A stretch of DNA of 57,563 bases from a virus (IMGVR_UViG_3300028598_000002:1-57563); one strand, 5' to 3'. Positions 1-57,563 are shown, counted from the stretch's first letter. The notes: generated by a model from the sequence alone, not told the origin. A program made the numbers and translations.

Positions 1-1240
1 GAACAGGCGCGGGCTCAGCAACAGGCGCGGGTTGATCCAAGAGGCCCATTTCCTGAGCCGCGGCCTCGTCCAGATCCAGATCCATTTCTGCTGGAGGTGG
101 CTCTCTAGTAATATCAGGGCCTTGTAGTTCTTCCTGAGCTGGTGCTGAGAACTCATCCTCGAAGTCAGTCTGGGTTGACTCGATGACAGCATCAGCCGTT
201 TCATCAGGTGACGTAGCATCTGGATCAGCAGTCGCATCAACTGCTAATTTCTCAGCAGTCACATCAGCTATGGCACCGGGAGCACCGATAGTTGTACCAA
301 CACCAAAACCAACCAAGCCAGCGTGAACTACATCGTTCCAATCAATATTGGCAATCGCTTCTTTTAGCGTCATACCCTCTAACTGATTGGCATCGTAAAC
401 ACTTTCGAGTATCTCAGTGAGCATTTCTTGCCCACCTTCGCCTAAGGTGGTGTCTATCAGTCTTGAGAATCCTTGACCAGCACCAGCTCTACGAAGGGCA
501 GCTGTAACAGGGAGAGCTTCAGGTAAAGCTTCAGCGAGTAAAGAAAATTTGGCAGCTGCCATCGACTTATCGTGATCACCCTTGGTCTTCTCCATGGTGG
601 TCGCGTACTTGTTACCCGCGACTTGAGCTGACAACAAAGACATAGCCACAGCTGGGCTCTTTGTAATCGCACCTGTTGCCAGAGGGATCATCATGCCTGT
701 GGTGGCTTCGGCAACTTCTAAAAAGTATTTCTCAAGACCTTCGGCGTCATACTGGTTCTCAGGCTTAGACATTTCAATTCTAGCCTCAGAGCGTAGCATC
801 TGGCCTGTCTCTTGCATGGCCTTGCGAACATCACCAGAGATAACTTCATCAGCTACATCGACTACATCTTTGACAACCCCTCCACCGACTTCAGTGGCAA
901 GGTCTAACAGTGGATTGTAGGAGGGAGATAGCCACCCCGGCAATCCGAAAGGACCTTCCTCAGGTGGTACTACCGCCTCAGCTACACCTTCAATGGTAGG
1001 GCCTTCCTGCCTCGCTGCCATTTCCATCAAACCACCACCCTGTTGGGCTATGGTCGTTGTGGCTCGGTCTTTTAAGACTCCAAGATTGCTGCGTTCAGCA
1101 GGGGGCTCAGCAACAAAAGGTTCCGTAATCGGTGGGGCTGGCTCTGGGGTAGCAGCCTGCTGAAATTGGGCAAAGGGGTTCGTCTCTAAGGATTCTTCCT
1201 CCTCTTCAACTACGAACCGTGCAAATGGGTTAGTCGCCAT
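1..1240 (-). CDS. Large virion/ejection-type protein, N-terminal part (runs off the window)
   Basis: An uninterrupted minus-strand frame begins with ATG at 1240 and stays open for 413 codons to base 1, so the gene is cut by the window edge. The start overlaps the TAA of the upstream gene by one base. The N-terminus carries two copies of a TNPFA(R/Q)F motif, then Glu/Pro-rich linkers, Ala/Gly-rich helices and a second Pro/Ala-rich linker at the edge. Its place as the last gene after the other ejection proteins suggests a large internal virion protein injected with the DNA, but no catalytic motif is visible in this part. Position and composition support a virion role; the function is inference. 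Joining base 1 to base 57563 would stop the frame within about eight codons, so a circular closure here is doubtful. Confidence 0.75.
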   Translation of the reverse strand, partial: MATNPFARFVVEEEEESLETNPFAQFQQAATPEPAPPITEPFVAEPPAERSNLGVLKDRATTTIAQQGGGLMEMAARQEGPTIEGVAEAVVPPEEGPFGLPGWLSPSYNPLLDLATEVGGGVVKDVVDVADEVISGDVRKAMQETGQMLRSEARIEMSKPENQYDAEGLEKYFLEVAEATTGMMIPLATGAITKSPAVAMSLLSAQVAGNKYATTMEKTKGDHDKSMAAAKFSLLAEALPEALPVTAALRRAGAGQGFSRLIDTTLGEGGQEMLTEILESVYDANQLEGMTLKEAIANIDWNDVVHAGLVGFGVGTTIGAPGAIADVTAEKLAVDATADPDATSPDETADAVIESTQTDFEDEFSAPAQEELQGPDITREPPPAEMDLDLDEAAAQEMGLLDQPAPVAEPAPV

Positions 1241-2652
1241 TAGATAGTGTCAGGTAAATACCCAAACTGTTGCCTAAAATATTCCTTCATTTCGTCACTA
1301 GGATTACTCCTCAGCAATTCAATCGCCGCCGCTGGTGCAGCAGCCGGTGCAGTGCCCTCCGCTGGAATAGCAGCTTGCTGTTCAGCAGCCGCTGCCGGGG
1401 GCGCACCACTTTTAGCTAACTCCTCCCTATCCAGATCATCCCACATATCCATGATCATCTTATACTTTGCCAGCTCACGATCATAAGCATCTTGCGCTGC
1501 TGGTGGGATTACATAATCGGGTTTAGCCTCTTTGTACCGCTGGTGCCTAGCCATCTGTTCATCGGCATCGGCAAACGCAGAACTGGCTGTATTCAGGCGT
1601 TGCAATATCTCGTTACGCTTCTTGAAGAAGGTAGCTTCATTTTTCTGAGAACCACCCGCAGCGTAGTACTTCGCCTTGGCTTCAGCGAGCTTAACTTCAG
1701 CCTCCAGTTTCCTGACCTCAGCCGCACGTTTCATACCACCTTGGAGGTTCTTACGTCCCTCCAGATCCGCCTTCCGTTCTTCCAGCTCCTGCTTCTTCTT
1801 ATTCAGCTCGTTGTTGACTTTGTTTTGTGCCTTATCCTCGGCAGTGCCTTCACTCAAGCGTGCTTCAGCAGCTTCCCTAACTGCCTGCTCTTCATCAAAC
1901 TGGCGTGTTTTCTCAGCAGATTCTTCTGCCGCCGCTCGGTTTTCATTGATGGCAGTACTCCATGCTACGGGATCACGAGTCATTTCAACGAACTCAGCTA
2001 TATCCTGCGCCCCTACTTCCGCGGGTTCACCTTCAGGTTGTCCTGTTTCTTCATCGATAACCTGTACCATTAATGTACCGTTGGGGCCTACCGTGATATC
2101 AGCAGTATTGCCATCAGGCATATTGGAATACGCACGTTCAAGCGCACGCGCCGCCGCCTGCGGATTAACCTTCAGCAGCTGCATGGCTTCCTTAGCATCC
2201 TTCTCAAACGCCGAGTGCTGAGTTTGAGCGATATGTGCCTGCGCTGCCGCTACGGCTTCGGGCCCCATCTTGCCAGCTTTCTCCATGATGTTATCTTCCC
2301 ATGACTTCCAATCCTTGGTGGTAGTAGTCATGCGCTTTTGCCCCGCGGCCTGAAGTGCCTCCGCTTCGGTAGCAGGAATCCCCCCGGGAGTATCAGCAAA
2401 GTCGGCAGTTTGTTCCGCCAGCATGGCACTCTGCTCGGTGTCACCTACAACACGTTCTGCTTTTTCAGCGTCAGGTATCCCGGCCATAGCCTCACCCAGC
2501 TCTTCTTTTTGCTTACGAGTCTGGTAGTCCTGAACCATGCCACCCATCGTCTGAGCGTTCCTCAGGATGTCTGCTGTAGTAGGCGGCTTGAAGTTGCCTT
2601 CCGGTATTGCCGCGGCGTAGCTCGATGGCCTCATGTAAGTTTGTGCAACCAT
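1240..2652 (-). CDS. Putative internal virion (ejection) protein
   Basis: The product is 470 aa, rich in Ala, Glu, Gln and Lys, with a long charged helical and probably coiled-coil stretch around residues 240-330 and a Pro/Ala-rich segment near 425-450. No enzyme motif is seen. It lies between the 395-aa protein and the large gene at the left edge, the position where T7-like and related short-tailed phages keep the proteins ejected into the cell with the genome. It ends in TAATG overlap with the next gene, so translation is probably coupled. The gene is certain; the ejection role is inferred from context and composition. Confidence 0.7.
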   Translation of the reverse strand: MVAQTYMRPSSYAAAIPEGNFKPPTTADILRNAQTMGGMVQDYQTRKQKEELGEAMAGIPDAEKAERVVGDTEQSAMLAEQTADFADTPGGIPATEAEALQAAGQKRMTTTTKDWKSWEDNIMEKAGKMGPEAVAAAQAHIAQTQHSAFEKDAKEAMQLLKVNPQAAARALERAYSNMPDGNTADITVGPNGTLMVQVIDEETGQPEGEPAEVGAQDIAEFVEMTRDPVAWSTAINENRAAAEESAEKTRQFDEEQAVREAAEARLSEGTAEDKAQNKVNNELNKKKQELEERKADLEGRKNLQGGMKRAAEVRKLEAEVKLAEAKAKYYAAGGSQKNEATFFKKRNEILQRLNTASSAFADADEQMARHQRYKEAKPDYVIPPAAQDAYDRELAKYKMIMDMWDDLDREELAKSGAPPAAAAEQQAAIPAEGTAPAAAPAAAIELLRSNPSDEMKEYFRQQFGYLPDTI

Positions 2653-2653
2653 A

Positions 2654-3841
2654 TCAATAACTCCTCACGACTGAATTGGGTGGGGGTGGGTACTCCATCC
2701 TCGTCACTGGGCCACCCATAGCGTAGCCCTTCTTCATTTCACCACCCTTGTACATGCCATAAACTTCCCTGCTTGTGCGCTGACCTGTATCGCCACCGCC
2801 CGGGTAATTACTCACCAGCATTTCCCCACCCTGATACATACCAGCGGGGATCGCTTGCGGTGGGTTAGGCATGCCTTCAGGAGGCACGGCTTCGGGGGGT
2901 GGTACCGCCATGGCATCGCCCATAATCTGGGCCTTCTGCTCACGCTCACGGTTCTCGGTCTTAACTTTCTCAATCAGCTTGTCAAAGAACTCAGTGCCTT
3001 TACGCCGCACAACTTCCTCTGGTATCACGAACTCGCCATCAGACAGCGCAGCTGGAATAGCATCATCTTTGGGTCCACCGGGACCTTCAATCTCACCACC
3101 TTCAGCTATGCCTCCCAGCATACCACCGACAGAAGCACCGATACCCGGCATACCAAACGCAGCACCGATACCGGCACCGGCTAGAGTGCCAAGTGTAGAC
3201 CCTTGTGACTGTTCCTGTGCTTGTTCTTGCTGGCCTTGCTTGAGTAAGGCACTGGCACCTTGTGTCGCTTGACCAACCGCGTCCCCAAAAATCTGACCAG
3301 TATCCATACCCAGCGGCCTATCCCAATCCTGAAGCTCCTGAGCTTGCTGGCCTTGGACGCCTTGCTTCAGGGCTAGACCCCTATTCTCAATGTCGCGCCT
3401 TGCCTGAGTGCCAGCGAGTGCTTTTTGTTTCGCTTCCTCAATACGGACACGAGAATCGAGGGCAGCGTTTCGTGTCTGTGAGGGGTCAACACCATAGGAC
3501 TCTAACCGGCGTAGGGCATTTTCACGGGCAGCATCCATCTGGGATGCGACTTCCGCTTGTGCTTTAGCAGACTCTGATGTTCGCCGTTCTGCGGTATCAA
3601 AATCCTGTACCTGCTGGAGATAATCTTCACTGATATCACCGGCAGTTTGCGCCCGACGAACCTGCTGATCCGCGATACCTGAAAGCGCACCTTTACTGCG
3701 CTTCCATTTATCAAACTCGAAATCTTCCATTTGCTCTTGGCGTGCACCCCACTTCTTGGCTCGGCCATAGCCACGCTTCATCAACCACTTATTCAGTCTG
3801 CTGACATCCTTTGAGCCTGATGGCTTTGATTTCTTACCCAT
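2654..3841 (-). CDS. Putative internal virion/ejection protein with a Gly-rich LS-GEFVI segment
   Basis: The product is 395 aa. It has a basic N-terminus, a helical Gln/Ala/Arg-rich region (about 40-200), a Gly/Ala-rich hydrophobic stretch (about 205-245) that could span a membrane, and the segment GEIEGPGGPKDD followed by AALSDGEFVIPEE. That segment recurs in virion and tail-associated proteins of many phages. The C-terminus is Pro/Gly/Met-rich with repeated GG(E/P) turns. The hydrophobic stretch fits a protein that helps form a channel during ejection. Start and stop overlap the neighbours by a base or less, so it belongs to the late operon. Role inferred. Confidence 0.65.
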   Translation of the reverse strand: MGKKSKPSGSKDVSRLNKWLMKRGYGRAKKWGARQEQMEDFEFDKWKRSKGALSGIADQQVRRAQTAGDISEDYLQQVQDFDTAERRTSESAKAQAEVASQMDAARENALRRLESYGVDPSQTRNAALDSRVRIEEAKQKALAGTQARRDIENRGLALKQGVQGQQAQELQDWDRPLGMDTGQIFGDAVGQATQGASALLKQGQQEQAQEQSQGSTLGTLAGAGIGAAFGMPGIGASVGGMLGGIAEGGEIEGPGGPKDDAIPAALSDGEFVIPEEVVRRKGTEFFDKLIEKVKTENREREQKAQIMGDAMAVPPPEAVPPEGMPNPPQAIPAGMYQGGEMLVSNYPGGGDTGQRTSREVYGMYKGGEMKKGYAMGGPVTRMEYPPPPNSVVRSY

Positions 3842-4281
3842 TACGCTGCCTCTTTAAACCTATGCATCTTGAGATAACGACACTCGTCTCTATGCATTGT
3901 GAAAATTATTAAATCGCCATCCTCCGCACCTTTTGGAATACGGCACTGTTCCTTAAACCCGAGCTTCTCGTTAAACCTAACGGCCCGGGGGTTACCTGTC
4001 GATACCCTTGATGTCAGGTAGGTGAGACCATACGCATTAAAGGGTATGTCGAAAGACAAGAAGAGAAACTGTGGCGTTAACCAGTAGCGCCCGGGCTCAC
4101 CAGCTGAGTGCATTTCCACCATCACTTCAGAAAACCCATCATACCCAACGACACCAATCAGTTTTTCATTGTCATTATCCCACTGCCCGATGCATGTCAT
4201 TGAGAGCGTAGGGACATACCCTATCCGTTCACAGAGCCACTGCATCAATCCGTCCTGAGGTTCGGTAATAGTAATAACCAT
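3841..4281 (-). CDS. GNAT-like acetyltransferase-fold virion protein
   Basis: The product is 146 aa with a GNAT-like plan: a strand pattern ending in a segment with V-S-T-G-N-P-R-A-V-R-F-N-E-K-L-G-F (about 105-121), the usual region before the last strands where a neighbour-residue helix leads to the K-L-G-F motif. T7 gene 13 and equivalents in marine podoviruses encode acetyltransferase-like proteins next to the internal virion genes, which matches this place between the nozzle and ejection proteins. Catalysis is not shown; the canonical acetyl-CoA loop (Q/R-x-x-G-x-G/A) is not evident, so it may be structural only. Confidence 0.6.
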   Translation of the reverse strand: MVITITEPQDGLMQWLCERIGYVPTLSMTCIGQWDNDNEKLIGVVGYDGFSEVMVEMHSAGEPGRYWLTPQFLFLSFDIPFNAYGLTYLTSRVSTGNPRAVRFNEKLGFKEQCRIPKGAEDGDLIIFTMHRDECRYLKMHRFKEAA

Positions 4282-4556
4282 TACGGAATACCCGCCGCGG
4301 CTAACCGGTCTTCAATATCTTTAACCCGGGCCTCAAGTGTTTTACCAGAAGCATCTATCGAACCAATGGCAATTAAATCACCCACCGTAGCGAAGCTCTC
4401 GCGCACATCCCCCGCTTCCCGAGACTGCACCAACGCCCGTTCCTTCATTGCCCTGACTGTCTTATCAACAGATACCAGAGTTTCTTCAGGCTCAGGTATG
4501 GCTGACCAGCCCCGGTTAGGAAAGATACGAAGTATGGCACCACTGGGTTTAGACAT
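4281..4556 (-). CDS. Small conserved-position virion-region protein
   Basis: The product is 91 aa and unrecognised. It is predicted soluble, with a C-terminal charged helix (about 70-88). The stop overlaps the following ATG (TAATG), so translation is probably coupled to the acetyltransferase-like gene. It lies directly after the nozzle-like gene, so a small tail or ejection accessory is plausible. Confidence 0.6.
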   Translation of the reverse strand: MSKPSGAILRIFPNRGWSAIPEPEETLVSVDKTVRAMKERALVQSREAGDVRESFATVGDLIAIGSIDASGKTLEARVKDIEDRLAAAGIP

Positions 4557-6387
4557 CAGCCAACCCCTTCTCTGTCTCAGCTACAGTAATCGAAAATACA
4601 GTTCGCAGCCCTCTGACTTCAAACTCCCAGATATCATTTTTAAAACCAGTAGGCAGTTTGAACGATTTCTTGTCATTGATCTGCTCAGCAAATACTAAAT
4701 CACCATCAGCGTAGGCAATAAACGTAAGGTTCGTACTGCGAATTAAAAGTTGTTGCAGGTCGATCAAAGGTGAACCACCAAGAGATAACCGGTTCTGAGG
4801 ATCAGTATCATAAGGGGGCGGCAGTGGCTCTTTATATGAGCTACCCAATGCCGCACCACCGATGGGGTTCAGTCGTGTAAGGATACGCTGCTCATTAAAA
4901 AGCCTAGCCTCTGCTATGACCATTTCCAGATCAGAAATAATTTCTTCCTGTCCTTCCATATCTACAACAGCGGCACCCATATTACAGGGCTTTCTAAAGT
5001 AGAATGTTTTCGACCGCCACTTGTAGGGCACGCGGGCTTCCATGATTGAATCCCAGAAATAGACTACCCCGGCGCGAATAATATAAAGCTCACCAGTACG
5101 GTCGTCTGTCTGGACCTGATCTACGTCAGTGAAATAATCCAGCTCGATGAAAGATGAGTTAGGATCTTGTGGGTTAATTACTATACCCTTATCTGAGGCA
5201 TAAAAACCAAGATACTCATCTTCATACTGTGCTGCTCTCAACGTCTCAGGACTATAGTTATCAACCCATTCGTCCTTGGTCAGTATCTCGTCAGTAGGAT
5301 TAGTAACACCACTAGCACTCAACAATATCAACCCGTTTTGGCTGGCATACAGAACACCATAAGGCAGTGACACTATGGAGAACGGGCTTAGCCCGGGCTC
5401 AGCTGTATTGTTCTTAGTTAGTGTGGTGCTCTCAGGGGAAGTACCTGTTGCAAAATAAGGATGTCCTTTAGTGACGATACCCGCCGACTGCCCAAATACA
5501 CCAGCACCGATGATTTCATACTGAGCACTCAGATCGTAGCTAGCAGGCCATGCCCAAGGTCGATACGTCTCACTGAAATGAATATTCCTGCCAGCCCATG
5601 CCAGAAAAAACCCGTTAGGCATGATGACAGCATTATCAATATCAACCGGCGCAACAGCCCAGTCCTCAGATTCAAGTAAATTATTACGAGCAATTTCATC
5701 TGATGGGTTTGTATCGACATAGCTGCTTACGATCAGTGGGATATTGGCAACGAAAAAGAACTCAACCGTGGAGAAGCCAACAACGGTACGGTAAATATTT
5801 TTGGTAAGAACTGGCTGCTCTGCTGGGTTCGGTACAGTAGTATCCAGACCACTGAAAGTCCACGTACCATCTTCTTTACCAGTAGCAGTAATCGGAGCAG
5901 AAGGTGCGCCCTCTTCCCCGAACGCAGTCACCAGCGTGTAGACGTAGGACCGGTCTTCATCAGGAGCTACACCACCAACTGCAAGAAGAGACCCATTAAG
6001 AACAGGAGCAGGAACACCAAGCCAGTAGTAAGGATCTCCGTTACGTAGTCGGGTCAGCGTGTTGTACTCAGGCCGACCACCACCGAATTTGTAGTAGCGA
6101 TCAAAAGCGTCATTCAAAAGTGGGCCGGGGTACAGGTTAATTTCTGGATTATCAAACCCAACCCAGAGTTCTCCATTCGGTGAGATAGCATCCGGTATAC
6201 GAAAGGCTTTCTGAATAGTCGGGTCATTGAAATTAAACACCTCGTGCCAATCCCTAATACCGCGCAAGGCACCGCTGCTCAGCTTACAGTTGAAAGCTTC
6301 ATCCGCTTGGTTGTTAGCCAATAATCGACTACTACGCCGCGGGTACTGGCCTTTGAAATCCTCTATCCTGACACGAGAACCAGTCAT
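4549..6387 (-). CDS. Tail nozzle / tail tubular protein B-like
   Basis: The product is 612 aa, predicted mostly beta. The N-terminus (about 10-45) contains the pattern F-K-G-Q-Y-P-R-R-S-S-R-L-L, then NNQADEAFNCKL and SGALRGI. This matches the start of nozzle-type proteins of short-tailed phages, which form a beta-propeller tube at the tail tip. Many Trp/Tyr/Gly-rich strands follow. Context agrees: it lies after the lysis genes and before the ejection proteins, with no tape measure in the window. The start overlaps nothing; the stop overlaps the following gene by 8 nt. Assignment rests on recognised sequence style and not on a search. Confidence 0.65.
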   Translation of the reverse strand: MTGSRVRIEDFKGQYPRRSSRLLANNQADEAFNCKLSSGALRGIRDWHEVFNFNDPTIQKAFRIPDAISPNGELWVGFDNPEINLYPGPLLNDAFDRYYKFGGGRPEYNTLTRLRNGDPYYWLGVPAPVLNGSLLAVGGVAPDEDRSYVYTLVTAFGEEGAPSAPITATGKEDGTWTFSGLDTTVPNPAEQPVLTKNIYRTVVGFSTVEFFFVANIPLIVSSYVDTNPSDEIARNNLLESEDWAVAPVDIDNAVIMPNGFFLAWAGRNIHFSETYRPWAWPASYDLSAQYEIIGAGVFGQSAGIVTKGHPYFATGTSPESTTLTKNNTAEPGLSPFSIVSLPYGVLYASQNGLILLSASGVTNPTDEILTKDEWVDNYSPETLRAAQYEDEYLGFYASDKGIVINPQDPNSSFIELDYFTDVDQVQTDDRTGELYIIRAGVVYFWDSIMEARVPYKWRSKTFYFRKPCNMGAAVVDMEGQEEIISDLEMVIAEARLFNEQRILTRLNPIGGAALGSSYKEPLPPPYDTDPQNRLSLGGSPLIDLQQLLIRSTNLTFIAYADGDLVFAEQINDKKSFKLPTGFKNDIWEFEVRGLRTVFSITVAETEKGLADV

Positions 6388-6390
6388 GAG

Positions 6391-6483
6391 TTATGTCCAC
6401 TCTCCAGTCGCCAGAATAATTACCACCATAATTGCCACAGCAGCCAGCAATCCCTCAAAAATATCGTTGCTTTCACGTGTCAT
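6391..6483 (-). CDS. 30-aa single-pass membrane peptide
   Basis: A short frame encodes a 30-residue peptide starting MTRESND, followed by a hydrophobic segment of about 18 residues (LLAAVAIMVVIILA) and a short GEWT tail. Its ATG overlaps the TGA of the collar-domain gene (ATGA), the same coupling used elsewhere in this operon, and it stops a few bases before the nozzle-like gene. This supports a real gene despite its size. It may be a membrane-active lysis or entry helper; the function is unknown. Confidence 0.55.
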   Translation of the reverse strand: MTRESNDIFEGLLAAVAIMVVIILATGEWT

Positions 6484-7583
6484 AGCAATGCCCTTATACA
6501 AACCAGCGCCGGGATGTTTCGGCCTCTTGTCTCGCTACCACCAGTAAAGCCAGTTTGGTGGCTACCGTTAAAACCCTGACCATCCGTAAGACCATCCGAG
6601 TCACCATTCAGAGTACCAATATCACTATGACGGTGGCTCTCAAGCTCATGATCCTGCCAATCAACTGAATCATCAGCACGATCAGGGTCACGACTACTAG
6701 CACCCGGGGCACCGCCAGAGTCATTGTTCAAGCCACGAATAAATTCACCCCTGAGATCAGGTATCCGGAAAGTACCAACAGTGTCACCGCTCGAATATTT
6801 ACCTACACCATTTGCACCACCGTTTGCCTCAGATAGCCATGTAGCATCAGAAACAAGAACCGCTTCAGGAGCACTAGCGTAAGCCCATAAAGCCGGGTAA
6901 ACAGCACGAATTAACTCGGCACCATTTGCTTCGATTAACCCGACACCGGGGGGTACAGCTTGTGTCGCCGGTAAATACACCAGCTCACCGATACCACCCG
7001 CAGCGCCTCCGAGTAGTAACTTCCACCCTTGCCAAATCGCACCAACACGCTCTCGTATCCAGACCTTGCCATTATCAATACCACTAAGACCATCAAGCCT
7101 CTGCGTTCCGAATGTGTTATTTGTCCCCATGCTGGTAAGCAGAAAACCATCAGTGGTGAAATCAAGGGGACCACCAACCAGTCCCGTGTTAGTTACGTAG
7201 AATCGACTGTTGATTAAAAGATTATCCGCAACCCCGACATATTCCTCGTGGAGGCCGGTAGGTCCGTAACCACCGAAGGTCGTAGGCCATACATTTCTAC
7301 CAATTTCCCAATCACTTGTAACAAACGGACCCGGTCCATTAGGTAGGATAGCCCGATACATTTCATTATCGGCTTCACGTACTACGAGGTCACCAACAAT
7401 ATAAGTAGTAGTTTCAGAGAAATTCCGAACACCAATAAGGTCTTCGGCATCTTCTGCTACGTTGATAATACCAAGCTGTTTATCAGGGAAATTTACATAA
7501 AGCTCACCAGCTTGACGAGTAGCCGCAGCAGGGCGTGCTCCTATGGCTGAACTCCTTAGGATCTTCTGTTTCGGATTTGACAT
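6480..7583 (-). CDS. Tail fibre/collar-domain protein
   Basis: The product is 367 aa. The N-terminal half resembles a fibre attachment region. The C-terminal half is a phage tail collar domain (Tail_Collar family): a segment G-(V/A)-ELVYLPATQ... leads to FRIPDLRGEFIRG, then a Gly/Asp loop, ESHRHSD and a terminal ETRGRNIPALVCIRA. The same module occurs inside the 2359-aa fibre, where the [10 protein letters not shown] and ESHRHS motifs correspond. It is probably a short receptor-binding or decoration fibre. It is separated from the main fibre genes by the lysis block, which is unusual. Confidence 0.8.
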   Translation of the reverse strand: MSNPKQKILRSSAIGARPAAATRQAGELYVNFPDKQLGIINVAEDAEDLIGVRNFSETTTYIVGDLVVREADNEMYRAILPNGPGPFVTSDWEIGRNVWPTTFGGYGPTGLHEEYVGVADNLLINSRFYVTNTGLVGGPLDFTTDGFLLTSMGTNNTFGTQRLDGLSGIDNGKVWIRERVGAIWQGWKLLLGGAAGGIGELVYLPATQAVPPGVGLIEANGAELIRAVYPALWAYASAPEAVLVSDATWLSEANGGANGVGKYSSGDTVGTFRIPDLRGEFIRGLNNDSGGAPGASSRDPDRADDSVDWQDHELESHRHSDIGTLNGDSDGLTDGQGFNGSHQTGFTGGSETRGRNIPALVCIRALL

Positions 7584-7629
7584 ATGTCGTTCCTCACGTG
7601 GTATCTACCACGGATTTAGTTTAAATAAT

Positions 7630-7869
7630 TTACCCGACTTTGTTAACCGGTATATCAGCGTACTGACAGCGTTCGATTGCTACCATAACAGGATCAGTCT
7701 GCTTGCGAGGTATTGGCGTATCCCGAAGCAAATCAATGATTTGCTGCATCAGCTGTTGTGGCACGATTGCTGCCCGGTAAGTCGCTTGCTGCTGAGGTGG
7801 TGGTGCCTTAGCCTCAGGTTTCTTTTCTGGTGCTTCTCCGTTTTTGCCTTTCTCTGCTGGTTCAGTCAT
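7630..7869 (-). CDS. Small Pro/Lys/Glu-rich protein
   Basis: The product is 79 aa, unrecognised. The first 30 residues are disordered and rich in Lys, Glu and Pro; the remainder holds a short helix. It lies in the late operon between the exported proteins and the collar fibre. A small virion or chaperone role is possible but unsupported. Confidence 0.55.
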   Translation of the reverse strand: MTEPAEKGKNGEAPEKKPEAKAPPPQQQATYRAAIVPQQLMQQIIDLLRDTPIPRKQTDPVMVAIERCQYADIPVNKVG

Positions 7870-7925
7870 GTTTATGCTACTCCTGTGTATGTAGTTAGAG
7901 TGGGTAGTGTATCTCTATTCGATAC

Positions 7926-8330
7926 TCACTGCACTAGGGTCTCTAAAGCTTCGAGCCTCTCATTCTGGGCATGATCATCCCCTCGACCAAACTTCTTGGC
8001 ATCGGCAATTGCATCATCCTGCTTTTTGAGCTTCTCGATGATCTCATTTATCGCCCGGTTTTGTTGCTCATCCATCGTTTCATCAGTCGGCGCACGAACA
8101 TCACCATCCACAGCATCGATGGCATCATCCTTGCTGAACACATCAAATACTTTCGGGGCTTGAGTCCCAGCTGCGACACCGATAGTCAGCAAAGGTATGA
8201 TCTTGAGTAGCAACGGGGCATGAGGTAGCAGCAGCTTCGTCCAGTCAAAAGCCCGAACCTTTTTAATCTCGAAATCCTCCAGCTCCTGCCAGCCTTCCGC
8301 TCTACGATCTTGTCCGCTTCGTGATTTCAT
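7926..8330 (-). CDS. Small protein with one hydrophobic segment
   Basis: The product is 134 aa with a basic N-terminus, one hydrophobic segment (about residues 32-55, rich in Leu/Ile) and a charged C-terminal coiled-coil-like helix. Its ATG overlaps the stop of the exported 142-aa protein (ATGA), so translation is coupled. Location beside the holin and exported proteins suggests a membrane or envelope role. A spanin role cannot be shown because no lipobox is seen in it or in its neighbours. Confidence 0.6.
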   Translation of the reverse strand: MKSRSGQDRRAEGWQELEDFEIKKVRAFDWTKLLLPHAPLLLKIIPLLTIGVAAGTQAPKVFDVFSKDDAIDAVDGDVRAPTDETMDEQQNRAINEIIEKLKKQDDAIADAKKFGRGDDHAQNERLEALETLVQ

Positions 8331-8758
8331 CAGAATCTAAACGTCCCACCGACTATCAGCCAGTTACCAAAGTCCTGCCCTTGCTCTGGAACGAAGGTCA
8401 CATGGAATAGTGCAGGTACGCTTTTCCATTTTTTACCGAGTTTGGCAGAGTAGGCACCTTCCTCCTCGTCATCAACTTGAAGTGCATAGGTAATCGATCC
8501 TTGCCAGTCGGTTGTTGACCAGTCCAGCTCATGTGCTCCTGCGGTCATTGCCAGCGACAGTGCTCTTGACATATCACCCTCACTCAGGCCGTTACTCAGG
8601 CACATGCATCCGTCCGTATCACTATTGCTGTAATAATTATTGGTAGTGCTGTTATCAATATCGATATCGTGGCTATGACCACCGTGAGCAAAAACAGCTT
8701 CCCACGCAATCAGACACGTGATCAGGATAATCATACCTATGAATATTTTAATCATCAT
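8330..8758 (-). CDS. Exported protein with signal peptide, His-rich mature N-terminus and beta-rich end
   Basis: The start chosen is the ATG at 8758, preceded by an AAGGA box; an upstream in-frame ATG at 8812 would add 18 charged residues overlapping the gene before it. The 142-aa product begins with a Lys-containing hydrophobic signal sequence ending near AVFA, then HGGHSHD, an Asn/Asp-rich linker, two Cys in a C-M-C pattern, and a beta-rich C-terminus ending in Phe (GGTFRF). Alternating aromatic residues and a C-terminal Phe recall outer-membrane or YadA-anchor-like strands. Expression in the infected cell's envelope is likely. It could be a lysis aid or a superinfection-exclusion factor; both are inference. 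Confidence 0.6.
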   Translation of the reverse strand: MMIKIFIGMIILITCLIAWEAVFAHGGHSHDIDIDNSTTNNYYSNSDTDGCMCLSNGLSEGDMSRALSLAMTAGAHELDWSTTDWQGSITYALQVDDEEEGAYSAKLGKKWKSVPALFHVTFVPEQGQDFGNWLIVGGTFRF

Positions 8759-8945
8759 CTTGTTGTCCTTTCGTTCCCGTTTCTCGCCCGGTTTCAGCGG
8801 CTTGTTCATCATGTCGCAACCTCCAACATTCCTTCAAAAGTTTCTGCAACTTTCGGGTTAATTTTCTCAGCCGTTTAAGCTCTACTTTCTGTTCCCGCTC
8901 CCGCTGGCGTGATCTCATCAACTCCTGTAACAGCGGGTCTGTCAC
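8748..8945 (-). CDS. Small charged coiled-coil protein
   Basis: The product is 65 aa with heptad-like Leu/Arg/Lys spacing across residues 5-45 and a polar Asp-rich tail. The GTG start overlaps the TGA of the FN3-like gene (GTGA). The last codons overlap the start of the exported 142-aa protein. No membrane segment is seen. The position in the lysis/envelope block could suit a lysis regulator, but nothing more can be said. Confidence 0.5.
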   Translation of the reverse strand: MTDPLLQELMRSRQREREQKVELKRLRKLTRKLQKLLKECWRLRHDEQAAETGRETGTKGQQDDD

Positions 8946-9523
8946 TCATACTTGACTTCATACGGAGGTGAAGCAATCGTAAACGCACCTGACCGGCCAT
9001 CTTTAGTAACCCGCTCAACGCACTCAATTAAACTGGTGCATTGCCTTGGACCAGTCTCGTCATCATTCATCAGTGTATCGCCATCTGGGCCGACAATCGT
9101 AAAGTACCCTTTTCTTGTAATCTCCAACTCATTCCCCCTCACCGGTATTGGTGGTGGCTCTATTGGTGGTGGCTCGTTACCTTCGATGTGGCCGTTGCCA
9201 TCACCATCGGTATCAACGAGTGTGAAAAATACTTCCTGCGAATCAGCGCTATCAACACCAGCCTCATTGAAAGCCCGCATCTTGCACTTCCAGTCTCCCG
9301 GTCCCGCCCACGCCTTAACATACTGGGTATCGGTCGCAGGCAGGATTGCAGGATTGCCGTAGTCGTTTCCTGCATACAGGCACCAGAGCTTGTATCCAGC
9401 GAGGTCAGTTAATGGTGAGCCATCAGTATTTTCAGTCGGTGGTACCCATGTCACCGTGTAGCCAGCCAGTGCTGAACTACTAATTACTAACCCGATTAGT
9501 AGTAAATTAGTAATTGTCTTCAT
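8942..9523 (-). CDS. Exported fibronectin type III-like protein
   Basis: The product is 193 aa. Residues 1-20 form a signal peptide ([20 protein letters not shown]). A domain with the FN3 pattern follows: T-V-T-W-x-P-P-T-E-N near the start, A-G-Y-K-L-W in the middle, then W-K-C-K-M-R-A-F-N. A Pro-rich hinge (PPPIEPPPIP) leads to a second short Asp/Gly-rich domain with two Cys. The protein should be secreted to the periplasm or surface of the infected cell. Phage FN3 domains are usually on virions; a signal peptide makes this one different. Possible roles are envelope modification or exclusion of other phages. Confidence 0.65.
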   Translation of the reverse strand: MKTITNLLLIGLVISSSALAGYTVTWVPPTENTDGSPLTDLAGYKLWCLYAGNDYGNPAILPATDTQYVKAWAGPGDWKCKMRAFNEAGVDSADSQEVFFTLVDTDGDGNGHIEGNEPPPIEPPPIPVRGNELEITRKGYFTIVGPDGDTLMNDDETGPRQCTSLIECVERVTKDGRSGAFTIASPPYEVKYE

Positions 9524-9759
9524 AGCTTCTCATTCAAAAAGGCCCAAGTAGCAGCGAGAGCAGCGACAACACCACCAGTCCAGAGAATAAGGTGACCAAT
9601 AATATGCCCACTACGCGAGAGCGCAGCGATGTCTTTCCAGTTGATTTCGAAAACTGGTTCCAGTCTTTCTTCAAGCCGGTCAAGTCGCTTGAGGATATGG
9701 GCATGAGTAACTTCCACATCCGCTCCCGCTTGTAAAGGTGTAATATCATCATCGTTCAC
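9520..9759 (-). CDS. Small one-TM protein, possible second holin or lysis accessory
   Basis: The product is 79 aa with a charged N-terminal coiled coil ([18 protein letters not shown]) and one C-terminal membrane segment (about 53-75). The GTG start overlaps the TGA of the 50-aa gene (GTGA). The N-out coiled coil plus one membrane helix resembles small membrane proteins in phage lysis cassettes. Next to the two-TM holin-like gene it may be an accessory or antiholin; the role is inferred. Confidence 0.6.
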
Positions 9760-9908
9760 GTATGTTTCTTCGCCCCCGTAGTTCTCCTCTTGGTGTAGGG
9801 GTTGTGGTTAATGAACTTCTTCGCTACCTTCTTAGGTATCCCAATAGTTGACTTGCCCTTCGCCGCGGCATACATAGCTCGTCTCTGTGCTTCGCTTTTA
9901 AATGGCAT
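9756..9908 (-). CDS. 50-aa basic phage protein ([15 protein letters not shown] type)
   Basis: A short frame from ATG 9908 to TGA 9756 encodes 50 residues starting [18 protein letters not shown] and continuing with many Lys. Small proteins beginning M-P-x-K-S-x-A-Q-R-R-x-M are common in phage genomes; their function is not known to me. The frame fits exactly between the holin-like gene and the one-TM gene with GTGA coupling, which supports it. Confidence 0.65.
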
Positions 9909-9910
9909 CG

Positions 9911-10483
9911 TTACTTCCTATTCACCAACCCTGAGACTAAGGCAGCAAGACCAGAAGGCTGTGGGTTACCACCAGCAGCTTCGAGCTTCTGCTTATGCTC
10001 TTGTTTGAGTACACCAAAATAAGCCTGAAGCAACACTACGAGAGGGCCAATCGCTGCCAGCAGGAAAGGCCAACCGTCCGTGATGGTCTTGACCATATCC
10101 GTGTCAGCTTTATATATGCCGTATGACCAGAGACATACAGTCACCACAATGGTGAAAGCAATGACATGGAATGAGTGCTTCGCTATGTACGGTCTCGTGG
10201 TATGAGGATTTTTAGCATCAGACTCCAGCATTGTGCGAACCGTCTGATTAGATTCTTTGATCTGGGTAAGCTCGACATCGAACTCCTTTTCCATAAGTTG
10301 TGCTCGACTCTCAGCAGGTAGGCTATCAACCGCTGCCTGCATCTGAGTACCCGTTGCATTAGCTGGAAGTTTTTTATCATCAGGTAAGAACTCATTAACT
10401 GCACCGATTAATAACCCGGCACCGGGGACGGTGGCGCTGATCAATCCCGTACCAACTGTTTTAACTATATCCCAGAGCTTCAT
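9911..10483 (-). CDS. Holin-like protein (3TM gene-transfer-type holin)
   Basis: The product is 190 aa with one amphipathic/hydrophobic N-terminal segment (about 5-30), a charged middle and two clear C-terminal membrane helices (about 103-122 and 135-158). The sequence N-P-H-T-T-R-P-Y before the first C-terminal helix is typical of the three-TM holins associated with DNA-release and phage lysis. It directly follows the endolysin gene, overlapping it by 4 nt, which supports a lysis function: pores in the inner membrane release or trigger the endolysin. Confidence 0.75.
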
Positions 10484-11007
10484 TTCTTCTCTCCGATAGT
10501 AAACTTTTGCATTCGGTTGCCTTTAGCTTTCCATGAGACATGCACCCATCCAGAATCAGGAACACCCTTTACAGGGTACTCACGTATGAGCTGATCATAT
10601 TCACAATTATCAGCAATCCAATCAAACAGATCATCGTTAGTAATACTAGCGACTTCAATATCAGCCGCCGCTCCTTCGGGGTGGCTTTTGCGTGCAAAGT
10701 ACTTATCCCACGAAGTACGGTACGTAGGATTGAGTCCGTTCTCCTCGCACCAGTTAATGAACGCTTTCTTGGTGATGACCTTTTCAAGCGGTTCTCCTCG
10801 GAACCACGAATTAACCTTGGTTGATCCGTGTGTGTCCCGAATAGGCTGCAAGATGTTCAGGGTCAGACCCTGAGCATTTTCCTGCACTTCCTCATCGTCG
10901 CTTTCATTATCGATCTCCAGCCTACTGGCAGTTTCGCTTTTCCATACCTCGTACCATTTAAAATTTAAACAGTCAGGATGGACTTGTGCTAGTGGATTAG
11001 GTCTCAT
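10480..11007 (-). CDS. Endolysin, M15-type peptidase
   Basis: The product is 175 aa and carries the zinc-peptidase signature of M15 (Peptidase_M15_3-like) enzymes: S-H-P-E-G-A-A-A-D at 108-116 (His109 and Asp116 as metal ligands) and G-W-V-H-V-S-W at 153-159 (His156 as the third ligand). Enzymes of this group cut peptide cross-bridges or stem peptides of peptidoglycan. The gene lies directly upstream of the holin in the late operon. No signal peptide is seen, so release through the holin is expected. Confidence 0.85.
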   Translation of the reverse strand: MRPNPLAQVHPDCLNFKWYEVWKSETASRLEIDNESDDEEVQENAQGLTLNILQPIRDTHGSTKVNSWFRGEPLEKVITKKAFINWCEENGLNPTYRTSWDKYFARKSHPEGAAADIEVASITNDDLFDWIADNCEYDQLIREYPVKGVPDSGWVHVSWKAKGNRMQKFTIGEKK

Positions 11008-11522
11008 TACGTATCCGCGTTACCTGCATTAATGTCGTCAGTGTAGTCAGTAATTGCTTCTGCTCTGGTACGGGTATTCGTTGCCAGATAATTAGCTGGC
11101 AGAGTGTTCAAACGGTTAGCGGCATTGCCACCAGTTGACTGCACCGTTTCCAGCGCACTCTGAATCTGGAGAATCCGAGTGATGATGTAGTTATCCCTCT
11201 TATTGAACAGCTCAACTATCTCGCGAAACTGGATTCCTTCTAAGCCAGCATTAGAAGCATCAGCGGGGACAGTCGTGGCATCAATAGCATCTTGTTGGTT
11301 ATTCGTAGTTTGAGCTGCCTCAATTGCAGCGTTAACTACAGCCTTTTCTACTGGTGTCATTTCAGTAACAACATCCCCAGCGATGTTCCAGTAGATCGAG
11401 TTCGGTTCCTGCGGCAATACGCCAGACAAATCTGGATTGATAATCCAATCCAGCGGATCGAAGGCAGGCGTATTTACGCTCTGCAAATACTGCTTCGTTG
11501 TCCTATTCAGTACGTCAGCCAT
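11007..11522 (-). CDS. Fibre-associated accessory protein
   Basis: The product is 171 aa and unrecognised. It has a mixed N-terminal region with PxxWIINP-type turns and a helical middle (about 60-140). It sits between the lectin-like gene and the endolysin, coupled to both by stop/start overlaps, so it is probably a fibre chaperone or a short fibre subunit. This is inferred from position. Confidence 0.55.
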   Translation of the reverse strand: MADVLNRTTKQYLQSVNTPAFDPLDWIINPDLSGVLPQEPNSIYWNIAGDVVTEMTPVEKAVVNAAIEAAQTTNNQQDAIDATTVPADASNAGLEGIQFREIVELFNKRDNYIITRILQIQSALETVQSTGGNAANRLNTLPANYLATNTRTRAEAITDYTDDINAGNADT

Positions 11523-12166
11523 TAAACATTTCTCCTGTATCTGAGTCCCGCATCATAATTGTGTGTCGGCGTACCAGTGATGCTTGAGGCATGAAGTGCT
11601 TGAACCTGTTCATACAGGGTCGCCACTGTTTGACCTTCCACGCCACCATTCATATGGTAGAGCAAGCTATCAGCGACAATGCCATCCGTTCCCCTACAGG
11701 CAAACAGTGTTTGAATCTCGCCAGCCGATAGCGCTCGATCAAATACCCGAAAGTTTGCAACAACACCATTCCACCCCTGTCCAGCACCGCCGGGGGACAC
11801 GCCAATGTTATTAAGGCCATTCTGTGCTCCCGAAAAACTAGCTGATAGATTAGAACTAACCTGTACTCCATCGACATAACCAAATCGATCACCATTAGTT
11901 ACATCCTGCACGAACACAACATGAGTAAACTGACCAATCGGATTAAGTGTCACCGTGATTAGTGTGCCTGATTGTAGATGGTCACTCGTCAGTACCAGTG
12001 AGCCACTCGAAGATCGAGACTCCCACCCACCAGTATTACCACCCGGTCGCCGGTTACCGCTAGTGCTGTCCACACGCAGGGTCATTTCAACTGTATGATC
12101 TGAACTGGCACGGTTGTAGTTGGCTATCGTAGTAGCCCACTCACTGCCATTCATTGCCATACCCAT
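11522..12166 (-). CDS. LamG / concanavalin A-like lectin-domain virion protein
   Basis: The product is 214 aa. It has the pattern of Laminin-G_3/concanavalin A-like domains: a central W/G-rich sandwich with FTHVVFVQD and GYVDGVQV, then FRVFDRALSAGEIQTLF, the usual closing strand and helix. Such domains bind carbohydrates. It follows the 1099-aa fibre gene and is probably a receptor-binding or decoration protein for surface sugars. The first ATG at 12166 overlaps the preceding stop; other Met codons lie at positions 3 and 5. Confidence 0.75.
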   Translation of the reverse strand: MGMAMNGSEWATTIANYNRASSDHTVEMTLRVDSTSGNRRPGGNTGGWESRSSSGSLVLTSDHLQSGTLITVTLNPIGQFTHVVFVQDVTNGDRFGYVDGVQVSSNLSASFSGAQNGLNNIGVSPGGAGQGWNGVVANFRVFDRALSAGEIQTLFACRGTDGIVADSLLYHMNGGVEGQTVATLYEQVQALHASSITGTPTHNYDAGLRYRRNV

Positions 12167-15100
12167 TATCTGAACTCGATTGTTACCGATAGCAGAGCCA
12201 GATCACCTACCAGTGTGTCACCACCAGCATTGGCATCCCGGCTCAGTTGCATTTGATAAATCTCACCCGCGGTCAGCCCCCAAGAGGCCAAAGTGCCGGG
12301 GCTGAAAGTTTCGGTATAAACAAAATTCTCATTTGCCGGTAAGTTAATATCGGACAGTGCATTAGTAGACCATGCTGCTACCGCGGTACCATCACCAATC
12401 GCCCGTTTATGTAATACCATCACAGCGTTTTGTAAGGTGACACCACTCTCGCGCCTTGCATGGGTCACTACGCGCATAAACTTCGCTTGCTCCGGTACCT
12501 TGACGATAAAGCCGATAGCCTCGTCAGTGCCATCGTCGAAGAGCCTGACCGTCAATGCGTCATTGTTCGAGTCAGCCGAAGCAGGTGCGCCGACATTGAC
12601 GTTCCAGTTACCACCAACCGTGTACTCAACCTGATCCGCAAAGAAGTCATAAATCTTGAGTGGGATCGCCTCACCTGCATAGCGCATCACGCCTTCTTGG
12701 GTATTAATATCCTCACGACCTGCAACCGCGGTGAATTGGTTATCAACACCGTAGGCAATACCGTTATCGATAATTGTCTGCGCGTAGGTTTTACCCTGAA
12801 TCATCTGGCCGATGTCAGCATGAACTTCGAGGATAGTGAGCGAGTCATCCTGATCTGCGATATGTAGAGATATATCACCATCGACCTCGCCCGCCATGAT
12901 CCGCACACCGTTACCGGTTGCCCTGCCTTGTACTGTAAGCGGGTAGGTGTTATCAGGAGTGATGCCTGTGCCAGCCTGAAAGTCAAGCTGCAAGAATCCA
13001 GTGGCTTCATCAGCATCAAACAGGATACGCGGCACCTCGCTGGCAGAGCCATCGAGCATACGCAAGATACCTTGATTACTGCCGCCCGTATTCAGCTCCA
13101 TACAGCCATTGCTGGTACCACCAATGAAACGGAATATCTCGCCGCTTACAGTGGTGTTTGTGATGAACAAGACAGGACCAGCAACACCTGCCTCAATGGT
13201 GACTACGCCTGAATCATCGTAGGTGAATACTCCAGCAGTCTCGCCTTGAATCAGCGTACCGGTCGCACCGTCGAATCGGACAACCTGATTATCGGTTGAG
13301 GAGCCGGGGCCGACTACATCACCACCACCAGCAATCGAAGCCCACGTACCGTCACCTCTCCAGTAGGTCGAAGCACTGGCACCTGTGCCGCCATTCAGAT
13401 TACCTACCGGGAGATCCCCGGTGATGTCTGTTGCGAGGTCAATTGGGTCTACCTGAATATCTTGACCAACAAGCGTCAGGTAAGTACCTGTGCCTGACAG
13501 GGTGACAGGAGTACTGTTATCTGTTCCCGCCACATCAACATTAAGAGTAGTTCGTGCTGTGGCAGCGTCAACATCATCAACTAAACTCGCACCGAAAGTT
13601 GAAATCGTAGTGTTAGCAGGGAGGCTGAAAGTATCCAGATCAGCATCGAGGCTTGGGATATCTGACAGGGTTATCGGGTCAACCTGTATGTCCTGCCCGA
13701 CAAGTGTTAGATAGGTCCCGGTTCCTGACAGGGTGACAGGAACACTGTTATCGGTACCTGCTGGATCAACACCCAAGGTAGTCCGTGCTGTAGCAGCATC
13801 AGCATCATCTACCAGTGTCGCACCGAAAGCAGATATCGTGGTACTGGCTGGTAAACTGAACGTCTCCAGATTCGTATTAAGCGCACCGACATCCAAGCCA
13901 TCCACTGTTCCCGGGGTTGCGATATTGCCTGAATCATCAATCGTAACAAGGCTATCTTGGATCAGCTTACCGGTCGCAGTATCGTATCTGGCGATTGCTT
14001 CATCGGTCGCACCGGCTGGCCCAACGACATCACCGCCCGCAGGGACAAGATCCAAAATATCCTGAATGGTGAAACGCAGGTTTGAGGCAGTGCCATCATC
14101 AACCGCAACCTCATCAGTCGCATCGAGCGTAACACCGGCAGCGAGATTGCTGATGTCCAGTGACCAGTCAACCTGATCCACGCCGGGGGTGCCTGAGTTA
14201 GTTGCATCGACACTAATACCACCATTGTTAACCAGACCTTTGAACAGGACTTGCTCAAACGTGCTTGATGCCAGCGTAGTACCTGTATCACCTTGAATAG
14301 CACCATAGGCATTGAGGGTTGCATTAATGTCAGTGAGTTCTATAGGGTCAACTTGGATGTCCTGCCCGACAAGCGTGAGGTAAGTGCCTGTTCCTGAGAG
14401 CGTGACAGGAGTACTGTTATCTGTCCCTGCTACGTCAACATTAAGGGTGCCCCTTGCTGTAGCGGCATCAGCATCATCTATCAGTGTCGCACCGAAAGCG
14501 CTAATCGTAGTGCTAGCCGGTAAGCTGAACGTCTCCAGATCAGTATCGAGAGCACCAACATCTAAGCCATCTACGGTACCCGGCGTGCTGATATTTCCTG
14601 ATCCATCTACCGTAACCAGAGAATCCTGAATCAGCTTACCGCTGACACCATCGTACAGGGCGATTGCCGTATCAGTCGCACTCGCAGGGCCGACAACATC
14701 ACCGGTACCAACCGCATCAACCGTAAGCAGGAATAGGCAAGAGCAGTCTTGATTGTTCTGGTAGAGCGTATCTGAGTTGACGACCGTAACAGGAACTGTC
14801 CACCAGCCACCGTTGTCAGTGGGTGCGCCAGACACTTGGAACAGAGCAGCCCTCGTTGCATCATTAGCCTGCTGAACATAAATCCTATTACCAGTCTGCA
14901 AGAAGCCCAGCAAGGTGCTCGCATCGAAGTTCTGATTGGTCGTATCGTTGAAGTAAAGCGCAGTGATACTCGCCATCGTGGCGTTATTCGCGGAGAATCT
15001 TTTATTGCCGGGATCAGCCGCGGCAGTCGCCGTATTAAAATTCCACGAACCACTGACAGTTCCGCCACCACTGGTAACGGTAACAACACCATTTTCATCG

Positions 15101-15465
15101 ATAGTGGCATCGCCAGACATAGTGACATTGACAAACCCGGGCTCAGGGGTTGCCGCTGAATCGTAAACATATATCTGCCCATTAATCGGAGTACCGACAA
15201 TCTCAAATGGGGGTGCCGGGGTTGTAACTGTACCGAGGTGAGCTGCAACAACGGCATCAAGAGCTGTCTGCTCTGGGCCAGTCAGTGCTGGTTCGAAGGT
15301 AAAAGTAACCCCAGTTGGAGCACCGGCAGGTGTCTTTTCACTATATTCCAGCTTGGTAGCGAGGCCGGGATCAGCATCGCGAGTTTCCATTTCCAGCGAA
15401 AACAAGTCAGCATCAGTGCCACCTTGGGCTACGAACGCGGAAAATAGATAAAATTCTGTAGCCAT
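12166..15465 (-). CDS. Large repeat-containing tail fibre (1099 aa)
   Basis: The product is 1099 aa, rich in Thr, Gly, Asp, Val and Ala. An N-terminal region of about 130 aa precedes repeats of about 85-115 residues with the core [22 protein letters not shown] and a following G-D-V-V-G-P-(A/G)-x-(A/S)-T-D segment. At least three copies occur here and another in the 2359-aa fibre, so the two genes share modules. The LNGGTGAS-x-x-x-W-R-G-D-G-T-W motif is also shared. The C-terminus is a non-repeated beta domain. It is probably a trimeric host-binding fibre; the repeats give room for recombination and length change. Confidence 0.85.
13437..13680 (-). repeat. Fibre repeat, copy A
   Basis: This is one of four related DNA blocks encoding the [15 protein letters not shown] unit. 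It lies in the 1099-aa fibre gene and is closely similar at the DNA level to copies B and C, including the stretch encoding the TISxFGA(S/T)L(V/I)DD(V/A)DAATAR core. Confidence 0.8.
13681..14030 (-). repeat. Fibre repeat, copy B
   Basis: The second copy in the 1099-aa fibre gene. It adjoins copy A and includes the downstream [13 protein letters not shown] and [13 protein letters not shown] segments. It is closer to the copy in the 2359-aa gene over the GATDEA part than copy C is, which suggests exchange between genes. Confidence 0.8.
14340..14700 (-). repeat. Fibre repeat, copy C
   Basis: The third copy in the 1099-aa fibre gene, separated from copy B by about 300 bp of unrelated sequence. 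It carries the [16 protein letters not shown] variant that is also present in the copy inside the 2359-aa fibre. Confidence 0.8.
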
Positions 15466-18400
15466 TAAGTGAGCCTCCTGACTTCGAGCCGCCTACGTCG
15501 AACCTCACCAGTTGTGCCAGTCAGTGGGAAAAAATCAATCGTTAGGGAATGAGCGCCAGCCGTAAGGTTGACCTCGCGCATACCTGAAACAGGTGCTTCG
15601 ACGGTCACACCAATTGGAATTGCAATATCGTTAAATGCCTGATCAGCTGCGTCGAGTTGTACTCGGGTTCGGGTAATCGAATTAACCGTATCATTCTTAG
15701 TCTCGAAGTACCACTTGATTAGATAATCGCCCGCTGCCGGGGTAGTGAAATTCAGTGTCAGCGCATTAACAAATGCCGCCGCGGTCGTAGTAGTTGACCC
15801 TTCCGTTTCCGCATAGTCGGAGTATTCTAAAATACTGGTACCAACGGGTGTCCAGACAACCCCATCATTCTGATACAGAGAATCGAGGTCGGTATCGTAG
15901 ACGACCAAACCCTCAACATCAGTCAGGCCGGTACGCTGTGCCGTAGTCAGCCTTGGGAATAAGATACCACCGTTCGTTCCTTGGAAGTCAGCGATTGCAG
16001 TATCGGCGGTGTCACTGAGTACCAGTTTCGTAGCATCGGCAGCTCTGAGAACTAGGTCACCAAGATGAGCAATAACGCGCAACTCATTAGCGGAATCGAC
16101 ATAGATTATTTCAGCTACCTCTACCGCAGCCTGATCCATGATGAGTGTAGGATTACCAGTTGCACTCGCAGAAATCGAGACTTCTGGCGATGAGACTGTA
16201 CCATCACCAACAGTTAAGTGATGATTTGCGCCACCCCAATCAAGAGCAGGATCGGCACCAAATGCACCAGCACTGTTAAACTGGATCTGACCATCTATGC
16301 CAGCAGGAGTACCAGCAGGAGCAGAATAGTTACCAGTTTCATCAAGGTAGTTAGTAGCCGCACCAGCATTGCTGAGGGTTACACCATTGACGGAAGTTCC
16401 TGTAATCGCTGCATCAAGATTGACAATCGGGTTAACAGGGTCAGTCGCATCAACACTGATGTTGGTACCACCAACTACAGAGTCAACTTGCCCACTACCA
16501 ACGGGTGTCGCCCACGTACCATCGCCGCGCCAGAACGTAGTGGCACTCGCGCCAGTTCCACCGTTGAGATTAGCTACCGGTAAATCGCCAGTGATATCAG
16601 TAGTCAGGTCAATCGGATCTACTTGAATATCCTGCCCAACGAGGGTCAGATAAGTCCCTGTTCCTGAGAGCGTGACATTAGTGCTGTTATCCGTCCCTGC
16701 AACATCGACGTTAAGGGTACCCCTTGCTGTTGCGGCATCAGCATCATCGATTAGTGTGGCACCGAAAGCTGAAATCGTAGTACTGGCTGGTAAGCTGAAC
16801 GTCTCCAGATCAGTATCCAGTGCACCGACATCCAAACCATCTATGGTGCCCGGGGTTGCGATGTTGCCTGAGTCGTCAATTGTGACAAGGCTATCCTGAA
16901 TCAGCTTACCAGTTGCGGTGTCATATCTAGCAACCGCTTCATCAGTCGCACCTGCGGGGCCAACTACATCACCGCCAGCGGGAACAGCTTCAAGTGAGAT
17001 CAGACCGGTACCGAAGTCATACGTCAGAACAAAGTTATCTTGTCCAACTCCGACAGTTTGATCTGCATCAAATTGAAAATTACCGAGATTAATATCTTGA
17101 GCGTTAAGGTTTATTGTGCCCGTACTTTGAGCATTGAGAGTCAAGACATTGAGATTGGTATTCCCCAGAACCAGAGAGCTGACTGTCGTACCAGCGGCAC
17201 GCTCAGCAACTAAAAGATCGTCAAAGGAATTATAGGCATCATTAGCTGAGCGAAGTTTGAACTCAATGCCATTAAGATTGAATTCCCAGTTTTTCTCGTC
17301 AAGAGGTCGGCTGGTATCCTCGAAGCGCAGACTCTGGGAGGCACCAGCATTAGTTAATACTAGGTCACCAGCGGTAATGGTTGCCACTGATCCGTCATAT
17401 GTGAAATTAGCACTGCCTTCTATATCGTTTGCAGTTGCAGCACCTACAGCAATTTGGTTATCAGTTATCGAGCCACCAATAAACGTTCCTGCTGGAGCAT
17501 TGAGAATGGTTTCAGCACCCAGTTCATCAACAAACACAAGTTCCTGCGGATCGGTATCTCGGACGTATAACTGACCAAACAAAAGCTCGTCATCAAAACC
17601 GTCAATTGACTGCTGACGAAAACGCACCCCGCGCTCGAATGTAGTTCCCTCGCGGTTAAGGGTTTGCTGCACGACATTATCAGCTAATAGCTGTAACAGG
17701 CTGGTCGTATCACTGCCTGCTACCTTGGCACCGACTTGCAAAATATCGTTCGTCGGAAAGAACTGGATTCCCGCCATTTGGATGCCAGCATGGTAAAAGA
17801 AGATAGAGCCGACACCGAGATTACCCGCTACCTGATCGAGTATTATCTGCGGATTCCGCGCTGCCGTGGCATCAACCGTTAACGTCCGGTCAAATCCAGA
17901 TTCGGTATATGTCAATTCCGGCCCTGCGCCGAATGAACCAGAGTCGTTATATTGGATTTGGGTATCTGCACCAGCAGGGGCACCACCACCGGTATCAGTC
18001 AGGTCAAATTCGACGCCTGACTCAGTAGTAAATTTAATGTGCTCGTCAGCTGAATCTACCCAGAGTTGACCATAGGTAGGTCTATCAGCAATCGAAGCAG
18101 CTCGCTCCAAAATGAAGATCGGCTGATTAAGCTCAATGGCACCGGTCTCCAGCGCCATGACTTTCGTGCCGTTGGGGATATCAAATTCAAGCTGACCAGC
18201 AGTGTCATCCCATCTTGCTATTGCGCTCTCAACACCAGCGGTACGCCACGTGTGCTTACCGATACCACCTACCGGTGCGCTGACTGAAATCTCTGGTTGT
18301 GACAACCCAGCATCGCCTACAACGAACTGGTCAATGGTAGGGTTAAATGTTAATGCTGGGTTAGCATCAAAAGCACCGAGAGTGTTGTACTGGATCTGGT

Positions 18401-21400
18401 TTGATGAACCAGCAGCAGCACCACCAGCAGCTGCTTCAAGCGATATCAGACCAGTGCCAAAGTCATAGGTTAATACGAAATTGTCCTGACCGGCACCGAC
18501 AGTCTGATCAGCATCGAAAGCGAAATTGCCCAGATTAACAAGGTCGGTATTTAGCGTTATGAAGTTTTGCGCTACCCACTCGATATCGTCTACCTGTATA
18601 CCGACACCGGTACCGCTGCGCTGAACCTTTTCGTAGTAAATATTAATGAGCTGGTCGTCGGTCGAGATTTGTCGCTCTTGCCAGCTTCCAGTAACATGCG
18701 TTCTGAATACTTTCTGATCCAGAGGACGCCCAGTTTCCGACAAGACAATCGTAGGCTGAGTACCAGCCATGAACAGCTTAGCAGTGCCAGACTCGAAGGT
18801 AAGATCAGCACTACCCTCGATGTCGTTAGCAGTTGCCGCACCAACAGCCAGTTGATTGTCAGCAATCGAACCACCGATACCACCGCCACCAGTAGCAGCT
18901 TCAAGTGAAATTAATCCAGTACCCTGATCGTAGGTCAGTACAAAATTATCCTGACCCGCACCGATAGTCTGGTCGGCGTCGAACGCCATGGTCCCCAAAG
19001 TAGCAACGCGGGTGCTGAAATTACCACCGATTAAAGGCGTATCAGTTGCCGACTGATCGATATACAACCGATTAGAAAGGTTAAATGTTGCGGGGCCTGC
19101 AAGTGGGCCAATTGCAACATTGTTATCACCTGATGCCCCGAAGTTACCACTGAAATAACCAACGGCTACATTTCGTTCACCACCTTGGGTCAGCGCCAGA
19201 TAACCAATACCGGTGTTCTCATCGCCAAGCACACTGGTAGAACCTGATGATCCACCGACGAAAGTGTTATTGTCATTGTTGCTTAAAGACGAGCCAGCTG
19301 AATTACCGATACCGATGTTACGGTCACCGTTATTCATCCCGCTCAAAGCACCGGAGCCGACACCGGTATTGAGGGACGCACCCGACATGGTAACTGCGCC
19401 AACATTGTTACCGACAAAGGTATTGTTCTGCGCCGTTCCAAGGTTCGGCGAATTCATAGTATTGTGGCCGACAACAACATTGCCACCGACTGATAGTATG
19501 CCGCCGCCAGAATCGTTTAATGAATTATTACCTATGGCAATATTGAGGTCTGACGTAAGTAGTGCTGTACCTGCGTTTTCACCCAGTAGGATATTGTCTG
19601 AACCGGTAGTTAAACTCGCTCCCGCTCCATCCATTGCAACATAGTTATGAGTACCAGTACCAGCAAATAAGGAAGCACCGTATAAGTTATTATTCGCATC
19701 TTCTGTGAATACCCCACTACCGCCAGCTAACCCAAGTTGGAAATCTGTACCGGCATCGTCGGTGAACCATAATGTATTTGGTGTTCCATCCAATACCCAT
19801 AGTTGGCCGTACCCACCTACGTCAATATCAGCAGCTGCTTTCTCTTCCATGTAAATTGACGCGCCGTTTGCCATTATTAACGCGCCAGCTGCTGTACCAA
19901 AGGACCCAGTATTACCTTCAACTATAACGGGAGTATTAAAATCATCGAGGAATTCAACTGCTCCCTCATCAGCTTTCAGGGTGAGAATACTGCCTTCAAG
20001 TCCCGCGGCATCCCTACCATAAATACGAATTTCACCACCCCAAACTTCACTTCTAATCTGAAGCTCGTTATCGATATCGAAACCAATTCTTGCATAGCGA
20101 TTAGCATCGAGTGATTCAATATTGAACCACGCCTCAATTGGGTCAGCAGCTGTTGGATCTCCGATACCACCGGAGCGTAAATTAATCTCCCCCTGTAAAG
20201 CCTCGAAGAAAATATCGCCAGCATTATCAAGCAGGAGTTGATCCGTCTGCCATTCCATGGAGCTGGTGCCATCACCAACGCTAAAAATCCCAGTAGCATC
20301 ATCATAGGTAAAATTAGCATTGGCACCGAAAGCAGAGCCGCCATCGTTAAAAATAACCTGTGTATCAGCGCCGGGTGGAGGTGCTGCAAGGTTCGGTACG
20401 ACTGTCCAGTTACCAGCAAAAGTGGTCGTACTGGGGGTATCGACTAAAGCAATTAGTAGATCACCGACAATGAAAGCCTGTCCGTCTACCGTCCCTGCGA
20501 CCGAACAGTTGAACCAGTCTCCCTGACTACTGGTTACAGGGAAGGTACCAATTGAAGCGTCAAACGTGCCTTGGTACTCGCCAAACTGAGCAGCGGAGGG
20601 GACAGAATAACTCCCTGTCTCATCAAGATAGCTAGTCGCCGCACCGGCAGTGCTGAGAGTTACCCCGTTGACGGAGGTACCCGTGATCGCAGCATCGAGA
20701 TTGACAATCGGATTAATAGGATCAGTAGCATCAACATTGATATTTGTGCCACCGATTACAGTATTTACTTGTCCTCCACCACCGCCACCGGTCCCCATGT
20801 AAGCAATGACGTACATGGTGTAGACGTTACGTGGGCGGGTTTCGTTACCGCCTGTAAAAGCAGTGTTACGGCCCTGCGCGGTGCTACGTTGGTCTGGAGC
20901 ACCACCGTTATCAGTAAATCCGCCAATATTTTGTTGTGCCGTAAAACTATGTCGATGTGATTCAAGTTGATCAGCCTGCTTGGTACCAACATTATCACCA
21001 GTAGTTCCATCACCCCGGTCAGTACGCGAGCCAGAATCAGGATCGTTGCCTGCTCCATTATCCCAGCCACGCAGGAATTCACCCCTGTAGTCAGGCAAGT
21101 TAAAGGTCGCACCAGCGCCACCATAGGTGTAACCAATGACAGCGAACAGGGCGGCATAAACTGTGGTATCTACGCCTGAACCATCACACTCAAGAAAGCC
21201 GGTTGGTGGGGTATCAGTGGTCCAAGGAATAACACCACCAATTGGAAGGCTACCGCCCCCACCACCGCCAAGGTCACTAATCGTCAAGACGCGCTCGAAA
21301 CCTGCGCCAGTAGAAAGATTGTTAACTTCCAAACCGCCAGCGGTATCCGCCAGCGTTCGCGCTACTTGAGTCTTAGCAGGGCCGGTATTATTGTAGAAAA

Positions 21401-22544
21401 TCCATTGGCCGACACTTTCATCCCACATGCCTGCGATAACGCCATCTGATCCAAACTGTACATCGCCGGGGGCAGTCGGATGGTTCTGTCCATACATGGC
21501 GACCTGACCGCCTTCGTTGAAGTCAGCACCACCAGCAAGAGTCAATCCACCAATAGTTCCGACTCGCGTTATCTTCGGAAAGCTGGTAGTGGCCACGCCT
21601 AGCTTGATGTGCGGGGCGGCGTTATTGATATTCAGATTTGCAGCACTGTAGGTTAGCTCCGTACCGCTCCATGTTAGATCAGCAATGCCACCAAACACAC
21701 CAGCGTTATTGAACTGTAATTGAGTATCTGCACCGCCCGGGATACCGGCACCACCGGTATCAGTCAAATCGTAATCAGTACCCGCAGGGTCTGTGTAGAT
21801 CAGCTTCTGATCTGAACTCCGCATCCATATTTCACCCTTAGTAATATCAAGGGGAAAGGCATGGTCAGCACGTTCTTCGAGTCGATAGCCACCATCGCGC
21901 AAATCCAGACCGGTCGCATCGAAGAAAGCCGCGGCAGTATTGTTCGCGAATATCCTTACGCTGGCATCACCCTCGATCCGGAATGAGTCATCAGAATCGA
22001 GGTACGTAATGATGCCTTTGATATCACCAGCTTGCTCGAAGTACAGTCTTGGATCACCAGCGGCAGCGGCGTCTATATGCAGAATCGGGTTACCTAACGG
22101 GCCCGGGCCGAGCGTCAGTTCTCCTAAAGTTATGTTGTATCGTAGGTCTGTAACACCTTCAAAAAGACCGGCATTATTAAACTGGACAGTGGTATCAGCA
22201 CCGCCGATCTTATTCAGTTCGATCTGGTTGGCGAATTCATCCAGAGTACCCATGGTGACTCTGTTTTCCACAACATCATTAGTAGCGAAAGCTTCAGCTG
22301 TTGTACCACCAACAGCTCGGGTCACAGTTAGTACATTTCCTGTTACGTCAGTGACGATAACTACTTCTGATACGAATACCCCCGCAACCTGTTTTTCAAA
22401 TACCGCGTAGAAATATTCAGCACCTGCAATAGGTGGGAAGGTCGAAGCATCATCGACTGTTACTGTTGTATCCGCAGGAGCAACTGGGGCGGCAAATACC
22501 GCTCGCCCAAAATTGACAAACTGCGTGTTACTGGTATTGGGCAT
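15465..22544 (-). CDS. Giant tail fibre (2359 aa) with collar and head-like repeat domains
   Basis: The product is 2359 aa, a mosaic. Residues 1-110 form a beta domain ([15 protein letters not shown] ... [10 protein letters not shown]) that recurs in the 106-aa neighbour and probably attaches the fibre. Repeated units with G-A-D-T-Q-(I/L)-Q-(F/Y)-N follow. A tail collar domain (about 430-590; [27 protein letters not shown]) lies unusually in the middle. A glycine-rich run (about 970-1150) of I-G-N/V-G-x-x-(A/S)-L repeats such as NIGIGNSAG and VAVGYFSG resembles beta-helical heads of trimeric autotransporters. Another shared fibre repeat (about 1860-1980) precedes a C-terminal receptor-like beta domain. 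It is probably the main host-range determinant. Domain borders are estimates. Confidence 0.85.
16612..16985 (-). repeat. Fibre repeat, copy D (in the 2359-aa fibre)
   Basis: This block encodes the same [31 protein letters not shown] unit found three times in the adjacent 1099-aa gene and is highly similar to those copies at the DNA level. It shows that modules have moved between the two fibre genes by duplication or recombination. Confidence 0.8.
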
Positions 22545-22864
22545 TAGAAGGTGCCTGAATCAATAAATTCGTCAAGGAACCCGGCAGTGGCGCGAAGCTC
22601 TACCCGGGAACCTAATGCATAATCTTGAGCTATGGTGCCTTCCTCTCCACGAGTCACTGTCAAAGTATCGGTGGAACGCTCAGTCAAGTGGACTACCTCT
22701 TTGACACCGCTAACATCCTCAAGAACAAGAACGGAATATTGAACGCCTGCAATCGGGTTCGGAAAAAACTGGCCTTGTCCGACATCCAATACAATAGTGG
22801 TGTCCGCGGCTAGTATGGGAACTGCCATGGTGCCTGACGCAAAATTGTTATAAATGACCTCCAT
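22544..22864 (-). CDS. Fibre attachment-domain protein (106 aa)
   Basis: The product is 106 aa and matches in pattern the N-terminal domain of the giant fibre next to it: A[11 protein letters not shown], then [23 protein letters not shown] and a final LDEFID. The stop/start overlap (TAATG) couples it to the giant fibre gene. It is probably a free copy of the fibre-docking domain, used as an adaptor or assembly partner. Confidence 0.7.
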
Positions 22865-23160
22865 TAAATCTCCTCCACAACGAACTCAAGTTCGTCCTGC
22901 CAAATTTGTCCGTCAGTAGTTTGAACCGTAACTTCCACTTTATAGCGCTCTCCGTCTTCTCCACCTCCACAAAAGATAACAACTGTTCGAAGTGAGGTAC
23001 CAATACCAGCGCTGTTGATGACGAATGGTGTTGTTGTCACGGGCGTAACAACAGTGCCATTAATCGCGGCTAGTATGTTGGGGTCTTGTAACCTCTCTGT
23101 GTAGTCAATCGTAAACTTACGATTCTCAGCAGGTTGCATGAAAAATCTATCCAGTAACAT
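22864..23160 (-). CDS. Fibre-tail adaptor-like protein (98 aa)
   Basis: The product is 98 aa with the layout F-x-x-Q-P-A-E-N-R-K-F-T-I-D-Y, L-x-D-P-N-I, a central T-V-V-I-F-C-G-G-G-E-D-G-E-R-Y-K-V-E-V-T-V-x-T and a terminal strand. This beta-sandwich style is common in small phage proteins that link fibres to the tail. It lies directly before the fibre genes, which agrees. Confidence 0.6.
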   Translation of the reverse strand: MLLDRFFMQPAENRKFTIDYTERLQDPNILAAINGTVVTPVTTTPFVINSAGIGTSLRTVVIFCGGGEDGERYKVEVTVQTTDGQIWQDELEFVVEEI

Positions 23161-23468
23161 TACGCTGCCTCTTTATCGCAGGAAGGCCATGGCCTTGTAG
23201 GATTAACATCAGGATTGGGGTTAGTGCCTGCTTCATCTGATAATGGATAAGCGTAGGCGGTATCGTGGTACGCACAGGCTGCGATATCCGAATAATAAAT
23301 ACCAACAGCAACGCAGGTACCATCAGGTTCACCAGAATCAATTAATACTGATGACGGATAAAGTATGGTTGTCGGTCCCCAGAAAACAGTGATTAACTGT
23401 ATTTCTTTATCGCACCGCCGCCCCGCTATCGGGGTACAACCAGCAATTATTTTGGAACCAATACTCAT
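23160..23468 (-). CDS. Small Cys-containing virion-region protein
   Basis: The product is 102 aa with five Cys residues spread through the chain, a Gly/Ser-rich middle and a Pro/Asn-rich C-terminus. I do not recognise it. It is coupled by overlap to the genes on both sides in the tail block. Confidence 0.55.
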   Translation of the reverse strand: MSIGSKIIAGCTPIAGRRCDKEIQLITVFWGPTTILYPSSVLIDSGEPDGTCVAVGIYYSDIAACAYHDTAYAYPLSDEAGTNPNPDVNPTRPWPSCDKEAA

Positions 23469-23851
23469 AGCTGAAAGAAAGCACCGCCCGGTCCACCCGG
23501 GGTTAATGCGTAGTCGTTACCAACAGGTTGAAATGTAAAACCGATAACCTCATCCATAAAGGCAATCAAAGAGCCATCTGAAAATCGATACAAAATTGCG
23601 ACTGCAACGGTCAAGGGATCAGTCAGATTGGTATAAACAGAAGGTCCTGCAATAGCGAATCCGTCAGCTACTGATCGTGATGTCAACGTAGAGCCGGGAT
23701 CTATTTGGGGTCCTGCAAGCTCTGAAATATTGACATGCAGCGGATCATAGATCGTCGTTGCGTCATACAATGCCACACGAATATCATCAACAAGCCAATT
23801 AAGCTGCTTCGTTAATATTAACTCCTTGAAATTAAAGTACAGTGCATTCAA
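23465..23851 (-). CDS. Virion structural protein (128 aa), tail/neck block
   Basis: The product is 128 aa, predicted beta-rich, with V-D-D-I-R-V-A-L-Y-D near residue 22 and a Gly-rich C-terminus (GGPGGAFFQL). Similar small proteins with the D-I-R-(V/A)-x-L-Y-D motif are found in the structural blocks of many phages. The TTG start overlaps the previous stop (TTGA), so the unusual codon is decided by coupling. Confidence 0.6.
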   Translation of the reverse strand: MNALYFNFKELILTKQLNWLVDDIRVALYDATTIYDPLHVNISELAGPQIDPGSTLTSRSVADGFAIAGPSVYTNLTDPLTVAVAILYRFSDGSLIAFMDEVIGFTFQPVGNDYALTPGGPGGAFFQL

Positions 23852-24516
23852 ATGAACGAGTCCCCAATACGCTGCTTAGCAAAATCTGGAAACGCCCAAG
23901 CCTGAGCGTCAGTAAATTTACCATCGGCAATTGCACGAGCACGTTTGATGTGGTTTCGAAATTTCCTAGCATGCATCGTACCCATCGAAGGATTACTCCA
24001 TGGCTTCGATATCATCATCATGCACTTACCACAAACACCATCAATAAGGGCTTCCCGCCAGTGCGTCCAGAAAACTTCAGGCAGGCGGATATTAGGGCCC
24101 AGAGGGATGATCGATACATCCGCTAAATAAGCATCATCCCAGTCTTGTGTTGGTATCGGATTAAGAGAAATACACCCCGGTGCCTCCATAATATACGCAG
24201 TGGGTTGGTCACCAGTTGGGCGCAAATATGGGATTGAGGCACCGGGCGTCAGTAGTTTATTAGTACTCGGGTTAGAACTAAAGGTTAATGCATAAACATA
24301 ACCAATCCGAGTATTACCCGGTAGCGGGTCAAGGAAGATTTTAGGGTTATCCGCTTTGCTACTTAAGGGACCTATAATCTCAACCCATGCACGGCCATCC
24401 TCACAGAATTCACGTAAGGTTGAAGCGAACATGACCAGTAAAAATTCTTCAGTTATCCCCGGCAGCATAGGCATCAGGTACTGGAACCAATCCTCTGGTT
24501 GGTACTGCTTACTCAT
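23848..24516 (-). CDS. Head-tail/tail adaptor-region protein (222 aa)
   Basis: The product is 222 aa. The C-terminal half has F-W-T-H-W-R-E-A-L-I-D-G-V-C-G-K, then K-P-W-S-N-P and a basic helix R-N-H-I-K-R-A-R-A-I-A-D-G-K. The FW..WREALIDGV-G...KPW-NP layout recurs in a family of phage tail or neck proteins with no named enzyme activity. It lies after the probable connector and before the fibre adaptors; an adaptor in the tail is likely. The ATG overlaps the previous TGA. Confidence 0.6.
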   Translation of the reverse strand: MSKQYQPEDWFQYLMPMLPGITEEFLLVMFASTLREFCEDGRAWVEIIGPLSSKADNPKIFLDPLPGNTRIGYVYALTFSSNPSTNKLLTPGASIPYLRPTGDQPTAYIMEAPGCISLNPIPTQDWDDAYLADVSIIPLGPNIRLPEVFWTHWREALIDGVCGKCMMMISKPWSNPSMGTMHARKFRNHIKRARAIADGKFTDAQAWAFPDFAKQRIGDSFI

Positions 24517-24878
24517 CGGCTAAGGCTCCTCGACTCAGTATTGTCAGAACCAAAAGCCCGTAACAGTAAAGCAGCACGACCGTCTACGGTGTACTCGTCG
24601 TCTTTGAGTTCAGCATAACCAGCGACAAAATAGATTAAACCCTGATAGAACATCGGGTTGATAGGGATGTTTGCTGCGAGATCCCCGGGCGTGTCATCAT
24701 ATTCAGGCAGGTCAACGCCGTATTGACCAAGCCACGCATCAGGGCGAATACGTTTTAATTCATAAAGGGAATTATTGAGGAAGCTCAATAAATCCAACGT
24801 AGGATTGCGGTATGGCTCTACCTCATCCTGTAATATCCTACGGGCTCCTGCAATGATTTGTTCAACTGTTTTCGGCAC
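24513..24878 (-). CDS. Head-tail connector/adaptor candidate
   Basis: The product is about 121 aa if started at the GTG at 24878, which has a GAGGGA box ten bases upstream; a TTG at 24896 is the longer alternative and would overlap the previous gene by 35 nt. The pattern I-I-A-G-A-R-R-I-L-Q-D-E-V-E-P-Y-R-N-P, L-L-S-F-L-N-N-S-L-Y-E-L-K-R-I-R-P-D-A-W and a helical end fits the small helical adaptor family annotated as DUF6682, found beside capsid genes. It is a good candidate for the ring that joins portal to tail. Confidence 0.6.
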   Translation of the reverse strand: MPKTVEQIIAGARRILQDEVEPYRNPTLDLLSFLNNSLYELKRIRPDAWLGQYGVDLPEYDDTPGDLAANIPINPMFYQGLIYFVAGYAELKDDEYTVDGRAALLLRAFGSDNTESRSLSR

Positions 24879-25194
24879 CTGAATCAATTCCCTCAAGTAT
24901 AGCGTCTAATTCTTCTTCAGAATCAGCGACTACGGGTTTACTTGGGGGTTTGCGACTTGCAGCCTTCTTCTTTGGAGCAGCCTTCTGGGGAGCGGCCTTT
25001 TTCTTAGCGGACGCTGCCTTCTTTTTCGAAGGTGCCTTCTTGGTAGAAGGTTTTGGCTTATCTTCGGGCTTGGCTTCCTGCGGCTTAGACAGATCCAGCT
25101 CGACGACTTCCATTTTTGGGTTTGTTGCCAGTACTGCGTTATACCCAAAAATAGTGCCACATTCTCTTTTTCGCAACCATTTTTGTTTAGCCAT
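24862..25194 (-). CDS. Lys/Ala-rich histone H1-like tailed small protein
   Basis: The start chosen is the ATG at 25194 (MAKQKW), preceded by GAGAG; an upstream in-frame start at 25221 falls inside the hairpin behind the capsid gene. The 110-aa product has a short globular N-terminus, then repeated K-K-A-A/K-K-K-A-A segments (about 50-90) like histone H1 tails, then an acidic end (DSEEELDAILEG). It follows the major capsid gene, so it may coat or condense packaged DNA or decorate the head. Function is inferred from composition only. Confidence 0.6.
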   Translation of the reverse strand: MAKQKWLRKRECGTIFGYNAVLATNPKMEVVELDLSKPQEAKPEDKPKPSTKKAPSKKKAASAKKKAAPQKAAPKKKAASRKPPSKPVVADSEEELDAILEGIDSGAENS

Positions 25195-25210
25195 TTTTCT
25201 CTCGTAAAGA

Positions 25211-25233
25211 GCTGGGGCCACTATAGCCCCAGC
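25211..25233 (-). terminator. Hairpin downstream of the major capsid gene
   Basis: An 8-bp perfect stem, GCTGGGGC/GCCCCAGC with a 7-nt loop, lies 23 bp beyond the capsid stop codon. On the minus strand it is followed by TCTTTAC, a weak U-rich run. T7-like phages commonly have a leaky terminator just after the capsid gene, so partial termination that keeps capsid expression above that of downstream genes is likely. Confidence 0.65.
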
Positions 25234-25255
25234 GTCTTATTACATCAACTACCGA

Positions 25256-26260
25256 TTAGCCTTTGGCAGCGTACAACAGCGCGAGAGCAGTTCCGTCAGT
25301 TACTTTGTAACCGTAGACTTGCAGACCACGCATGATGGTACCAAAAGTGCGTTCTGCACGGATAGTTTCCATCTTTGTCAGCTGTGAGGCGAATGTCAGA
25401 CCGTGGCTGTGACCGGCGAAAATGCTTGTAGCATTATCAGCTGGACCGGAGAACGGCAACAGGTTTGACGCATAAAGGGTGAAACGGTCAATCATACCGA
25501 GGCGACCATTACGCAGCATAGTCATGCCATCGCCAGTCAGGGATGCATCACGCAGCTCGGAAGCTTTGATCATTGCAGCAGCCCATGCCGGGAGAATCAA
25601 CCAGCGTCCCTGCTCAGGGATATTGGCTTCATCAAGGATCTGACCCAGACGCAGGATCGCGTCAACGATATCGACGTTAGTACCCGGGGTAGCACCTTTC
25701 GGTACCAGCAACAGAGGCGTACCAGCAACACCAACATCGATGTCACCAGAAATGCGGCCAGCTGTCAGCCCTTGGTTACCCGAGTTACCGACAGGTGCCG
25801 GTGCTGGGTAGTTAGTGATGATATCAGCAGCGATATTGCCGAGAACATCAGTGTCGATAGCGATCTTCATTTGCTCGGAAGCATCATCAGACCACATGCC
25901 AAGCAGGTTCAAATCCGCTTGGGTCTCCATGACATCATCAACGATAGCCGCGAAATACTTACCTTTATCGATAAGCAGATCGACGAGGTTTGAAGAAGGA
26001 CGTTCAACATCAATGTCCTGATCAGCCTCGTAGTTGTTGATGGTCAGCGTTGGCTTGGTACGAATATTGACGGTGTCGCCTTGATTCGCAATTTCGCCAG
26101 CGTAATCAGTGTTAGCAATAGCAGCCAACACGGTTGCATCGTAGAACTTCTCGATGAGTTTTCCGGACCATAGGGCCGGGATGAAAATACCCGTATACGC
26201 GGGTGCGGCAACTGGGCCTGCTCCACCGGGATACGGGGTTGCGCTTACTGGATAAGCCAT
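25256..26260 (-). CDS. Major capsid protein
   Basis: The product is 334 aa with the layout of HK97-fold major capsid proteins of T7-like and related podoviruses: an N-terminal arm ending in F-I-P-A-L-W-S-G-K-L-I-E-K-F-Y, then G-D-T-V-N-I-R-T, and a C-terminal A-G-H-S-H-G-L-T-F-A and F-G-T-I-M-R-G-L-Q-V-Y-G-Y segment close to the end. The strong SD (GGAG), the place after the scaffold and the hairpin behind it all fit the most highly expressed late gene. Confidence 0.85.
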   Translation of the reverse strand: MAYPVSATPYPGGAGPVAAPAYTGIFIPALWSGKLIEKFYDATVLAAIANTDYAGEIANQGDTVNIRTKPTLTINNYEADQDIDVERPSSNLVDLLIDKGKYFAAIVDDVMETQADLNLLGMWSDDASEQMKIAIDTDVLGNIAADIITNYPAPAPVGNSGNQGLTAGRISGDIDVGVAGTPLLLVPKGATPGTNVDIVDAILRLGQILDEANIPEQGRWLILPAWAAAMIKASELRDASLTGDGMTMLRNGRLGMIDRFTLYASNLLPFSGPADNATSIFAGHSHGLTFASQLTKMETIRAERTFGTIMRGLQVYGYKVTDGTALALLYAAKG

Positions 26261-26283
26261 GACATATATCTCCTAAAAAACAG

Positions 26284-27381
26284 TTATTGCCCGATCAGGA
26301 TTCTCCCCTGAGTCAGAGCAGCTTGTATTTCCGCTTCAGTCGCCTTGTATTCATCCTGACGACCTTTATACATGCCCTTTCGGGCATCCTCGTAGAATTT
26401 GCCGATTTCCGACTCCTTCCACTGACGGCCTGTTTCTTGAATATTGTCAGCCCCACCACTCGCGCCTAAGCCCGGTGATGCTAGCGTTTCCAGAGTAACC
26501 GCGGGTTGGCGTGCTGGTTCAGCCACCTCAGTTTCTTCAGTGTTCGCTGCGGGTTGCAGTGCTGCATTTTCTTTCAAAAAGCCCTTAAAGAACAGAATAA
26601 CCCTTTCGGTATCATTTTGCTCAAATGCTCTCGTGAGCAACAGTTTGCGGGGAACTCCCGCATACACATCTTCCTCGCCAAGCCAGTTTAAAAAGTCAGG
26701 ACTTGTGTTAACCTGCTTCCAGTTAGGCACGGCACCGGCTAATGCGGTGTACAACTTGCCTCGGACATCAGCTTCTTGCTGCTGCCCTACGCTTCCGACA
26801 ACCTCTTTCAAGGTCTCGTTTTCTCTCCGAAGCTCTGCCAGTTGCCCAGCTACGGCTTCAGTTGCGGCCCGCTTGATTACATCAATCATGTCGGGTCCAT
26901 AATCTGCGATTTCTTCCGAAGTCAGCAGGTTCTCTACTGCTGCATCCATATCACCACTGGGTGATTCGACTTCTCCGGTTTGCGAGCCTTTCATGCCCTG
27001 CAAATTCGCCAACATTCCTTCGAGTGCTTCCACTCGTCCTGTCAGCTCAGCATTAGCACGCTTCTCGGAATTATACATTCCTTGGAGTGTTTTATACTTA
27101 TGCTCAAATTCAGCAGCTTGAACCGCTGGGTCTACACCCAGTTCAGTCGGCTCAGGCTGCTCGTGCTCTTCGGTCGTGACGATCTCATCGGCTTTGGGCG
27201 TTTCAGCCTCAAAGTCTAGGCTCTTGTCTACAGGTTCCTGTACTTCTTCGGTTTCACCTTCAGCTTTGTTTTCCACGACTTCAAGTTGTGGATTTTCCGC
27301 TTGTTTCCGCTCAGCTTCAATTTCAGCCGCAATTCTGTCGGCTTCTTCTATCTGATCTTGGACCTGCTTTGGCAATGCCAT
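26284..27381 (-). CDS. Scaffolding protein
   Basis: The product is 365 aa, very rich in Glu, Gln, Ala and Lys. The N-terminal 90 residues are acidic and disordered, a long coiled coil follows (about 88-135; heptads around LQGMYNSEKRANAELTGRVE), and the C-terminus is helical and basic. This is the usual make-up of a phage scaffold that guides capsid assembly and then leaves the prohead. The location directly before the major capsid gene supports the call. Confidence 0.8.
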   Translation of the reverse strand: MALPKQVQDQIEEADRIAAEIEAERKQAENPQLEVVENKAEGETEEVQEPVDKSLDFEAETPKADEIVTTEEHEQPEPTELGVDPAVQAAEFEHKYKTLQGMYNSEKRANAELTGRVEALEGMLANLQGMKGSQTGEVESPSGDMDAAVENLLTSEEIADYGPDMIDVIKRAATEAVAGQLAELRRENETLKEVVGSVGQQQEADVRGKLYTALAGAVPNWKQVNTSPDFLNWLGEEDVYAGVPRKLLLTRAFEQNDTERVILFFKGFLKENAALQPAANTEETEVAEPARQPAVTLETLASPGLGASGGADNIQETGRQWKESEIGKFYEDARKGMYKGRQDEYKATEAEIQAALTQGRILIGQ

Positions 27382-27387
27382 ATTTTA

Positions 27388-27612
27388 CTACCCACGCGGT
27401 TTTGCTATTGAATCGGCTTTACCTATCCCACGCATAATCTCGGTAACGCCTCTGGCAATCCCTCGGTTTACATCGGCTATATCACCCGGGCCGTATAAAC
27501 TGAATTCAATCGCCTCGTGTCGGTAGGCATTGATGGCTTCCATAAGCAGCTTGAAATCTGCACTATGGGAGATACGCATCACCGCCTCCGCTTGCTCAAC
27601 CGTTAGTTTCAA
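27388..27612 (-). CDS. Small helical protein of the head block
   Basis: The product is 74 aa, predicted helical (MKLTVEQAEAVMRISHSADFK at the start). It has a TTG start preceded by a weak SD. It lies between small head genes and the scaffold gene and is probably a minor head or assembly factor. Not recognised. Confidence 0.55.
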   Translation of the reverse strand: MKLTVEQAEAVMRISHSADFKLLMEAINAYRHEAIEFSLYGPGDIADVNRGIARGVTEIMRGIGKADSIAKPRG

Positions 27613-27615
27613 CGG

Positions 27616-27864
27616 CTATGGTCTCCGACTACGATATCTCGAAATCGGGTAACTCAAACTCATACAGTCAGAACAACGTGCAAAGGACGATGTCCCCGGC
27701 TTGCTGTACTGGTTCATGCGAGTACGTTCCGCATCACCGATGAGGTTTTGATTTTCGTAAAAGCCCGTGTCTCTCTGGTTCGAGAGTTTCATGCCGTTGA
27801 TTTTACGGGCACCGGGGGCTTTTCCCATTTGGCCTTGCTTGACGAAACTGGAGTTTCCGTACAT
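27616..27864 (-). CDS. Small basic protein of the head block
   Basis: The product is 82 aa, rich in Gly, Ser, Arg and Asn, with a C-S-D-C motif near 64-67 and a basic tail ending SRYRSRRP. It is predicted largely disordered. It may bind nucleic acid or decorate the virion; not recognised. Confidence 0.5.
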   Translation of the reverse strand: MYGNSSFVKQGQMGKAPGARKINGMKLSNQRDTGFYENQNLIGDAERTRMNQYSKPGTSSFARCSDCMSLSYPISRYRSRRP

Positions 27865-27868
27865 GGCT

Positions 27869-28105
27869 CTAACTCGGTAGGCCGTTCAGGTTAGAGAACA
27901 TACCGCCATACCCGGGGTTTTTCTCATAGTCTTCCGCAGCAGGCGATTTACCATTGCCTTTTTGCAGATGACATTTAACCGTTCCAGTGTCATCTTTCTT
28001 GGTTGGCATGCCACCGGGATACTTAGTGCCATTACCAGAGGGCCAGCCACCGATTGAGTTCAGCTTGCCCTGACCGGATTTTGAAGGATACATTTCGTAT
28101 GCCAT
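27869..28105 (-). CDS. Small Gly/Lys-rich protein of the head block
   Basis: The start chosen is the ATG at 28105 (MAYEMY), with AAGGAG eleven bases upstream; longer in-frame starts overlap the previous gene and have no SD. The product is 78 aa, rich in Gly, Lys, Asn and Pro, and looks disordered. It lies 11 nt after the previous gene. Not recognised. Confidence 0.55.
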   Translation of the reverse strand: MAYEMYPSKSGQGKLNSIGGWPSGNGTKYPGGMPTKKDDTGTVKCHLQKGNGKSPAAEDYEKNPGYGGMFSNLNGLPS

Positions 28106-28116
28106 GAGGAGACTCC

Positions 28117-28350
28117 TTATCGGACAGCAACAGACGACCGGCGTGGACCGGGGCCGGGAGCAGAGCCGTAAGCTTCGCAACCATTAACGATATAATTACC
28201 GTTGGGGTTTGCGCCCTTGAGGGGGTTAAATGGACCCATGCCCAGATCGCCCGGGCCAGAGACCGAGACAGCACGGGTAGTTTCGCCCTTTGATACACAC
28301 AAGGGTTTACCAGTAAGTTTTTGAAGTTCTGAATTAATGTAGCCAGCCAT
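28117..28350 (-). CDS. Small Gly-rich protein of the head block
   Basis: The product is 77 aa with a short helical N-terminus (MAGYINSELQKLTGK) and a Gly/Pro/Asn-rich C-terminus. A strong SD lies before the ATG. It lies between the tandem-pair genes and other small head genes. Not recognised. Confidence 0.55.
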   Translation of the reverse strand: MAGYINSELQKLTGKPLCVSKGETTRAVSVSGPGDLGMGPFNPLKGANPNGNYIVNGCEAYGSAPGPGPRRSSVAVR

Positions 28351-28425
28351 GATCTCTCTCCGAGTTAATATTAACTGCTTGACAGTAAGTGTAACTTTAC
28401 TGCTGTTGAGGTGTTGATGTCAATG

Positions 28426-28908
28426 TTACCCGCCACCACCAGCAGTACCCCAATTGATACAAATCGGAATCTGATTGCCAACTTCAGATTCCAAGTAATT
28501 CTCAAGACCAACATCGAGTACATCGGGCGTATAATCACCGTTACCGGGATTCCATCCCCACTCAACTTCGGGGTATGTACCGAAAGTTATTAACAGACTC
28601 CTACCTGCACCGGAAGGAATCTCTGAATTGCCATTCATGTCCATAACACCCGCACCATTGTTGAGACCAAAAATGACTATCTCGAATATGGTCGCACCGT
28701 TAATCGTTGGTGGAACCATCGCCCCGTATGATCCACTTTGATAACCTACATTGTTACCAGACTGCCCAACCGTCATGACACCGTTATAGGGATCACACCC
28801 AACTGGTGGTTGAACACCACCATTATAATCAATCGGCTGACCATCCCACCCAGAGGAATCAACACCACCGAATTCCCTTCTACCTCGCTGGGATCTGTTC
28901 GTACCCAA
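28426..28908 (-). CDS. Tandem-pair virion protein B (shares the N-terminus with its neighbour)
   Basis: The product is 160 aa. The first 28 residues (from MGTNRSQRGRREF through the SSGWDGQPIDYN part) are identical, save one residue, to those of the gene immediately upstream; the rest is unrelated in sequence and beta-rich, ending in WGTAGGGG. The start codon is TTG, directly after the upstream TAA. The shared N-terminus looks like a docking tag that places different C-terminal domains on the same virion site. Minor capsid decoration is the best guess. Confidence 0.6.
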   Translation of the reverse strand: MGTNRSQRGRREFGGVDSSGWDGQPIDYNGGVQPPVGCDPYNGVMTVGQSGNNVGYQSGSYGAMVPPTINGATIFEIVIFGLNNGAGVMDMNGNSEIPSGAGRSLLITFGTYPEVEWGWNPGNGDYTPDVLDVGLENYLESEVGNQIPICINWGTAGGGG

Positions 28909-29433
28909 TTAAAATCCTTCCATCTTAATGTAGACAAAATCCACATCAGAACCAGCAGCGTTGGCAACTGTCATTTGAATACGTTTCCATCGACCACCAC
29001 CGCCGGGATTTTCTTCTATGACGCTATCACTGACACTGTTATACGGTGCTGCGCCGATATACGGACCGGCGTCAGTTGGTTGGCTAACTGGACCATTTTC
29101 AGATCCTTGCCAATCCCAATCAATACCTTCATCACCGGGATCTTGTGTATAGGCAGTCCATGAGGGGCCGGGGAAAACTGGTCGCGTTGGGCCATCATCG
29201 CTGCTGAAATGAGTAACCGTAAATTCACAGAGTGCGGGGTTAATTAGTCCACCACTCAAATTAACGCCAGCATCAAAACCACTACTTACGTTTTGCTCGA
29301 TATCATTGACTGAATCAATGACCGGGGGAAGTAAGGCGGGGCCGGGATTGTAATCAATAGGCTGACCATCCCATCCGGATGAATCAACACCATCGAACTC
29401 TCGTCTCCCTCGCTGGGATCTGTTTGTGCCCAT
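28909..29433 (-). CDS. Tandem-pair virion protein A
   Basis: The product is 174 aa, paralogous over its first 28 residues with the downstream gene. The C-terminal domain (about 40-174) is beta-rich with Trp/Gly/Pro turns (WDWQGSENG, RWKRIQMTV, FVYIKMEGF). It lies after the portal and a small basic gene. The two genes share an N-terminal tag but have different bodies, a pattern that suggests alternative decoration or receptor modules. Confidence 0.6.
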   Translation of the reverse strand: MGTNRSQRGRREFDGVDSSGWDGQPIDYNPGPALLPPVIDSVNDIEQNVSSGFDAGVNLSGGLINPALCEFTVTHFSSDDGPTRPVFPGPSWTAYTQDPGDEGIDWDWQGSENGPVSQPTDAGPYIGAAPYNSVSDSVIEENPGGGGRWKRIQMTVANAAGSDVDFVYIKMEGF

Positions 29434-29435
29434 GA

Positions 29436-29702
29436 TTAACCGCCCGCTTCTTTAATCTGCTTGTCTCTCCAGCGCTTCCGGTTCTTACCGTAGGTTTCCG
29501 TGGCTTCCTGCCGGGAATCTTTCTTACCGGAATCGTTCAAGAATTTATCCGTGATATTTTTATTCACGAACTTCGCAACCTCGTTGACGGGTTTCAGCAC
29601 TTTGAGAATAACGTCTGTGCTGGTGGTTTTCTTTTTCTTGGCCTCACCACCGCTAGCCATTTTCATGCGCGAGGATGATTTCTTTTTCATATATGGATTC
29701 AT
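29436..29702 (-). CDS. Small Lys-rich protein after the portal
   Basis: The product is 88 aa and strongly basic (MNPYMKKKSSSRMKM at the start, RKRWRDKQIK near the end). The ATG overlaps the portal stop. It may bind packaged DNA or assist portal assembly; nothing further is visible. Confidence 0.55.
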   Translation of the reverse strand: MNPYMKKKSSSRMKMASGGEAKKKKTTSTDVILKVLKPVNEVAKFVNKNITDKFLNDSGKKDSRQEATETYGKNRKRWRDKQIKEAGG

Positions 29703-31855
29703 ACCGCTTGCCCTCCCGGGCCTCGTTGGTCTGCTCTCATACCCTCTTCAGGGCCGCTCTCGCCACCCCCGGGCTTCTCTTGCTGCATAGCTTGCTGCTG
29801 CTGAGCCGCTTGCATTTGTTGTGCTTTACCGGCCATTGTATCTTCATCAGGCACGATGCTCAGAGAGTCGAGCCCTATCCGGTCTCCAATCTCACGGAGT
29901 AATTCTGCCCTGCCTTCAAGGCCAATAATCTCAGTATCAATTGGGTTACCAGTAAGCTGCATAAATTCGAGTAACCGGGCACGCTCGCTTTCTTTCTGAT
30001 TAGCGAAGACGACTCCACGGACTTTGATATTTTCATCGCCATCAAGCCTGCCCTGCTCATCAGTCAGTAGTACGGTATCGTACAATCTCTGTAAGAGGGG
30101 TGTAAAAATGTCTTGGTCGATATTAGCGGCAACACCTTGCAGCATCTTACCGGCATTTTGCATCAGCATGCTTAATCCGGAAGCCGTTCGCCCTGCCCCG
30201 CCTTGGCCGCTAGCTGAACCAGACATATACCGCGGTATCGCAGAAATCTCGTCAGCCATGACGTTCATTTGCTGGTAAACATTCATCAGCTCTCCGGATC
30301 TGGAGTCAGGCTGGAAGAAAGTCACCGCAGGTTCTGCTGAGCCCATAGGATCAGTTAAAGTATGCCAGCGTTTCCACGGGTATAGGTCATCGGTATTCGT
30401 ATTGGGCGAAACTCGGTCATCGTTGATAACGACTTGCGGCCCCGAAGCGATAGACAGGTTATTCACCAACGCTCGGAGCGAAGCATTGGCAACATCCTGC
30501 ACATCCGACATGATTTCAGGAACACCATAGCCAACTATCGCCCCGGGGATCTTTTCGAAGGAGGATTTGTAATAAGGGTGTCGTTTACGAGGATTCGGGT
30601 CAATCTGGAGCTTAATCATGTGGTATCCCACTAGCCAAGCATTACAGAAGTAATCTTTGTCAGCATCGGGGACTTCTTCCTTGCTGAACCCATATTCGAG
30701 CAACATTCTGCCCTGAACATAGCCATGGAACTCTAGGGTGTCGATCTGCTCGGATCGGTTAATATGCGGGTCCATACGGAGTTCGAGGTGCGCTTTTTCG
30801 GTATCTGTATAGTCAAGCCAGTCGGAAAGACCACCTTGACCATATTCGTCGAGCGCTGCCCTGATGGCATCGTCATCATATCCCGGTAAGCCGAGCAAAT
30901 TGTTGAGGTCAGTCCTCTGTAAACGTAGGTGTTCAATGACATTACAATTCTCGAAGTAGTCAGTCTGCGAAGACCAGTAAATGTCGAATGGTGATGGCGT
31001 AGTCCAGTACATCTTGGGAAGATTCTTTACAACGGCTTCGCCATTTTCCCATTTCACGTCAGTTGCCATTTTGACAACCGGCCCTTTCATGAACGCATAG
31101 GGGAACACGCTCAAGTTGTGGAGGAACTCATTGAGTGCTTGATAAAACATCCCTTCAGTCAGGATGTCATCTAAATAACGGGTTGATTCTGCCGCGGATT
31201 TTTTGGCTTGTTTTAAGGCGGATTTTTTAGCGCTTGCTGTTAACTGCTTGATACGATCTGTAACGGTGTTGTGGTCAACCTGCTCACCCGCGGATTGCAT
31301 CTTCTGCACTTCCATGGTAACCAGCTCAAGAACCGATTTAGTTACATCTTCCGGTAAAGTTGGGTCAGGGGTAGGTTCGATAAACCACGGGCGCTCACCT
31401 GCAAGATAGATGTCCCGTAGCATAGCAGTTGCTCCGCGGCACTTGACAGTGGTGAGTCTGGCGAAAACTTGGGACCCGCCGAATTGATTAATCGAAGTAA
31501 GTTTCTGTGGCGTATATTCTCCTCGGTAAGCCCTAAGGGATTCGACCAGTCGATCCGATATCCCACGAGTCTCTCGATCCGATCTATATTCGAAAAATTG
31601 TGATCGAATATATCCCGCAACGCCTTGCCTTTTGGACAGTTCGGTTTGTTGGGCTTCTTCACGGATCATTTCCTCTTCTTGACGTTCAGCATTTTGCATT
31701 TCGCCGTTGCTGATGACACGAAGCATGCCTTGGCTACCTTCCCGCTGGGTTGGGGAGGGAATACCGACTTTATTTTCCGCAGAGGGTAGGGCGTTCGAAC
31801 CGGGCCCTAAAGACAGGTTTCTTACGCCCGCATGAGTGGTTTCGCCATACGCCAT
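29699..31855 (-). CDS. Portal protein
   Basis: The product is 718 aa with typical portal features: a central region with Y-P-x-K-R-W-H-T-L and S-P-F-D-I-Y-W, then R-Y-M-S-G-S-A-S-G-Q-G-G-A-G-R-T-A-S-G-L-S (about 545-563), a motif common in podovirus-type portals just before the long helix, and a Gln/Met-rich C-terminal tail (about 680-718). It follows the large terminase with one small gene in between. The portal forms the dodecameric ring at the head vertex through which DNA enters and leaves. Confidence 0.85.
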   Translation of the reverse strand: MAYGETTHAGVRNLSLGPGSNALPSAENKVGIPSPTQREGSQGMLRVISNGEMQNAERQEEEMIREEAQQTELSKRQGVAGYIRSQFFEYRSDRETRGISDRLVESLRAYRGEYTPQKLTSINQFGGSQVFARLTTVKCRGATAMLRDIYLAGERPWFIEPTPDPTLPEDVTKSVLELVTMEVQKMQSAGEQVDHNTVTDRIKQLTASAKKSALKQAKKSAAESTRYLDDILTEGMFYQALNEFLHNLSVFPYAFMKGPVVKMATDVKWENGEAVVKNLPKMYWTTPSPFDIYWSSQTDYFENCNVIEHLRLQRTDLNNLLGLPGYDDDAIRAALDEYGQGGLSDWLDYTDTEKAHLELRMDPHINRSEQIDTLEFHGYVQGRMLLEYGFSKEEVPDADKDYFCNAWLVGYHMIKLQIDPNPRKRHPYYKSSFEKIPGAIVGYGVPEIMSDVQDVANASLRALVNNLSIASGPQVVINDDRVSPNTNTDDLYPWKRWHTLTDPMGSAEPAVTFFQPDSRSGELMNVYQQMNVMADEISAIPRYMSGSASGQGGAGRTASGLSMLMQNAGKMLQGVAANIDQDIFTPLLQRLYDTVLLTDEQGRLDGDENIKVRGVVFANQKESERARLLEFMQLTGNPIDTEIIGLEGRAELLREIGDRIGLDSLSIVPDEDTMAGKAQQMQAAQQQQAMQQEKPGGGESGPEEGMRADQRGPGGQAV

Positions 31856-31912
31856 TGACGAACTGTAGGTTTATACTAAGTCCTTGTCAACAACTTCAGC
31901 ATTACTGCACTC

Positions 31913-32071
31913 TTAGGCGGCTTTTTTCCCTTTAGCTTCATCCTCGATTGCTTCCAGTCTGGCAATGGTCCGATCTAAAACAATATTCAAATGTTCTTCT
32001 CGATCAAGCGCAATCAGAAAGCTGCTCAGGCGGGTAAGAGTTTCCAGTTTGGTTTCTTTTTTCTTGCTCAT
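31913..32071 (-). CDS. Small charged helical protein between terminase and portal
   Basis: A frame from ATG 32071 (GAGGA box upstream) to TAA 31913 encodes 52 residues, mostly helical and charged, with heptad-like Leu spacing (LTRLSSFLIALDREEHLNIVL) and a Lys/Ala tail. It fits the gap between the large terminase and portal genes. Not recognised. Confidence 0.6.
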   Translation of the reverse strand: MSKKKETKLETLTRLSSFLIALDREEHLNIVLDRTIARLEAIEDEAKGKKAA

Positions 32072-32095
32072 TGAAATATCCTCATTTTAAGGTTT

Positions 32096-33499
32096 TTATG
32101 TCCACGCTTCTGCGGGGGGTGGTGGTGCAGCTGCCATGGGCTCACTCATAGCCCGTGCCAGCACATTGCTTGCCGCGGATAGCGCGAGGTACTGTAATCC
32201 ATCCGCGAGATCCGACTCTGGGTGTCCCTTCTCCGGTTTTTCGGCAAGTATCCCCTTCTTGTCACGCGGATAGCGGTAGTCTCGCATAAGCGCCAAGATG
32301 AGACGCTCGTTATACCGTTTGTCGATAAGAAGTCCCCCGCCTCCGTCCACTTGCATGCCGAGGTACCGCTCCACGGCCCGAAGGCGCGGCGTAATGTCAT
32401 TAGTCGGAGCCAAGATGGCCGAGTATCCCAGCCTCTTGACAGCGTCGAGTACAGACTCTTCTCCGATCTGGGAACGCTGTCGCGCAGCGGGGTCAAGGGA
32501 TATGAAGAATTTTCCACCTTCGAGGACTTGAGTAAGAAAGGGTCTGACGACCTGACTGATGAACTTTTCGATCCCCATGTTTTCGGTGTATACGGACCCA
32601 AATACCAAGAGTCGCCCACGGGAGTCGATTTGACCAGCCACCAGAGCCGGGTTGCGCCCGGTATCCATGCCCAAGACAATCGGACGCCCATAGTCGGGGA
32701 AGAGTTTTTCCCGAGAGTGAAAATTGACATTAAACGTCTTCGCGAATACCGCTTGTCCCGAGAGACTCGGCGTGATTTTGTTATGTACGTACTGCTCACA
32801 CCATGCAGGGTCATTTGCCTCAAGAAGGTCTTCATAGTAACGCGGCGGGAGGTGTTCCCGATTCTCTGCCCCCTCTTCAAATGCACCCGGTTGAACGAAA
32901 TAATCGACATTGTTCGGCCTCTGTGATGTTTCTAAAAAGTCGTAATACTCACTATCCTCGCTGAAGCTGTTGGTCTCCCCCCATAGGCCATAGTAGTAAT
33001 CGGTCAGATTGACGCGACTCGGATAACGACCGCAACGGGAGTACGCTGCCTGAATCAACTCTAATGGCAGCTCCCGAAATTCCGAAGCCCAGCAGAAGGT
33101 GATTTCCAGTGACAGCAAACGCTGCTGATTCTCTGGCGTATCCAGAGGTAGCAAAAGTACATCACACTCGACGGGTATCCCATCGGCTGGTGTAAATCTG
33201 ATGTATAGCGTCGAGTCGGACACTTTCCAATTCGATATGGGTCTCAGCCATTCCTGCATGGTCACGAGGCACGTTGACTTCAACTGCTGTAACGTATTCC
33301 TGATCACCAAGCACCGCGACCGCCTCGTACCGTCAGAGCTAACGCCAATCTCGCTCGCACGCCGCACAATCTCCATGGGGCCTAGTCCTACCGACTTGCC
33401 ACTACCTACAGGACCGCGAACCATGCGTATACGGGCGTCAGACTCATGAAACTTGGAAATCGTTGGCGAGGCATTATACACCCTGCTGATGTCAGCCAC
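32096..33499 (-). CDS. Terminase large subunit
   Basis: The product is 467 aa. The ATPase has a Walker A G-P-V-G-S-G-K-S at 29-36 and a Walker B-like hydrophobic strand with acidic residues near 132-140 (LEITFCWASEF). The nuclease domain has D279 (G-M-D-T-G), D336 (F-I-S-L-D-P-A) and D430/D433 near the end (H-P-E-S-D-L-A-D-G-L), the usual three acidic positions of the RNase H-like fold. The enzyme packages DNA into the prohead and cuts it. The start is a GTG that overlaps the previous stop by 8 nt. It lies downstream of the parS-like site. Confidence 0.9.
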   Translation of the reverse strand: MADISRVYNASPTISKFHESDARIRMVRGPVGSGKSVGLGPMEIVRRASEIGVSSDGTRRSRCLVIRNTLQQLKSTCLVTMQEWLRPISNWKVSDSTLYIRFTPADGIPVECDVLLLPLDTPENQQRLLSLEITFCWASEFRELPLELIQAAYSRCGRYPSRVNLTDYYYGLWGETNSFSEDSEYYDFLETSQRPNNVDYFVQPGAFEEGAENREHLPPRYYEDLLEANDPAWCEQYVHNKITPSLSGQAVFAKTFNVNFHSREKLFPDYGRPIVLGMDTGRNPALVAGQIDSRGRLLVFGSVYTENMGIEKFISQVVRPFLTQVLEGGKFFISLDPAARQRSQIGEESVLDAVKRLGYSAILAPTNDITPRLRAVERYLGMQVDGGGGLLIDKRYNERLILALMRDYRYPRDKKGILAEKPEKGHPESDLADGLQYLALSAASNVLARAMSEPMAAAPPPPAEAWT

Positions 33500-33842
33500 G
33501 TTTTAGCCCCTGCATAGCATACGCCATGGCATCGGCATGGTGATCAATTCTATTCTCTATTTTCCGCACTTTGTAATGCAATTTCCCATCCCGCAAGTCA
33601 TAAAAAAATTCCCGTATTAACTTCGCATCCGAGGCAACATCTGGCGTCACCTCAGCTGGCTTATTTGGCAGTTCGAACGTCTCATCCGCCCACCGTTTTA
33701 GTGGAAGTCCCTGCCCGTAAAACAGCCGCTCGAAACAATCAGGATAGTCGGATATTTTTAACCGCTGCCCAGCCGCGGGGACAAGTATTGGCTGAACCCC
33801 TTTGTAGGGTGGAGCTTCACACCCGTGTTTCACGTGAAACAT
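33492..33842 (-). CDS. Unknown protein whose start codon region is a parS site
   Basis: The product is 116 aa, unrecognised, predicted mixed helical, with Tyr/Phe-rich middle and a C-terminal A-D-A-M-A-Y-A-M-Q-G-L. Its first six codons (MFHVKH) are encoded by a perfect parS palindrome. The gene is coupled to the large terminase by an 8-nt overlap. It could be a terminase accessory, but this is inferred from position. Confidence 0.6.
   Translation of the reverse strand: MFHVKHGCEAPPYKGVQPILVPAAGQRLKISDYPDCFERLFYGQGLPLKRWADETFELPNKPAEVTPDVASDAKLIREFFYDLRDGKLHYKVRKIENRIDHHADAMAYAMQGLKRG
33826..33841. promoter_or_regulatory. Perfect parS-like site (ParB/Spo0J binding consensus)
   Basis: The bases read TGTTTCACGTGAAACA, a perfect 16-bp palindrome and an exact match to the bacterial chromosomal parS consensus (TGTTNCACGTGAAACA). 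It overlaps the ATG of the gene upstream of the large terminase. No ParA or ParB gene is seen in the window. It probably binds the host's ParB; no other exact copy was found by eye. Confidence 0.75.
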
Positions 33843-33844
33843 CT

Positions 33845-34132
33845 TTACAGCCCATCACGCCCCTCGATCAGAGACTGGAAGTGGGCATACATGAACTTAG
33901 CGAATATTTTGGCCGATTCGTCCATGTCGTCACCTTGAAATGACCAGCGTTTTTCTTCACGGTTGTATGTGAACTCACCGATCACTCGGCCATCGTCATC
34001 GCTAAACGTCAAGTTGATTGGTTGGGGAGACAGGGTCAACACTGGTACTGCCAGTTCCGATTTCAGCACGTAAGGATTAATGACCTCTCCCTCAGTATTA
34101 TCGACCATCTTCAGTGGGTTTTCTTCGCTCAT
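33845..34132 (-). CDS. Unknown protein (95 aa)
   Basis: The product is 95 aa, acidic at the N-terminus, with a beta-rich middle (LTFSDDDGRVIGEFTYNREEKRWSF) and a C-terminal helix. It is in the small-gene block before the terminase. Not recognised. Confidence 0.55.
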   Translation of the reverse strand: MSEENPLKMVDNTEGEVINPYVLKSELAVPVLTLSPQPINLTFSDDDGRVIGEFTYNREEKRWSFQGDDMDESAKIFAKFMYAHFQSLIEGRDGL

Positions 34133-34311
34133 ACGTCCACCACCACACCCGAATCAGGGACATTGTGCCACTCACTCCATGGTCCATCGGGTTTCGCCTT
34201 CTTCCTTTGCTGCAAAACCTTCTGTCGCTTAACAGCTGAGGTCGCCGGGTTTTCTGCGGTCGCCGGGAAGGTAACTTCTTGCTGCTCTGTTATAAATCGT
34301 AACTCAATCAT
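34129..34311 (-). CDS. Unknown small basic protein (60 aa)
   Basis: The product is 60 aa with a beta N-terminus, a basic middle (VKRQKVLQQRKKAKPDG) and a W-S-E-W end. Start and stop overlap the neighbours by 4-8 nt, so it belongs to the same translation unit. Not recognised. Confidence 0.5.
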   Translation of the reverse strand: MIELRFITEQQEVTFPATAENPATSAVKRQKVLQQRKKAKPDGPWSEWHNVPDSGVVVDV

Positions 34312-34588
34312 TGGATATCTCCTTCATTGCTGTTTTCCACGCACTGGTATGCGTACAATTTTTACAGGTCGCCTCCCGCGGGTCCGCGGTCCAAGGCACT
34401 AATCGATGAAGCCCACACGCTGGATACATTGGGTCCCGCGGACACCAGTGCAGCGGCTTTGGTTCCTCTTCTTTGGGGAACCGCTCTTCAGCAAGCTGCT
34501 CAGGAATCGAAGGCTTTTTCCACCACGGGCTCGGCTCTTCTGGCCGTATGATCCCTGCCCACCTCAAAAACCGCTTGAATATACTCAC
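34304..34588 (-). CDS. Small protein with possible zinc-binding Cys pairs
   Basis: The product is 94 aa. It contains C-P-R-D-P-M-Y-P-A-C-G-L-H and, about 20 residues later, C-K-N-C-T-H, a possible four-Cys zinc site. The N-terminus has a short hydrophobic/basic helix. The GTG start overlaps the previous TGA (GTGA). Function unknown. Confidence 0.55.
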   Translation of the reverse strand: MSIFKRFLRWAGIIRPEEPSPWWKKPSIPEQLAEERFPKEEEPKPLHWCPRDPMYPACGLHRLVPWTADPREATCKNCTHTSAWKTAMKEISND

Positions 34589-35076
34589 TCGTTCACCTCT
34601 TTCGCATCAATCGTTGCTTGAGTGGCTGCGTCGATTGTAAACGGCTCAGCCGTGTGTGCTCCTAAATTCAGGGTCAGGTGAAATTTACTCCCACCGTCTG
34701 CCGCGGCTTCCCGCTTGGGGGCAGCATCCGCCAGCTTAACCATCTGGTCATACGCTGCCAATCGGGCGGTAGGGTTTGTCAAATCGTTGTTGAAGAGCTG
34801 ATGTAACGTCATCAGGTTGTCCTCGACCATCAGCAGAGCCTTCAGCTTAATACGGTCCTTTGCCGACATGGGCGAATTCCACTCACGGCGGAAATCGGTG
34901 ATCATGTGCCGAAACTGGGGGTCATTGAGTAACTGCTTGAGGTCCAGAGGTGTAAGGCCGAAGCGTTTCAGCACTTCTTCAGTCGGCAACAGCTTGGCAC
35001 CCAGCTCCGCGGCCAGAGCCGCGAGCTTAGGTTGGTCCATTCCTGCGACCGTACTTACTGCTATTGATTCAGACAT
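34585..35076 (-). CDS. Probable terminase small subunit
   Basis: The product is 163 aa, helical, with a DNA-binding-like N-terminal section (RFGLTPLDLKQLLNDPQFRHMI at about 40-60) followed by R-R-E-W-N-S-P-M-S-A-K-D-R-I-K-L-K-A and a beta-rich C-terminus. The helix layout and position before the large terminase fit small subunits that recognise the packaging site. No exact match is claimed. Confidence 0.55.
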   Translation of the reverse strand: MSESIAVSTVAGMDQPKLAALAAELGAKLLPTEEVLKRFGLTPLDLKQLLNDPQFRHMITDFRREWNSPMSAKDRIKLKALLMVEDNLMTLHQLFNNDLTNPTARLAAYDQMVKLADAAPKREAAADGGSKFHLTLNLGAHTAEPFTIDAATQATIDAKEVNE

Positions 35077-35236
35077 CGGCCTCTCTTTGCTTCTTCAACT
35101 CGCGGACTACGTACTCCGCGGTTGCTTGTCGAACAATCTCACTATACGAGGTCGCTCTCATTTGTGCCAGTACCTTCGTTGCATGAAGCAGTTTGTTGGG
35201 AAGGAATACATTAACTCGGGTCTTGTCGTTAGCCAT
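35069..35236 (-). CDS. Ribbon-helix-helix DNA-binding protein (55 aa)
   Basis: A frame from ATG 35236 to TGA 35069 encodes 55 residues. The N-terminus D-K-T-R-V-N-V-F-L-P-N-K-L-L is a typical Arc/CopG beta strand and first helix; A-T-S-Y-S-E-I-V-R-Q-A-T is the turn and second helix. These proteins bind DNA as dimers and often repress their own operons. Its position as second gene behind the operon promoter makes autoregulation of the late/structural operon plausible. The ATG overlaps the previous TAA by one base. Confidence 0.7.
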   Translation of the reverse strand: MANDKTRVNVFLPNKLLHATKVLAQMRATSYSEIVRQATAEYVVRELKKQREADV

Positions 35237-35454
35237 TATTTACTCTCCTTTACGTAACACCGGGTGTCCGCCAGATCTTTGGCGATGGTCATGGTGCGTT
35301 TTGTGATTTCGCTCAACGCTTGACGTTGTGGATGGGTGACTTCGTTACCTAGTTTCAGGTCATTGTGCAGAGCCAGTAGCTCGGACCAGACTTCTAGGAG
35401 TTCGTCAGATTTGTAGCCTACGGTGATCTCGGTGTAGCTGTTTTTGTTGGTCAT
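35236..35454 (-). CDS. First gene of the minus-strand operon, unknown
   Basis: The product is 72 aa, helical and polar, not recognised. It is the first gene behind the sigma70-like promoter at 35486-35513. Its leader GAGACTGACATG matches the GGAGACCGACATG motif found across the plus-strand operon, linking the two transcription units. Confidence 0.55.
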   Translation of the reverse strand: MTNKNSYTEITVGYKSDELLEVWSELLALHNDLKLGNEVTHPQRQALSEITKRTMTIAKDLADTRCYVKESK

Positions 35455-35485
35455 GTCAGTCTCGTTTTCGTTGAAAGATAGGGTG

Positions 35486-35513
35486 AGTATAAGCGATGTA
35501 AAAATGATGTCAA
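35486..35513 (-). promoter_or_regulatory. Sigma70-type promoter for the minus-strand operon
   Basis: Read on the minus strand, TTGACA (35513-35508) is followed by a 16-bp spacer and TATACT (35491-35486). It lies about 30 bp upstream of the first minus-strand gene and is the strongest promoter seen in the window. It should be read by host RNA polymerase. Its activity timing is not visible, but one strong site for more than 35 kb of structural genes is notable. Confidence 0.75.
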
Positions 35514-35601
35514 GCTAAAATTTTCAAAAAGTTATGTGGCGTGGGGATAAACCCCCCCACCCCCCGCGGGGGCTTGGTCCACTTGGGGTGGGTCAAGAAG
35601 G

Positions 35602-35857
35602 TGTATTATTCCCTTCATAGGGTGTCAGGACTGCTGCAACAGACTTGCTCTCCAGTGCTCCTGACTAGGTGAATGAAGTTCACCGAACCACGCCACCAAA
35701 TGGTGGCCTGTACGTCCCAGCTCCGGATAAGCATAGGAAACCGGCAAGCTCAGGTTGATGTCCCCCGAATCGGTAACGGTTTGGACTCGTCATCACGTAA
35801 ATACGTGGTCTGATGATGGCCCAGTAGGCCGAAACGAGGTACTTCTTATGAAGAAGT
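35602..35857 (+). ncRNA. Structured RNA / hairpin-rich leader candidate
   Basis: This gene-free stretch contains a chain of stem-loops: 35624-35665 (GTCAGG/CCTGAC, ACTG/CAGT, GCAA/TTGC), 35668-35684 (GGTGAA/TTCACC), 35692-35707 (GCCACC/GGTGGC), 35719-35750 (AGCTCCGG pairing with CCGG and AGCT), 35794-35807 (CACGT/ACGTG) within TCAT/ATGA, 35818-35830 (GGCC/GGCC), and 35841-35857 at the start of the first gene. CCTG/CAGG (35707-35710 and 35751-35754) can close one multi-branched part. It could be an independent RNA or a long 5' leader. No known RNA class was recognised. Confidence 0.5.
35841..35857 (+). promoter_or_regulatory. Hairpin with the start codon in its loop
   Basis: ACTTCTT-ATG-AAGAAGT forms a perfect 7-bp stem with the AUG of the first plus-strand gene as the loop. 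It follows GAGGT, so ribosome access to the start is likely affected. Confidence 0.6.
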
Positions 35858-36099
35858 CACAACGCCGCAAGGTCAGCAAGCTGACTCGCATGGCTAAACG
35901 TGAACGTCTCAACGACTCAACACCACGTAAGGTTAAGAGACTTAACCTTGAGGTTGCGAAGTTGACAGTAATCAAGACCGAACTCAACCGCTTGTGTATT
36001 GAGCCCCGCGGTAATGACGCCATCAAGGCGTATGGTGATTTCGGCATTGTTTTGGCACGTAGAGCAGAACAATTCAACCTTGGCAAAGCCAAGTATTGA
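35848..36099 (+). CDS. First plus-strand gene, basic early protein
   Basis: The start chosen is the ATG at 35848, with GAGGT nine bases upstream; an open upstream frame from 35755 lies in the structured leader. The product is 83 aa and very basic (MKKSQRRKVSKLTRMAKRERL), predicted helical, so nucleic-acid binding is plausible. Its AUG sits in the loop of a 7-bp perfect hairpin. As first gene after the control region it is probably an early host-takeover or regulatory protein. Confidence 0.6.
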   Translation: MKKSQRRKVSKLTRMAKRERLNDSTPRKVKRLNLEVAKLTVIKTELNRLCIEPRGNDAIKAYGDFGIVLARRAEQFNLGKAKY

Positions 36100-36106
36100 G
36101 TATGAA

Positions 36107-36123
36107 ACACACCAGAGGTGTGT
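36107..36123 (+). terminator. 3' hairpin after the first early gene
   Basis: ACACACC-AGA-GGTGTGT is a perfect 7-bp stem starting 8 nt beyond the stop codon, followed by the A/T-rich ATTTATA. It may be a weak terminator or a 3' protecting hairpin. Confidence 0.5.
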
Positions 36124-36143
36124 ATTTATAGCGAGATTATGAG

Positions 36144-36333
36144 TTAATGGCACGCCATTAAGAATGGTTGTGTCATTAACTAACTCGTTAGTTAACAAGG
36201 GTTTATATGTTAATGTACTTATTACCAAGTACAATAACATATGAGTCGTGCGTAGAAAACACGGGACCCATCGTGTGTGTTTTGGATCAGGGGTCATATA
36301 TTTTGGGACGCCATTAATGGTATTAACCATTAA
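36144..36333. repeat. Cluster of inverted repeats between the first two early genes
   Basis: This roughly 200-nt gap holds several perfect or near-perfect inverted repeats: TTAATGGC/GCCATTAA (36144-36161), TTAACTAAC/GTTAGTTAA (36176-36195), a 15-bp arm pair with one mismatch (36206-36220 with 36227-36241), AAAACAC/GTGTTTT (36256-36283) and TTAATGGT/ACCATTAA (36314-36333). ACGCCATTAA occurs directly twice (36152-36161, 36308-36317). The A/T-rich dyads could be operators, an origin, or mRNA structures. No gene is seen here. Confidence 0.65.
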
Positions 36334-36370
36334 CATACATACACGCAACCACCGAACCACATCACCAATT

Positions 36371-36385
36371 GAGTATGTAATACTC
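36371..36385 (+). promoter_or_regulatory. Hairpin directly before the SD of the second early gene
   Basis: GAGTAT-GTA-ATACTC forms a 6-bp stem ending one base before AGGAG, the SD of the gene at 36399. It continues the pattern of hairpins at early ribosome-binding sites. Confidence 0.5.
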
Positions 36386-36398
36386 AGGAGTAATCACC

Positions 36399-36590
36399 AT
36401 GAAACCAGCACTCAACGTAGTTGAAACTGTGTACGAGCTTGAGACTATCGAGCACCAGCGCCTGACCACTGCCAAGCAAGTGGACAAGTTCTTTTCCAAA
36501 GAACAAATCGAAACTGCCGATGCCCTGATCAGCAAAGCTGAATGGGAACTTGGTACCGAACTCACCCTGACTCCTATGGAGTCTGAGTAG
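36399..36590 (+). CDS. Small acidic early protein (63 aa)
   Basis: The product is 63 aa, acidic and helical, with many Glu (VYELETIEHQ, FSKEQIETADALI). The SD AGGAG lies eight bases before the ATG. It stands alone between hairpins on both sides. Function unknown; small acidic early proteins often inhibit host enzymes, but nothing here proves that. Confidence 0.6.
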   Translation: MKPALNVVETVYELETIEHQRLTTAKQVDKFFSKEQIETADALISKAEWELGTELTLTPMESE

Positions 36591-36597
36591 TTATATC

Positions 36598-36617
36598 AGA
36601 TGTCCTACGGGGCATCT
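36598..36617 (+). terminator. UACG-loop hairpin terminator candidate
   Basis: AGATGTCC-TACG-GGGCATCT forms an 8-bp stem (one G-U pair) closed by the very stable C(UACG)G tetraloop, 7 nt after the stop codon, followed by TGTTATA. It is a good intrinsic-terminator or 3'-stabiliser candidate. Confidence 0.6.
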
Positions 36618-36651
36618 TGTTATACCCGCTCAACGCAACCACGGAGGCACC

Positions 36652-36708
36652 ATGCACCTGACTGGTAAAACCAGCAACCGACCACATCACTGCCCTGACG
36701 AGGGATAA
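36652..36708 (+). CDS. 18-codon leader peptide candidate
   Basis: A GGAGG box five bases upstream and an ATG open an 18-codon frame (starts MHLTGKTSNRPHHC). It ends just before the long hairpin at 36711 that leads to the next gene. A leader peptide that controls folding of that hairpin is possible, but the frame is short and could be chance. Confidence 0.3.
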   Translation: MHLTGKTSNRPHHCPDEG

Positions 36709-36710
36709 CG

Positions 36711-36757
36711 GTGGTGTTCTCTATTAAGAATCGAAGATGATTAATAGATAACATCAC
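36711..36757 (+). promoter_or_regulatory. Long leader hairpin upstream of the third early gene
   Basis: GTGGTGTT pairs with AACATCAC (one G-U) and, after a single mismatch, TCTATTAA pairs with TTAATAGA; the loop is 13 nt. This is the longest stem in the early region and ends six bases before the GAGGT SD of the next gene. Confidence 0.6.
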
Positions 36758-36776
36758 AACCCCGAGGTAATTGAAA

Positions 36777-36983
36777 ATGCAAGTCAACCTGTATCTCAAC
36801 AAGCGCGAAGTATACGGTAATACTGTATACTACCCAGCATGCACCAACAGCAAGCTGTTAGCCCAAATCGCTGGTACCAAGACCCTCACACAATATGCTC
36901 TATCCAGAGCAGTGCTGATGGGTTACGAACTGCTAGAAGCAGACAGCGGAACCTCTCTGTTACCAGAGACAATCGACCGGTAG
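36777..36983 (+). CDS. Small early protein (68 aa)
   Basis: The start chosen is the ATG at 36777, eight bases after GAGGT; a TTG two codons upstream is less likely. The product begins MQVNLYLNKREVYGN and is mixed alpha/beta. It is followed by a hairpin at 36995. Not recognised. Confidence 0.55.
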   Translation: MQVNLYLNKREVYGNTVYYPACTNSKLLAQIAGTKTLTQYALSRAVLMGYELLEADSGTSLLPETIDR

Positions 36984-36994
36984 TTGATACTGAG

Positions 36995-37015
36995 AGCACA
37001 CTCTAAGAGTGTGTT
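36995..37015 (+). terminator. 3' hairpin after the third early gene
   Basis: AGCACACTC-TAA-GAGTGTGTT (9 bp with one G-U) lies 11 nt beyond the stop and is followed by CAATTGTATT. It is a terminator or 3'-end candidate. Confidence 0.5.
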
Positions 37016-37034
37016 CAATTGTATTCACTCCTGC

Positions 37035-37052
37035 ACCACGCTGACCCGTGGT
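37035..37052 (+). promoter_or_regulatory. Leader hairpin upstream of the DUF3150-like gene
   Basis: ACCACG-CTGACC-CGTGGT is a 6-bp stem located about 40 nt upstream of the start codon at 37094, before the SD hairpin. Confidence 0.4.
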
Positions 37053-37073
37053 AAATAGGCAGGTCTTACCACC

Positions 37074-37090
37074 AATAATCGGAGATTATT
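37074..37090 (+). promoter_or_regulatory. Hairpin presenting the Shine-Dalgarno in its loop
   Basis: AATAATC-GGA-GATTATT forms a perfect 7-bp stem. The GGAG SD of the gene at 37094 is split between the loop and the stem. It can limit or expose ribosome binding. Confidence 0.6.
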
Positions 37091-37093
37091 ATC

Positions 37094-38065
37094 ATGACCG
37101 ACAAGCAACCGAGTCCCGTTAACGGGATCGAAACAAAAGCGGCATTGAATGACAGCTTAGCTGCCAATTACATGCTGATTACCCTGAAGATTAGCCGATG
37201 GTCTGCATCCAAGCGCGATAAGCACTTGGGTAACCAAGTGGCTGAGCAAAAGGGCGCAGTACTGGACAGCGTAGCTGCCACTAAAAAGATTATGACCGGT
37301 GCCGACACTGAGCTGTCAGCAGTAAATACTGCGCTCAATTCCATCCGGACATATCTGTACGACAACTCACTCCCTTGGAGTGGTGAAGTCAGCGGTGACA
37401 AGAAGGGTCCTCGTATTGTCCCTACTCGTAAGAGTATGGACCTGATCAAGGAACTCGGCGTCATGCAGAAGGATTTCGAGAAGGCGATGCGAGCTTTCAA
37501 GAACGTGTATTCTGCCCGTGTTGACACAGCCATGGCGAACCTCGGCAAACTTGCCGACCGTAGCCTGTATCCAAGCGAACACGAGATCGAAGATCTGTTC
37601 AGCGTTAGTATCGACATGGTACCAGTACCGGCTGTCTCTGGATTTGGTGGTATGAATATACCATCCGAACTGGCTCTTGCCCTTGGCAAGCGCATGGAGA
37701 AGCAACAATCTGTGATTGTCGAGAACGCTACCGCGGCTCTTCAAGAACGTGTTCTTGAGACTGTCACCAACCTGAGCGATCAGCTGCATAAGGCAGCGGA
37801 TGGTGAAGGCACACGACTCTTCGAGTCGCTGAGTGGCAACCTGAAACCTTTGGTTGACCTGATCGATGCAGCATCCTTGTCTAAAGACAAGCGTCTTGCT
37901 GGTATCAAGAAGGAATTAGCAGAGCTAAGCAAGGTGGACATCAAGAAGCTTAAGAAAGCTTCACCGGAAGCCAAGCGTAGCGTAGCTAAGAAGGCCGACA
38001 CCGTGATCAAGAAAGTCACGGCGAAGGTTGACGTTGACTCGTTGACAGAAGAGGTACTCTTTTAG
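37094..38065 (+). CDS. DUF3150-like protein, first gene of the MoxR-VWA cassette
   Basis: The product is 323 aa, mostly helical, with an N-terminal segment like that of DUF3150 proteins (L-I-T-L-K-I-S-R-W-S-A-S-K-R-D) and a Lys/Ala-rich C-terminus (KKLKKASPEAKRSVAKKA). I recall DUF3150 proteins next to MoxR and VWA genes in phages and plasmids, which is the arrangement here. No catalytic motif is seen. It is probably a scaffold or substrate for the ATPase-VWA pair. Family call from memory, moderate confidence. Confidence 0.6.
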   Translation: MTDKQPSPVNGIETKAALNDSLAANYMLITLKISRWSASKRDKHLGNQVAEQKGAVLDSVAATKKIMTGADTELSAVNTALNSIRTYLYDNSLPWSGEVSGDKKGPRIVPTRKSMDLIKELGVMQKDFEKAMRAFKNVYSARVDTAMANLGKLADRSLYPSEHEIEDLFSVSIDMVPVPAVSGFGGMNIPSELALALGKRMEKQQSVIVENATAALQERVLETVTNLSDQLHKAADGEGTRLFESLSGNLKPLVDLIDAASLSKDKRLAGIKKELAELSKVDIKKLKKASPEAKRSVAKKADTVIKKVTAKVDVDSLTEEVLF

Positions 38066-38071
38066 AGTACC
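38053..38071 (+). terminator. 3' hairpin at the end of the DUF3150-like gene
   Basis: GGTACTC-TTTTA-GAGTACC is a perfect 7-bp stem that spans the stop codon. It has no following U-tract and is probably a 3' structure and not a full terminator. Confidence 0.45.
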
Positions 38072-38177
38072 ACCCAACCACAAATCCAAGGCTGGAAAAC
38101 CAGCCTTTAACCCCGCCTTGCAGTGGTGTGCAAAACAGCGCACTGCTGCTCGGCTCAACCCTAAAGGGACCGACAAA

Positions 38178-39236
38178 ATGAAACTTTCAGACCTAGATGA
38201 CAACCAGATGACCAAGCAATTCAACGCAGGGCATGCGATGTGTTTGCGTGGTAGCCCCGGCATAGCCAAGACTGCGGTAGTTGAGCAGTATTGCGAACGC
38301 CATGACCTCGGATGTATCGTCATGAACTTGACAGCATCTGACCCGATGGATGCTTTGGGATTTTTAATCCCAGTCAAGACCGATGATGGTCCTGTTGCCC
38401 ATTACTCTAAGCCTAATTGGCTTACTCGTATCGAGGAGTCAGGCGAAGAGCAAGGAATTTTATTCCTTGATGAGCTGCTCAGTGCTGAGCACATCACCGT
38501 CAAGGCATTTGCACCACTGATGTCCGAAGGACGTATCGGTGAATGGTTACTGCCCGAAGGATGGGTAGTCTGGGCCTCTGGTAACAGAGTCCAAGACAAA
38601 TCCGGTGCCATGAAAATGCTGGTCCATGCTGGTAACAGAATGAACGTCATAGACGTTGAACCTGACCTCGAAGCATGGTGTACTTGGGCTAACGATGCCG
38701 GTGTACATCCGATGTACATAGCATATGCCAATGCTCGCCCCGGTGAAGTGTTTGCCGGTGAACCGCCGAAGGACCCCGATGAGCAAAGGCTTACGCCTCG
38801 TTCACTGGTGTTCGCTCAGGACTACCACACTGGTGGTCAAGTCGAAGACGACTTGGCACTTGATCTGGACCCCGTGACACAAGCTATGGTTGCTGGGTAT
38901 ATTGGTCAAGCTTCAACCGCGGATCTGTTCGGATTCTTCCGAACTGTTGACGAGTTGCCGACGATTCAAGAGATCATCGACAGCCCTGATACAGCGAAGC
39001 TGCCCGACTCGATGCGGATGGATGCTCAATATGCAGCTGTCCAGCTGTGTATTCACCATGCCGATAGTGAAACTATCGACCCCATCTTCCAGTATGTAAC
39101 GAGGCTGAACAAGGAACTGCAAGCCTCCGCTGCGAAGCAGCTTATCGACAAGACCAAGGGCTCATTGCTTAACAGCAAGGCACTCGGCCAGTGGATGAGT
39201 GAAAACCCAGCGTTGATTACATCAACCTTTGCATAA
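38178..39236 (+). CDS. MoxR-type AAA+ ATPase
   Basis: The start chosen is the ATG at 38178 with the GGGACCGACAAA leader; an upstream open frame lies in the leader. The product is 352 aa: Walker A variant G-S-P-G-I-A-K-T at 25-32 and Walker B G-I-L-F-L-D-E-L with D98/E99. The layout and size match MoxR ATPases, which use ATP to load metal or remodel partners that have a VWA domain. The next gene encodes a VWA protein, so the two probably act together. The leader also holds a repeated AGCGCACTGCTGCT element shared with the gene at 40610. Confidence 0.8.
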   Translation: MKLSDLDDNQMTKQFNAGHAMCLRGSPGIAKTAVVEQYCERHDLGCIVMNLTASDPMDALGFLIPVKTDDGPVAHYSKPNWLTRIEESGEEQGILFLDELLSAEHITVKAFAPLMSEGRIGEWLLPEGWVVWASGNRVQDKSGAMKMLVHAGNRMNVIDVEPDLEAWCTWANDAGVHPMYIAYANARPGEVFAGEPPKDPDEQRLTPRSLVFAQDYHTGGQVEDDLALDLDPVTQAMVAGYIGQASTADLFGFFRTVDELPTIQEIIDSPDTAKLPDSMRMDAQYAAVQLCIHHADSETIDPIFQYVTRLNKELQASAAKQLIDKTKGSLLNSKALGQWMSENPALITSTFA

Positions 39237-39242
39237 ACCCCA

Positions 39243-39258
39243 GCGCCAAGGATGGCGC
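39243..39258 (+). promoter_or_regulatory. GCGCCA-AGGA-TGGCGC hairpin, copy 1
   Basis: This 6-bp stem with the AGGA loop lies between the MoxR stop and the leader of the VWA gene. The identical hairpin occurs at 40577-40592, so it is a repeated element and not chance. The loop carries an SD-like AGGA. Confidence 0.65.
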
Positions 39259-39276
39259 ACATTACAGGAGACCGAC

Positions 39277-40548
39277 ATGAAGTACTCACCTGAATTGACT
39301 GAATGTTTGAGCAACCTAGTTGCTCAGCAACCTTTCTTCGCCACCTATTTGTATAACAATATGGAACTCGGCGAAAACCCCAGCATTTCGACAGCCCGTA
39401 CCAATGGTACTCGTATCGAAGTCAACCCTGAATGGTTTGGTAGCAAACCAATACAGCAACGAGTGTTCATCATGGCTCACGAGATCATGCATGGCATACT
39501 CGATCATATGGGACGCGATGCCCTGTACATCAAGCGAGGCTTTGGCCCTGACTTGCTGCCATTCAACCCTGAGACCAGCAACGAAGCTCAGGACTACGTC
39601 ATCAATGCCATGCTGAAGGAAGCACGTATTGGTGAGATGCCGCCCTCTGGGCTATGGGACCCGAGCATCAAAGGCGATGCATTATCCGATGAGGTATACG
39701 TACAACTCAACGGACAGAAGCAGGACCCCGATGCCAAGGACAAATCACCCGATGCCGATGGCAACGATAAAGGTGATGGTCAAGGACAGGCGCAAGGCCA
39801 AGGTCAACCTGACCAAGGTCAGAAGTCTGGTGATGACAACTCACCACCAAGTCACGGTAGTGATAAGGAAGGTGAGGGTTTTGATGAGCACGTAGCAGCT
39901 GGCGAAGCCAAGCCTGAGCAAGAGCAAAAGACCGCTATGGCTCAAGCGATGCAAGCTGCCGAAGCTATGGGCTCAATGCCTGAGTCACTCAAGCGAGTGA
40001 TCGGTGGATTGATCGACCCCGAAGTATCATGGGAAGAGCAATTCCGTAACTCTGTTACGGCTCGACAAGGGCAAGATACCCAGACATGGAGACGCCCGAA
40101 TCGTCGCCGCATTGCAGTAGCACCACACATCTACACCCCGGGCAAGACAGGACACCAGATCGGTGGACTGGTACTTGCTGTGGACGTGTCAGGATCACTG
40201 AACGAAGTCATGCTGACCAAGTTACTTAGCGAAGCTAAGGGGCTGCTGCAAGAAGTCAAGGCCGAATGGGTCAAGGTTATCTGCTGGAATACTGAGCATC
40301 AAGGTACCTTTGACATCGATGATCCAGAGGAACTGGATACCCTCGAAATAGATGGGGGTGGTGGTACTAGGCTCGAATCAATGGCACGGTACCTCGACGA
40401 CGAGGACATACTGCCTGAGCAGATAGTCTGGTTCACTGATGGAATCACTAGGTATAGTGATACCAACCCATTCAGCTGTGATGTTACGTGGTTACTCACA
40501 ACTGACCGCAGGGTACCGTCTTACGGTACCATCATCCACATGAAATAG
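39277..40548 (+). CDS. Metallopeptidase-VWA protein (DUF2201-like)
   Basis: The start chosen is the ATG at 39277 directly after GGAGACCGAC. The product is 423 aa. The N-terminal domain has the zinc-peptidase motif H-E-I-M-H at 68-72 within HEIMHGILDHMGR; an acidic, Gln/Asp/Gly-rich linker spans about 140-220; the C-terminal domain is VWA-like with a MIDAS D-V-S-G-S at 303-307 and T-D-G near 388. DUF2201-type proteins have this order. It is the predicted partner of the MoxR ATPase in front of it. Target unknown. Confidence 0.8.
   Translation: MKYSPELTECLSNLVAQQPFFATYLYNNMELGENPSISTARTNGTRIEVNPEWFGSKPIQQRVFIMAHEIMHGILDHMGRDALYIKRGFGPDLLPFNPETSNEAQDYVINAMLKEARIGEMPPSGLWDPSIKGDALSDEVYVQLNGQKQDPDAKDKSPDADGNDKGDGQGQAQGQGQPDQGQKSGDDNSPPSHGSDKEGEGFDEHVAAGEAKPEQEQKTAMAQAMQAAEAMGSMPESLKRVIGGLIDPEVSWEEQFRNSVTARQGQDTQTWRRPNRRRIAVAPHIYTPGKTGHQIGGLVLAVDVSGSLNEVMLTKLLSEAKGLLQEVKAEWVKVICWNTEHQGTFDIDDPEELDTLEIDGGGGTRLESMARYLDDEDILPEQIVWFTDGITRYSDTNPFSCDVTWLLTTDRRVPSYGTIIHMK
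40512..40530 (+). terminator. 3' hairpin at the end of the VWA gene
   Basis: GGTACCGT-CTT-ACGGTACC is a perfect 8-bp stem located in the last codons of the gene. No U-tract follows; it may protect the mRNA end. Confidence 0.45.
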
Positions 40549-40576
40549 CGCACTGCTGCTTCATTCCAACAACCCC

Positions 40577-40592
40577 GCGCCAAGGATGGCGC
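40577..40592 (+). promoter_or_regulatory. GCGCCA-AGGA-TGGCGC hairpin, copy 2
   Basis: This is the same hairpin as at 39243, here upstream of the gene at 40610. The AGCGCACTGCTGCT element before it (40547-40560) also occurs at 38137-38150 before the MoxR gene. Confidence 0.65.
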
Positions 40593-40609
40593 ATCAACTG
40601 GAGACCGAC

Positions 40610-40957
40610 ATGATTACCACAACCCGAAAAGAAACCGCCAAGTTACTACGCATTGCGTTAGAACAGGCTATACGTCTGAGCGATAACGAGAATGTGTATG
40701 GCGACCGAGACGACCAAGGGCACGAACAATCTGCCAGCGTCGAATACTTCAAAGAGTACATCGAGCAACTTGAGCGTAAACAATCCGCGCCTTACGTTGA
40801 AGAAGGCTATTACACCATCGAGAGTAAGGAGGATTCCGTAGACTGTGACCATGGTCCATGTAATGGGATCAATCTCGATAACGGCTGGATTGTCTGGACG
40901 TATCCAGAGAAACCCGACCTGATTTCTTTCCACCCCAATTTCACAAGGGAGAAATAG
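40610..40957 (+). CDS. Unknown protein (115 aa)
   Basis: The start is the ATG at 40610 directly after GGAGACCGAC. The product is 115 aa, with a helical N-terminus and a mixed C-terminus (VDCDHGPCNGINLDNGWIVW). The leader resembles those of the MoxR and VWA genes, which suggests joint regulation. Not recognised. Confidence 0.6.
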   Translation: MITTTRKETAKLLRIALEQAIRLSDNENVYGDRDDQGHEQSASVEYFKEYIEQLERKQSAPYVEEGYYTIESKEDSVDCDHGPCNGINLDNGWIVWTYPEKPDLISFHPNFTREK

Positions 40958-40959
40958 CC

Positions 40960-41139
40960 ATGACTTTGCAAGAATTTTCCGAGCAAGTTGCCGCGGCAGC
41001 TGAGCTACACCCTGAGGCTGAGGTGGTGATAACAACTCTGGATGATGAGTATAACGTCCATTCGACCGAGTTTCAGACATGGAAAAATGGCTTCATAAAC
41101 TCAATCATCTTTTCGATCCAATCTGACGAGGAATTCTGA
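40960..41139 (+). CDS. Unknown small acidic protein (59 aa)
   Basis: A frame from ATG 40960 (AAGGGAGAAATAGCC before it) to TGA 41139 encodes 59 residues (MTLQEFSEQVAAAAELHPEA at the start). The stop overlaps the next ATG (TGATG-type coupling). Not recognised. Confidence 0.6.
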   Translation: MTLQEFSEQVAAAAELHPEAEVVITTLDDEYNVHSTEFQTWKNGFINSIIFSIQSDEEF

Positions 41140-41504
41140 TGGATAACTACGACACCCTGAAAGATTCTCATGAGCTGGCGCAGGAACAGCAACAGGATCT
41201 GGATGAAGCGAATGACGCACAACTCAAGATCGAGCACTGGTGCTATGACCATTTGCCTGAGGCATTTAAAGACTGCCTGAAAAGACCCGCGGGAGAAAGC
41301 CTACTGGCACACGCTCGTGAGGACAAACGCGATAGCTGGCTATCCCTGTTAAAGCTGACTGGTTTATACAGAGCGGAGACGGAATTTGCTGGGGAAACCC
41401 ACGTAATTGCCGCCAGTGGCTGGTGTGATTGCGAACGTGTCTGGGAGTACATCAATCACGCAGATGCTAAGCACGCCATGCTGGAAGAAATGCTCGATGC
41501 CTAA
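41139..41504 (+). CDS. Unknown protein (121 aa)
   Basis: The product is 121 aa, acidic and helical, with Trp/Cys pairs (HWCYDHL, GWCDCERVW). The ATG overlaps the previous stop, and the stop lies inside the next gene's start. Not recognised. Confidence 0.6.
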   Translation: MDNYDTLKDSHELAQEQQQDLDEANDAQLKIEHWCYDHLPEAFKDCLKRPAGESLLAHAREDKRDSWLSLLKLTGLYRAETEFAGETHVIAASGWCDCERVWEYINHADAKHAMLEEMLDA

Positions 41505-41967
41505 TACACCAATTATCCCTACCCTCTGGGCACAGAAATTGCTGAACGAATTCTATGACAACATACTGTTGTCGAGTATCACGAAGGGTATCAGTGCTCA
41601 GGAGGTATGGGACTCCTTTAAATCTGACTTGGGGATGACCGACATGAAACTACATGAAGCCGAACACATACCCGATCACGTGAAGAAGATGATCGACAAG
41701 GTGACCGAGGCCGAAGGTCAGTGTGCTGGCCTGAATTTTATCTATGGCCGACATTGGGAGACGTTCAAAAGCATCATGCTGCTGAGCGGTGCTCACGTTA
41801 CCGAAGCCAAGGAAATCACCGTACCATCACCGCGCCAAAATGAGTGGGTATGCATTGGCATGAAGCAGGCCATCAACGTAGGCGACCTGAATATATTTTT
41901 CGGAATACTCAACGGCACCTACATTCACCCCAGCAAACACGGCAACCACCTGAAGGTGGGGCCTTGA
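41497..41967 (+). CDS. Unknown protein (156 aa)
   Basis: The start chosen is the ATG at 41497, which overlaps the previous stop by 8 nt. An internal GATGACCGACATG at 41634-41646 resembles the operon leader, so a shorter product from 41644 is possible. The C-terminal half has a G-T-Y-I-H-P-S-K-H-G-N-H end. A small hairpin CCACC/GGTGG (41946-41959) covers the end of the gene. Not recognised. Confidence 0.55.
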   Translation: MPNTPIIPTLWAQKLLNEFYDNILLSSITKGISAQEVWDSFKSDLGMTDMKLHEAEHIPDHVKKMIDKVTEAEGQCAGLNFIYGRHWETFKSIMLLSGAHVTEAKEITVPSPRQNEWVCIGMKQAINVGDLNIFFGILNGTYIHPSKHGNHLKVGP

Positions 41968-41999
41968 TGCTGAGCCCTTAACATTAACTGGAGACCGAC

Positions 42000-42272
42000 A
42001 TGAACCCAGCAATCCGCAAGATCGATTACGACCAAATGGTAGAAAGCTACCAACGAACCCAGCGCAACATCGCGTTCGAGATAGGCAAGGCCCAAGATGA
42101 AATGAAAGAGGCCATGATCTACGCTCGTGAAATGCAGCGCCGGTACCAAGACACGCTGGAGGAAGATGGTTACACCAGCGAATTGCAGTACTGGACCGAG
42201 CGCGTGCAGAACCTTAAGCTGGCGCAGCGCGTGCTGAATGAAGCACGCTTATTTTCTGACTACAACCGATAA
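42000..42272 (+). CDS. Unknown helical protein (90 aa)
   Basis: The product is 90 aa, highly charged and helical, probably coiled coil over most of its length (QRNIAFEIGKAQDEMKEAM). It begins directly after a perfect GGAGACCGACATG leader. Not recognised. Confidence 0.6.
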   Translation: MNPAIRKIDYDQMVESYQRTQRNIAFEIGKAQDEMKEAMIYAREMQRRYQDTLEEDGYTSELQYWTERVQNLKLAQRVLNEARLFSDYNR

Positions 42273-42286
42273 CGGAGACCGACGAC

Positions 42287-42697
42287 ATGGGATATACACA
42301 TTACCTAGGACACCACACCCGATTCACTGACGAGCAGTGGGATAAGCTCACGACATTCACACGTGCTGCAATCAAAGCGACCGACATTCCGATTGGCGAT
42401 GCCAATGGGGAAGGTGGCAAGCCCGAAATATCTGACGAGTGCATACACTTCAACGGAATAGGCGACGATGCATACGAAGATTTTTACCTATCACGTGAGC
42501 CCGATAACGGCTGCTTCTGCAAGACTGAGCGCAAGTCCTACGATGTTGTGGTCGTTGCGGTCCTGCTATATGCCAACGAGATAGCACGAGACAGTATTGC
42601 TACCACCAGTGATGGCGAGATCTTTGGCTATGGTCCTGACAAATGGGACGAGCGCAGTAGCGCAATGGACCTGATGAATAAGGTGCTCAACCAATAA
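42287..42697 (+). CDS. Conserved phage protein of the MGYTHY type
   Basis: The product is 136 aa and starts MGYTHYLGHHTRF. Proteins with an M-G-Y-T-H-Y start and a later acidic, Trp-containing region are common in phage early regions and have no assigned function. The GGAGACCGACGACATG leader has three extra bases. An A/T-rich promoter region begins just after the stop. Confidence 0.6.
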   Translation: MGYTHYLGHHTRFTDEQWDKLTTFTRAAIKATDIPIGDANGEGGKPEISDECIHFNGIGDDAYEDFYLSREPDNGCFCKTERKSYDVVVVAVLLYANEIARDSIATTSDGEIFGYGPDKWDERSSAMDLMNKVLNQ

Positions 42698-42712
42698 AGC
42701 CATAATTTTTTG

Positions 42713-42741
42713 TTGACACATTTTGTTTACTAAACTACACT
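42713..42741 (+). promoter_or_regulatory. Sigma70-type promoter inside the plus-strand operon
   Basis: TTGACA (42713-42718), a 17-bp spacer and TACACT (42736-42741) form a near-consensus promoter, preceded by an A/T-rich UP-like stretch. It lies 25 nt before the start of the gene at 42766. It would give an independent start for the central block of small genes. Confidence 0.75.
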
Positions 42742-42765
42742 CCAAACACTCTATAGGAGACCGAC

Positions 42766-43002
42766 ATGAATCAAGACTTACTCGAACAGAAAATCCACGA
42801 ATGGGAGCCCGAAGGTGCCGAAGTTGTGCGTACCATCGACAGCTATGACAACGAAGTTGAACGCATCGTTAAATTCGAAGGCTGGTACTACCTGTACCGA
42901 TACTTCTTACTTCACGGCAACGAAGCCAGAGTCCACGTAAGCGTAGACCTGAACCGCGTATCACCTGACCACATCATTCAGGAATTGGGAGAGCGGCTAT
43001 GA
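42766..43002 (+). CDS. Unknown protein (78 aa), promoter-proximal
   Basis: The product is 78 aa, acidic, mixed alpha/beta, with F-E-G-W-Y-Y-L-Y-R-Y-F. It is the first gene behind the internal promoter and has a perfect GGAGACCGACATG leader. The stop overlaps the next start (ATGA). Not recognised. Confidence 0.6.
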   Translation: MNQDLLEQKIHEWEPEGAEVVRTIDSYDNEVERIVKFEGWYYLYRYFLLHGNEARVHVSVDLNRVSPDHIIQELGERL

Positions 43003-43217
43003 GCAACTACCCCCAAGTCACCCAACTCCGCGGCTGGTCTATCGCTATGACCAAGCACCCAACCACCAGAGAACTACATTGGGTAGCTTCTCGTCACGGT
43101 GTCAGTATGAACACCAATACCTACGATGGTCTGGTCACGATGATACTGTCAAGACCCGAGCAGTACCTGAACCATGCCCCCGAGAGGATCGGTACCAATA
43201 TCGATACCAAGGCATGA
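42999..43217 (+). CDS. Unknown protein (72 aa)
   Basis: The product is 72 aa, with Trp residues near the start (LRGWSIAMTKHP) and basic residues throughout. It is coupled at both ends by ATGA overlaps. Not recognised. Confidence 0.55.
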   Translation: MSNYPQVTQLRGWSIAMTKHPTTRELHWVASRHGVSMNTNTYDGLVTMILSRPEQYLNHAPERIGTNIDTKA

Positions 43218-43597
43218 GTAGCGCTTACGCGAATACCATTGATAGCGCGATGGATACCGTAAAGATGGACATACCCGGGCGAGAGTCAAAGAGCGCACTG
43301 CTGACCAACGCAGAGCTGCAAATCCGTTACCCGCTCGTACCCGACTGGGTAATCGAAGCCATCACTACACGCTACGGCACTGGGCACTTCCAGAACCGGT
43401 TCGGCTTACGCTTCCGAGATACTGAGCGCGTGAAAGCACTGCTGCTGATGCTCGACGCTGAAATCAGCGATTGCGGAGATCATGTAAATTACAAGATCGA
43501 AGGTGAGTATTGCACCATCCTGAACACATACGGGCACTGGCTTCACCTGCCCCGATTTAACCACATGCTCGAAGAGCGAGGACATACCAATGGATAA
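43214..43597 (+). CDS. Unknown protein (127 aa)
   Basis: The start chosen is the ATG at 43214 (ATGA coupling with the previous gene). The product is 127 aa, with a central Y-P-L-V-P-D-W-V-I-E-A-I-T-T-R-Y helix and a C-terminal W-L-H-L-P-R-F-N-H segment. The gene overlaps the HNH gene start by 8 nt. Not recognised. Confidence 0.55.
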   Translation: MSSAYANTIDSAMDTVKMDIPGRESKSALLTNAELQIRYPLVPDWVIEAITTRYGTGHFQNRFGLRFRDTERVKALLLMLDAEISDCGDHVNYKIEGEYCTILNTYGHWLHLPRFNHMLEERGHTNG

Positions 43598-43928
43598 ATT
43601 CATATCCGCCCCCGCGGACCCGGCGAAGCTGACCCGGCGCATCCTCGCCCGGCGAGCGTTCCGCCTGAAGAAGGGCTCGCCCGACACCCGGCGCAAGTTC
43701 CGTGCCCGGTGCATGTGGAGCTGGAGCAACTGGTCTGAATTGCGTGAGGACATCTTGGAAATCTATCAGGAATGTGCTGAGCGCAGCTGGACCGAAGGCA
43801 AGCTGTACCACGTGGATCACATCATCCCACTCAATGGTGCAAACGTCTCAGGACTGCACGTACCAGCGAACCTACGCATCATCCCTGCCGAAGATAATAT
43901 CGACAAGGGCAACGACTACGAAATTTAA
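43590..43928 (+). CDS. HNH-type endonuclease (homing-like)
   Basis: The product is 112 aa. The C-terminal half has an HNH layout: Y-H-V-D-H-I-I-P-L (D76/H77), G-L-H-V-P-A-N-L-R-I-I (N94), and E-D-N-I-D-K-G-N (N103/N108). The N-terminal half is basic. The first 130 bp are markedly GC-rich (mostly G/C third positions and repeated CCGGCG/GCCCGG), unlike the flanking genes, which suggests recent acquisition. It may be a homing or restriction-like nuclease. Confidence 0.75.
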   Translation: MDKFISAPADPAKLTRRILARRAFRLKKGSPDTRRKFRARCMWSWSNWSELREDILEIYQECAERSWTEGKLYHVDHIIPLNGANVSGLHVPANLRIIPAEDNIDKGNDYEI

Positions 43929-43939
43929 CGGAGACCGAC

Positions 43940-44317
43940 ATGACCGACTTTGACTTTGATAAGTTCGAAAAGAACATCCCCAAGTTTGTGCTGCAACTGA
44001 AGACGCAGATACAGACGCGGTGTTTTAACCCCATTGCACCTGACTTCGATGTTGAGGTCAGTGTCTTCGACAAGGGCCGCGGCTATGGGAAAGGTATCGC
44101 GATAGAAACAACCGACATTGCCGAGCATATGAATTTCAAGATGTTCGGGAAAGTGTGGCTGCACAATTTTGGAGGGAGCGTCCTGAAGGAGGTTCCTGAT
44201 TCATTCTGGCTACCGATTAATTGGCGCTGGGAGAGTAAAGGTGGTGGCAGTAATGGCACTGACGCTTTTACCTGCTACGTCAATGACGCTGGCAATATCA
44301 CTGCTATTCGAGACTAA
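43940..44317 (+). CDS. Unknown protein (125 aa)
   Basis: The product is 125 aa, with an acidic N-terminus, a beta-rich middle (VEVSVFDKGRGYGKG) and W-L-P-I-N-W-R-W-E near 95. It has a perfect GGAGACCGACATG leader. Not recognised. Confidence 0.6.
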   Translation: MTDFDFDKFEKNIPKFVLQLKTQIQTRCFNPIAPDFDVEVSVFDKGRGYGKGIAIETTDIAEHMNFKMFGKVWLHNFGGSVLKEVPDSFWLPINWRWESKGGGSNGTDAFTCYVNDAGNITAIRD

Positions 44318-44329
44318 TAGGAGACCGGC

Positions 44330-44563
44330 ATGCGACTACTTTATGAAGAAAATCCACACCCCACCCTGAAGCTCAAAGATGATCAGTTTGATGTGACCAT
44401 CAAATCATTGGGCGTATCAGGGATCGATGCCGCGAACATCATCGCGGATGCAGTAGCCAAGGGCACCATTAAATCTAGTGACTTGATGGCACCATCCATT
44501 GCAACCGGTGCTGACGCTATCAAACTGATAGATGGTATTAACACCATGAGGATACCGATATGA
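44330..44563 (+). CDS. Unknown protein (77 aa)
   Basis: The product is 77 aa; the leader is GGAGACCGGCATG. It has an Ala/Ile-rich helical middle (AANIIADAVAKGTIK). The stop overlaps the next ATG. Not recognised. Confidence 0.55.
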   Translation: MRLLYEENPHPTLKLKDDQFDVTIKSLGVSGIDAANIIADAVAKGTIKSSDLMAPSIATGADAIKLIDGINTMRIPI

Positions 44564-44781
44564 GTACTGAATATTCAATCTGGGATGGCACGCTGTGCTA
44601 CAGCAAAGGCTACCCCACCATTAAAGAAGCTTGCGACGATGCCGAGCGGTATATCCGTTCAACACAAGTCTGCGAATTGTTTGACGACATAACCATCCGC
44701 GAAGGTATGGGTATGGATGCCGATGGTAAACCCGAAGGTAAGATCGTGAGGACATTTCGCTTTTCAATTGACTGGAGGTAA
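44560..44781 (+). CDS. Unknown protein (73 aa)
   Basis: The product is 73 aa, acidic, with C-Y-S-K-G-Y-P-T near the start. It is coupled to the previous gene by an ATGA overlap and followed at two bases by a membrane peptide. Not recognised. Confidence 0.55.
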   Translation: MSTEYSIWDGTLCYSKGYPTIKEACDDAERYIRSTQVCELFDDITIREGMGMDADGKPEGKIVRTFRFSIDWR

Positions 44782-44783
44782 TC

Positions 44784-44909
44784 ATGAAGCAGCTAGGGAT
44801 TGCAGCAATTTTCTGGGCCGTAGTGATATTCGTTATCGTGATGAAAGATACCGATCAATGCTACCCCTACAACGAAGTTTTCTGGGAAGACCCCGAGAAC
44901 ATAGGTTAA
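44784..44909 (+). CDS. 41-aa membrane peptide
   Basis: A frame from ATG 44784 (GGAGG box before it) to TAA 44909 encodes 41 residues: a hydrophobic helix near the N-terminus (GIAAIFWAVVIFVIVM) and an acidic, aromatic tail. The strong SD and tight spacing support a real gene. It may act in the inner membrane of the infected cell; function unknown. Confidence 0.55.
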   Translation: MKQLGIAAIFWAVVIFVIVMKDTDQCYPYNEVFWEDPENIG

Positions 44910-44925
44910 CTAAGAGGAACCGACA

Positions 44926-45153
44926 ATGAATGTAAGTTTAAGATATTCCCCGATGGGCAACTGCTACGAAAGACCTATCGACTCCGCTGACGCAACTGCT
45001 CACTCATATACCTTTGGTATTGGTGGTGAGAAGATTCGCGTAACCTACAGAAATCCGAAGCAAGGAGCTTCACTGTCAATAGATGGGAAACCCGCTGAAC
45101 TGGAGCGGTTAGCACATGAAATCCTTGCATCCTTAGCCCTTGCAAAAATATAG
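44926..45153 (+). CDS. Unknown protein (75 aa)
   Basis: The product is 75 aa, beta-rich in the first half (ATAHSYTFGIGGEKIRVTY) with a helical end. The leader is AGGAACCGACAATG. Not recognised. Confidence 0.55.
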   Translation: MNVSLRYSPMGNCYERPIDSADATAHSYTFGIGGEKIRVTYRNPKQGASLSIDGKPAELERLAHEILASLALAKI

Positions 45154-45164
45154 GAGATCGACAA

Positions 45165-45404
45165 ATGAAAAAGAATACCCAAAGCGTAAACTCAGGCAAG
45201 TGCCTTGTCCCCGCGTGCAACAAGCAAGCGCAATGTCTACGGATGTGCAACGCCTGTTATGCCCGTACCTACTACTGGCACAATAAATCCCTGAAAGAAA
45301 AGATGCAGCGAATTGAGCAGATCACTGTGTGGGAATCATCGCTTGAAGTGCAATGCGGTAACCCGAGAGCCTTTGATCGAGAGAAGCTCAAGAAGGAGGG
45401 ATAA
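45165..45404 (+). CDS. Small zinc-finger-like protein (79 aa)
   Basis: The product is 79 aa with a Cys-rich segment C-L-V-P-A-C-N-K-Q-A-Q-C-L-R-M-C-N-A-C-Y near 13-32, a probable zinc-binding knuckle, then a basic region. It may bind nucleic acid or host transcription proteins. The leader is GGAGATCGACAAATG. The stop overlaps the next ATG. Confidence 0.6.
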   Translation: MKKNTQSVNSGKCLVPACNKQAQCLRMCNACYARTYYWHNKSLKEKMQRIEQITVWESSLEVQCGNPRAFDREKLKKEG

Positions 45405-45592
45405 TGACTAAACTGGAATCATTCGTACCACGGAAGGTACCGGCTAAACGAAAGTTTATCGCGGTATCGGAAGAGGACTACGAATTCATCGCGGGTTTGT
45501 CTGACGAGTTCGATACCACCAGAGGTAAGATCATCACGACATTAATCCGCTTCTATCAAGACGCTAACACGGAGAAGAAACGTGGAAAATGA
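45404..45592 (+). CDS. Ribbon-helix-helix-like protein (62 aa)
   Basis: The product is 62 aa. After a basic N-terminus, F-I-A-V-S-E-E-D-Y-E-F-I-A-G-L and T-R-G-K-I-I-T-T-L-I-R-F-Y fit the strand-helix-helix pattern of small Arc/CopG-type regulators. It could repress a phage or host promoter. The ATG overlaps the previous stop. Confidence 0.55.
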   Translation: MTKLESFVPRKVPAKRKFIAVSEEDYEFIAGLSDEFDTTRGKIITTLIRFYQDANTEKKRGK

Positions 45593-45851
45593 GAGCAGTC
45601 ATCAAGATGATGAAATCGTGTTACAAGCTCAGGAGTACCTGAAAGGTAGAGGGCTACGTCAAACTGACGAGAGCGAAATCATCCGCGGACTACTGAACCG
45701 CATCATGGATAAAAAGGTAGAAATCCGCGGGCTCGAATCACAGGTGCATAGCTTGCAGCAAGATCGGATTGGTCTAGAAATGCAAGTTGCAGGGCTTGAG
45801 AAGAAAATCAAAAAGCTCGATGCCAAGTGCCGCCGAGTTGCAGGAGGATAG
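45582..45851 (+). CDS. Coiled-coil protein (89 aa)
   Basis: The product is 89 aa with a long heptad-repeat helix (about 45-80; LESQVHSLQQDRIGLEMQVAGLE). The GTG start overlaps the previous stop. It may oligomerise; function unknown. Confidence 0.55.
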   Translation: MENESSHQDDEIVLQAQEYLKGRGLRQTDESEIIRGLLNRIMDKKVEIRGLESQVHSLQQDRIGLEMQVAGLEKKIKKLDAKCRRVAGG

Positions 45852-45853
45852 TT

Positions 45854-46084
45854 ATGAGTAAGGACTCAGCACTAGACCACCAAGAGGGTGGTAACCACTA
45901 CAAGCACATGAAGATCCAGCCGGTCGAGTTCATTGAAGAAAATGAGCTTGGCTTTCTGGTTGGCTGCGTGATTAAGCGGATGTGCCGGTATAAGGATAAG
46001 GCTGGTGCTGAGGACCTACGCAAAGCGAAGCATGAAATTGACTTAATACTTGAGCGGGAATACCCGCAGGAGACCGACAAATGA
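45854..46084 (+). CDS. DUF3310 protein (T7 gp1.7-like family)
   Basis: The start chosen is the ATG at 45854 (GGAGG box before it). The product is 76 aa and matches the DUF3310 core: N-H-Y-K-H-M-K-I-Q-P-V-E-F-I near 15-28, then L-V-G-C-V-I-K-R-M-C-R-Y-K-D-K-A-G-A-E-D-L-R-K-A. T7 gp1.7, a nucleotide kinase, carries this domain. A role in nucleotide metabolism is possible. The stop overlaps the next start. Confidence 0.7.
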   Translation: MSKDSALDHQEGGNHYKHMKIQPVEFIEENELGFLVGCVIKRMCRYKDKAGAEDLRKAKHEIDLILEREYPQETDK

Positions 46085-46269
46085 GCAAGAGAAATACTGT
46101 ACGGATAGGCGAGGTAAGCACCTTGCGAATGGTTGCAGGGAATGAAGCCAAGCACCCGGTAGTGATTCACAATGACAACCTGAGAGAATGGGTTGGTTTC
46201 GGATGGATCACGCTTCGAGCCGCCACGGATAAAGATAGGGGAAAATACCCTACGGTGGTGGAGTCATGA
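46081..46269 (+). CDS. Unknown small protein (62 aa)
   Basis: The product is 62 aa, with many charged residues and a W-V-G-F-G-W-I motif near 38. The leader is GGAGACCGACAAATG. ATGA overlaps couple it to both neighbours. Not recognised. Confidence 0.55.
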   Translation: MSKRNTVRIGEVSTLRMVAGNEAKHPVVIHNDNLREWVGFGWITLRAATDKDRGKYPTVVES

Positions 46270-46625
46270 AACGCACAGGAGAATGTTTTACCGAGGTAGG
46301 CAAAGCGATACTGGAAGGAGACCCGAGAGCAGGGCTCGTTGCTGTTCACGGCTTACCAACAGGACAGGGAGGGCATGCCAAGAAGGTAGGCGCATACCCC
46401 CATGCATGGCTCGAATCACCAGCACTGGCCGTGGCTTACGACACCGTAGCAGAGGTAGCAGTACCGATAGGACTGTACTATCAAGCCGGTGAGATCACGT
46501 ATACCGTTCGCTACACACTCGACGAGTACAGAAAGATGGTATTGAAACACGGAACTTACGGCCCGTGGGACGAGAAGCTTCTGGCCCGTGATAACGAAAT
46601 CGACAAGATGATAAAGAAGTCATGA
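46266..46625 (+). CDS. Conserved phage protein with an HAWLE-type core
   Basis: The product is 119 aa. The pattern V-A-V-H-G-L-P-T-G-Q-G-G-H-A, P-H-A-W-L-E and A-Y-D-T recalls a family of small phage proteins with HG...G-x-G and HAW-(V/L)-E motifs; no activity is known to me. His and Glu in the HAWLE segment could be catalytic, which is inference. Coupled at both ends. Confidence 0.55.
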   Translation: MKRTGECFTEVGKAILEGDPRAGLVAVHGLPTGQGGHAKKVGAYPHAWLESPALAVAYDTVAEVAVPIGLYYQAGEITYTVRYTLDEYRKMVLKHGTYGPWDEKLLARDNEIDKMIKKS

Positions 46626-46903
46626 ATCACGACGAAGCTGAGAAACAAGCCCGAGAAGTACTGAAGACCATGGAAGAATACTATAAGGGCAAGTACTTAG
46701 CAGCTGCTAAGGAACTAGAAGAAAAGCACAAGGTGGCACTGCAAGAACATCAGGATGCAATCACCGAAATCTACGACAGGGGTGCTGACGAATTAACGAA
46801 AGATTACCAAGAATATGTTGGGAAGATTGGCGTTATCTCTGGGCTGGTCGGTGTCTTAATCGGCCTCGCCCTTGCTACCATCATCCAAATCATATTCAAA
46901 TAA
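46622..46903 (+). CDS. Coiled-coil membrane protein (93 aa)
   Basis: The product is 93 aa: an acidic/basic helix with heptad features (about 1-65) followed by one C-terminal membrane segment (about 68-92, GVISGLVGVLIGLALATIIQIIF). It may anchor a phage activity to the inner membrane. The ATG overlaps the previous TGA. Confidence 0.6.
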   Translation: MNHDEAEKQAREVLKTMEEYYKGKYLAAAKELEEKHKVALQEHQDAITEIYDRGADELTKDYQEYVGKIGVISGLVGVLIGLALATIIQIIFK

Positions 46904-46917
46904 CAGGAGACCGACAC

Positions 46918-47628
46918 ATGACACCGTTTTACGAAACCAAACTGGACCTACCTAAGGTCAAGGACTTCATAGCAGATGCTATGAAACAATACGGCCTGAC
47001 CCGGGCCCAAGCCAAGGAACAATACAACCAGCTGAAGGCTGACAAGATATTTGTCAACGACACCTATCAGGTCAACATCAGCACCCAACCACCATGGAAC
47101 GAAATGGGCACGCCGATGCTGCACATCAGCATCAAGCGACTAGACAAGGGACACGCCAAAGATTGGCGAGACTTCCAGCAAATCAAGAACGAGCTGGTAG
47201 GCCCCGAGTACGAAGCGTTCGAACTCTACCCATTGGAGTCGCGATTGGTGGACGCCGCTAACCAATTCCACCTCTGGTGCTTTGCCACTGAGGGGATCAG
47301 CTTACCGATTGGATTCCCGGCACGTGCTGTTGAGGGCGTACCACCAGAGGGCTCGAACGTAGTCCAACGCCCCATCGAGGAAGAGCCCGAGGAAGTCACG
47401 GTAGATAAAATACTGGAGGAGGGACCTCAGGAAATCACCATCGATCAAATCATGGAAGTAGCCGCGGCAATGGACGGTGCCGAAGTTCCTCAGGAAGGCC
47501 GAATCATCGAGCTTCAAGACCCCGAAACTGGTGAGTACGTTTCATCAGAAACTGACCCTGATCGGGTGCGGGAGATCATCCAGAAGTACGTGGACTCTGA
47601 ACAGGTAGGAGCAGGTAATGACGACTAA
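46918..47628 (+). CDS. DUF7694-like protein with an acidic C-terminus
   Basis: The product is 236 aa. The middle holds the DUF7694-like core D-W-R-D-F-Q-Q-I-K-N-E-L-V-G-P-E-Y-E-A-F-E-L-Y-P-L-E-S-R (about 81-108). A roughly 90-residue acidic tail follows with a duplicated (V/I)-T-(V/I)-D-(K/Q)-I-(L/M)-E unit. The function of this family is not known to me. Leader GGAGACCGACACATG. Confidence 0.65.
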   Translation: MTPFYETKLDLPKVKDFIADAMKQYGLTRAQAKEQYNQLKADKIFVNDTYQVNISTQPPWNEMGTPMLHISIKRLDKGHAKDWRDFQQIKNELVGPEYEAFELYPLESRLVDAANQFHLWCFATEGISLPIGFPARAVEGVPPEGSNVVQRPIEEEPEEVTVDKILEEGPQEITIDQIMEVAAAMDGAEVPQEGRIIELQDPETGEYVSSETDPDRVREIIQKYVDSEQVGAGNDD

Positions 47629-47875
47629 CATGGAGGATGTCGCGCACGCGCTCGAATGGCTCTCTGAATTCAGAGGAGACGATGCTGAACAATGCAAGAA
47701 AATCCTACAGGACCTTTATGATCCCAGCTGGGAGGAATTCATTGCTTTGTGTCACCGATGGATGGAGAAGTACCCACCTGATATATTCGATGGCTCAAGC
47801 GGTGACCCCGGCCCGTTATTTGTCGTGGCACTCCGTGACGCCTTAACAGCACTGGAGAATTGGAATGACATCTGA
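47618..47875 (+). CDS. Unknown acidic protein (85 aa)
   Basis: The product is 85 aa, acidic, helical, with W-L-S-E-F and W-M-E-K-Y-P-P-D motifs. It overlaps both neighbours by about 11 nt. Not recognised. Confidence 0.55.
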   Translation: MTTNMEDVAHALEWLSEFRGDDAEQCKKILQDLYDPSWEEFIALCHRWMEKYPPDIFDGSSGDPGPLFVVALRDALTALENWNDI

Positions 47876-48095
47876 AGAAGATAAACCGGCAGGGCAACGG
47901 TATTGCTCAGAAAAATACGGGTCCTTAACTATTCCAGAAATGTTGACGATCATCATGAACCGAGACAAATACATTATCGAGTTGGAAGATCTATTCCTCA
48001 TGATGTATGAGTTAGGTAGTTCCTACCCCAGCATCGAGGATAAGGTAGAAACGACCGTAGCCCGAATCGTGGAGCGGCAAGATGGAAAGAAGTGA
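47865..48095 (+). CDS. Unknown protein (76 aa)
   Basis: The product is 76 aa, acidic and helical. It begins inside the previous gene and its 3' end overlaps the membrane peptide at 48082. Not recognised. Confidence 0.5.
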   Translation: MTSEEDKPAGQRYCSEKYGSLTIPEMLTIIMNRDKYIIELEDLFLMMYELGSSYPSIEDKVETTVARIVERQDGKK

Positions 48096-48237
48096 CATGG
48101 TAGCTTTTGCGGCTGAAGCCCAAAGGCAGCAATTCATCGGAGCAGTATTGGAGACGATTGTTATTGTCTGCGCGATAGTTGTTATCGGCACTTTGTTATA
48201 CATGGTGGCAGAGGATTGGTTTTATGATGAAGATTAA
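48082..48237 (+). CDS. 51-aa membrane peptide
   Basis: A frame from ATG 48082 (GGAGCGG box before it) to TAA 48237 encodes 51 residues with a hydrophobic helix (about 24-42; TIVIVCAIVVIGTLLYMV) and an acidic tail ending DWFYDED. Overlaps with both neighbours support coupling. It is the second small membrane peptide of this operon; function unknown. Confidence 0.5.
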   Translation: MERSDMVAFAAEAQRQQFIGAVLETIVIVCAIVVIGTLLYMVAEDWFYDED

Positions 48238-48433
48238 ACTGTATTGCAAGTCAATGGACGCAGCTAGCGCACTGCATAATGCACTGCTGGATAACCTAGT
48301 CGAAGAAGCAACGAGGAAAGTTTCTGTGACGATAGGGTTCGGAGGGTACAACGATTGGTACGTTACCTTGGAAAACCTACCCACAAAAGAAAAAGCCCCT
48401 GAATTCACAGAGGCTTCATCCCGTGGTGACTAA
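48224..48433 (+). CDS. Unknown protein (69 aa)
   Basis: The start chosen is the ATG at 48224, eight bases after AGAGGA and inside the previous gene. The product is 69 aa, with a mixed alpha/beta fold (MMKIKLYCK, VSVTIGFGGYNDWYVTL). A hairpin lies in its last codons. Not recognised. Confidence 0.5.
   Translation: MMKIKLYCKSMDAASALHNALLDNLVEEATRKVSVTIGFGGYNDWYVTLENLPTKEKAPEFTEASSRGD
48393..48416 (+). terminator. Weak terminator-like hairpin before the polymerase gene
   Basis: AAGCC pairs with GGCTT and CT with AG around a loop containing GAATTCAC, with A-rich sequence before it. One mismatch breaks the stem, and no U-tract follows, so it is at best weak. A second small hairpin GTGGT/ACCAC lies at 48423-48437. 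Confidence 0.4.
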
Positions 48434-48453
48434 CCACTGTTCGAGACCGACAA

Positions 48454-48471
48454 GTGACGAACTTGTTGTGA
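48454..48471 (+). CDS. Five-codon minigene candidate upstream of the polymerase
   Basis: A CGAGACCGACAA leader, close to the operon motif, is followed by GTG ACG AAC TTG TTG TGA. The first codons overlap a hairpin ACAAGT/ACTTGT (48450-48466). This may be a leader peptide or the remnant of a lost gene whose leader was kept. No protein evidence exists, so confidence is low. Confidence 0.25.
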   Translation: MTNLL

Positions 48472-48498
48472 GTATAGATACCTAAAAGGAAAAAGCAA

Positions 48499-50334
48499 AT
48501 GAAAATAATTACGATTGACTTCGAATCGTTCTACTCACGTGAGTTCTCACTCACCAAAATGACCACCCAAGAATACATCTTAAGTCCTCACTTCGAAGTC
48601 ATAGGTGTATCTGTGAAAGTCGGTGATGACCAGACGCAATGGAAAACCAGCACCCGCGAAAATATAAGGCTGTGGCTGAATCAGTTCCCTTGGGATGATG
48701 CTATTGTCTGCGCCCATAACGCCATGTTCGATGGTGCCATCCTCGAATGGATATTCGACATCCACCCCAAACTCTACCACTGCACCATGATGTCAAGCCG
48801 CCCCATCTGCGTACCGTTCACTACCCGCGGCAAGTCCTCGCTGGCCGAGGTATCCAAATTCTACAACCTGCCGCCGAAGGGTACGGAGATCCAAAATGCA
48901 CTGGGCATGCGGCGACGAGACTTTAACGAACCTGCCATGCAGCGATACGCTGACTACTGCATGCACGACACCGAGCTGTGTTATTACATTGCGAAGAAGC
49001 ACCTGCCCCAATTACCACAGGCAGAAATTTTACTCATCAGCGCCACAATCACGAAGTTCACCAGACCCAAGCTTGAACTTGATATTGATGTCTTGACAAC
49101 AAGGCTCGCTGAGGTGCTGGAAGAAAAGGCCAACGTGCTGGAACGCTGCGGGTTACACAATCGCGACATGCTGATGTCGAATGAACAATTCGCCGCAGCC
49201 CTGATCATGTTCGGGGTTACGCCCCCAACCAAGATATCACCTCGCACCGGCAAGGAGACATACGCCTTTGCCAAGGTGGATAAAGATTTCATAGCCCTGC
49301 TGGAGCATGAGGATGTACGAGTCCAACTGATCGTAGCCGCCCGACTCAAGGTGAAGAGCACCATCGAAGAGACCCGCCTCCAGCGATTCATCGATGTCTA
49401 CCATGCGATGCAAGCCACTGGTAGTAAGTTCGCAGCACCACTGCTCTACGCCGCGGCCCACACGCATCGATTCGGGGGATGGGACAAGCTCAACCTCCAG
49501 AACCTTGGTCGCGCATCTGCATTACGCCGAGGCATCAAGGCACCAGAGGGGCACCAGATTATTGCGGGTGACCTGAGCCAGATCGAAGCGCGGATCACCG
49601 CGGTGCTGGCAGGACAGGATGATCTGGTCGAAGCGTTCCGTAAAGGCGTGGATGTATATTCAGCATTTGCATCCCGGCTATACGATTTCGAAGTTACCAA
49701 GGCGAATACCACTGAGCGATTCGTTGGCAAGACCTGCATACTGGGCTTAGGTTTCGGGGTAGGTGGAGTAACCTTACAAAATAGCTTGAGTATTGCTGAT
49801 GTAGATGTTACACTAAATGAGAGTTATAGATATGTAAATACATATCGGACCATCTACCCCTGCATCCCAGCGTTGTGGAGTTTGATGGACAAGAAGGTGA
49901 TACAGGCTATGGCTGAGGGTGTTAGATTGGAGATTGGATTCAACATACATACCGAGAAAGAAGCCATCGTGTTGCCCAACGGAATGAAGCTCAGGTACCC
50001 GAACCTATACCAGAAGCAAGTTGATGGGTACAACAATTGGGTGTATGATTACCGGGGTAACGAGACCACAATTTATGGAGCGAAACTCGTTGAGAACGTA
50101 GTACAGGCGCTGGCTCGAATCATTGTATCAGCCGCCGAGGTACGACTTATCAAAGCTGGGTGGTATGCCGTGTTGCAAGTTCACGATGAACTGCTATATG
50201 TAATACCCAATGCTAAGGTTGAGATCTTCTCACGAGTACTCCAGAAGATACTGGAACAACCAGTGCCATGGATGCCCGAGCTGCCGGTTGCAGCAGAAGT
50301 AGCACATGGCGATACATACGCCGATGCTAAGTAG
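48499..50334 (+). CDS. Family A DNA polymerase with 3'-5' exonuclease
   Basis: The product is 611 aa. Exonuclease motifs: T-I-D-F-E-S (D7/E9), C-A-H-N-A-M-F-D (N74/D78) and Y-C-M-H-D (Y153/D157). Polymerase motifs: A, G-D-L-S-Q-I-E-A-R (D358); B region R-F-V-G-K-T-C-I-L-G-L-G-F-G; C, L-Q-V-H-D-E (D563). This is a compact T7-like family A enzyme that replicates phage DNA. A strong AAGGA SD precedes the ATG. It is followed closely by the recombination nucleases and helicase. Confidence 0.95.
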   Translation: MKIITIDFESFYSREFSLTKMTTQEYILSPHFEVIGVSVKVGDDQTQWKTSTRENIRLWLNQFPWDDAIVCAHNAMFDGAILEWIFDIHPKLYHCTMMSSRPICVPFTTRGKSSLAEVSKFYNLPPKGTEIQNALGMRRRDFNEPAMQRYADYCMHDTELCYYIAKKHLPQLPQAEILLISATITKFTRPKLELDIDVLTTRLAEVLEEKANVLERCGLHNRDMLMSNEQFAAALIMFGVTPPTKISPRTGKETYAFAKVDKDFIALLEHEDVRVQLIVAARLKVKSTIEETRLQRFIDVYHAMQATGSKFAAPLLYAAAHTHRFGGWDKLNLQNLGRASALRRGIKAPEGHQIIAGDLSQIEARITAVLAGQDDLVEAFRKGVDVYSAFASRLYDFEVTKANTTERFVGKTCILGLGFGVGGVTLQNSLSIADVDVTLNESYRYVNTYRTIYPCIPALWSLMDKKVIQAMAEGVRLEIGFNIHTEKEAIVLPNGMKLRYPNLYQKQVDGYNNWVYDYRGNETTIYGAKLVENVVQALARIIVSAAEVRLIKAGWYAVLQVHDELLYVIPNAKVEIFSRVLQKILEQPVPWMPELPVAAEVAHGDTYADAK

Positions 50335-50344
50335 GAGATCGACG

Positions 50345-51007
50345 TTGGCTAAAGCATTTTCTTGGAGCTTCTCAGCACTCACTTCATACGAACTGTGTCC
50401 CAAGAAATACTGGCACGTGTCACTTGCCAAGGATGTGAAGGAACCACCCAACCAAGCGGGTGAGTATGGGCAAACTGCTCATAAGCATTTTGAAAATCGA
50501 CTGGTAAAGGATAAGGCTTTACCACTGGACCTGCGTCATCACGAAGAGACGCTAGCAAAATTTACCAATGCCAAGGGAGAGGGCATGGGCGAGCAGAAGC
50601 TCGCAATCAACAAGGAGTTTCAACTGACCGGATATTTCGACAATGATGTATGGTGCAGGACGATCATCGACTACTGTAAGGTGTCAGGATCACACGCAAT
50701 CATAGCGGATTGGAAGTTCGGGAAGACGAAGGAAGACGATTATGATCAGCTCGACCTGATGGCGGCATGTGCGTTTATCGCAATGCCTGAGCTGAACAGC
50801 ATCACAGCACTGTACTACTGGGCCAAGGACAAGAAGATAGACCCTCAAAAGTATGTACGTGGTGACTGCCCCGGGATATGGAATAACTTCCTGCCCCGGG
50901 TAGAGGAACTGGAGTATGCCAAGAAGAATAGTAACTTCCCGGCTACACCAAATTTCCTCTGCAAGAACTGGTGCTGGTGCAAGATGTGTCCTCACTGCGG
51001 TGGCTAG
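50345..51007 (+). CDS. PD-(D/E)XK exonuclease (Cas4/RecB-like)
   Basis: The start chosen is TTG at 50345 directly after GGAGATCGACG; a longer frame from 50306 overlaps the polymerase end. The product is 220 aa with W-S-F-S-A-L-T-S-Y-E-L-C-P-K-K-Y at 7-22, D109 (I-I-D-Y), and D122/K124 (A-D-W-K-F), the RecB-type catalytic core. The C-terminal F-L-C-K-N-W-C-W-C-K-M-C-P-H-C-G-G has five Cys and could hold an Fe-S or zinc site. It probably processes DNA ends in replication and recombination. Confidence 0.8.
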   Translation: MAKAFSWSFSALTSYELCPKKYWHVSLAKDVKEPPNQAGEYGQTAHKHFENRLVKDKALPLDLRHHEETLAKFTNAKGEGMGEQKLAINKEFQLTGYFDNDVWCRTIIDYCKVSGSHAIIADWKFGKTKEDDYDQLDLMAACAFIAMPELNSITALYYWAKDKKIDPQKYVRGDCPGIWNNFLPRVEELEYAKKNSNFPATPNFLCKNWCWCKMCPHCGG

Positions 51008-51299
51008 AACACCGGAAGGTAAGGTGAAGGACAAGCTCAGGAAGATACTGGGCTTTCATGAGGTGCTCTACTTTATGCCTGTTCAGTCAGGTTACGGAGC
51101 ACCGGCTTTGGATTACATCTGCTGTCACAAAGGCAGGTACTTCCAGATAGAAGCAAAGGCTGGGCACGGCGTAATGACGAAGCGCCAAGAGACAATCGCC
51201 AGAATGGTTGAAGAAGCTGGTGGTCGTGCCTTTTTATTTAACGAAGATCCCGAGACGCGGGAGAGGCTGACAAAATGGTTGGAACAGGATACCGAATAA
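51000..51299 (+). CDS. VRR-NUC nuclease
   Basis: The product is 99 aa from GTG 51000, overlapping the previous stop by 8 nt. D38 (A-L-D-Y), E51/K53 (Q-I-E-A-K-A-G) and Q63 fit the PD-(D/E)XK-type active site of VRR-NUC domains. Stand-alone VRR-NUC proteins occur beside helicases in phage replication blocks and probably act on branched DNA. Confidence 0.8.
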   Translation: MARTPEGKVKDKLRKILGFHEVLYFMPVQSGYGAPALDYICCHKGRYFQIEAKAGHGVMTKRQETIARMVEEAGGRAFLFNEDPETRERLTKWLEQDTE

Positions 51300-52828
51300 G
51301 CGAACGGCACACGGCAATACTCATGCCGTTTAACCCGTCCGTGATGAACGTAATCCCTCATGCCAAGGAATTGACGCATAAGGGTAAGATCTTCACAGCA
51401 GTGAGGCATGCCCCCACTGAGACCAAGCTACTCAACAATCTGGGGATAGAAGTACCCAATCCTATCCTGCACCATTACGACTGGTGTGATACCACCCCAT
51501 TCGAATCACAGAAAGTAACCGCGGCCCTGATGGTCGCCAACAAACGTGCCTATATCTTAAATGATATGGGTACGGGCAAGACCCGCGCATCCCTGTACGG
51601 TACCGACTACCTCATGAAAGTGGGCGAGGTTAAGCGATGCTTGATCATAGCGCCCCTGTCAACGCTCTCGACAGTGTGGGAGCGGGAGATCTTCCAGTGT
51701 TTCTCGCACCGGTCTGCTATCTCGCTGCACGGCACCAAGAAGCAACGGGTGAAGAAGCTTGCCGAGGACCACGATTACTACATCATCAACCATGATGGCC
51801 TCGAAGTGCTGAAAGAAGAACTGCTAGCACGAGACGATATCGATGCCGTTATCATTGACGAGTTAGCAGTACTGCGTAATTCCAATACCACCCGCTGGAA
51901 GACCACCAAGAAAGTCGTGGGCGAGCGCAAGTTTGTATGGGGTATGACCGGCTCACCAACCCCGAAGGGTCCCGAAGACGCCTACGGTCAGGTGAAGCTG
52001 CTCACGCCTAAGCGCGTGCCACGGTATTTCAAGGCATGGCAGTCTGAGGTTAGTACCCAGATCACCCCATTCAAGTGGCTACCGAAGCCCTCAGCCAATG
52101 ATACGGTACACGAGGCCATGAGACCGGCAGTGCGCTACGAACTGGAGGACTGCATTGACTTACCCCCAATCACGGTATCAACCCGTGAGGTGGAAATGTC
52201 GCCTGCTCAGAAGCAGGCTTACAAGACCATGAAAGAGGCTTTTTACGCCAATTTCCATGAAGGCGAAATTACGGCACTCAATGCCGGGGTCCAAACCTCG
52301 AAATTGCTGCAAATTGGTGCTGGCTTCACCTACGGGCAAAATGAGCTATGTGTTGACCTGCCGCATGAGCCCAGAATCAAGGAATTGCGGGAAATCATCG
52401 ATAGCACCGAGCACAACGTCATTGTATTCACACCATTCAAGCACTCTGTCGCTTTGCTGGAAAAACAGCTCTCGAAGACCTATACCGTTGCGGCAATATC
52501 TGGTGATGTACCGAAAACCCAGCGGGACAAGATATTTAATCGATTCCAGCATGGCAATGACCTGAAAGTGATTGTGGCGCATCCCCAGTGTATGAGCCAT
52601 GGTCTCACGCTCACAGCAGCAAGTCATATCATCTGGTATTCGCCAACACCGAATCTGGAGACGTATGAACAGGCATCGGCACGGATACGCCGCCCCGGTC
52701 AGGATAAGCATACACATATTGTACACCTGCAATCGAGTCCAATCGAAAAGCGGATATACAAGGTATTGGAGCAGCGCGGCAGTATGCAGGAAGCTCTGCT
52801 CGATTTATTCCGTGCAGAACTTAAATAA
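51275..52828 (+). CDS. SNF2-type DNA helicase/translocase
   Basis: The product is 517 aa. Walker A D-M-G-T-G-K-T-R at 98-104; Walker B A-V-I-I-D-E-L-A (D195/E196, DELA in place of DEAH); G-M-T-G-S-P-T as motif III; C-terminal lobe with Q-A-S-A-R-I-R-R-P-G-Q as motif VI. This is an SF2/SNF2 translocase that works with the nucleases next to it in phage replication. The start at 51275 has AGGCTGACAAA before it; a shorter start at 51323 is possible. Confidence 0.9.
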   Translation: MVGTGYRISERHTAILMPFNPSVMNVIPHAKELTHKGKIFTAVRHAPTETKLLNNLGIEVPNPILHHYDWCDTTPFESQKVTAALMVANKRAYILNDMGTGKTRASLYGTDYLMKVGEVKRCLIIAPLSTLSTVWEREIFQCFSHRSAISLHGTKKQRVKKLAEDHDYYIINHDGLEVLKEELLARDDIDAVIIDELAVLRNSNTTRWKTTKKVVGERKFVWGMTGSPTPKGPEDAYGQVKLLTPKRVPRYFKAWQSEVSTQITPFKWLPKPSANDTVHEAMRPAVRYELEDCIDLPPITVSTREVEMSPAQKQAYKTMKEAFYANFHEGEITALNAGVQTSKLLQIGAGFTYGQNELCVDLPHEPRIKELREIIDSTEHNVIVFTPFKHSVALLEKQLSKTYTVAAISGDVPKTQRDKIFNRFQHGNDLKVIVAHPQCMSHGLTLTAASHIIWYSPTPNLETYEQASARIRRPGQDKHTHIVHLQSSPIEKRIYKVLEQRGSMQEALLDLFRAELK

Positions 52829-52838
52829 TGAGCTACAC

Positions 52839-52844
52839 TATAAT
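52839..52844 (+). promoter_or_regulatory. Perfect -10 element before the gene at 52893
   Basis: TATAAT lies in an A/T-rich gap of 64 nt between genes. The -35 region at the expected distance (AGAACT) is poor, so activity may need an activator or be low. A GGAGG SD follows before the next gene. Confidence 0.45.
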
Positions 52845-52892
52845 GATGTATTTACCTTTTTCACAAAAAATAATTTTGGAGGTTTTTTGACT

Positions 52893-53198
52893 ATGAAACG
52901 ATTTACCGCGTACCGACACGATATGGACGAGCACCATAACACCCACAACGAAAACCAGAAGAATCCGGAAGGTGAGCCCCAGTACGAAGGCATCATCTTT
53001 ACCGATGGTTCCTGCGCTATCCGCTGGCTGACTGTATGCAAATCCACCTCTGTGTGGGACAGCTTCGAGACAGCAATGCTCGTACATGGGCACCCCGAAT
53101 ATGGCACTGAGATCGTGTTTCATGACGAACCTGCCGACCTGCCATGGGAAGAACCCCAGATCCAGACACGTAACAAAGCGGGGAACATACTATTATGA
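52893..53198 (+). CDS. Conserved phage protein of the replication block (101 aa)
   Basis: The start chosen is the ATG at 52893 with GGAGG upstream. The product is 101 aa: Y-R-H-D-M-D-E-H-H-N-T-H at the start, then E-G-I-I-F-T-D-G-S-C-A-I-R-W and H-G-H-P-E-Y-G-T-E-I-V-F. The DG-x-C-A-x-R-W and HGH-x-x-x-T-E-I motifs recur in small proteins of phage replication blocks with no known activity. His-rich parts may bind metal. Confidence 0.6.
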   Translation: MKRFTAYRHDMDEHHNTHNENQKNPEGEPQYEGIIFTDGSCAIRWLTVCKSTSVWDSFETAMLVHGHPEYGTEIVFHDEPADLPWEEPQIQTRNKAGNILL

Positions 53199-53578
53199 GC
53201 CAAGCCATGGCGAAAGCCGTTGAAAAATATATCCTGCTGCGCGACGAAAAGAAGCGCATCCAAGACAAGCATAAGGAGGAACTAGCACCCCTCAACGATG
53301 CAATGTCCAAGATTGAAAACGCAGTGCAAAAAATCCTGATCAATCAGGGTGCTACCAACAGTAAGACACCAGCTGGCACTGCCTACCTGAGCACAACCAA
53401 ACGACCAAAGGTAGTTGACTGGTCCGAGTTGAAGCCGTTCTTAATTGAGAACGACTTGTTAGACATGATGACCCGGTCGCTCAGTGCCACCGCGGTCGAT
53501 GAGTTCTACGAATCAACAGGTGATTTGCCCCCGGGCGTCACCATCACATCTGAAACCAATTGCCGCTTCAAGCGGTAG
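53195..53578 (+). CDS. Conserved phage protein of the replication block (127 aa)
   Basis: The product is 127 aa with a helical first half (MAKAVEKYILLRDEKKRI), then G-A-T-N-S-K-T-P-A-G-T-A-Y-L-S-T-T and L-P-P-G-V-T near the end. This N-terminal helix followed by G-T-A-Y and PPGV motifs is common in phage recombination or replication neighbours. It overlaps the previous gene by 4 nt and is followed by the ssDNA-binding-like gene. Function unknown. Confidence 0.6.
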   Translation: MSQAMAKAVEKYILLRDEKKRIQDKHKEELAPLNDAMSKIENAVQKILINQGATNSKTPAGTAYLSTTKRPKVVDWSELKPFLIENDLLDMMTRSLSATAVDEFYESTGDLPPGVTITSETNCRFKR

Positions 53579-53588
53579 GAGCAATGCC

Positions 53589-54575
53589 ATGGGCGATTTA
53601 GCCAACGTAAAAAATACGCTTCCAGCAGAAATGCAGGACGTTTTCGACGCCGACAGTCTAGCCGGTGATCTATATGATGGAGTCCAAGGAGGATTCGCAG
53701 TCATATCTATCCGAGGTTCTCGCTTCCGCATCGCCAAGGCGGGGGAAGAAACTGTCATGCTGAACGAGAAGGATGAACCCATCGGTTCCCTTGAGTGTGT
53801 GCTGGTCAAAGCATCACGCAACGTCAGCAAGCTGTACTATGCCAAGTCCTTCGAGGAAGGTGATGATGCAGCACCCGATTGCTGGTCAATCGATGGCATC
53901 ACGCCTGACCAAGGAGCCACTACACCGCAGTCGAAAAAGTGTGCTACCTGTCCACAAAATGTATGGGGTAGCAAGATCACCCCGGCAGGTAAAAAGACCA
54001 AGGCATGTGGTGACAATCGTCGCATCGCTGTCGTCCCTCTGGGTGACATCGCGAACCAACAATACGATGGTGCCATGATGCTCAGAGTACCGGCTGCATC
54101 GCTGGCTGATCTGGCCTTGTACGGTAAGGGTATGGCAGGTAAGGGCTTCCCTTATAATGCTATCGGCACGCGCATCGGATTCGATACCAGCGCCAGCTTT
54201 CCGAAGCTGACTTTCAAACCGATCCGTCCTCTGACTCAGGAAGAATTGGTGCAGGTTGCTGAGGTAGCAGTGTCCCCGACCGTTCACGCTATTCTTGACG
54301 CGCCACCGACTGAGACACCGGTCGAACAAGAACCCGCTGCCGAGCCAGAAGCCGCAGTTTCATTGGACTTCGAGCAGGGAGACGGTGATGACGTTAACGC
54401 AGTGACAGCAGAAATGGAAGGCAAGGCACCGCCCAAGAAGAAGGCTGCTACCAAGAAAAAAGCCGCGGCCAAGAAGCCTGAACCTGAGCCAGAACCGGCT
54501 GAAGAAGAGGCTGCTGCTGACCCGGTAGAAGAATCACTCGATGATCTGCTGGCGGATCTGGACAGCTTGGGCTAG
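53589..54575 (+). CDS. Probable single-stranded DNA-binding protein
   Basis: The start chosen is the ATG at 53589 with TAGGAG upstream. The product is 328 aa: a beta-rich core (about 30-230), a C-A-T-C-P motif near 119-122 followed by a Cys about 25 residues later that may bind zinc, a Pro/Glu/Lys-rich linker with K-K-K-A-A repeats (about 280-300), and an acidic tail ending L-D-D-L-L-A-D-L-D-S-L-G. Acidic C-termini are a hallmark of phage and bacterial SSB proteins that recruit partners. Position between the helicase and the primase supports this. Confidence 0.6.
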   Translation: MGDLANVKNTLPAEMQDVFDADSLAGDLYDGVQGGFAVISIRGSRFRIAKAGEETVMLNEKDEPIGSLECVLVKASRNVSKLYYAKSFEEGDDAAPDCWSIDGITPDQGATTPQSKKCATCPQNVWGSKITPAGKKTKACGDNRRIAVVPLGDIANQQYDGAMMLRVPAASLADLALYGKGMAGKGFPYNAIGTRIGFDTSASFPKLTFKPIRPLTQEELVQVAEVAVSPTVHAILDAPPTETPVEQEPAAEPEAAVSLDFEQGDGDDVNAVTAEMEGKAPPKKKAATKKKAAAKKPEPEPEPAEEEAAADPVEESLDDLLADLDSLG

Positions 54576-54588
54576 AGGGTATAAAGTT

Positions 54589-54609
54589 GGGGGTCCAAAC
54601 CGGGCCCCC
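54589..54609 (+). terminator. GC-rich hairpin before the primase-helicase gene
   Basis: GGGGGTCC-AAACC-GGGCCCCC forms an 8-bp stem with one G-U pair, 14 nt after the stop of the previous gene. No U-tract follows. It may be a 3' stabiliser or attenuate transcription of the next gene. Confidence 0.5.
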
Positions 54610-54635
54610 TAACACCCAATAAAAAGAGACTGACA

Positions 54636-57356
54636 ATGCAACTTCGCGAGTTCCTCAAAGCCATACTACCAAGCAAAGGGACATACTACACAGCGCAGCA
54701 AGAGCAGACCAAACCCCTCCGACAATTCAAACATGATTCAATCGAAGACGCAGCCCTGAAGTTGCTGGACATGACCAAGTCCCAGAGCAACTGTTACATA
54801 GCAACGGGATCATTCAAAAACAAAAGAACGCAAGCCGACTGCCGTGCCAAGAAGGCATGGTACATCGACATCGATTGCAAACCCGGGAAAGATTACGACA
54901 GCAAAGCCCTTGCCATGGCAGCGCTGAAGGAAGCACTGAAAGGTGGGCTACCACAACCATCAATCATCATCGATTCAGGCAACGGATTCCATATCTACTG
55001 GGTCATTGCCGAAGAGGTGGACGCTGTCCGCTGGCGGGGAGTCGCTGAAATGCTGGACCACGCAGTAGCAGCACTCGGATTGAACGTAGATCCGACCAGT
55101 ACGAAGGACTCGGCACGAATCTTGCGTGCGCCAGAGACACTCAACTGGAAAGACCCGAAGAGACCCATCCCCTGCGAAGTTAAAATAGACACCCACAAAA
55201 TTTATTCCTACCCCGCACTATTAAAATTATTTGAACCCTACAAAACTGTAGCTAAGCCATCGAATGTAATTCACATGCCAGTACCTCAAGGCATGCCCGA
55301 TGATTTATGGGCTGGCTTACCTGAGGGGAAAGCGAACAAGGCACAGGACATGATCGACCAGTGCCCACTGTTCGGAGAGGCCATAGCCACTGGCGGGAAG
55401 GAACACCTAGAACCATTGTGGCGTGGGTTGATACAGACCTTAGTCTATGTGGATGACGGTGAGGATTACATCCATGCCATCAGCGACCAGCATCCAGACT
55501 ACAACCCCCACCACGTAGCCGCTAAATACAAGGCAGCGTTTAATAAAAAGGATGAAGCAGGTCCATACCTCTGCCAGACTTTAGCAAAACACTCAACCAC
55601 CTGTCAGACCTGCCCTTACTGGGGCACCATCAAGACACCACTCGCGCTATCGTATGGCACGAAAGGTTTACTCCCATACCCATACCGCGACGGAGCCCAC
55701 GGCGTAGAGCTGTATGATCCGGACGAGGATGAATGGGCTCAGGTTATTAACTACCACGTATCGGACTACCAGATAGCACAATCCGCTAACAGTCCGACCT
55801 ATGTTAAATTTGTAATGGACGGTGAGCAGATTGACTCCGACATGGTGGTTACGACTGACAATAAATCCCTGAGTGTACTGCTTGCACACCACGGACTCAG
55901 TCTCAACGACCCTAATCTACTACAGATGAGGCGACTCATGGTTGCTTGGACACAACAACTCAGGAATAACAGACAAGTGCATGCAGCCACCAGAGAATTT
56001 GGCTGGTGCGGTAAAGGCTTTCACTATGGCGGCATCATGTACGCCGCGGATGGTACCGAGACCCCCTCCTTCAAGACCGATGTGAATTTGTACAACATCT
56101 TTTCACCGCATGGTGACATAGGACCATGGCAGAAATGTGCCAACCATATCCTGTCCCAACCACGCCATGCTGTCTGGTGCATGCTGGCCGCATCATTTGG
56201 ATCGCCGCTGATGAAGTTCACAGGGGCCACAGGAGCCGTTCTCTCTGTGGTATCTCAAGATACCGGAACAGGCAAGTCAACGGCTATGCGTGTAGCACAG
56301 GGCGTCTGGGGCCATCCCATGAGGGGGATGTTCATGATCGATGACACCACGAACCTCGTTGGCAACCGGATGGGGGTACTGAATAACCTCCCGGGATTCT
56401 GGGACGAGGTACGGGAACGTGAACAAGTTCACCAGTTTATTAAGAACATTTTCCGAATGGGTCAGGGGCAGGAGAAGAAACGACTGACCTCCAACATCAC
56501 CGAGCGGGAGTCAGGCGGCTGGTCAACCATGCTAATCGTCGCATCCAATGAAGCCCTGCGGGATCACATCGAGCAGCAGGTAGGCAACTCCGATGCTGGA
56601 GCCGTGCGTGTCTTCGAACTATACGCCGATGCAATACAAGACACGACGATGAACAACGACCAAGCCCAGCATATGTACCTGAAGGTCGAAGAGAATTTCG
56701 GTCACGCCGGGGCCAAGTATGCCAAGTGGCTGGCAATGAATAAGGACAAGGCCAAGCAGACAGTGCAAGGGATCGCCAGCAAGCTCAATACTGACCTCAA
56801 GGGTACGAGCGACGAGCGTTACTGGATCGCATCCATGTCGTGCATGCTAGCCGGTGCAGCCATTGCCACGAGCTTGGGTATCTGCGCGTTCGATATGAAA
56901 GAGTTCAAGGAATACCTGATCAAGGAGTTCCTGAAAATGCGTAGTGAAAAGTACGAGGAATGGGAGACACCACAAGCCAGAAGCATCAAGCTACTGGTAC
57001 GGTTCTTGCATGAGCACAAAGACCAGACAGTTAAATCCGACCTGATACCCAGCAGGGGCAAGCGGCCCTATAAAATATTCAAGGATGCTTTCAAGCAGCC
57101 TGTCGTAGTTCGTGTTGCTACGGACTCAGCAATCGTCCGCATCATCAAAGAAGATTTCAAGGATTGGATGTACGAGCGCATGAAAGGTGCCGGGTATGGA
57201 CACGTTATCAAGGACCTAGAAAAGATGGGAGCCGTACCTATTAGGGGATCGGTAGATGCTGGCACGAGCTTAGCATCAAGTGGTCGTCAGATGTGCTTGG
57301 ACTTTCCCATGAACGCACCGTCCTTCAAGGCTGCGTTGAAAGACTGGCTGGACTAG
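54636..57356 (+). CDS. AEP primase-helicase (DUF927-like) fusion
   Basis: The product is 906 aa. The N-terminal archaeo-eukaryotic primase domain has W-Y-I-D-I-D (D78/D80), S-G-N-G-F-H-I-Y-W (H119) and S-A-R-I-L-R-A-P (about 159-166). A C-x-x-C pair lies near 328-331. The C-terminal half has a Walker A D-T-G-T-G-K-S-T near 545 and an acidic Walker B M-F-M-I-D-D near 566, in a DUF927/helicase-like setting. The enzyme probably makes primers and unwinds DNA at the fork. The leader is AGAGACTGACAATG. It converges with the minus-strand gene at the right edge. Confidence 0.85.
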   Translation: MQLREFLKAILPSKGTYYTAQQEQTKPLRQFKHDSIEDAALKLLDMTKSQSNCYIATGSFKNKRTQADCRAKKAWYIDIDCKPGKDYDSKALAMAALKEALKGGLPQPSIIIDSGNGFHIYWVIAEEVDAVRWRGVAEMLDHAVAALGLNVDPTSTKDSARILRAPETLNWKDPKRPIPCEVKIDTHKIYSYPALLKLFEPYKTVAKPSNVIHMPVPQGMPDDLWAGLPEGKANKAQDMIDQCPLFGEAIATGGKEHLEPLWRGLIQTLVYVDDGEDYIHAISDQHPDYNPHHVAAKYKAAFNKKDEAGPYLCQTLAKHSTTCQTCPYWGTIKTPLALSYGTKGLLPYPYRDGAHGVELYDPDEDEWAQVINYHVSDYQIAQSANSPTYVKFVMDGEQIDSDMVVTTDNKSLSVLLAHHGLSLNDPNLLQMRRLMVAWTQQLRNNRQVHAATREFGWCGKGFHYGGIMYAADGTETPSFKTDVNLYNIFSPHGDIGPWQKCANHILSQPRHAVWCMLAASFGSPLMKFTGATGAVLSVVSQDTGTGKSTAMRVAQGVWGHPMRGMFMIDDTTNLVGNRMGVLNNLPGFWDEVREREQVHQFIKNIFRMGQGQEKKRLTSNITERESGGWSTMLIVASNEALRDHIEQQVGNSDAGAVRVFELYADAIQDTTMNNDQAQHMYLKVEENFGHAGAKYAKWLAMNKDKAKQTVQGIASKLNTDLKGTSDERYWIASMSCMLAGAAIATSLGICAFDMKEFKEYLIKEFLKMRSEKYEEWETPQARSIKLLVRFLHEHKDQTVKSDLIPSRGKRPYKIFKDAFKQPVVVRVATDSAIVRIIKEDFKDWMYERMKGAGYGHVIKDLEKMGAVPIRGSVDAGTSLASSGRQMCLDFPMNAPSFKAALKDWLD

Positions 57357-57562
57357 CCTTTAGTATATGGATTCGCCTTCTGTATTTTCTTGCGCTTCAT
57401 CTGGCTCTTGCTGTGACCGCCCGGGCTCATACCGTGACCTCGATTGGTCGAGGGTTTACCCACCCCAAGGTTACCGGGACTATTGGTACCGCCCTTTGAC
57501 AGAGGCTTCTTATGGGTCACATCCTTACCGTCACCCTTTGTCACAGCTCCAGTCTTCTCCAT
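57353..57562 (-). CDS. Small basic protein with a degenerate HNH-like core
   Basis: The product is 69 aa, very basic. D-V-T-H-K-K-P-L-S-K-G-G-T-N-S-P-G-N-L resembles the first half of an HNH motif, but the usual D-H-x-x-P-L is T-H-K-K-P-L and no second half is seen, so nuclease activity is doubtful. The gene starts at the right edge and its 3' end overlaps the primase stop by 4 nt on the other strand. It may belong to the late operon continuing beyond the window. Confidence 0.55.
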   Translation of the reverse strand: MEKTGAVTKGDGKDVTHKKPLSKGGTNSPGNLGVGKPSTNRGHGMSPGGHSKSQMKRKKIQKANPYTKG

Positions 57563-57563
57563 G

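Follow-up and report, generated by a model that had tools for sequence, protein, structure and literature searches.

A repeated leader before about 15 non-structural genes of an IMG/VR virus is probably a genome-specific start-associated sequence

The window analysed here is a virus record of 57,563 bases from IMG/VR, with a leftward and a rightward block of genes. The leftward block encodes the terminase, portal, major head protein and tail proteins. From about 36.4 kb onward, the rightward block carries genes for a MoxR-like AAA ATPase (AAA_5; 38178), a DUF2201 metallopeptidase/VWA-like protein (39277) and many small proteins of unknown function, followed by a family A DNA polymerase (48499), a PD-(D/E)XK nuclease (50345), an SNF2 helicase (51275) and a DUF927 protein (54636). 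The window has no nucleotide match among 50,697 GenBank phages. By protein, its nearest cultured relatives are the Rhizobium phages RHph_TM27A/TM3_14A (portal 45%, polymerase 41%), which keep the same order of ATPase, metallopeptidase, polymerase, SNF2 helicase and a large DUF927 homologue, and closer relatives are found among uncultured contigs, L007/G001 (polymerase 66%) and L009/G003 (portal 78%).

A 10-nt block, GGAGACCGAC, recurs at the starts of genes in the rightward block. The window holds eight exact copies, each 0–3 nt upstream of a start codon; its minus strand has none. Five copies abut ATG and with it form the exact 13-mer GGAGACCGACATG, always on the plus strand: 39267..39276 (ATG 39277), 40600..40609 (ATG 40610), 41990..41999 (ATG 42000), 42756..42765 (ATG 42766) and 43930..43939 (ATG 43940). 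The other three exact blocks lie at 42274..42283, 3 nt before ATG 42287, and at 46069..46078 and 46906..46915, each 2 nt before its ATG (46081 and 46918, the latter a DUF7694 gene). The original prediction had counted six exact 13-mers and placed all copies directly on start codons; five are present and do abut ATG, while the spacer across all copies ranges from 0 to 3 nt.

Variant copies on the same strand extend the set. These are AGGGACCGAC at 38165..38174, 3 nt before ATG 38178 of the ATPase gene; GGAGACCGGC with one mismatch at 44320..44329 (ATG 44330); GGATACCGAT with two mismatches at 44550..44559 (ATG 44560); AGGAACCGAC at 44915..44924, 1 nt before ATG 44926; GGAGATCGAC with one mismatch at 45153..45162, 2 nt before ATG 45165; a second GGAGATCGAC at 50334..50343, before TTG 50345 of the nuclease gene; and a weak form, AGAGACTGAC, at 54625..54634, 1 nt before ATG 54636 of the DUF927 gene. 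Together with the eight exact sites, they make up 15 leader starts. A decayed copy, CGAGACCGAC, is also seen upstream of the DNA polymerase gene (48442..48451). On the minus strand, the weak leader CGAGACTGAC at 35455..35464 precedes ATG 35454, the first gene of the leftward block. This copy (CGAGACTGACATG at 35452-35464) had been proposed to link both operons; it is real, but it carries two mismatches and is the sole case among 39 leftward starts, which makes for a weak link. A further copy at 41634 lies inside the open reading frame 41497-41967 and may be a chance match.

Scored by the tail ACCGAC with at most one mismatch, the leader stands at 15 of the 38 rightward non-structural starts, in agreement with the predicted figure of about 15 genes, and at 28 of 996 other NTG triplets of the same region (P ~5e-14). 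The full block with at most one mismatch is found at 11/38 starts versus 2/996 other triplets, and with at most two mismatches at 15/38 versus 8/996. At the latter threshold only 1 of the 39 leftward late starts carries it. A plain scan allowing three mismatches returns 25 matches against 15.0 in shuffled sequence (sd 4.4); since this excess is modest, the evidence for the leader rests on its placement and its near-exact copies.

When the 16 sites are aligned on the block, A, C, C, G, A and C follow GGAG in 15, 15, 13, 15, 14 and 14 cases, respectively, although these figures are approximate (the row at 50346 is one base off register) and biased upward because sites were chosen by the motif. 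The bases 5′ of GGAG are A-rich and otherwise free. The spacer to the start codon varies while the block itself does not break up, so GGAG and ACCGAC shift together as a unit; an ordinary preference for bases at a set distance from the start would not have this effect. The block is one sequence unit tied to starts, nearly confined to the rightward non-structural block and turning over between relatives.

Several other explanations were tried and rejected. As had been claimed, ACCGAC is not explained by 16S rRNA pairing: in 47% of cases a shuffled tail pairs at least as well with the Escherichia coli 3′ end, which may not be that of the host. Nor does CCGAC pair with GUUGG in helix 45 any better than shuffled tails do. 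A shared promoter fails to account for the repeat, as a single good sigma70-like site (TTGACA-17-TACACT, 42713-42741) lies at one leader gene, 42766, and promoter-like sites in the region number 16 compared with 20.1 in shuffles. A search for known RNA families gave a single sub-threshold match, and gene duplication is not indicated, with no paralogues found among the window genes, leader genes included. The stretch from the Shine–Dalgarno (SD) sequence to the start is predicted to be no more open in leader genes than in others. Over 60-nt regions, leader genes are predicted to fold less stably (−5.6 versus −9.7 kcal/mol, P 0.002).

Leader genes tend to stand apart from their upstream neighbour, as the original prediction had it. 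A positive upstream gap is found in 12 of 14 leader genes against 12 of 24 others (Fisher P 0.04), which is modest support; a few non-leader starts are misplaced in the list. In their flanks, leader genes resemble one another no more than other genes do (upstream, 7.59 matches of 20 compared with 7.29; downstream, 5.11 compared with 5.18), and the similarity stops at the block borders. No copying of flanks is seen, which favours either selection on the block or an old spread followed by decay of the flanks. The tail might be a non-functional passenger of copying.

Few relatives came up when the ATPase and VWA genes were used as protein queries, so orthologous places were compared mainly on two contigs, L007 and G003. 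In L007 an exact block (GGAGACCGACACATG) precedes a gene of 86 aa for which no counterpart was detected in the window. Upstream of the polymerase gene, L007 reads AGAGACCGACATG at the place where the window reads CGAGACCGACAAGTG, and the leader region of its DUF927 gene is partly alike (AAGAGACTG). The L007 orthologues of 42766, 46081, 46918 and the nuclease gene lack the leader. In G003, decayed forms precede the ATPase gene (GGAGAATGCCGACT-ATG) and the VWA gene (GGAACAACGAC-ATG). Eight leader places could be matched to an orthologous place in L007 or G003, where the leader is kept at about one, decayed at three and missing at four. The leader is therefore present in this lineage and turns over gene by gene, and since it survives at about one place in eight, no single gene requires it. 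Two observations named at the outset as telling against the leader, free variation after GGAG and absence from relatives with the same genes, gave a mixed picture: the bases after GGAG are not free here, yet the relatives' orthologues are mostly without the motif. Among cultured phages RHph_TM3_14A has the closest portal, and the 26 kb of it that were examined contain no repeated leader.

A more distant relative, the partial contig L026 (polymerase 39%), shares the VWA, polymerase, SNF2 and DUF927 genes and carries a different repeated leader, AAGGAGAAGAACAC, in about ten copies before the small genes between VWA and polymerase; a leader similar to it is found in L044. The L026 leader occupies the same interval and has the same architecture as that of the window, GGAG followed by a tail and ATG, but its tail is another one. 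In L026 the repeated stretch also reaches back by about 31 nt into the end of the gene before it, and paralogues are found among the small genes.

Such repeats could be short homology blocks at which small genes, each with its own start signal, are exchanged as cassettes, the leader marking a recombination seam. Gene order does differ between the window and L007, and the moved genes 42766 and 46081 have the leader here and lack it in L007; the extended repeat and paralogous genes of L026 also fit exchange of this kind. The window itself offers neither flank homology beyond the block nor paralogues, and some leaders stand before genes that appear to be core (ATPase, VWA, nuclease). Moreover, 10–13 bases are short for homologous recombination. 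We consider it unlikely that the leader serves shuffling, a purpose suggested in the original prediction, and cassette movement would be at most a side effect.

The leader is a member, in the broad sense, of a described class, the start-associated sequences (SAS) of Cluster K mycobacteriophages, with consensus GGGATAGGAGCCC (Pope et al. 2011, PMC3203893), whose function is still undetermined (PMC12699233; PMC11373665). Both are asymmetric repeats of 13 bp in which an SD core is joined to conserved bases unable to pair with 16S rRNA. Cluster K genomes carry 11–19 copies just before starts, mostly ATG, and as in the window these are limited to the non-structural arm, favour genes with an upstream gap, are gained and lost between relatives and occasionally include a copy on the opposite strand. 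The window leader shares the broad traits of the class, being a short asymmetric repeat in one orientation at starts, conserved beyond 16S pairing, confined to the non-structural arm and showing a modest preference for genes apart from their upstream neighbour. It is not an instance of the Cluster K consensus: compared by eye, GGAGACCGAC does not match GGGATAGGAGCCC within two mismatches and has GGAG alone in common with it. The extra conserved bases of the window leader lie only downstream of the SD, and its spacer to the start is 0–3 nt rather than the 3–7 typical of Cluster K.

A second comparison comes from Citrobacter phage Mordin, in which a 26-bp repeat, CCAACAATCCTAAACTGGAGAATCTA, has been described (PMC4611695). 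Like the window leader, it contains an SD sequence and precedes small genes of one arm; it is longer, and its conserved part lies mostly upstream of the SD. The start-associated k-mer detector that turned up the leaders of L026 and L044 also recovered the published repeats of both Mordin and Adephagia.

Some Cluster K copies have in addition an upstream inverted repeat, and so do two of the window leaders. The hairpin GCGCC-AAGGAT-GGCGC lies on the plus strand at 39243..39258 and 40577..40592, 5′ of the leaders of 39277 and 40610. The Cluster K elements (ESAS) are 17-bp imperfect inverted repeats upstream of a subset of SAS and are now read as promoters (PMC11373665); no such 17-bp repeats are found at the window leaders, and the two 5-bp-stem hairpins resemble an RNA element instead. 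Each places its loop GGA 16–17 nt from the GGA of the leader, and in G003 the stem is preserved by two compensatory double changes. The two hairpins and that of the relative fit, in form only, the Csr/Rsm arrangement of RUACARGGAUGU, with one GGA in a loop and a second over the SD; CsrA bridges a loop GGA and an SD site 10–63 nt apart (PMC7652899). Such a protein could hold the hairpin and the leader together, or GGAG could be the target of a nuclease of the T4 RegB type, as had been proposed earlier. The hairpin is present at only two of about 15 leaders, however, and no CsrA gene was found in the window. A RegB-type enzyme is unsupported, as the REGB_T4 HMM has no match in the window, although the RegB-like gene in the Mordin annotation escapes this model too. 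RegB requires GGAG only, and ACCGAC is required by neither RegB nor CsrA. We regard it as highly improbable that the leader exists as an RNA target of this kind.

Related sequences also occur beyond this lineage. A scan of IMG/VR for the 15-mer AGGAGACCGACATGA matched at least 118 contig stretches, and 111 of 120 copies among the matches listed lead into a reading frame that is 40 or more codons long or runs to the contig end. Several of the listed contigs, whose proteins resemble those of the window little or not at all, carry 3–8 leaders of the GGAGACC type each, with looser tails. These observations could mean that the tail has no specific function, GGAGACC with an A/C-rich spacer being a good start reached independently by many phages and kept by compositional habit. 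Against this, contigs selected by the pattern hold 38 further copies of the same tail where composition-matched permuted tails give 5.8 (sd 4.8), which points to genome-specific leaders rather than a general preference; contigs chosen without the pattern do not favour this tail (2 versus 3.05). The near absence of the leader from the late starts of the same genome also speaks against a habit of composition and, since host ribosomes are shared by both blocks, shows that the leader is not simply the host's usual site. A tail without specific function is, in our judgement, rather improbable.

We conclude that the leader is probably a genome-specific start-associated sequence, a translation-start signal for about 15 non-structural genes and mainly for uncoupled ones. 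The translation enhancer among the options of the original prediction comes close to this reading and matches the SAS class, which it did not name. In this signal GGAG would be the SD core and ACCGAC a fixed tail of six bases fused to it. GGAG would bind the ribosome in the usual way, and we infer that the tail either is kept as a good unstructured spacer that arises repeatedly in the genome or is read by a host or phage factor.

There is a small chance that a phage factor reads the tail and gives the non-structural regulon a translation channel of its own, with lineage-specific codes spreading across unrelated genes. A possible candidate, offered as a lead only, is the product of a DUF3310 gene inside the leader region (45854..46084, plus strand; E 7e-11). 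The domain is also encoded by L044 and Adephagia, and the authors of the Adephagia study suggested that its DUF3310 protein (gp51) may act on SAS genes (PMC11373665). It does not look like a general requirement, being absent from Mordin (complete), Rollin and the partial contig L026, and DUF3310 may simply be common in phages.

The function of SAS has been open since 2011, and the present case, with several exact copies and a relative that carries another leader in the same interval, extends the phenomenon beyond mycobacteriophages to several lineages. If a factor reads the tail, phages possess a translation code specific to a set of genes; if none does, the leader is a strong and compact start signal and a useful guide to the true starts of small phage genes. 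At the PD-(D/E)XK nuclease gene, the start was revised to TTG 50345, most likely the true one because the L007 homologue begins MAKKF, and GGAGATCGAC then lies 1 nt before it.

A hairpin, GCGCC-AAGGAT-GGCGC, precedes the leaders of two window genes (39243–39258 and 40577–40592), with a GGA-to-GGA distance of 16–17 nt from its invariant AAGGAT loop to the leader. The VWA orthologue of the close uncultured relative G003 carries GCCAC-AAGGAT-GTGGC (L018, about 50–66, minus strand), in which two of the five pairs of the window stem GCGCC/GGCGC are altered, each on both sides; with three sequences only, such two-sided change was matched by 56 of 500 shuffles. In form, a hairpin with this loop fits a candidate CsrA/RsmA target. 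A second conserved intergenic element is the 14-mer AGCGCACTGCTGCT, with two copies in the window (38137–38150 and 40547–40560) and three in G003 (L018, around 2358, 1181 and 77, minus strand), sitting directly past stop codons or 5′ of early genes.

A leader-like sequence also occurs in the polymerase upstream region of both the window phage (48442–48499) and its relative L007 (4913–4985), and in both the polymerase starts 45–60 nt downstream of it. In the window it is followed by a 5-codon GTG frame; in L007 it is followed by an ATG in the polymerase frame that would add 20 residues if used. For the nuclease gene, TTG 50345 is the probable start, in place of ATG 50306, the one expected from a mechanical ORF call.

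Small-gene order differs between the window (42766–46918) and L007 (779–4499), the relocated genes being the orthologues of 42766 and 46081. The more distant relative L026 has a row of small genes (4748–7879), some of them paralogous. In several genes of this row, the final codons are formed by the repeated leader block that belongs to the following gene, which gives their products the ending EAKLKEKN(T/NG). A leader of another sequence, AAAGAGGCAGCGTA-ATG, stands in identical form before two late genes (starts 23160 and 3841, minus strand).
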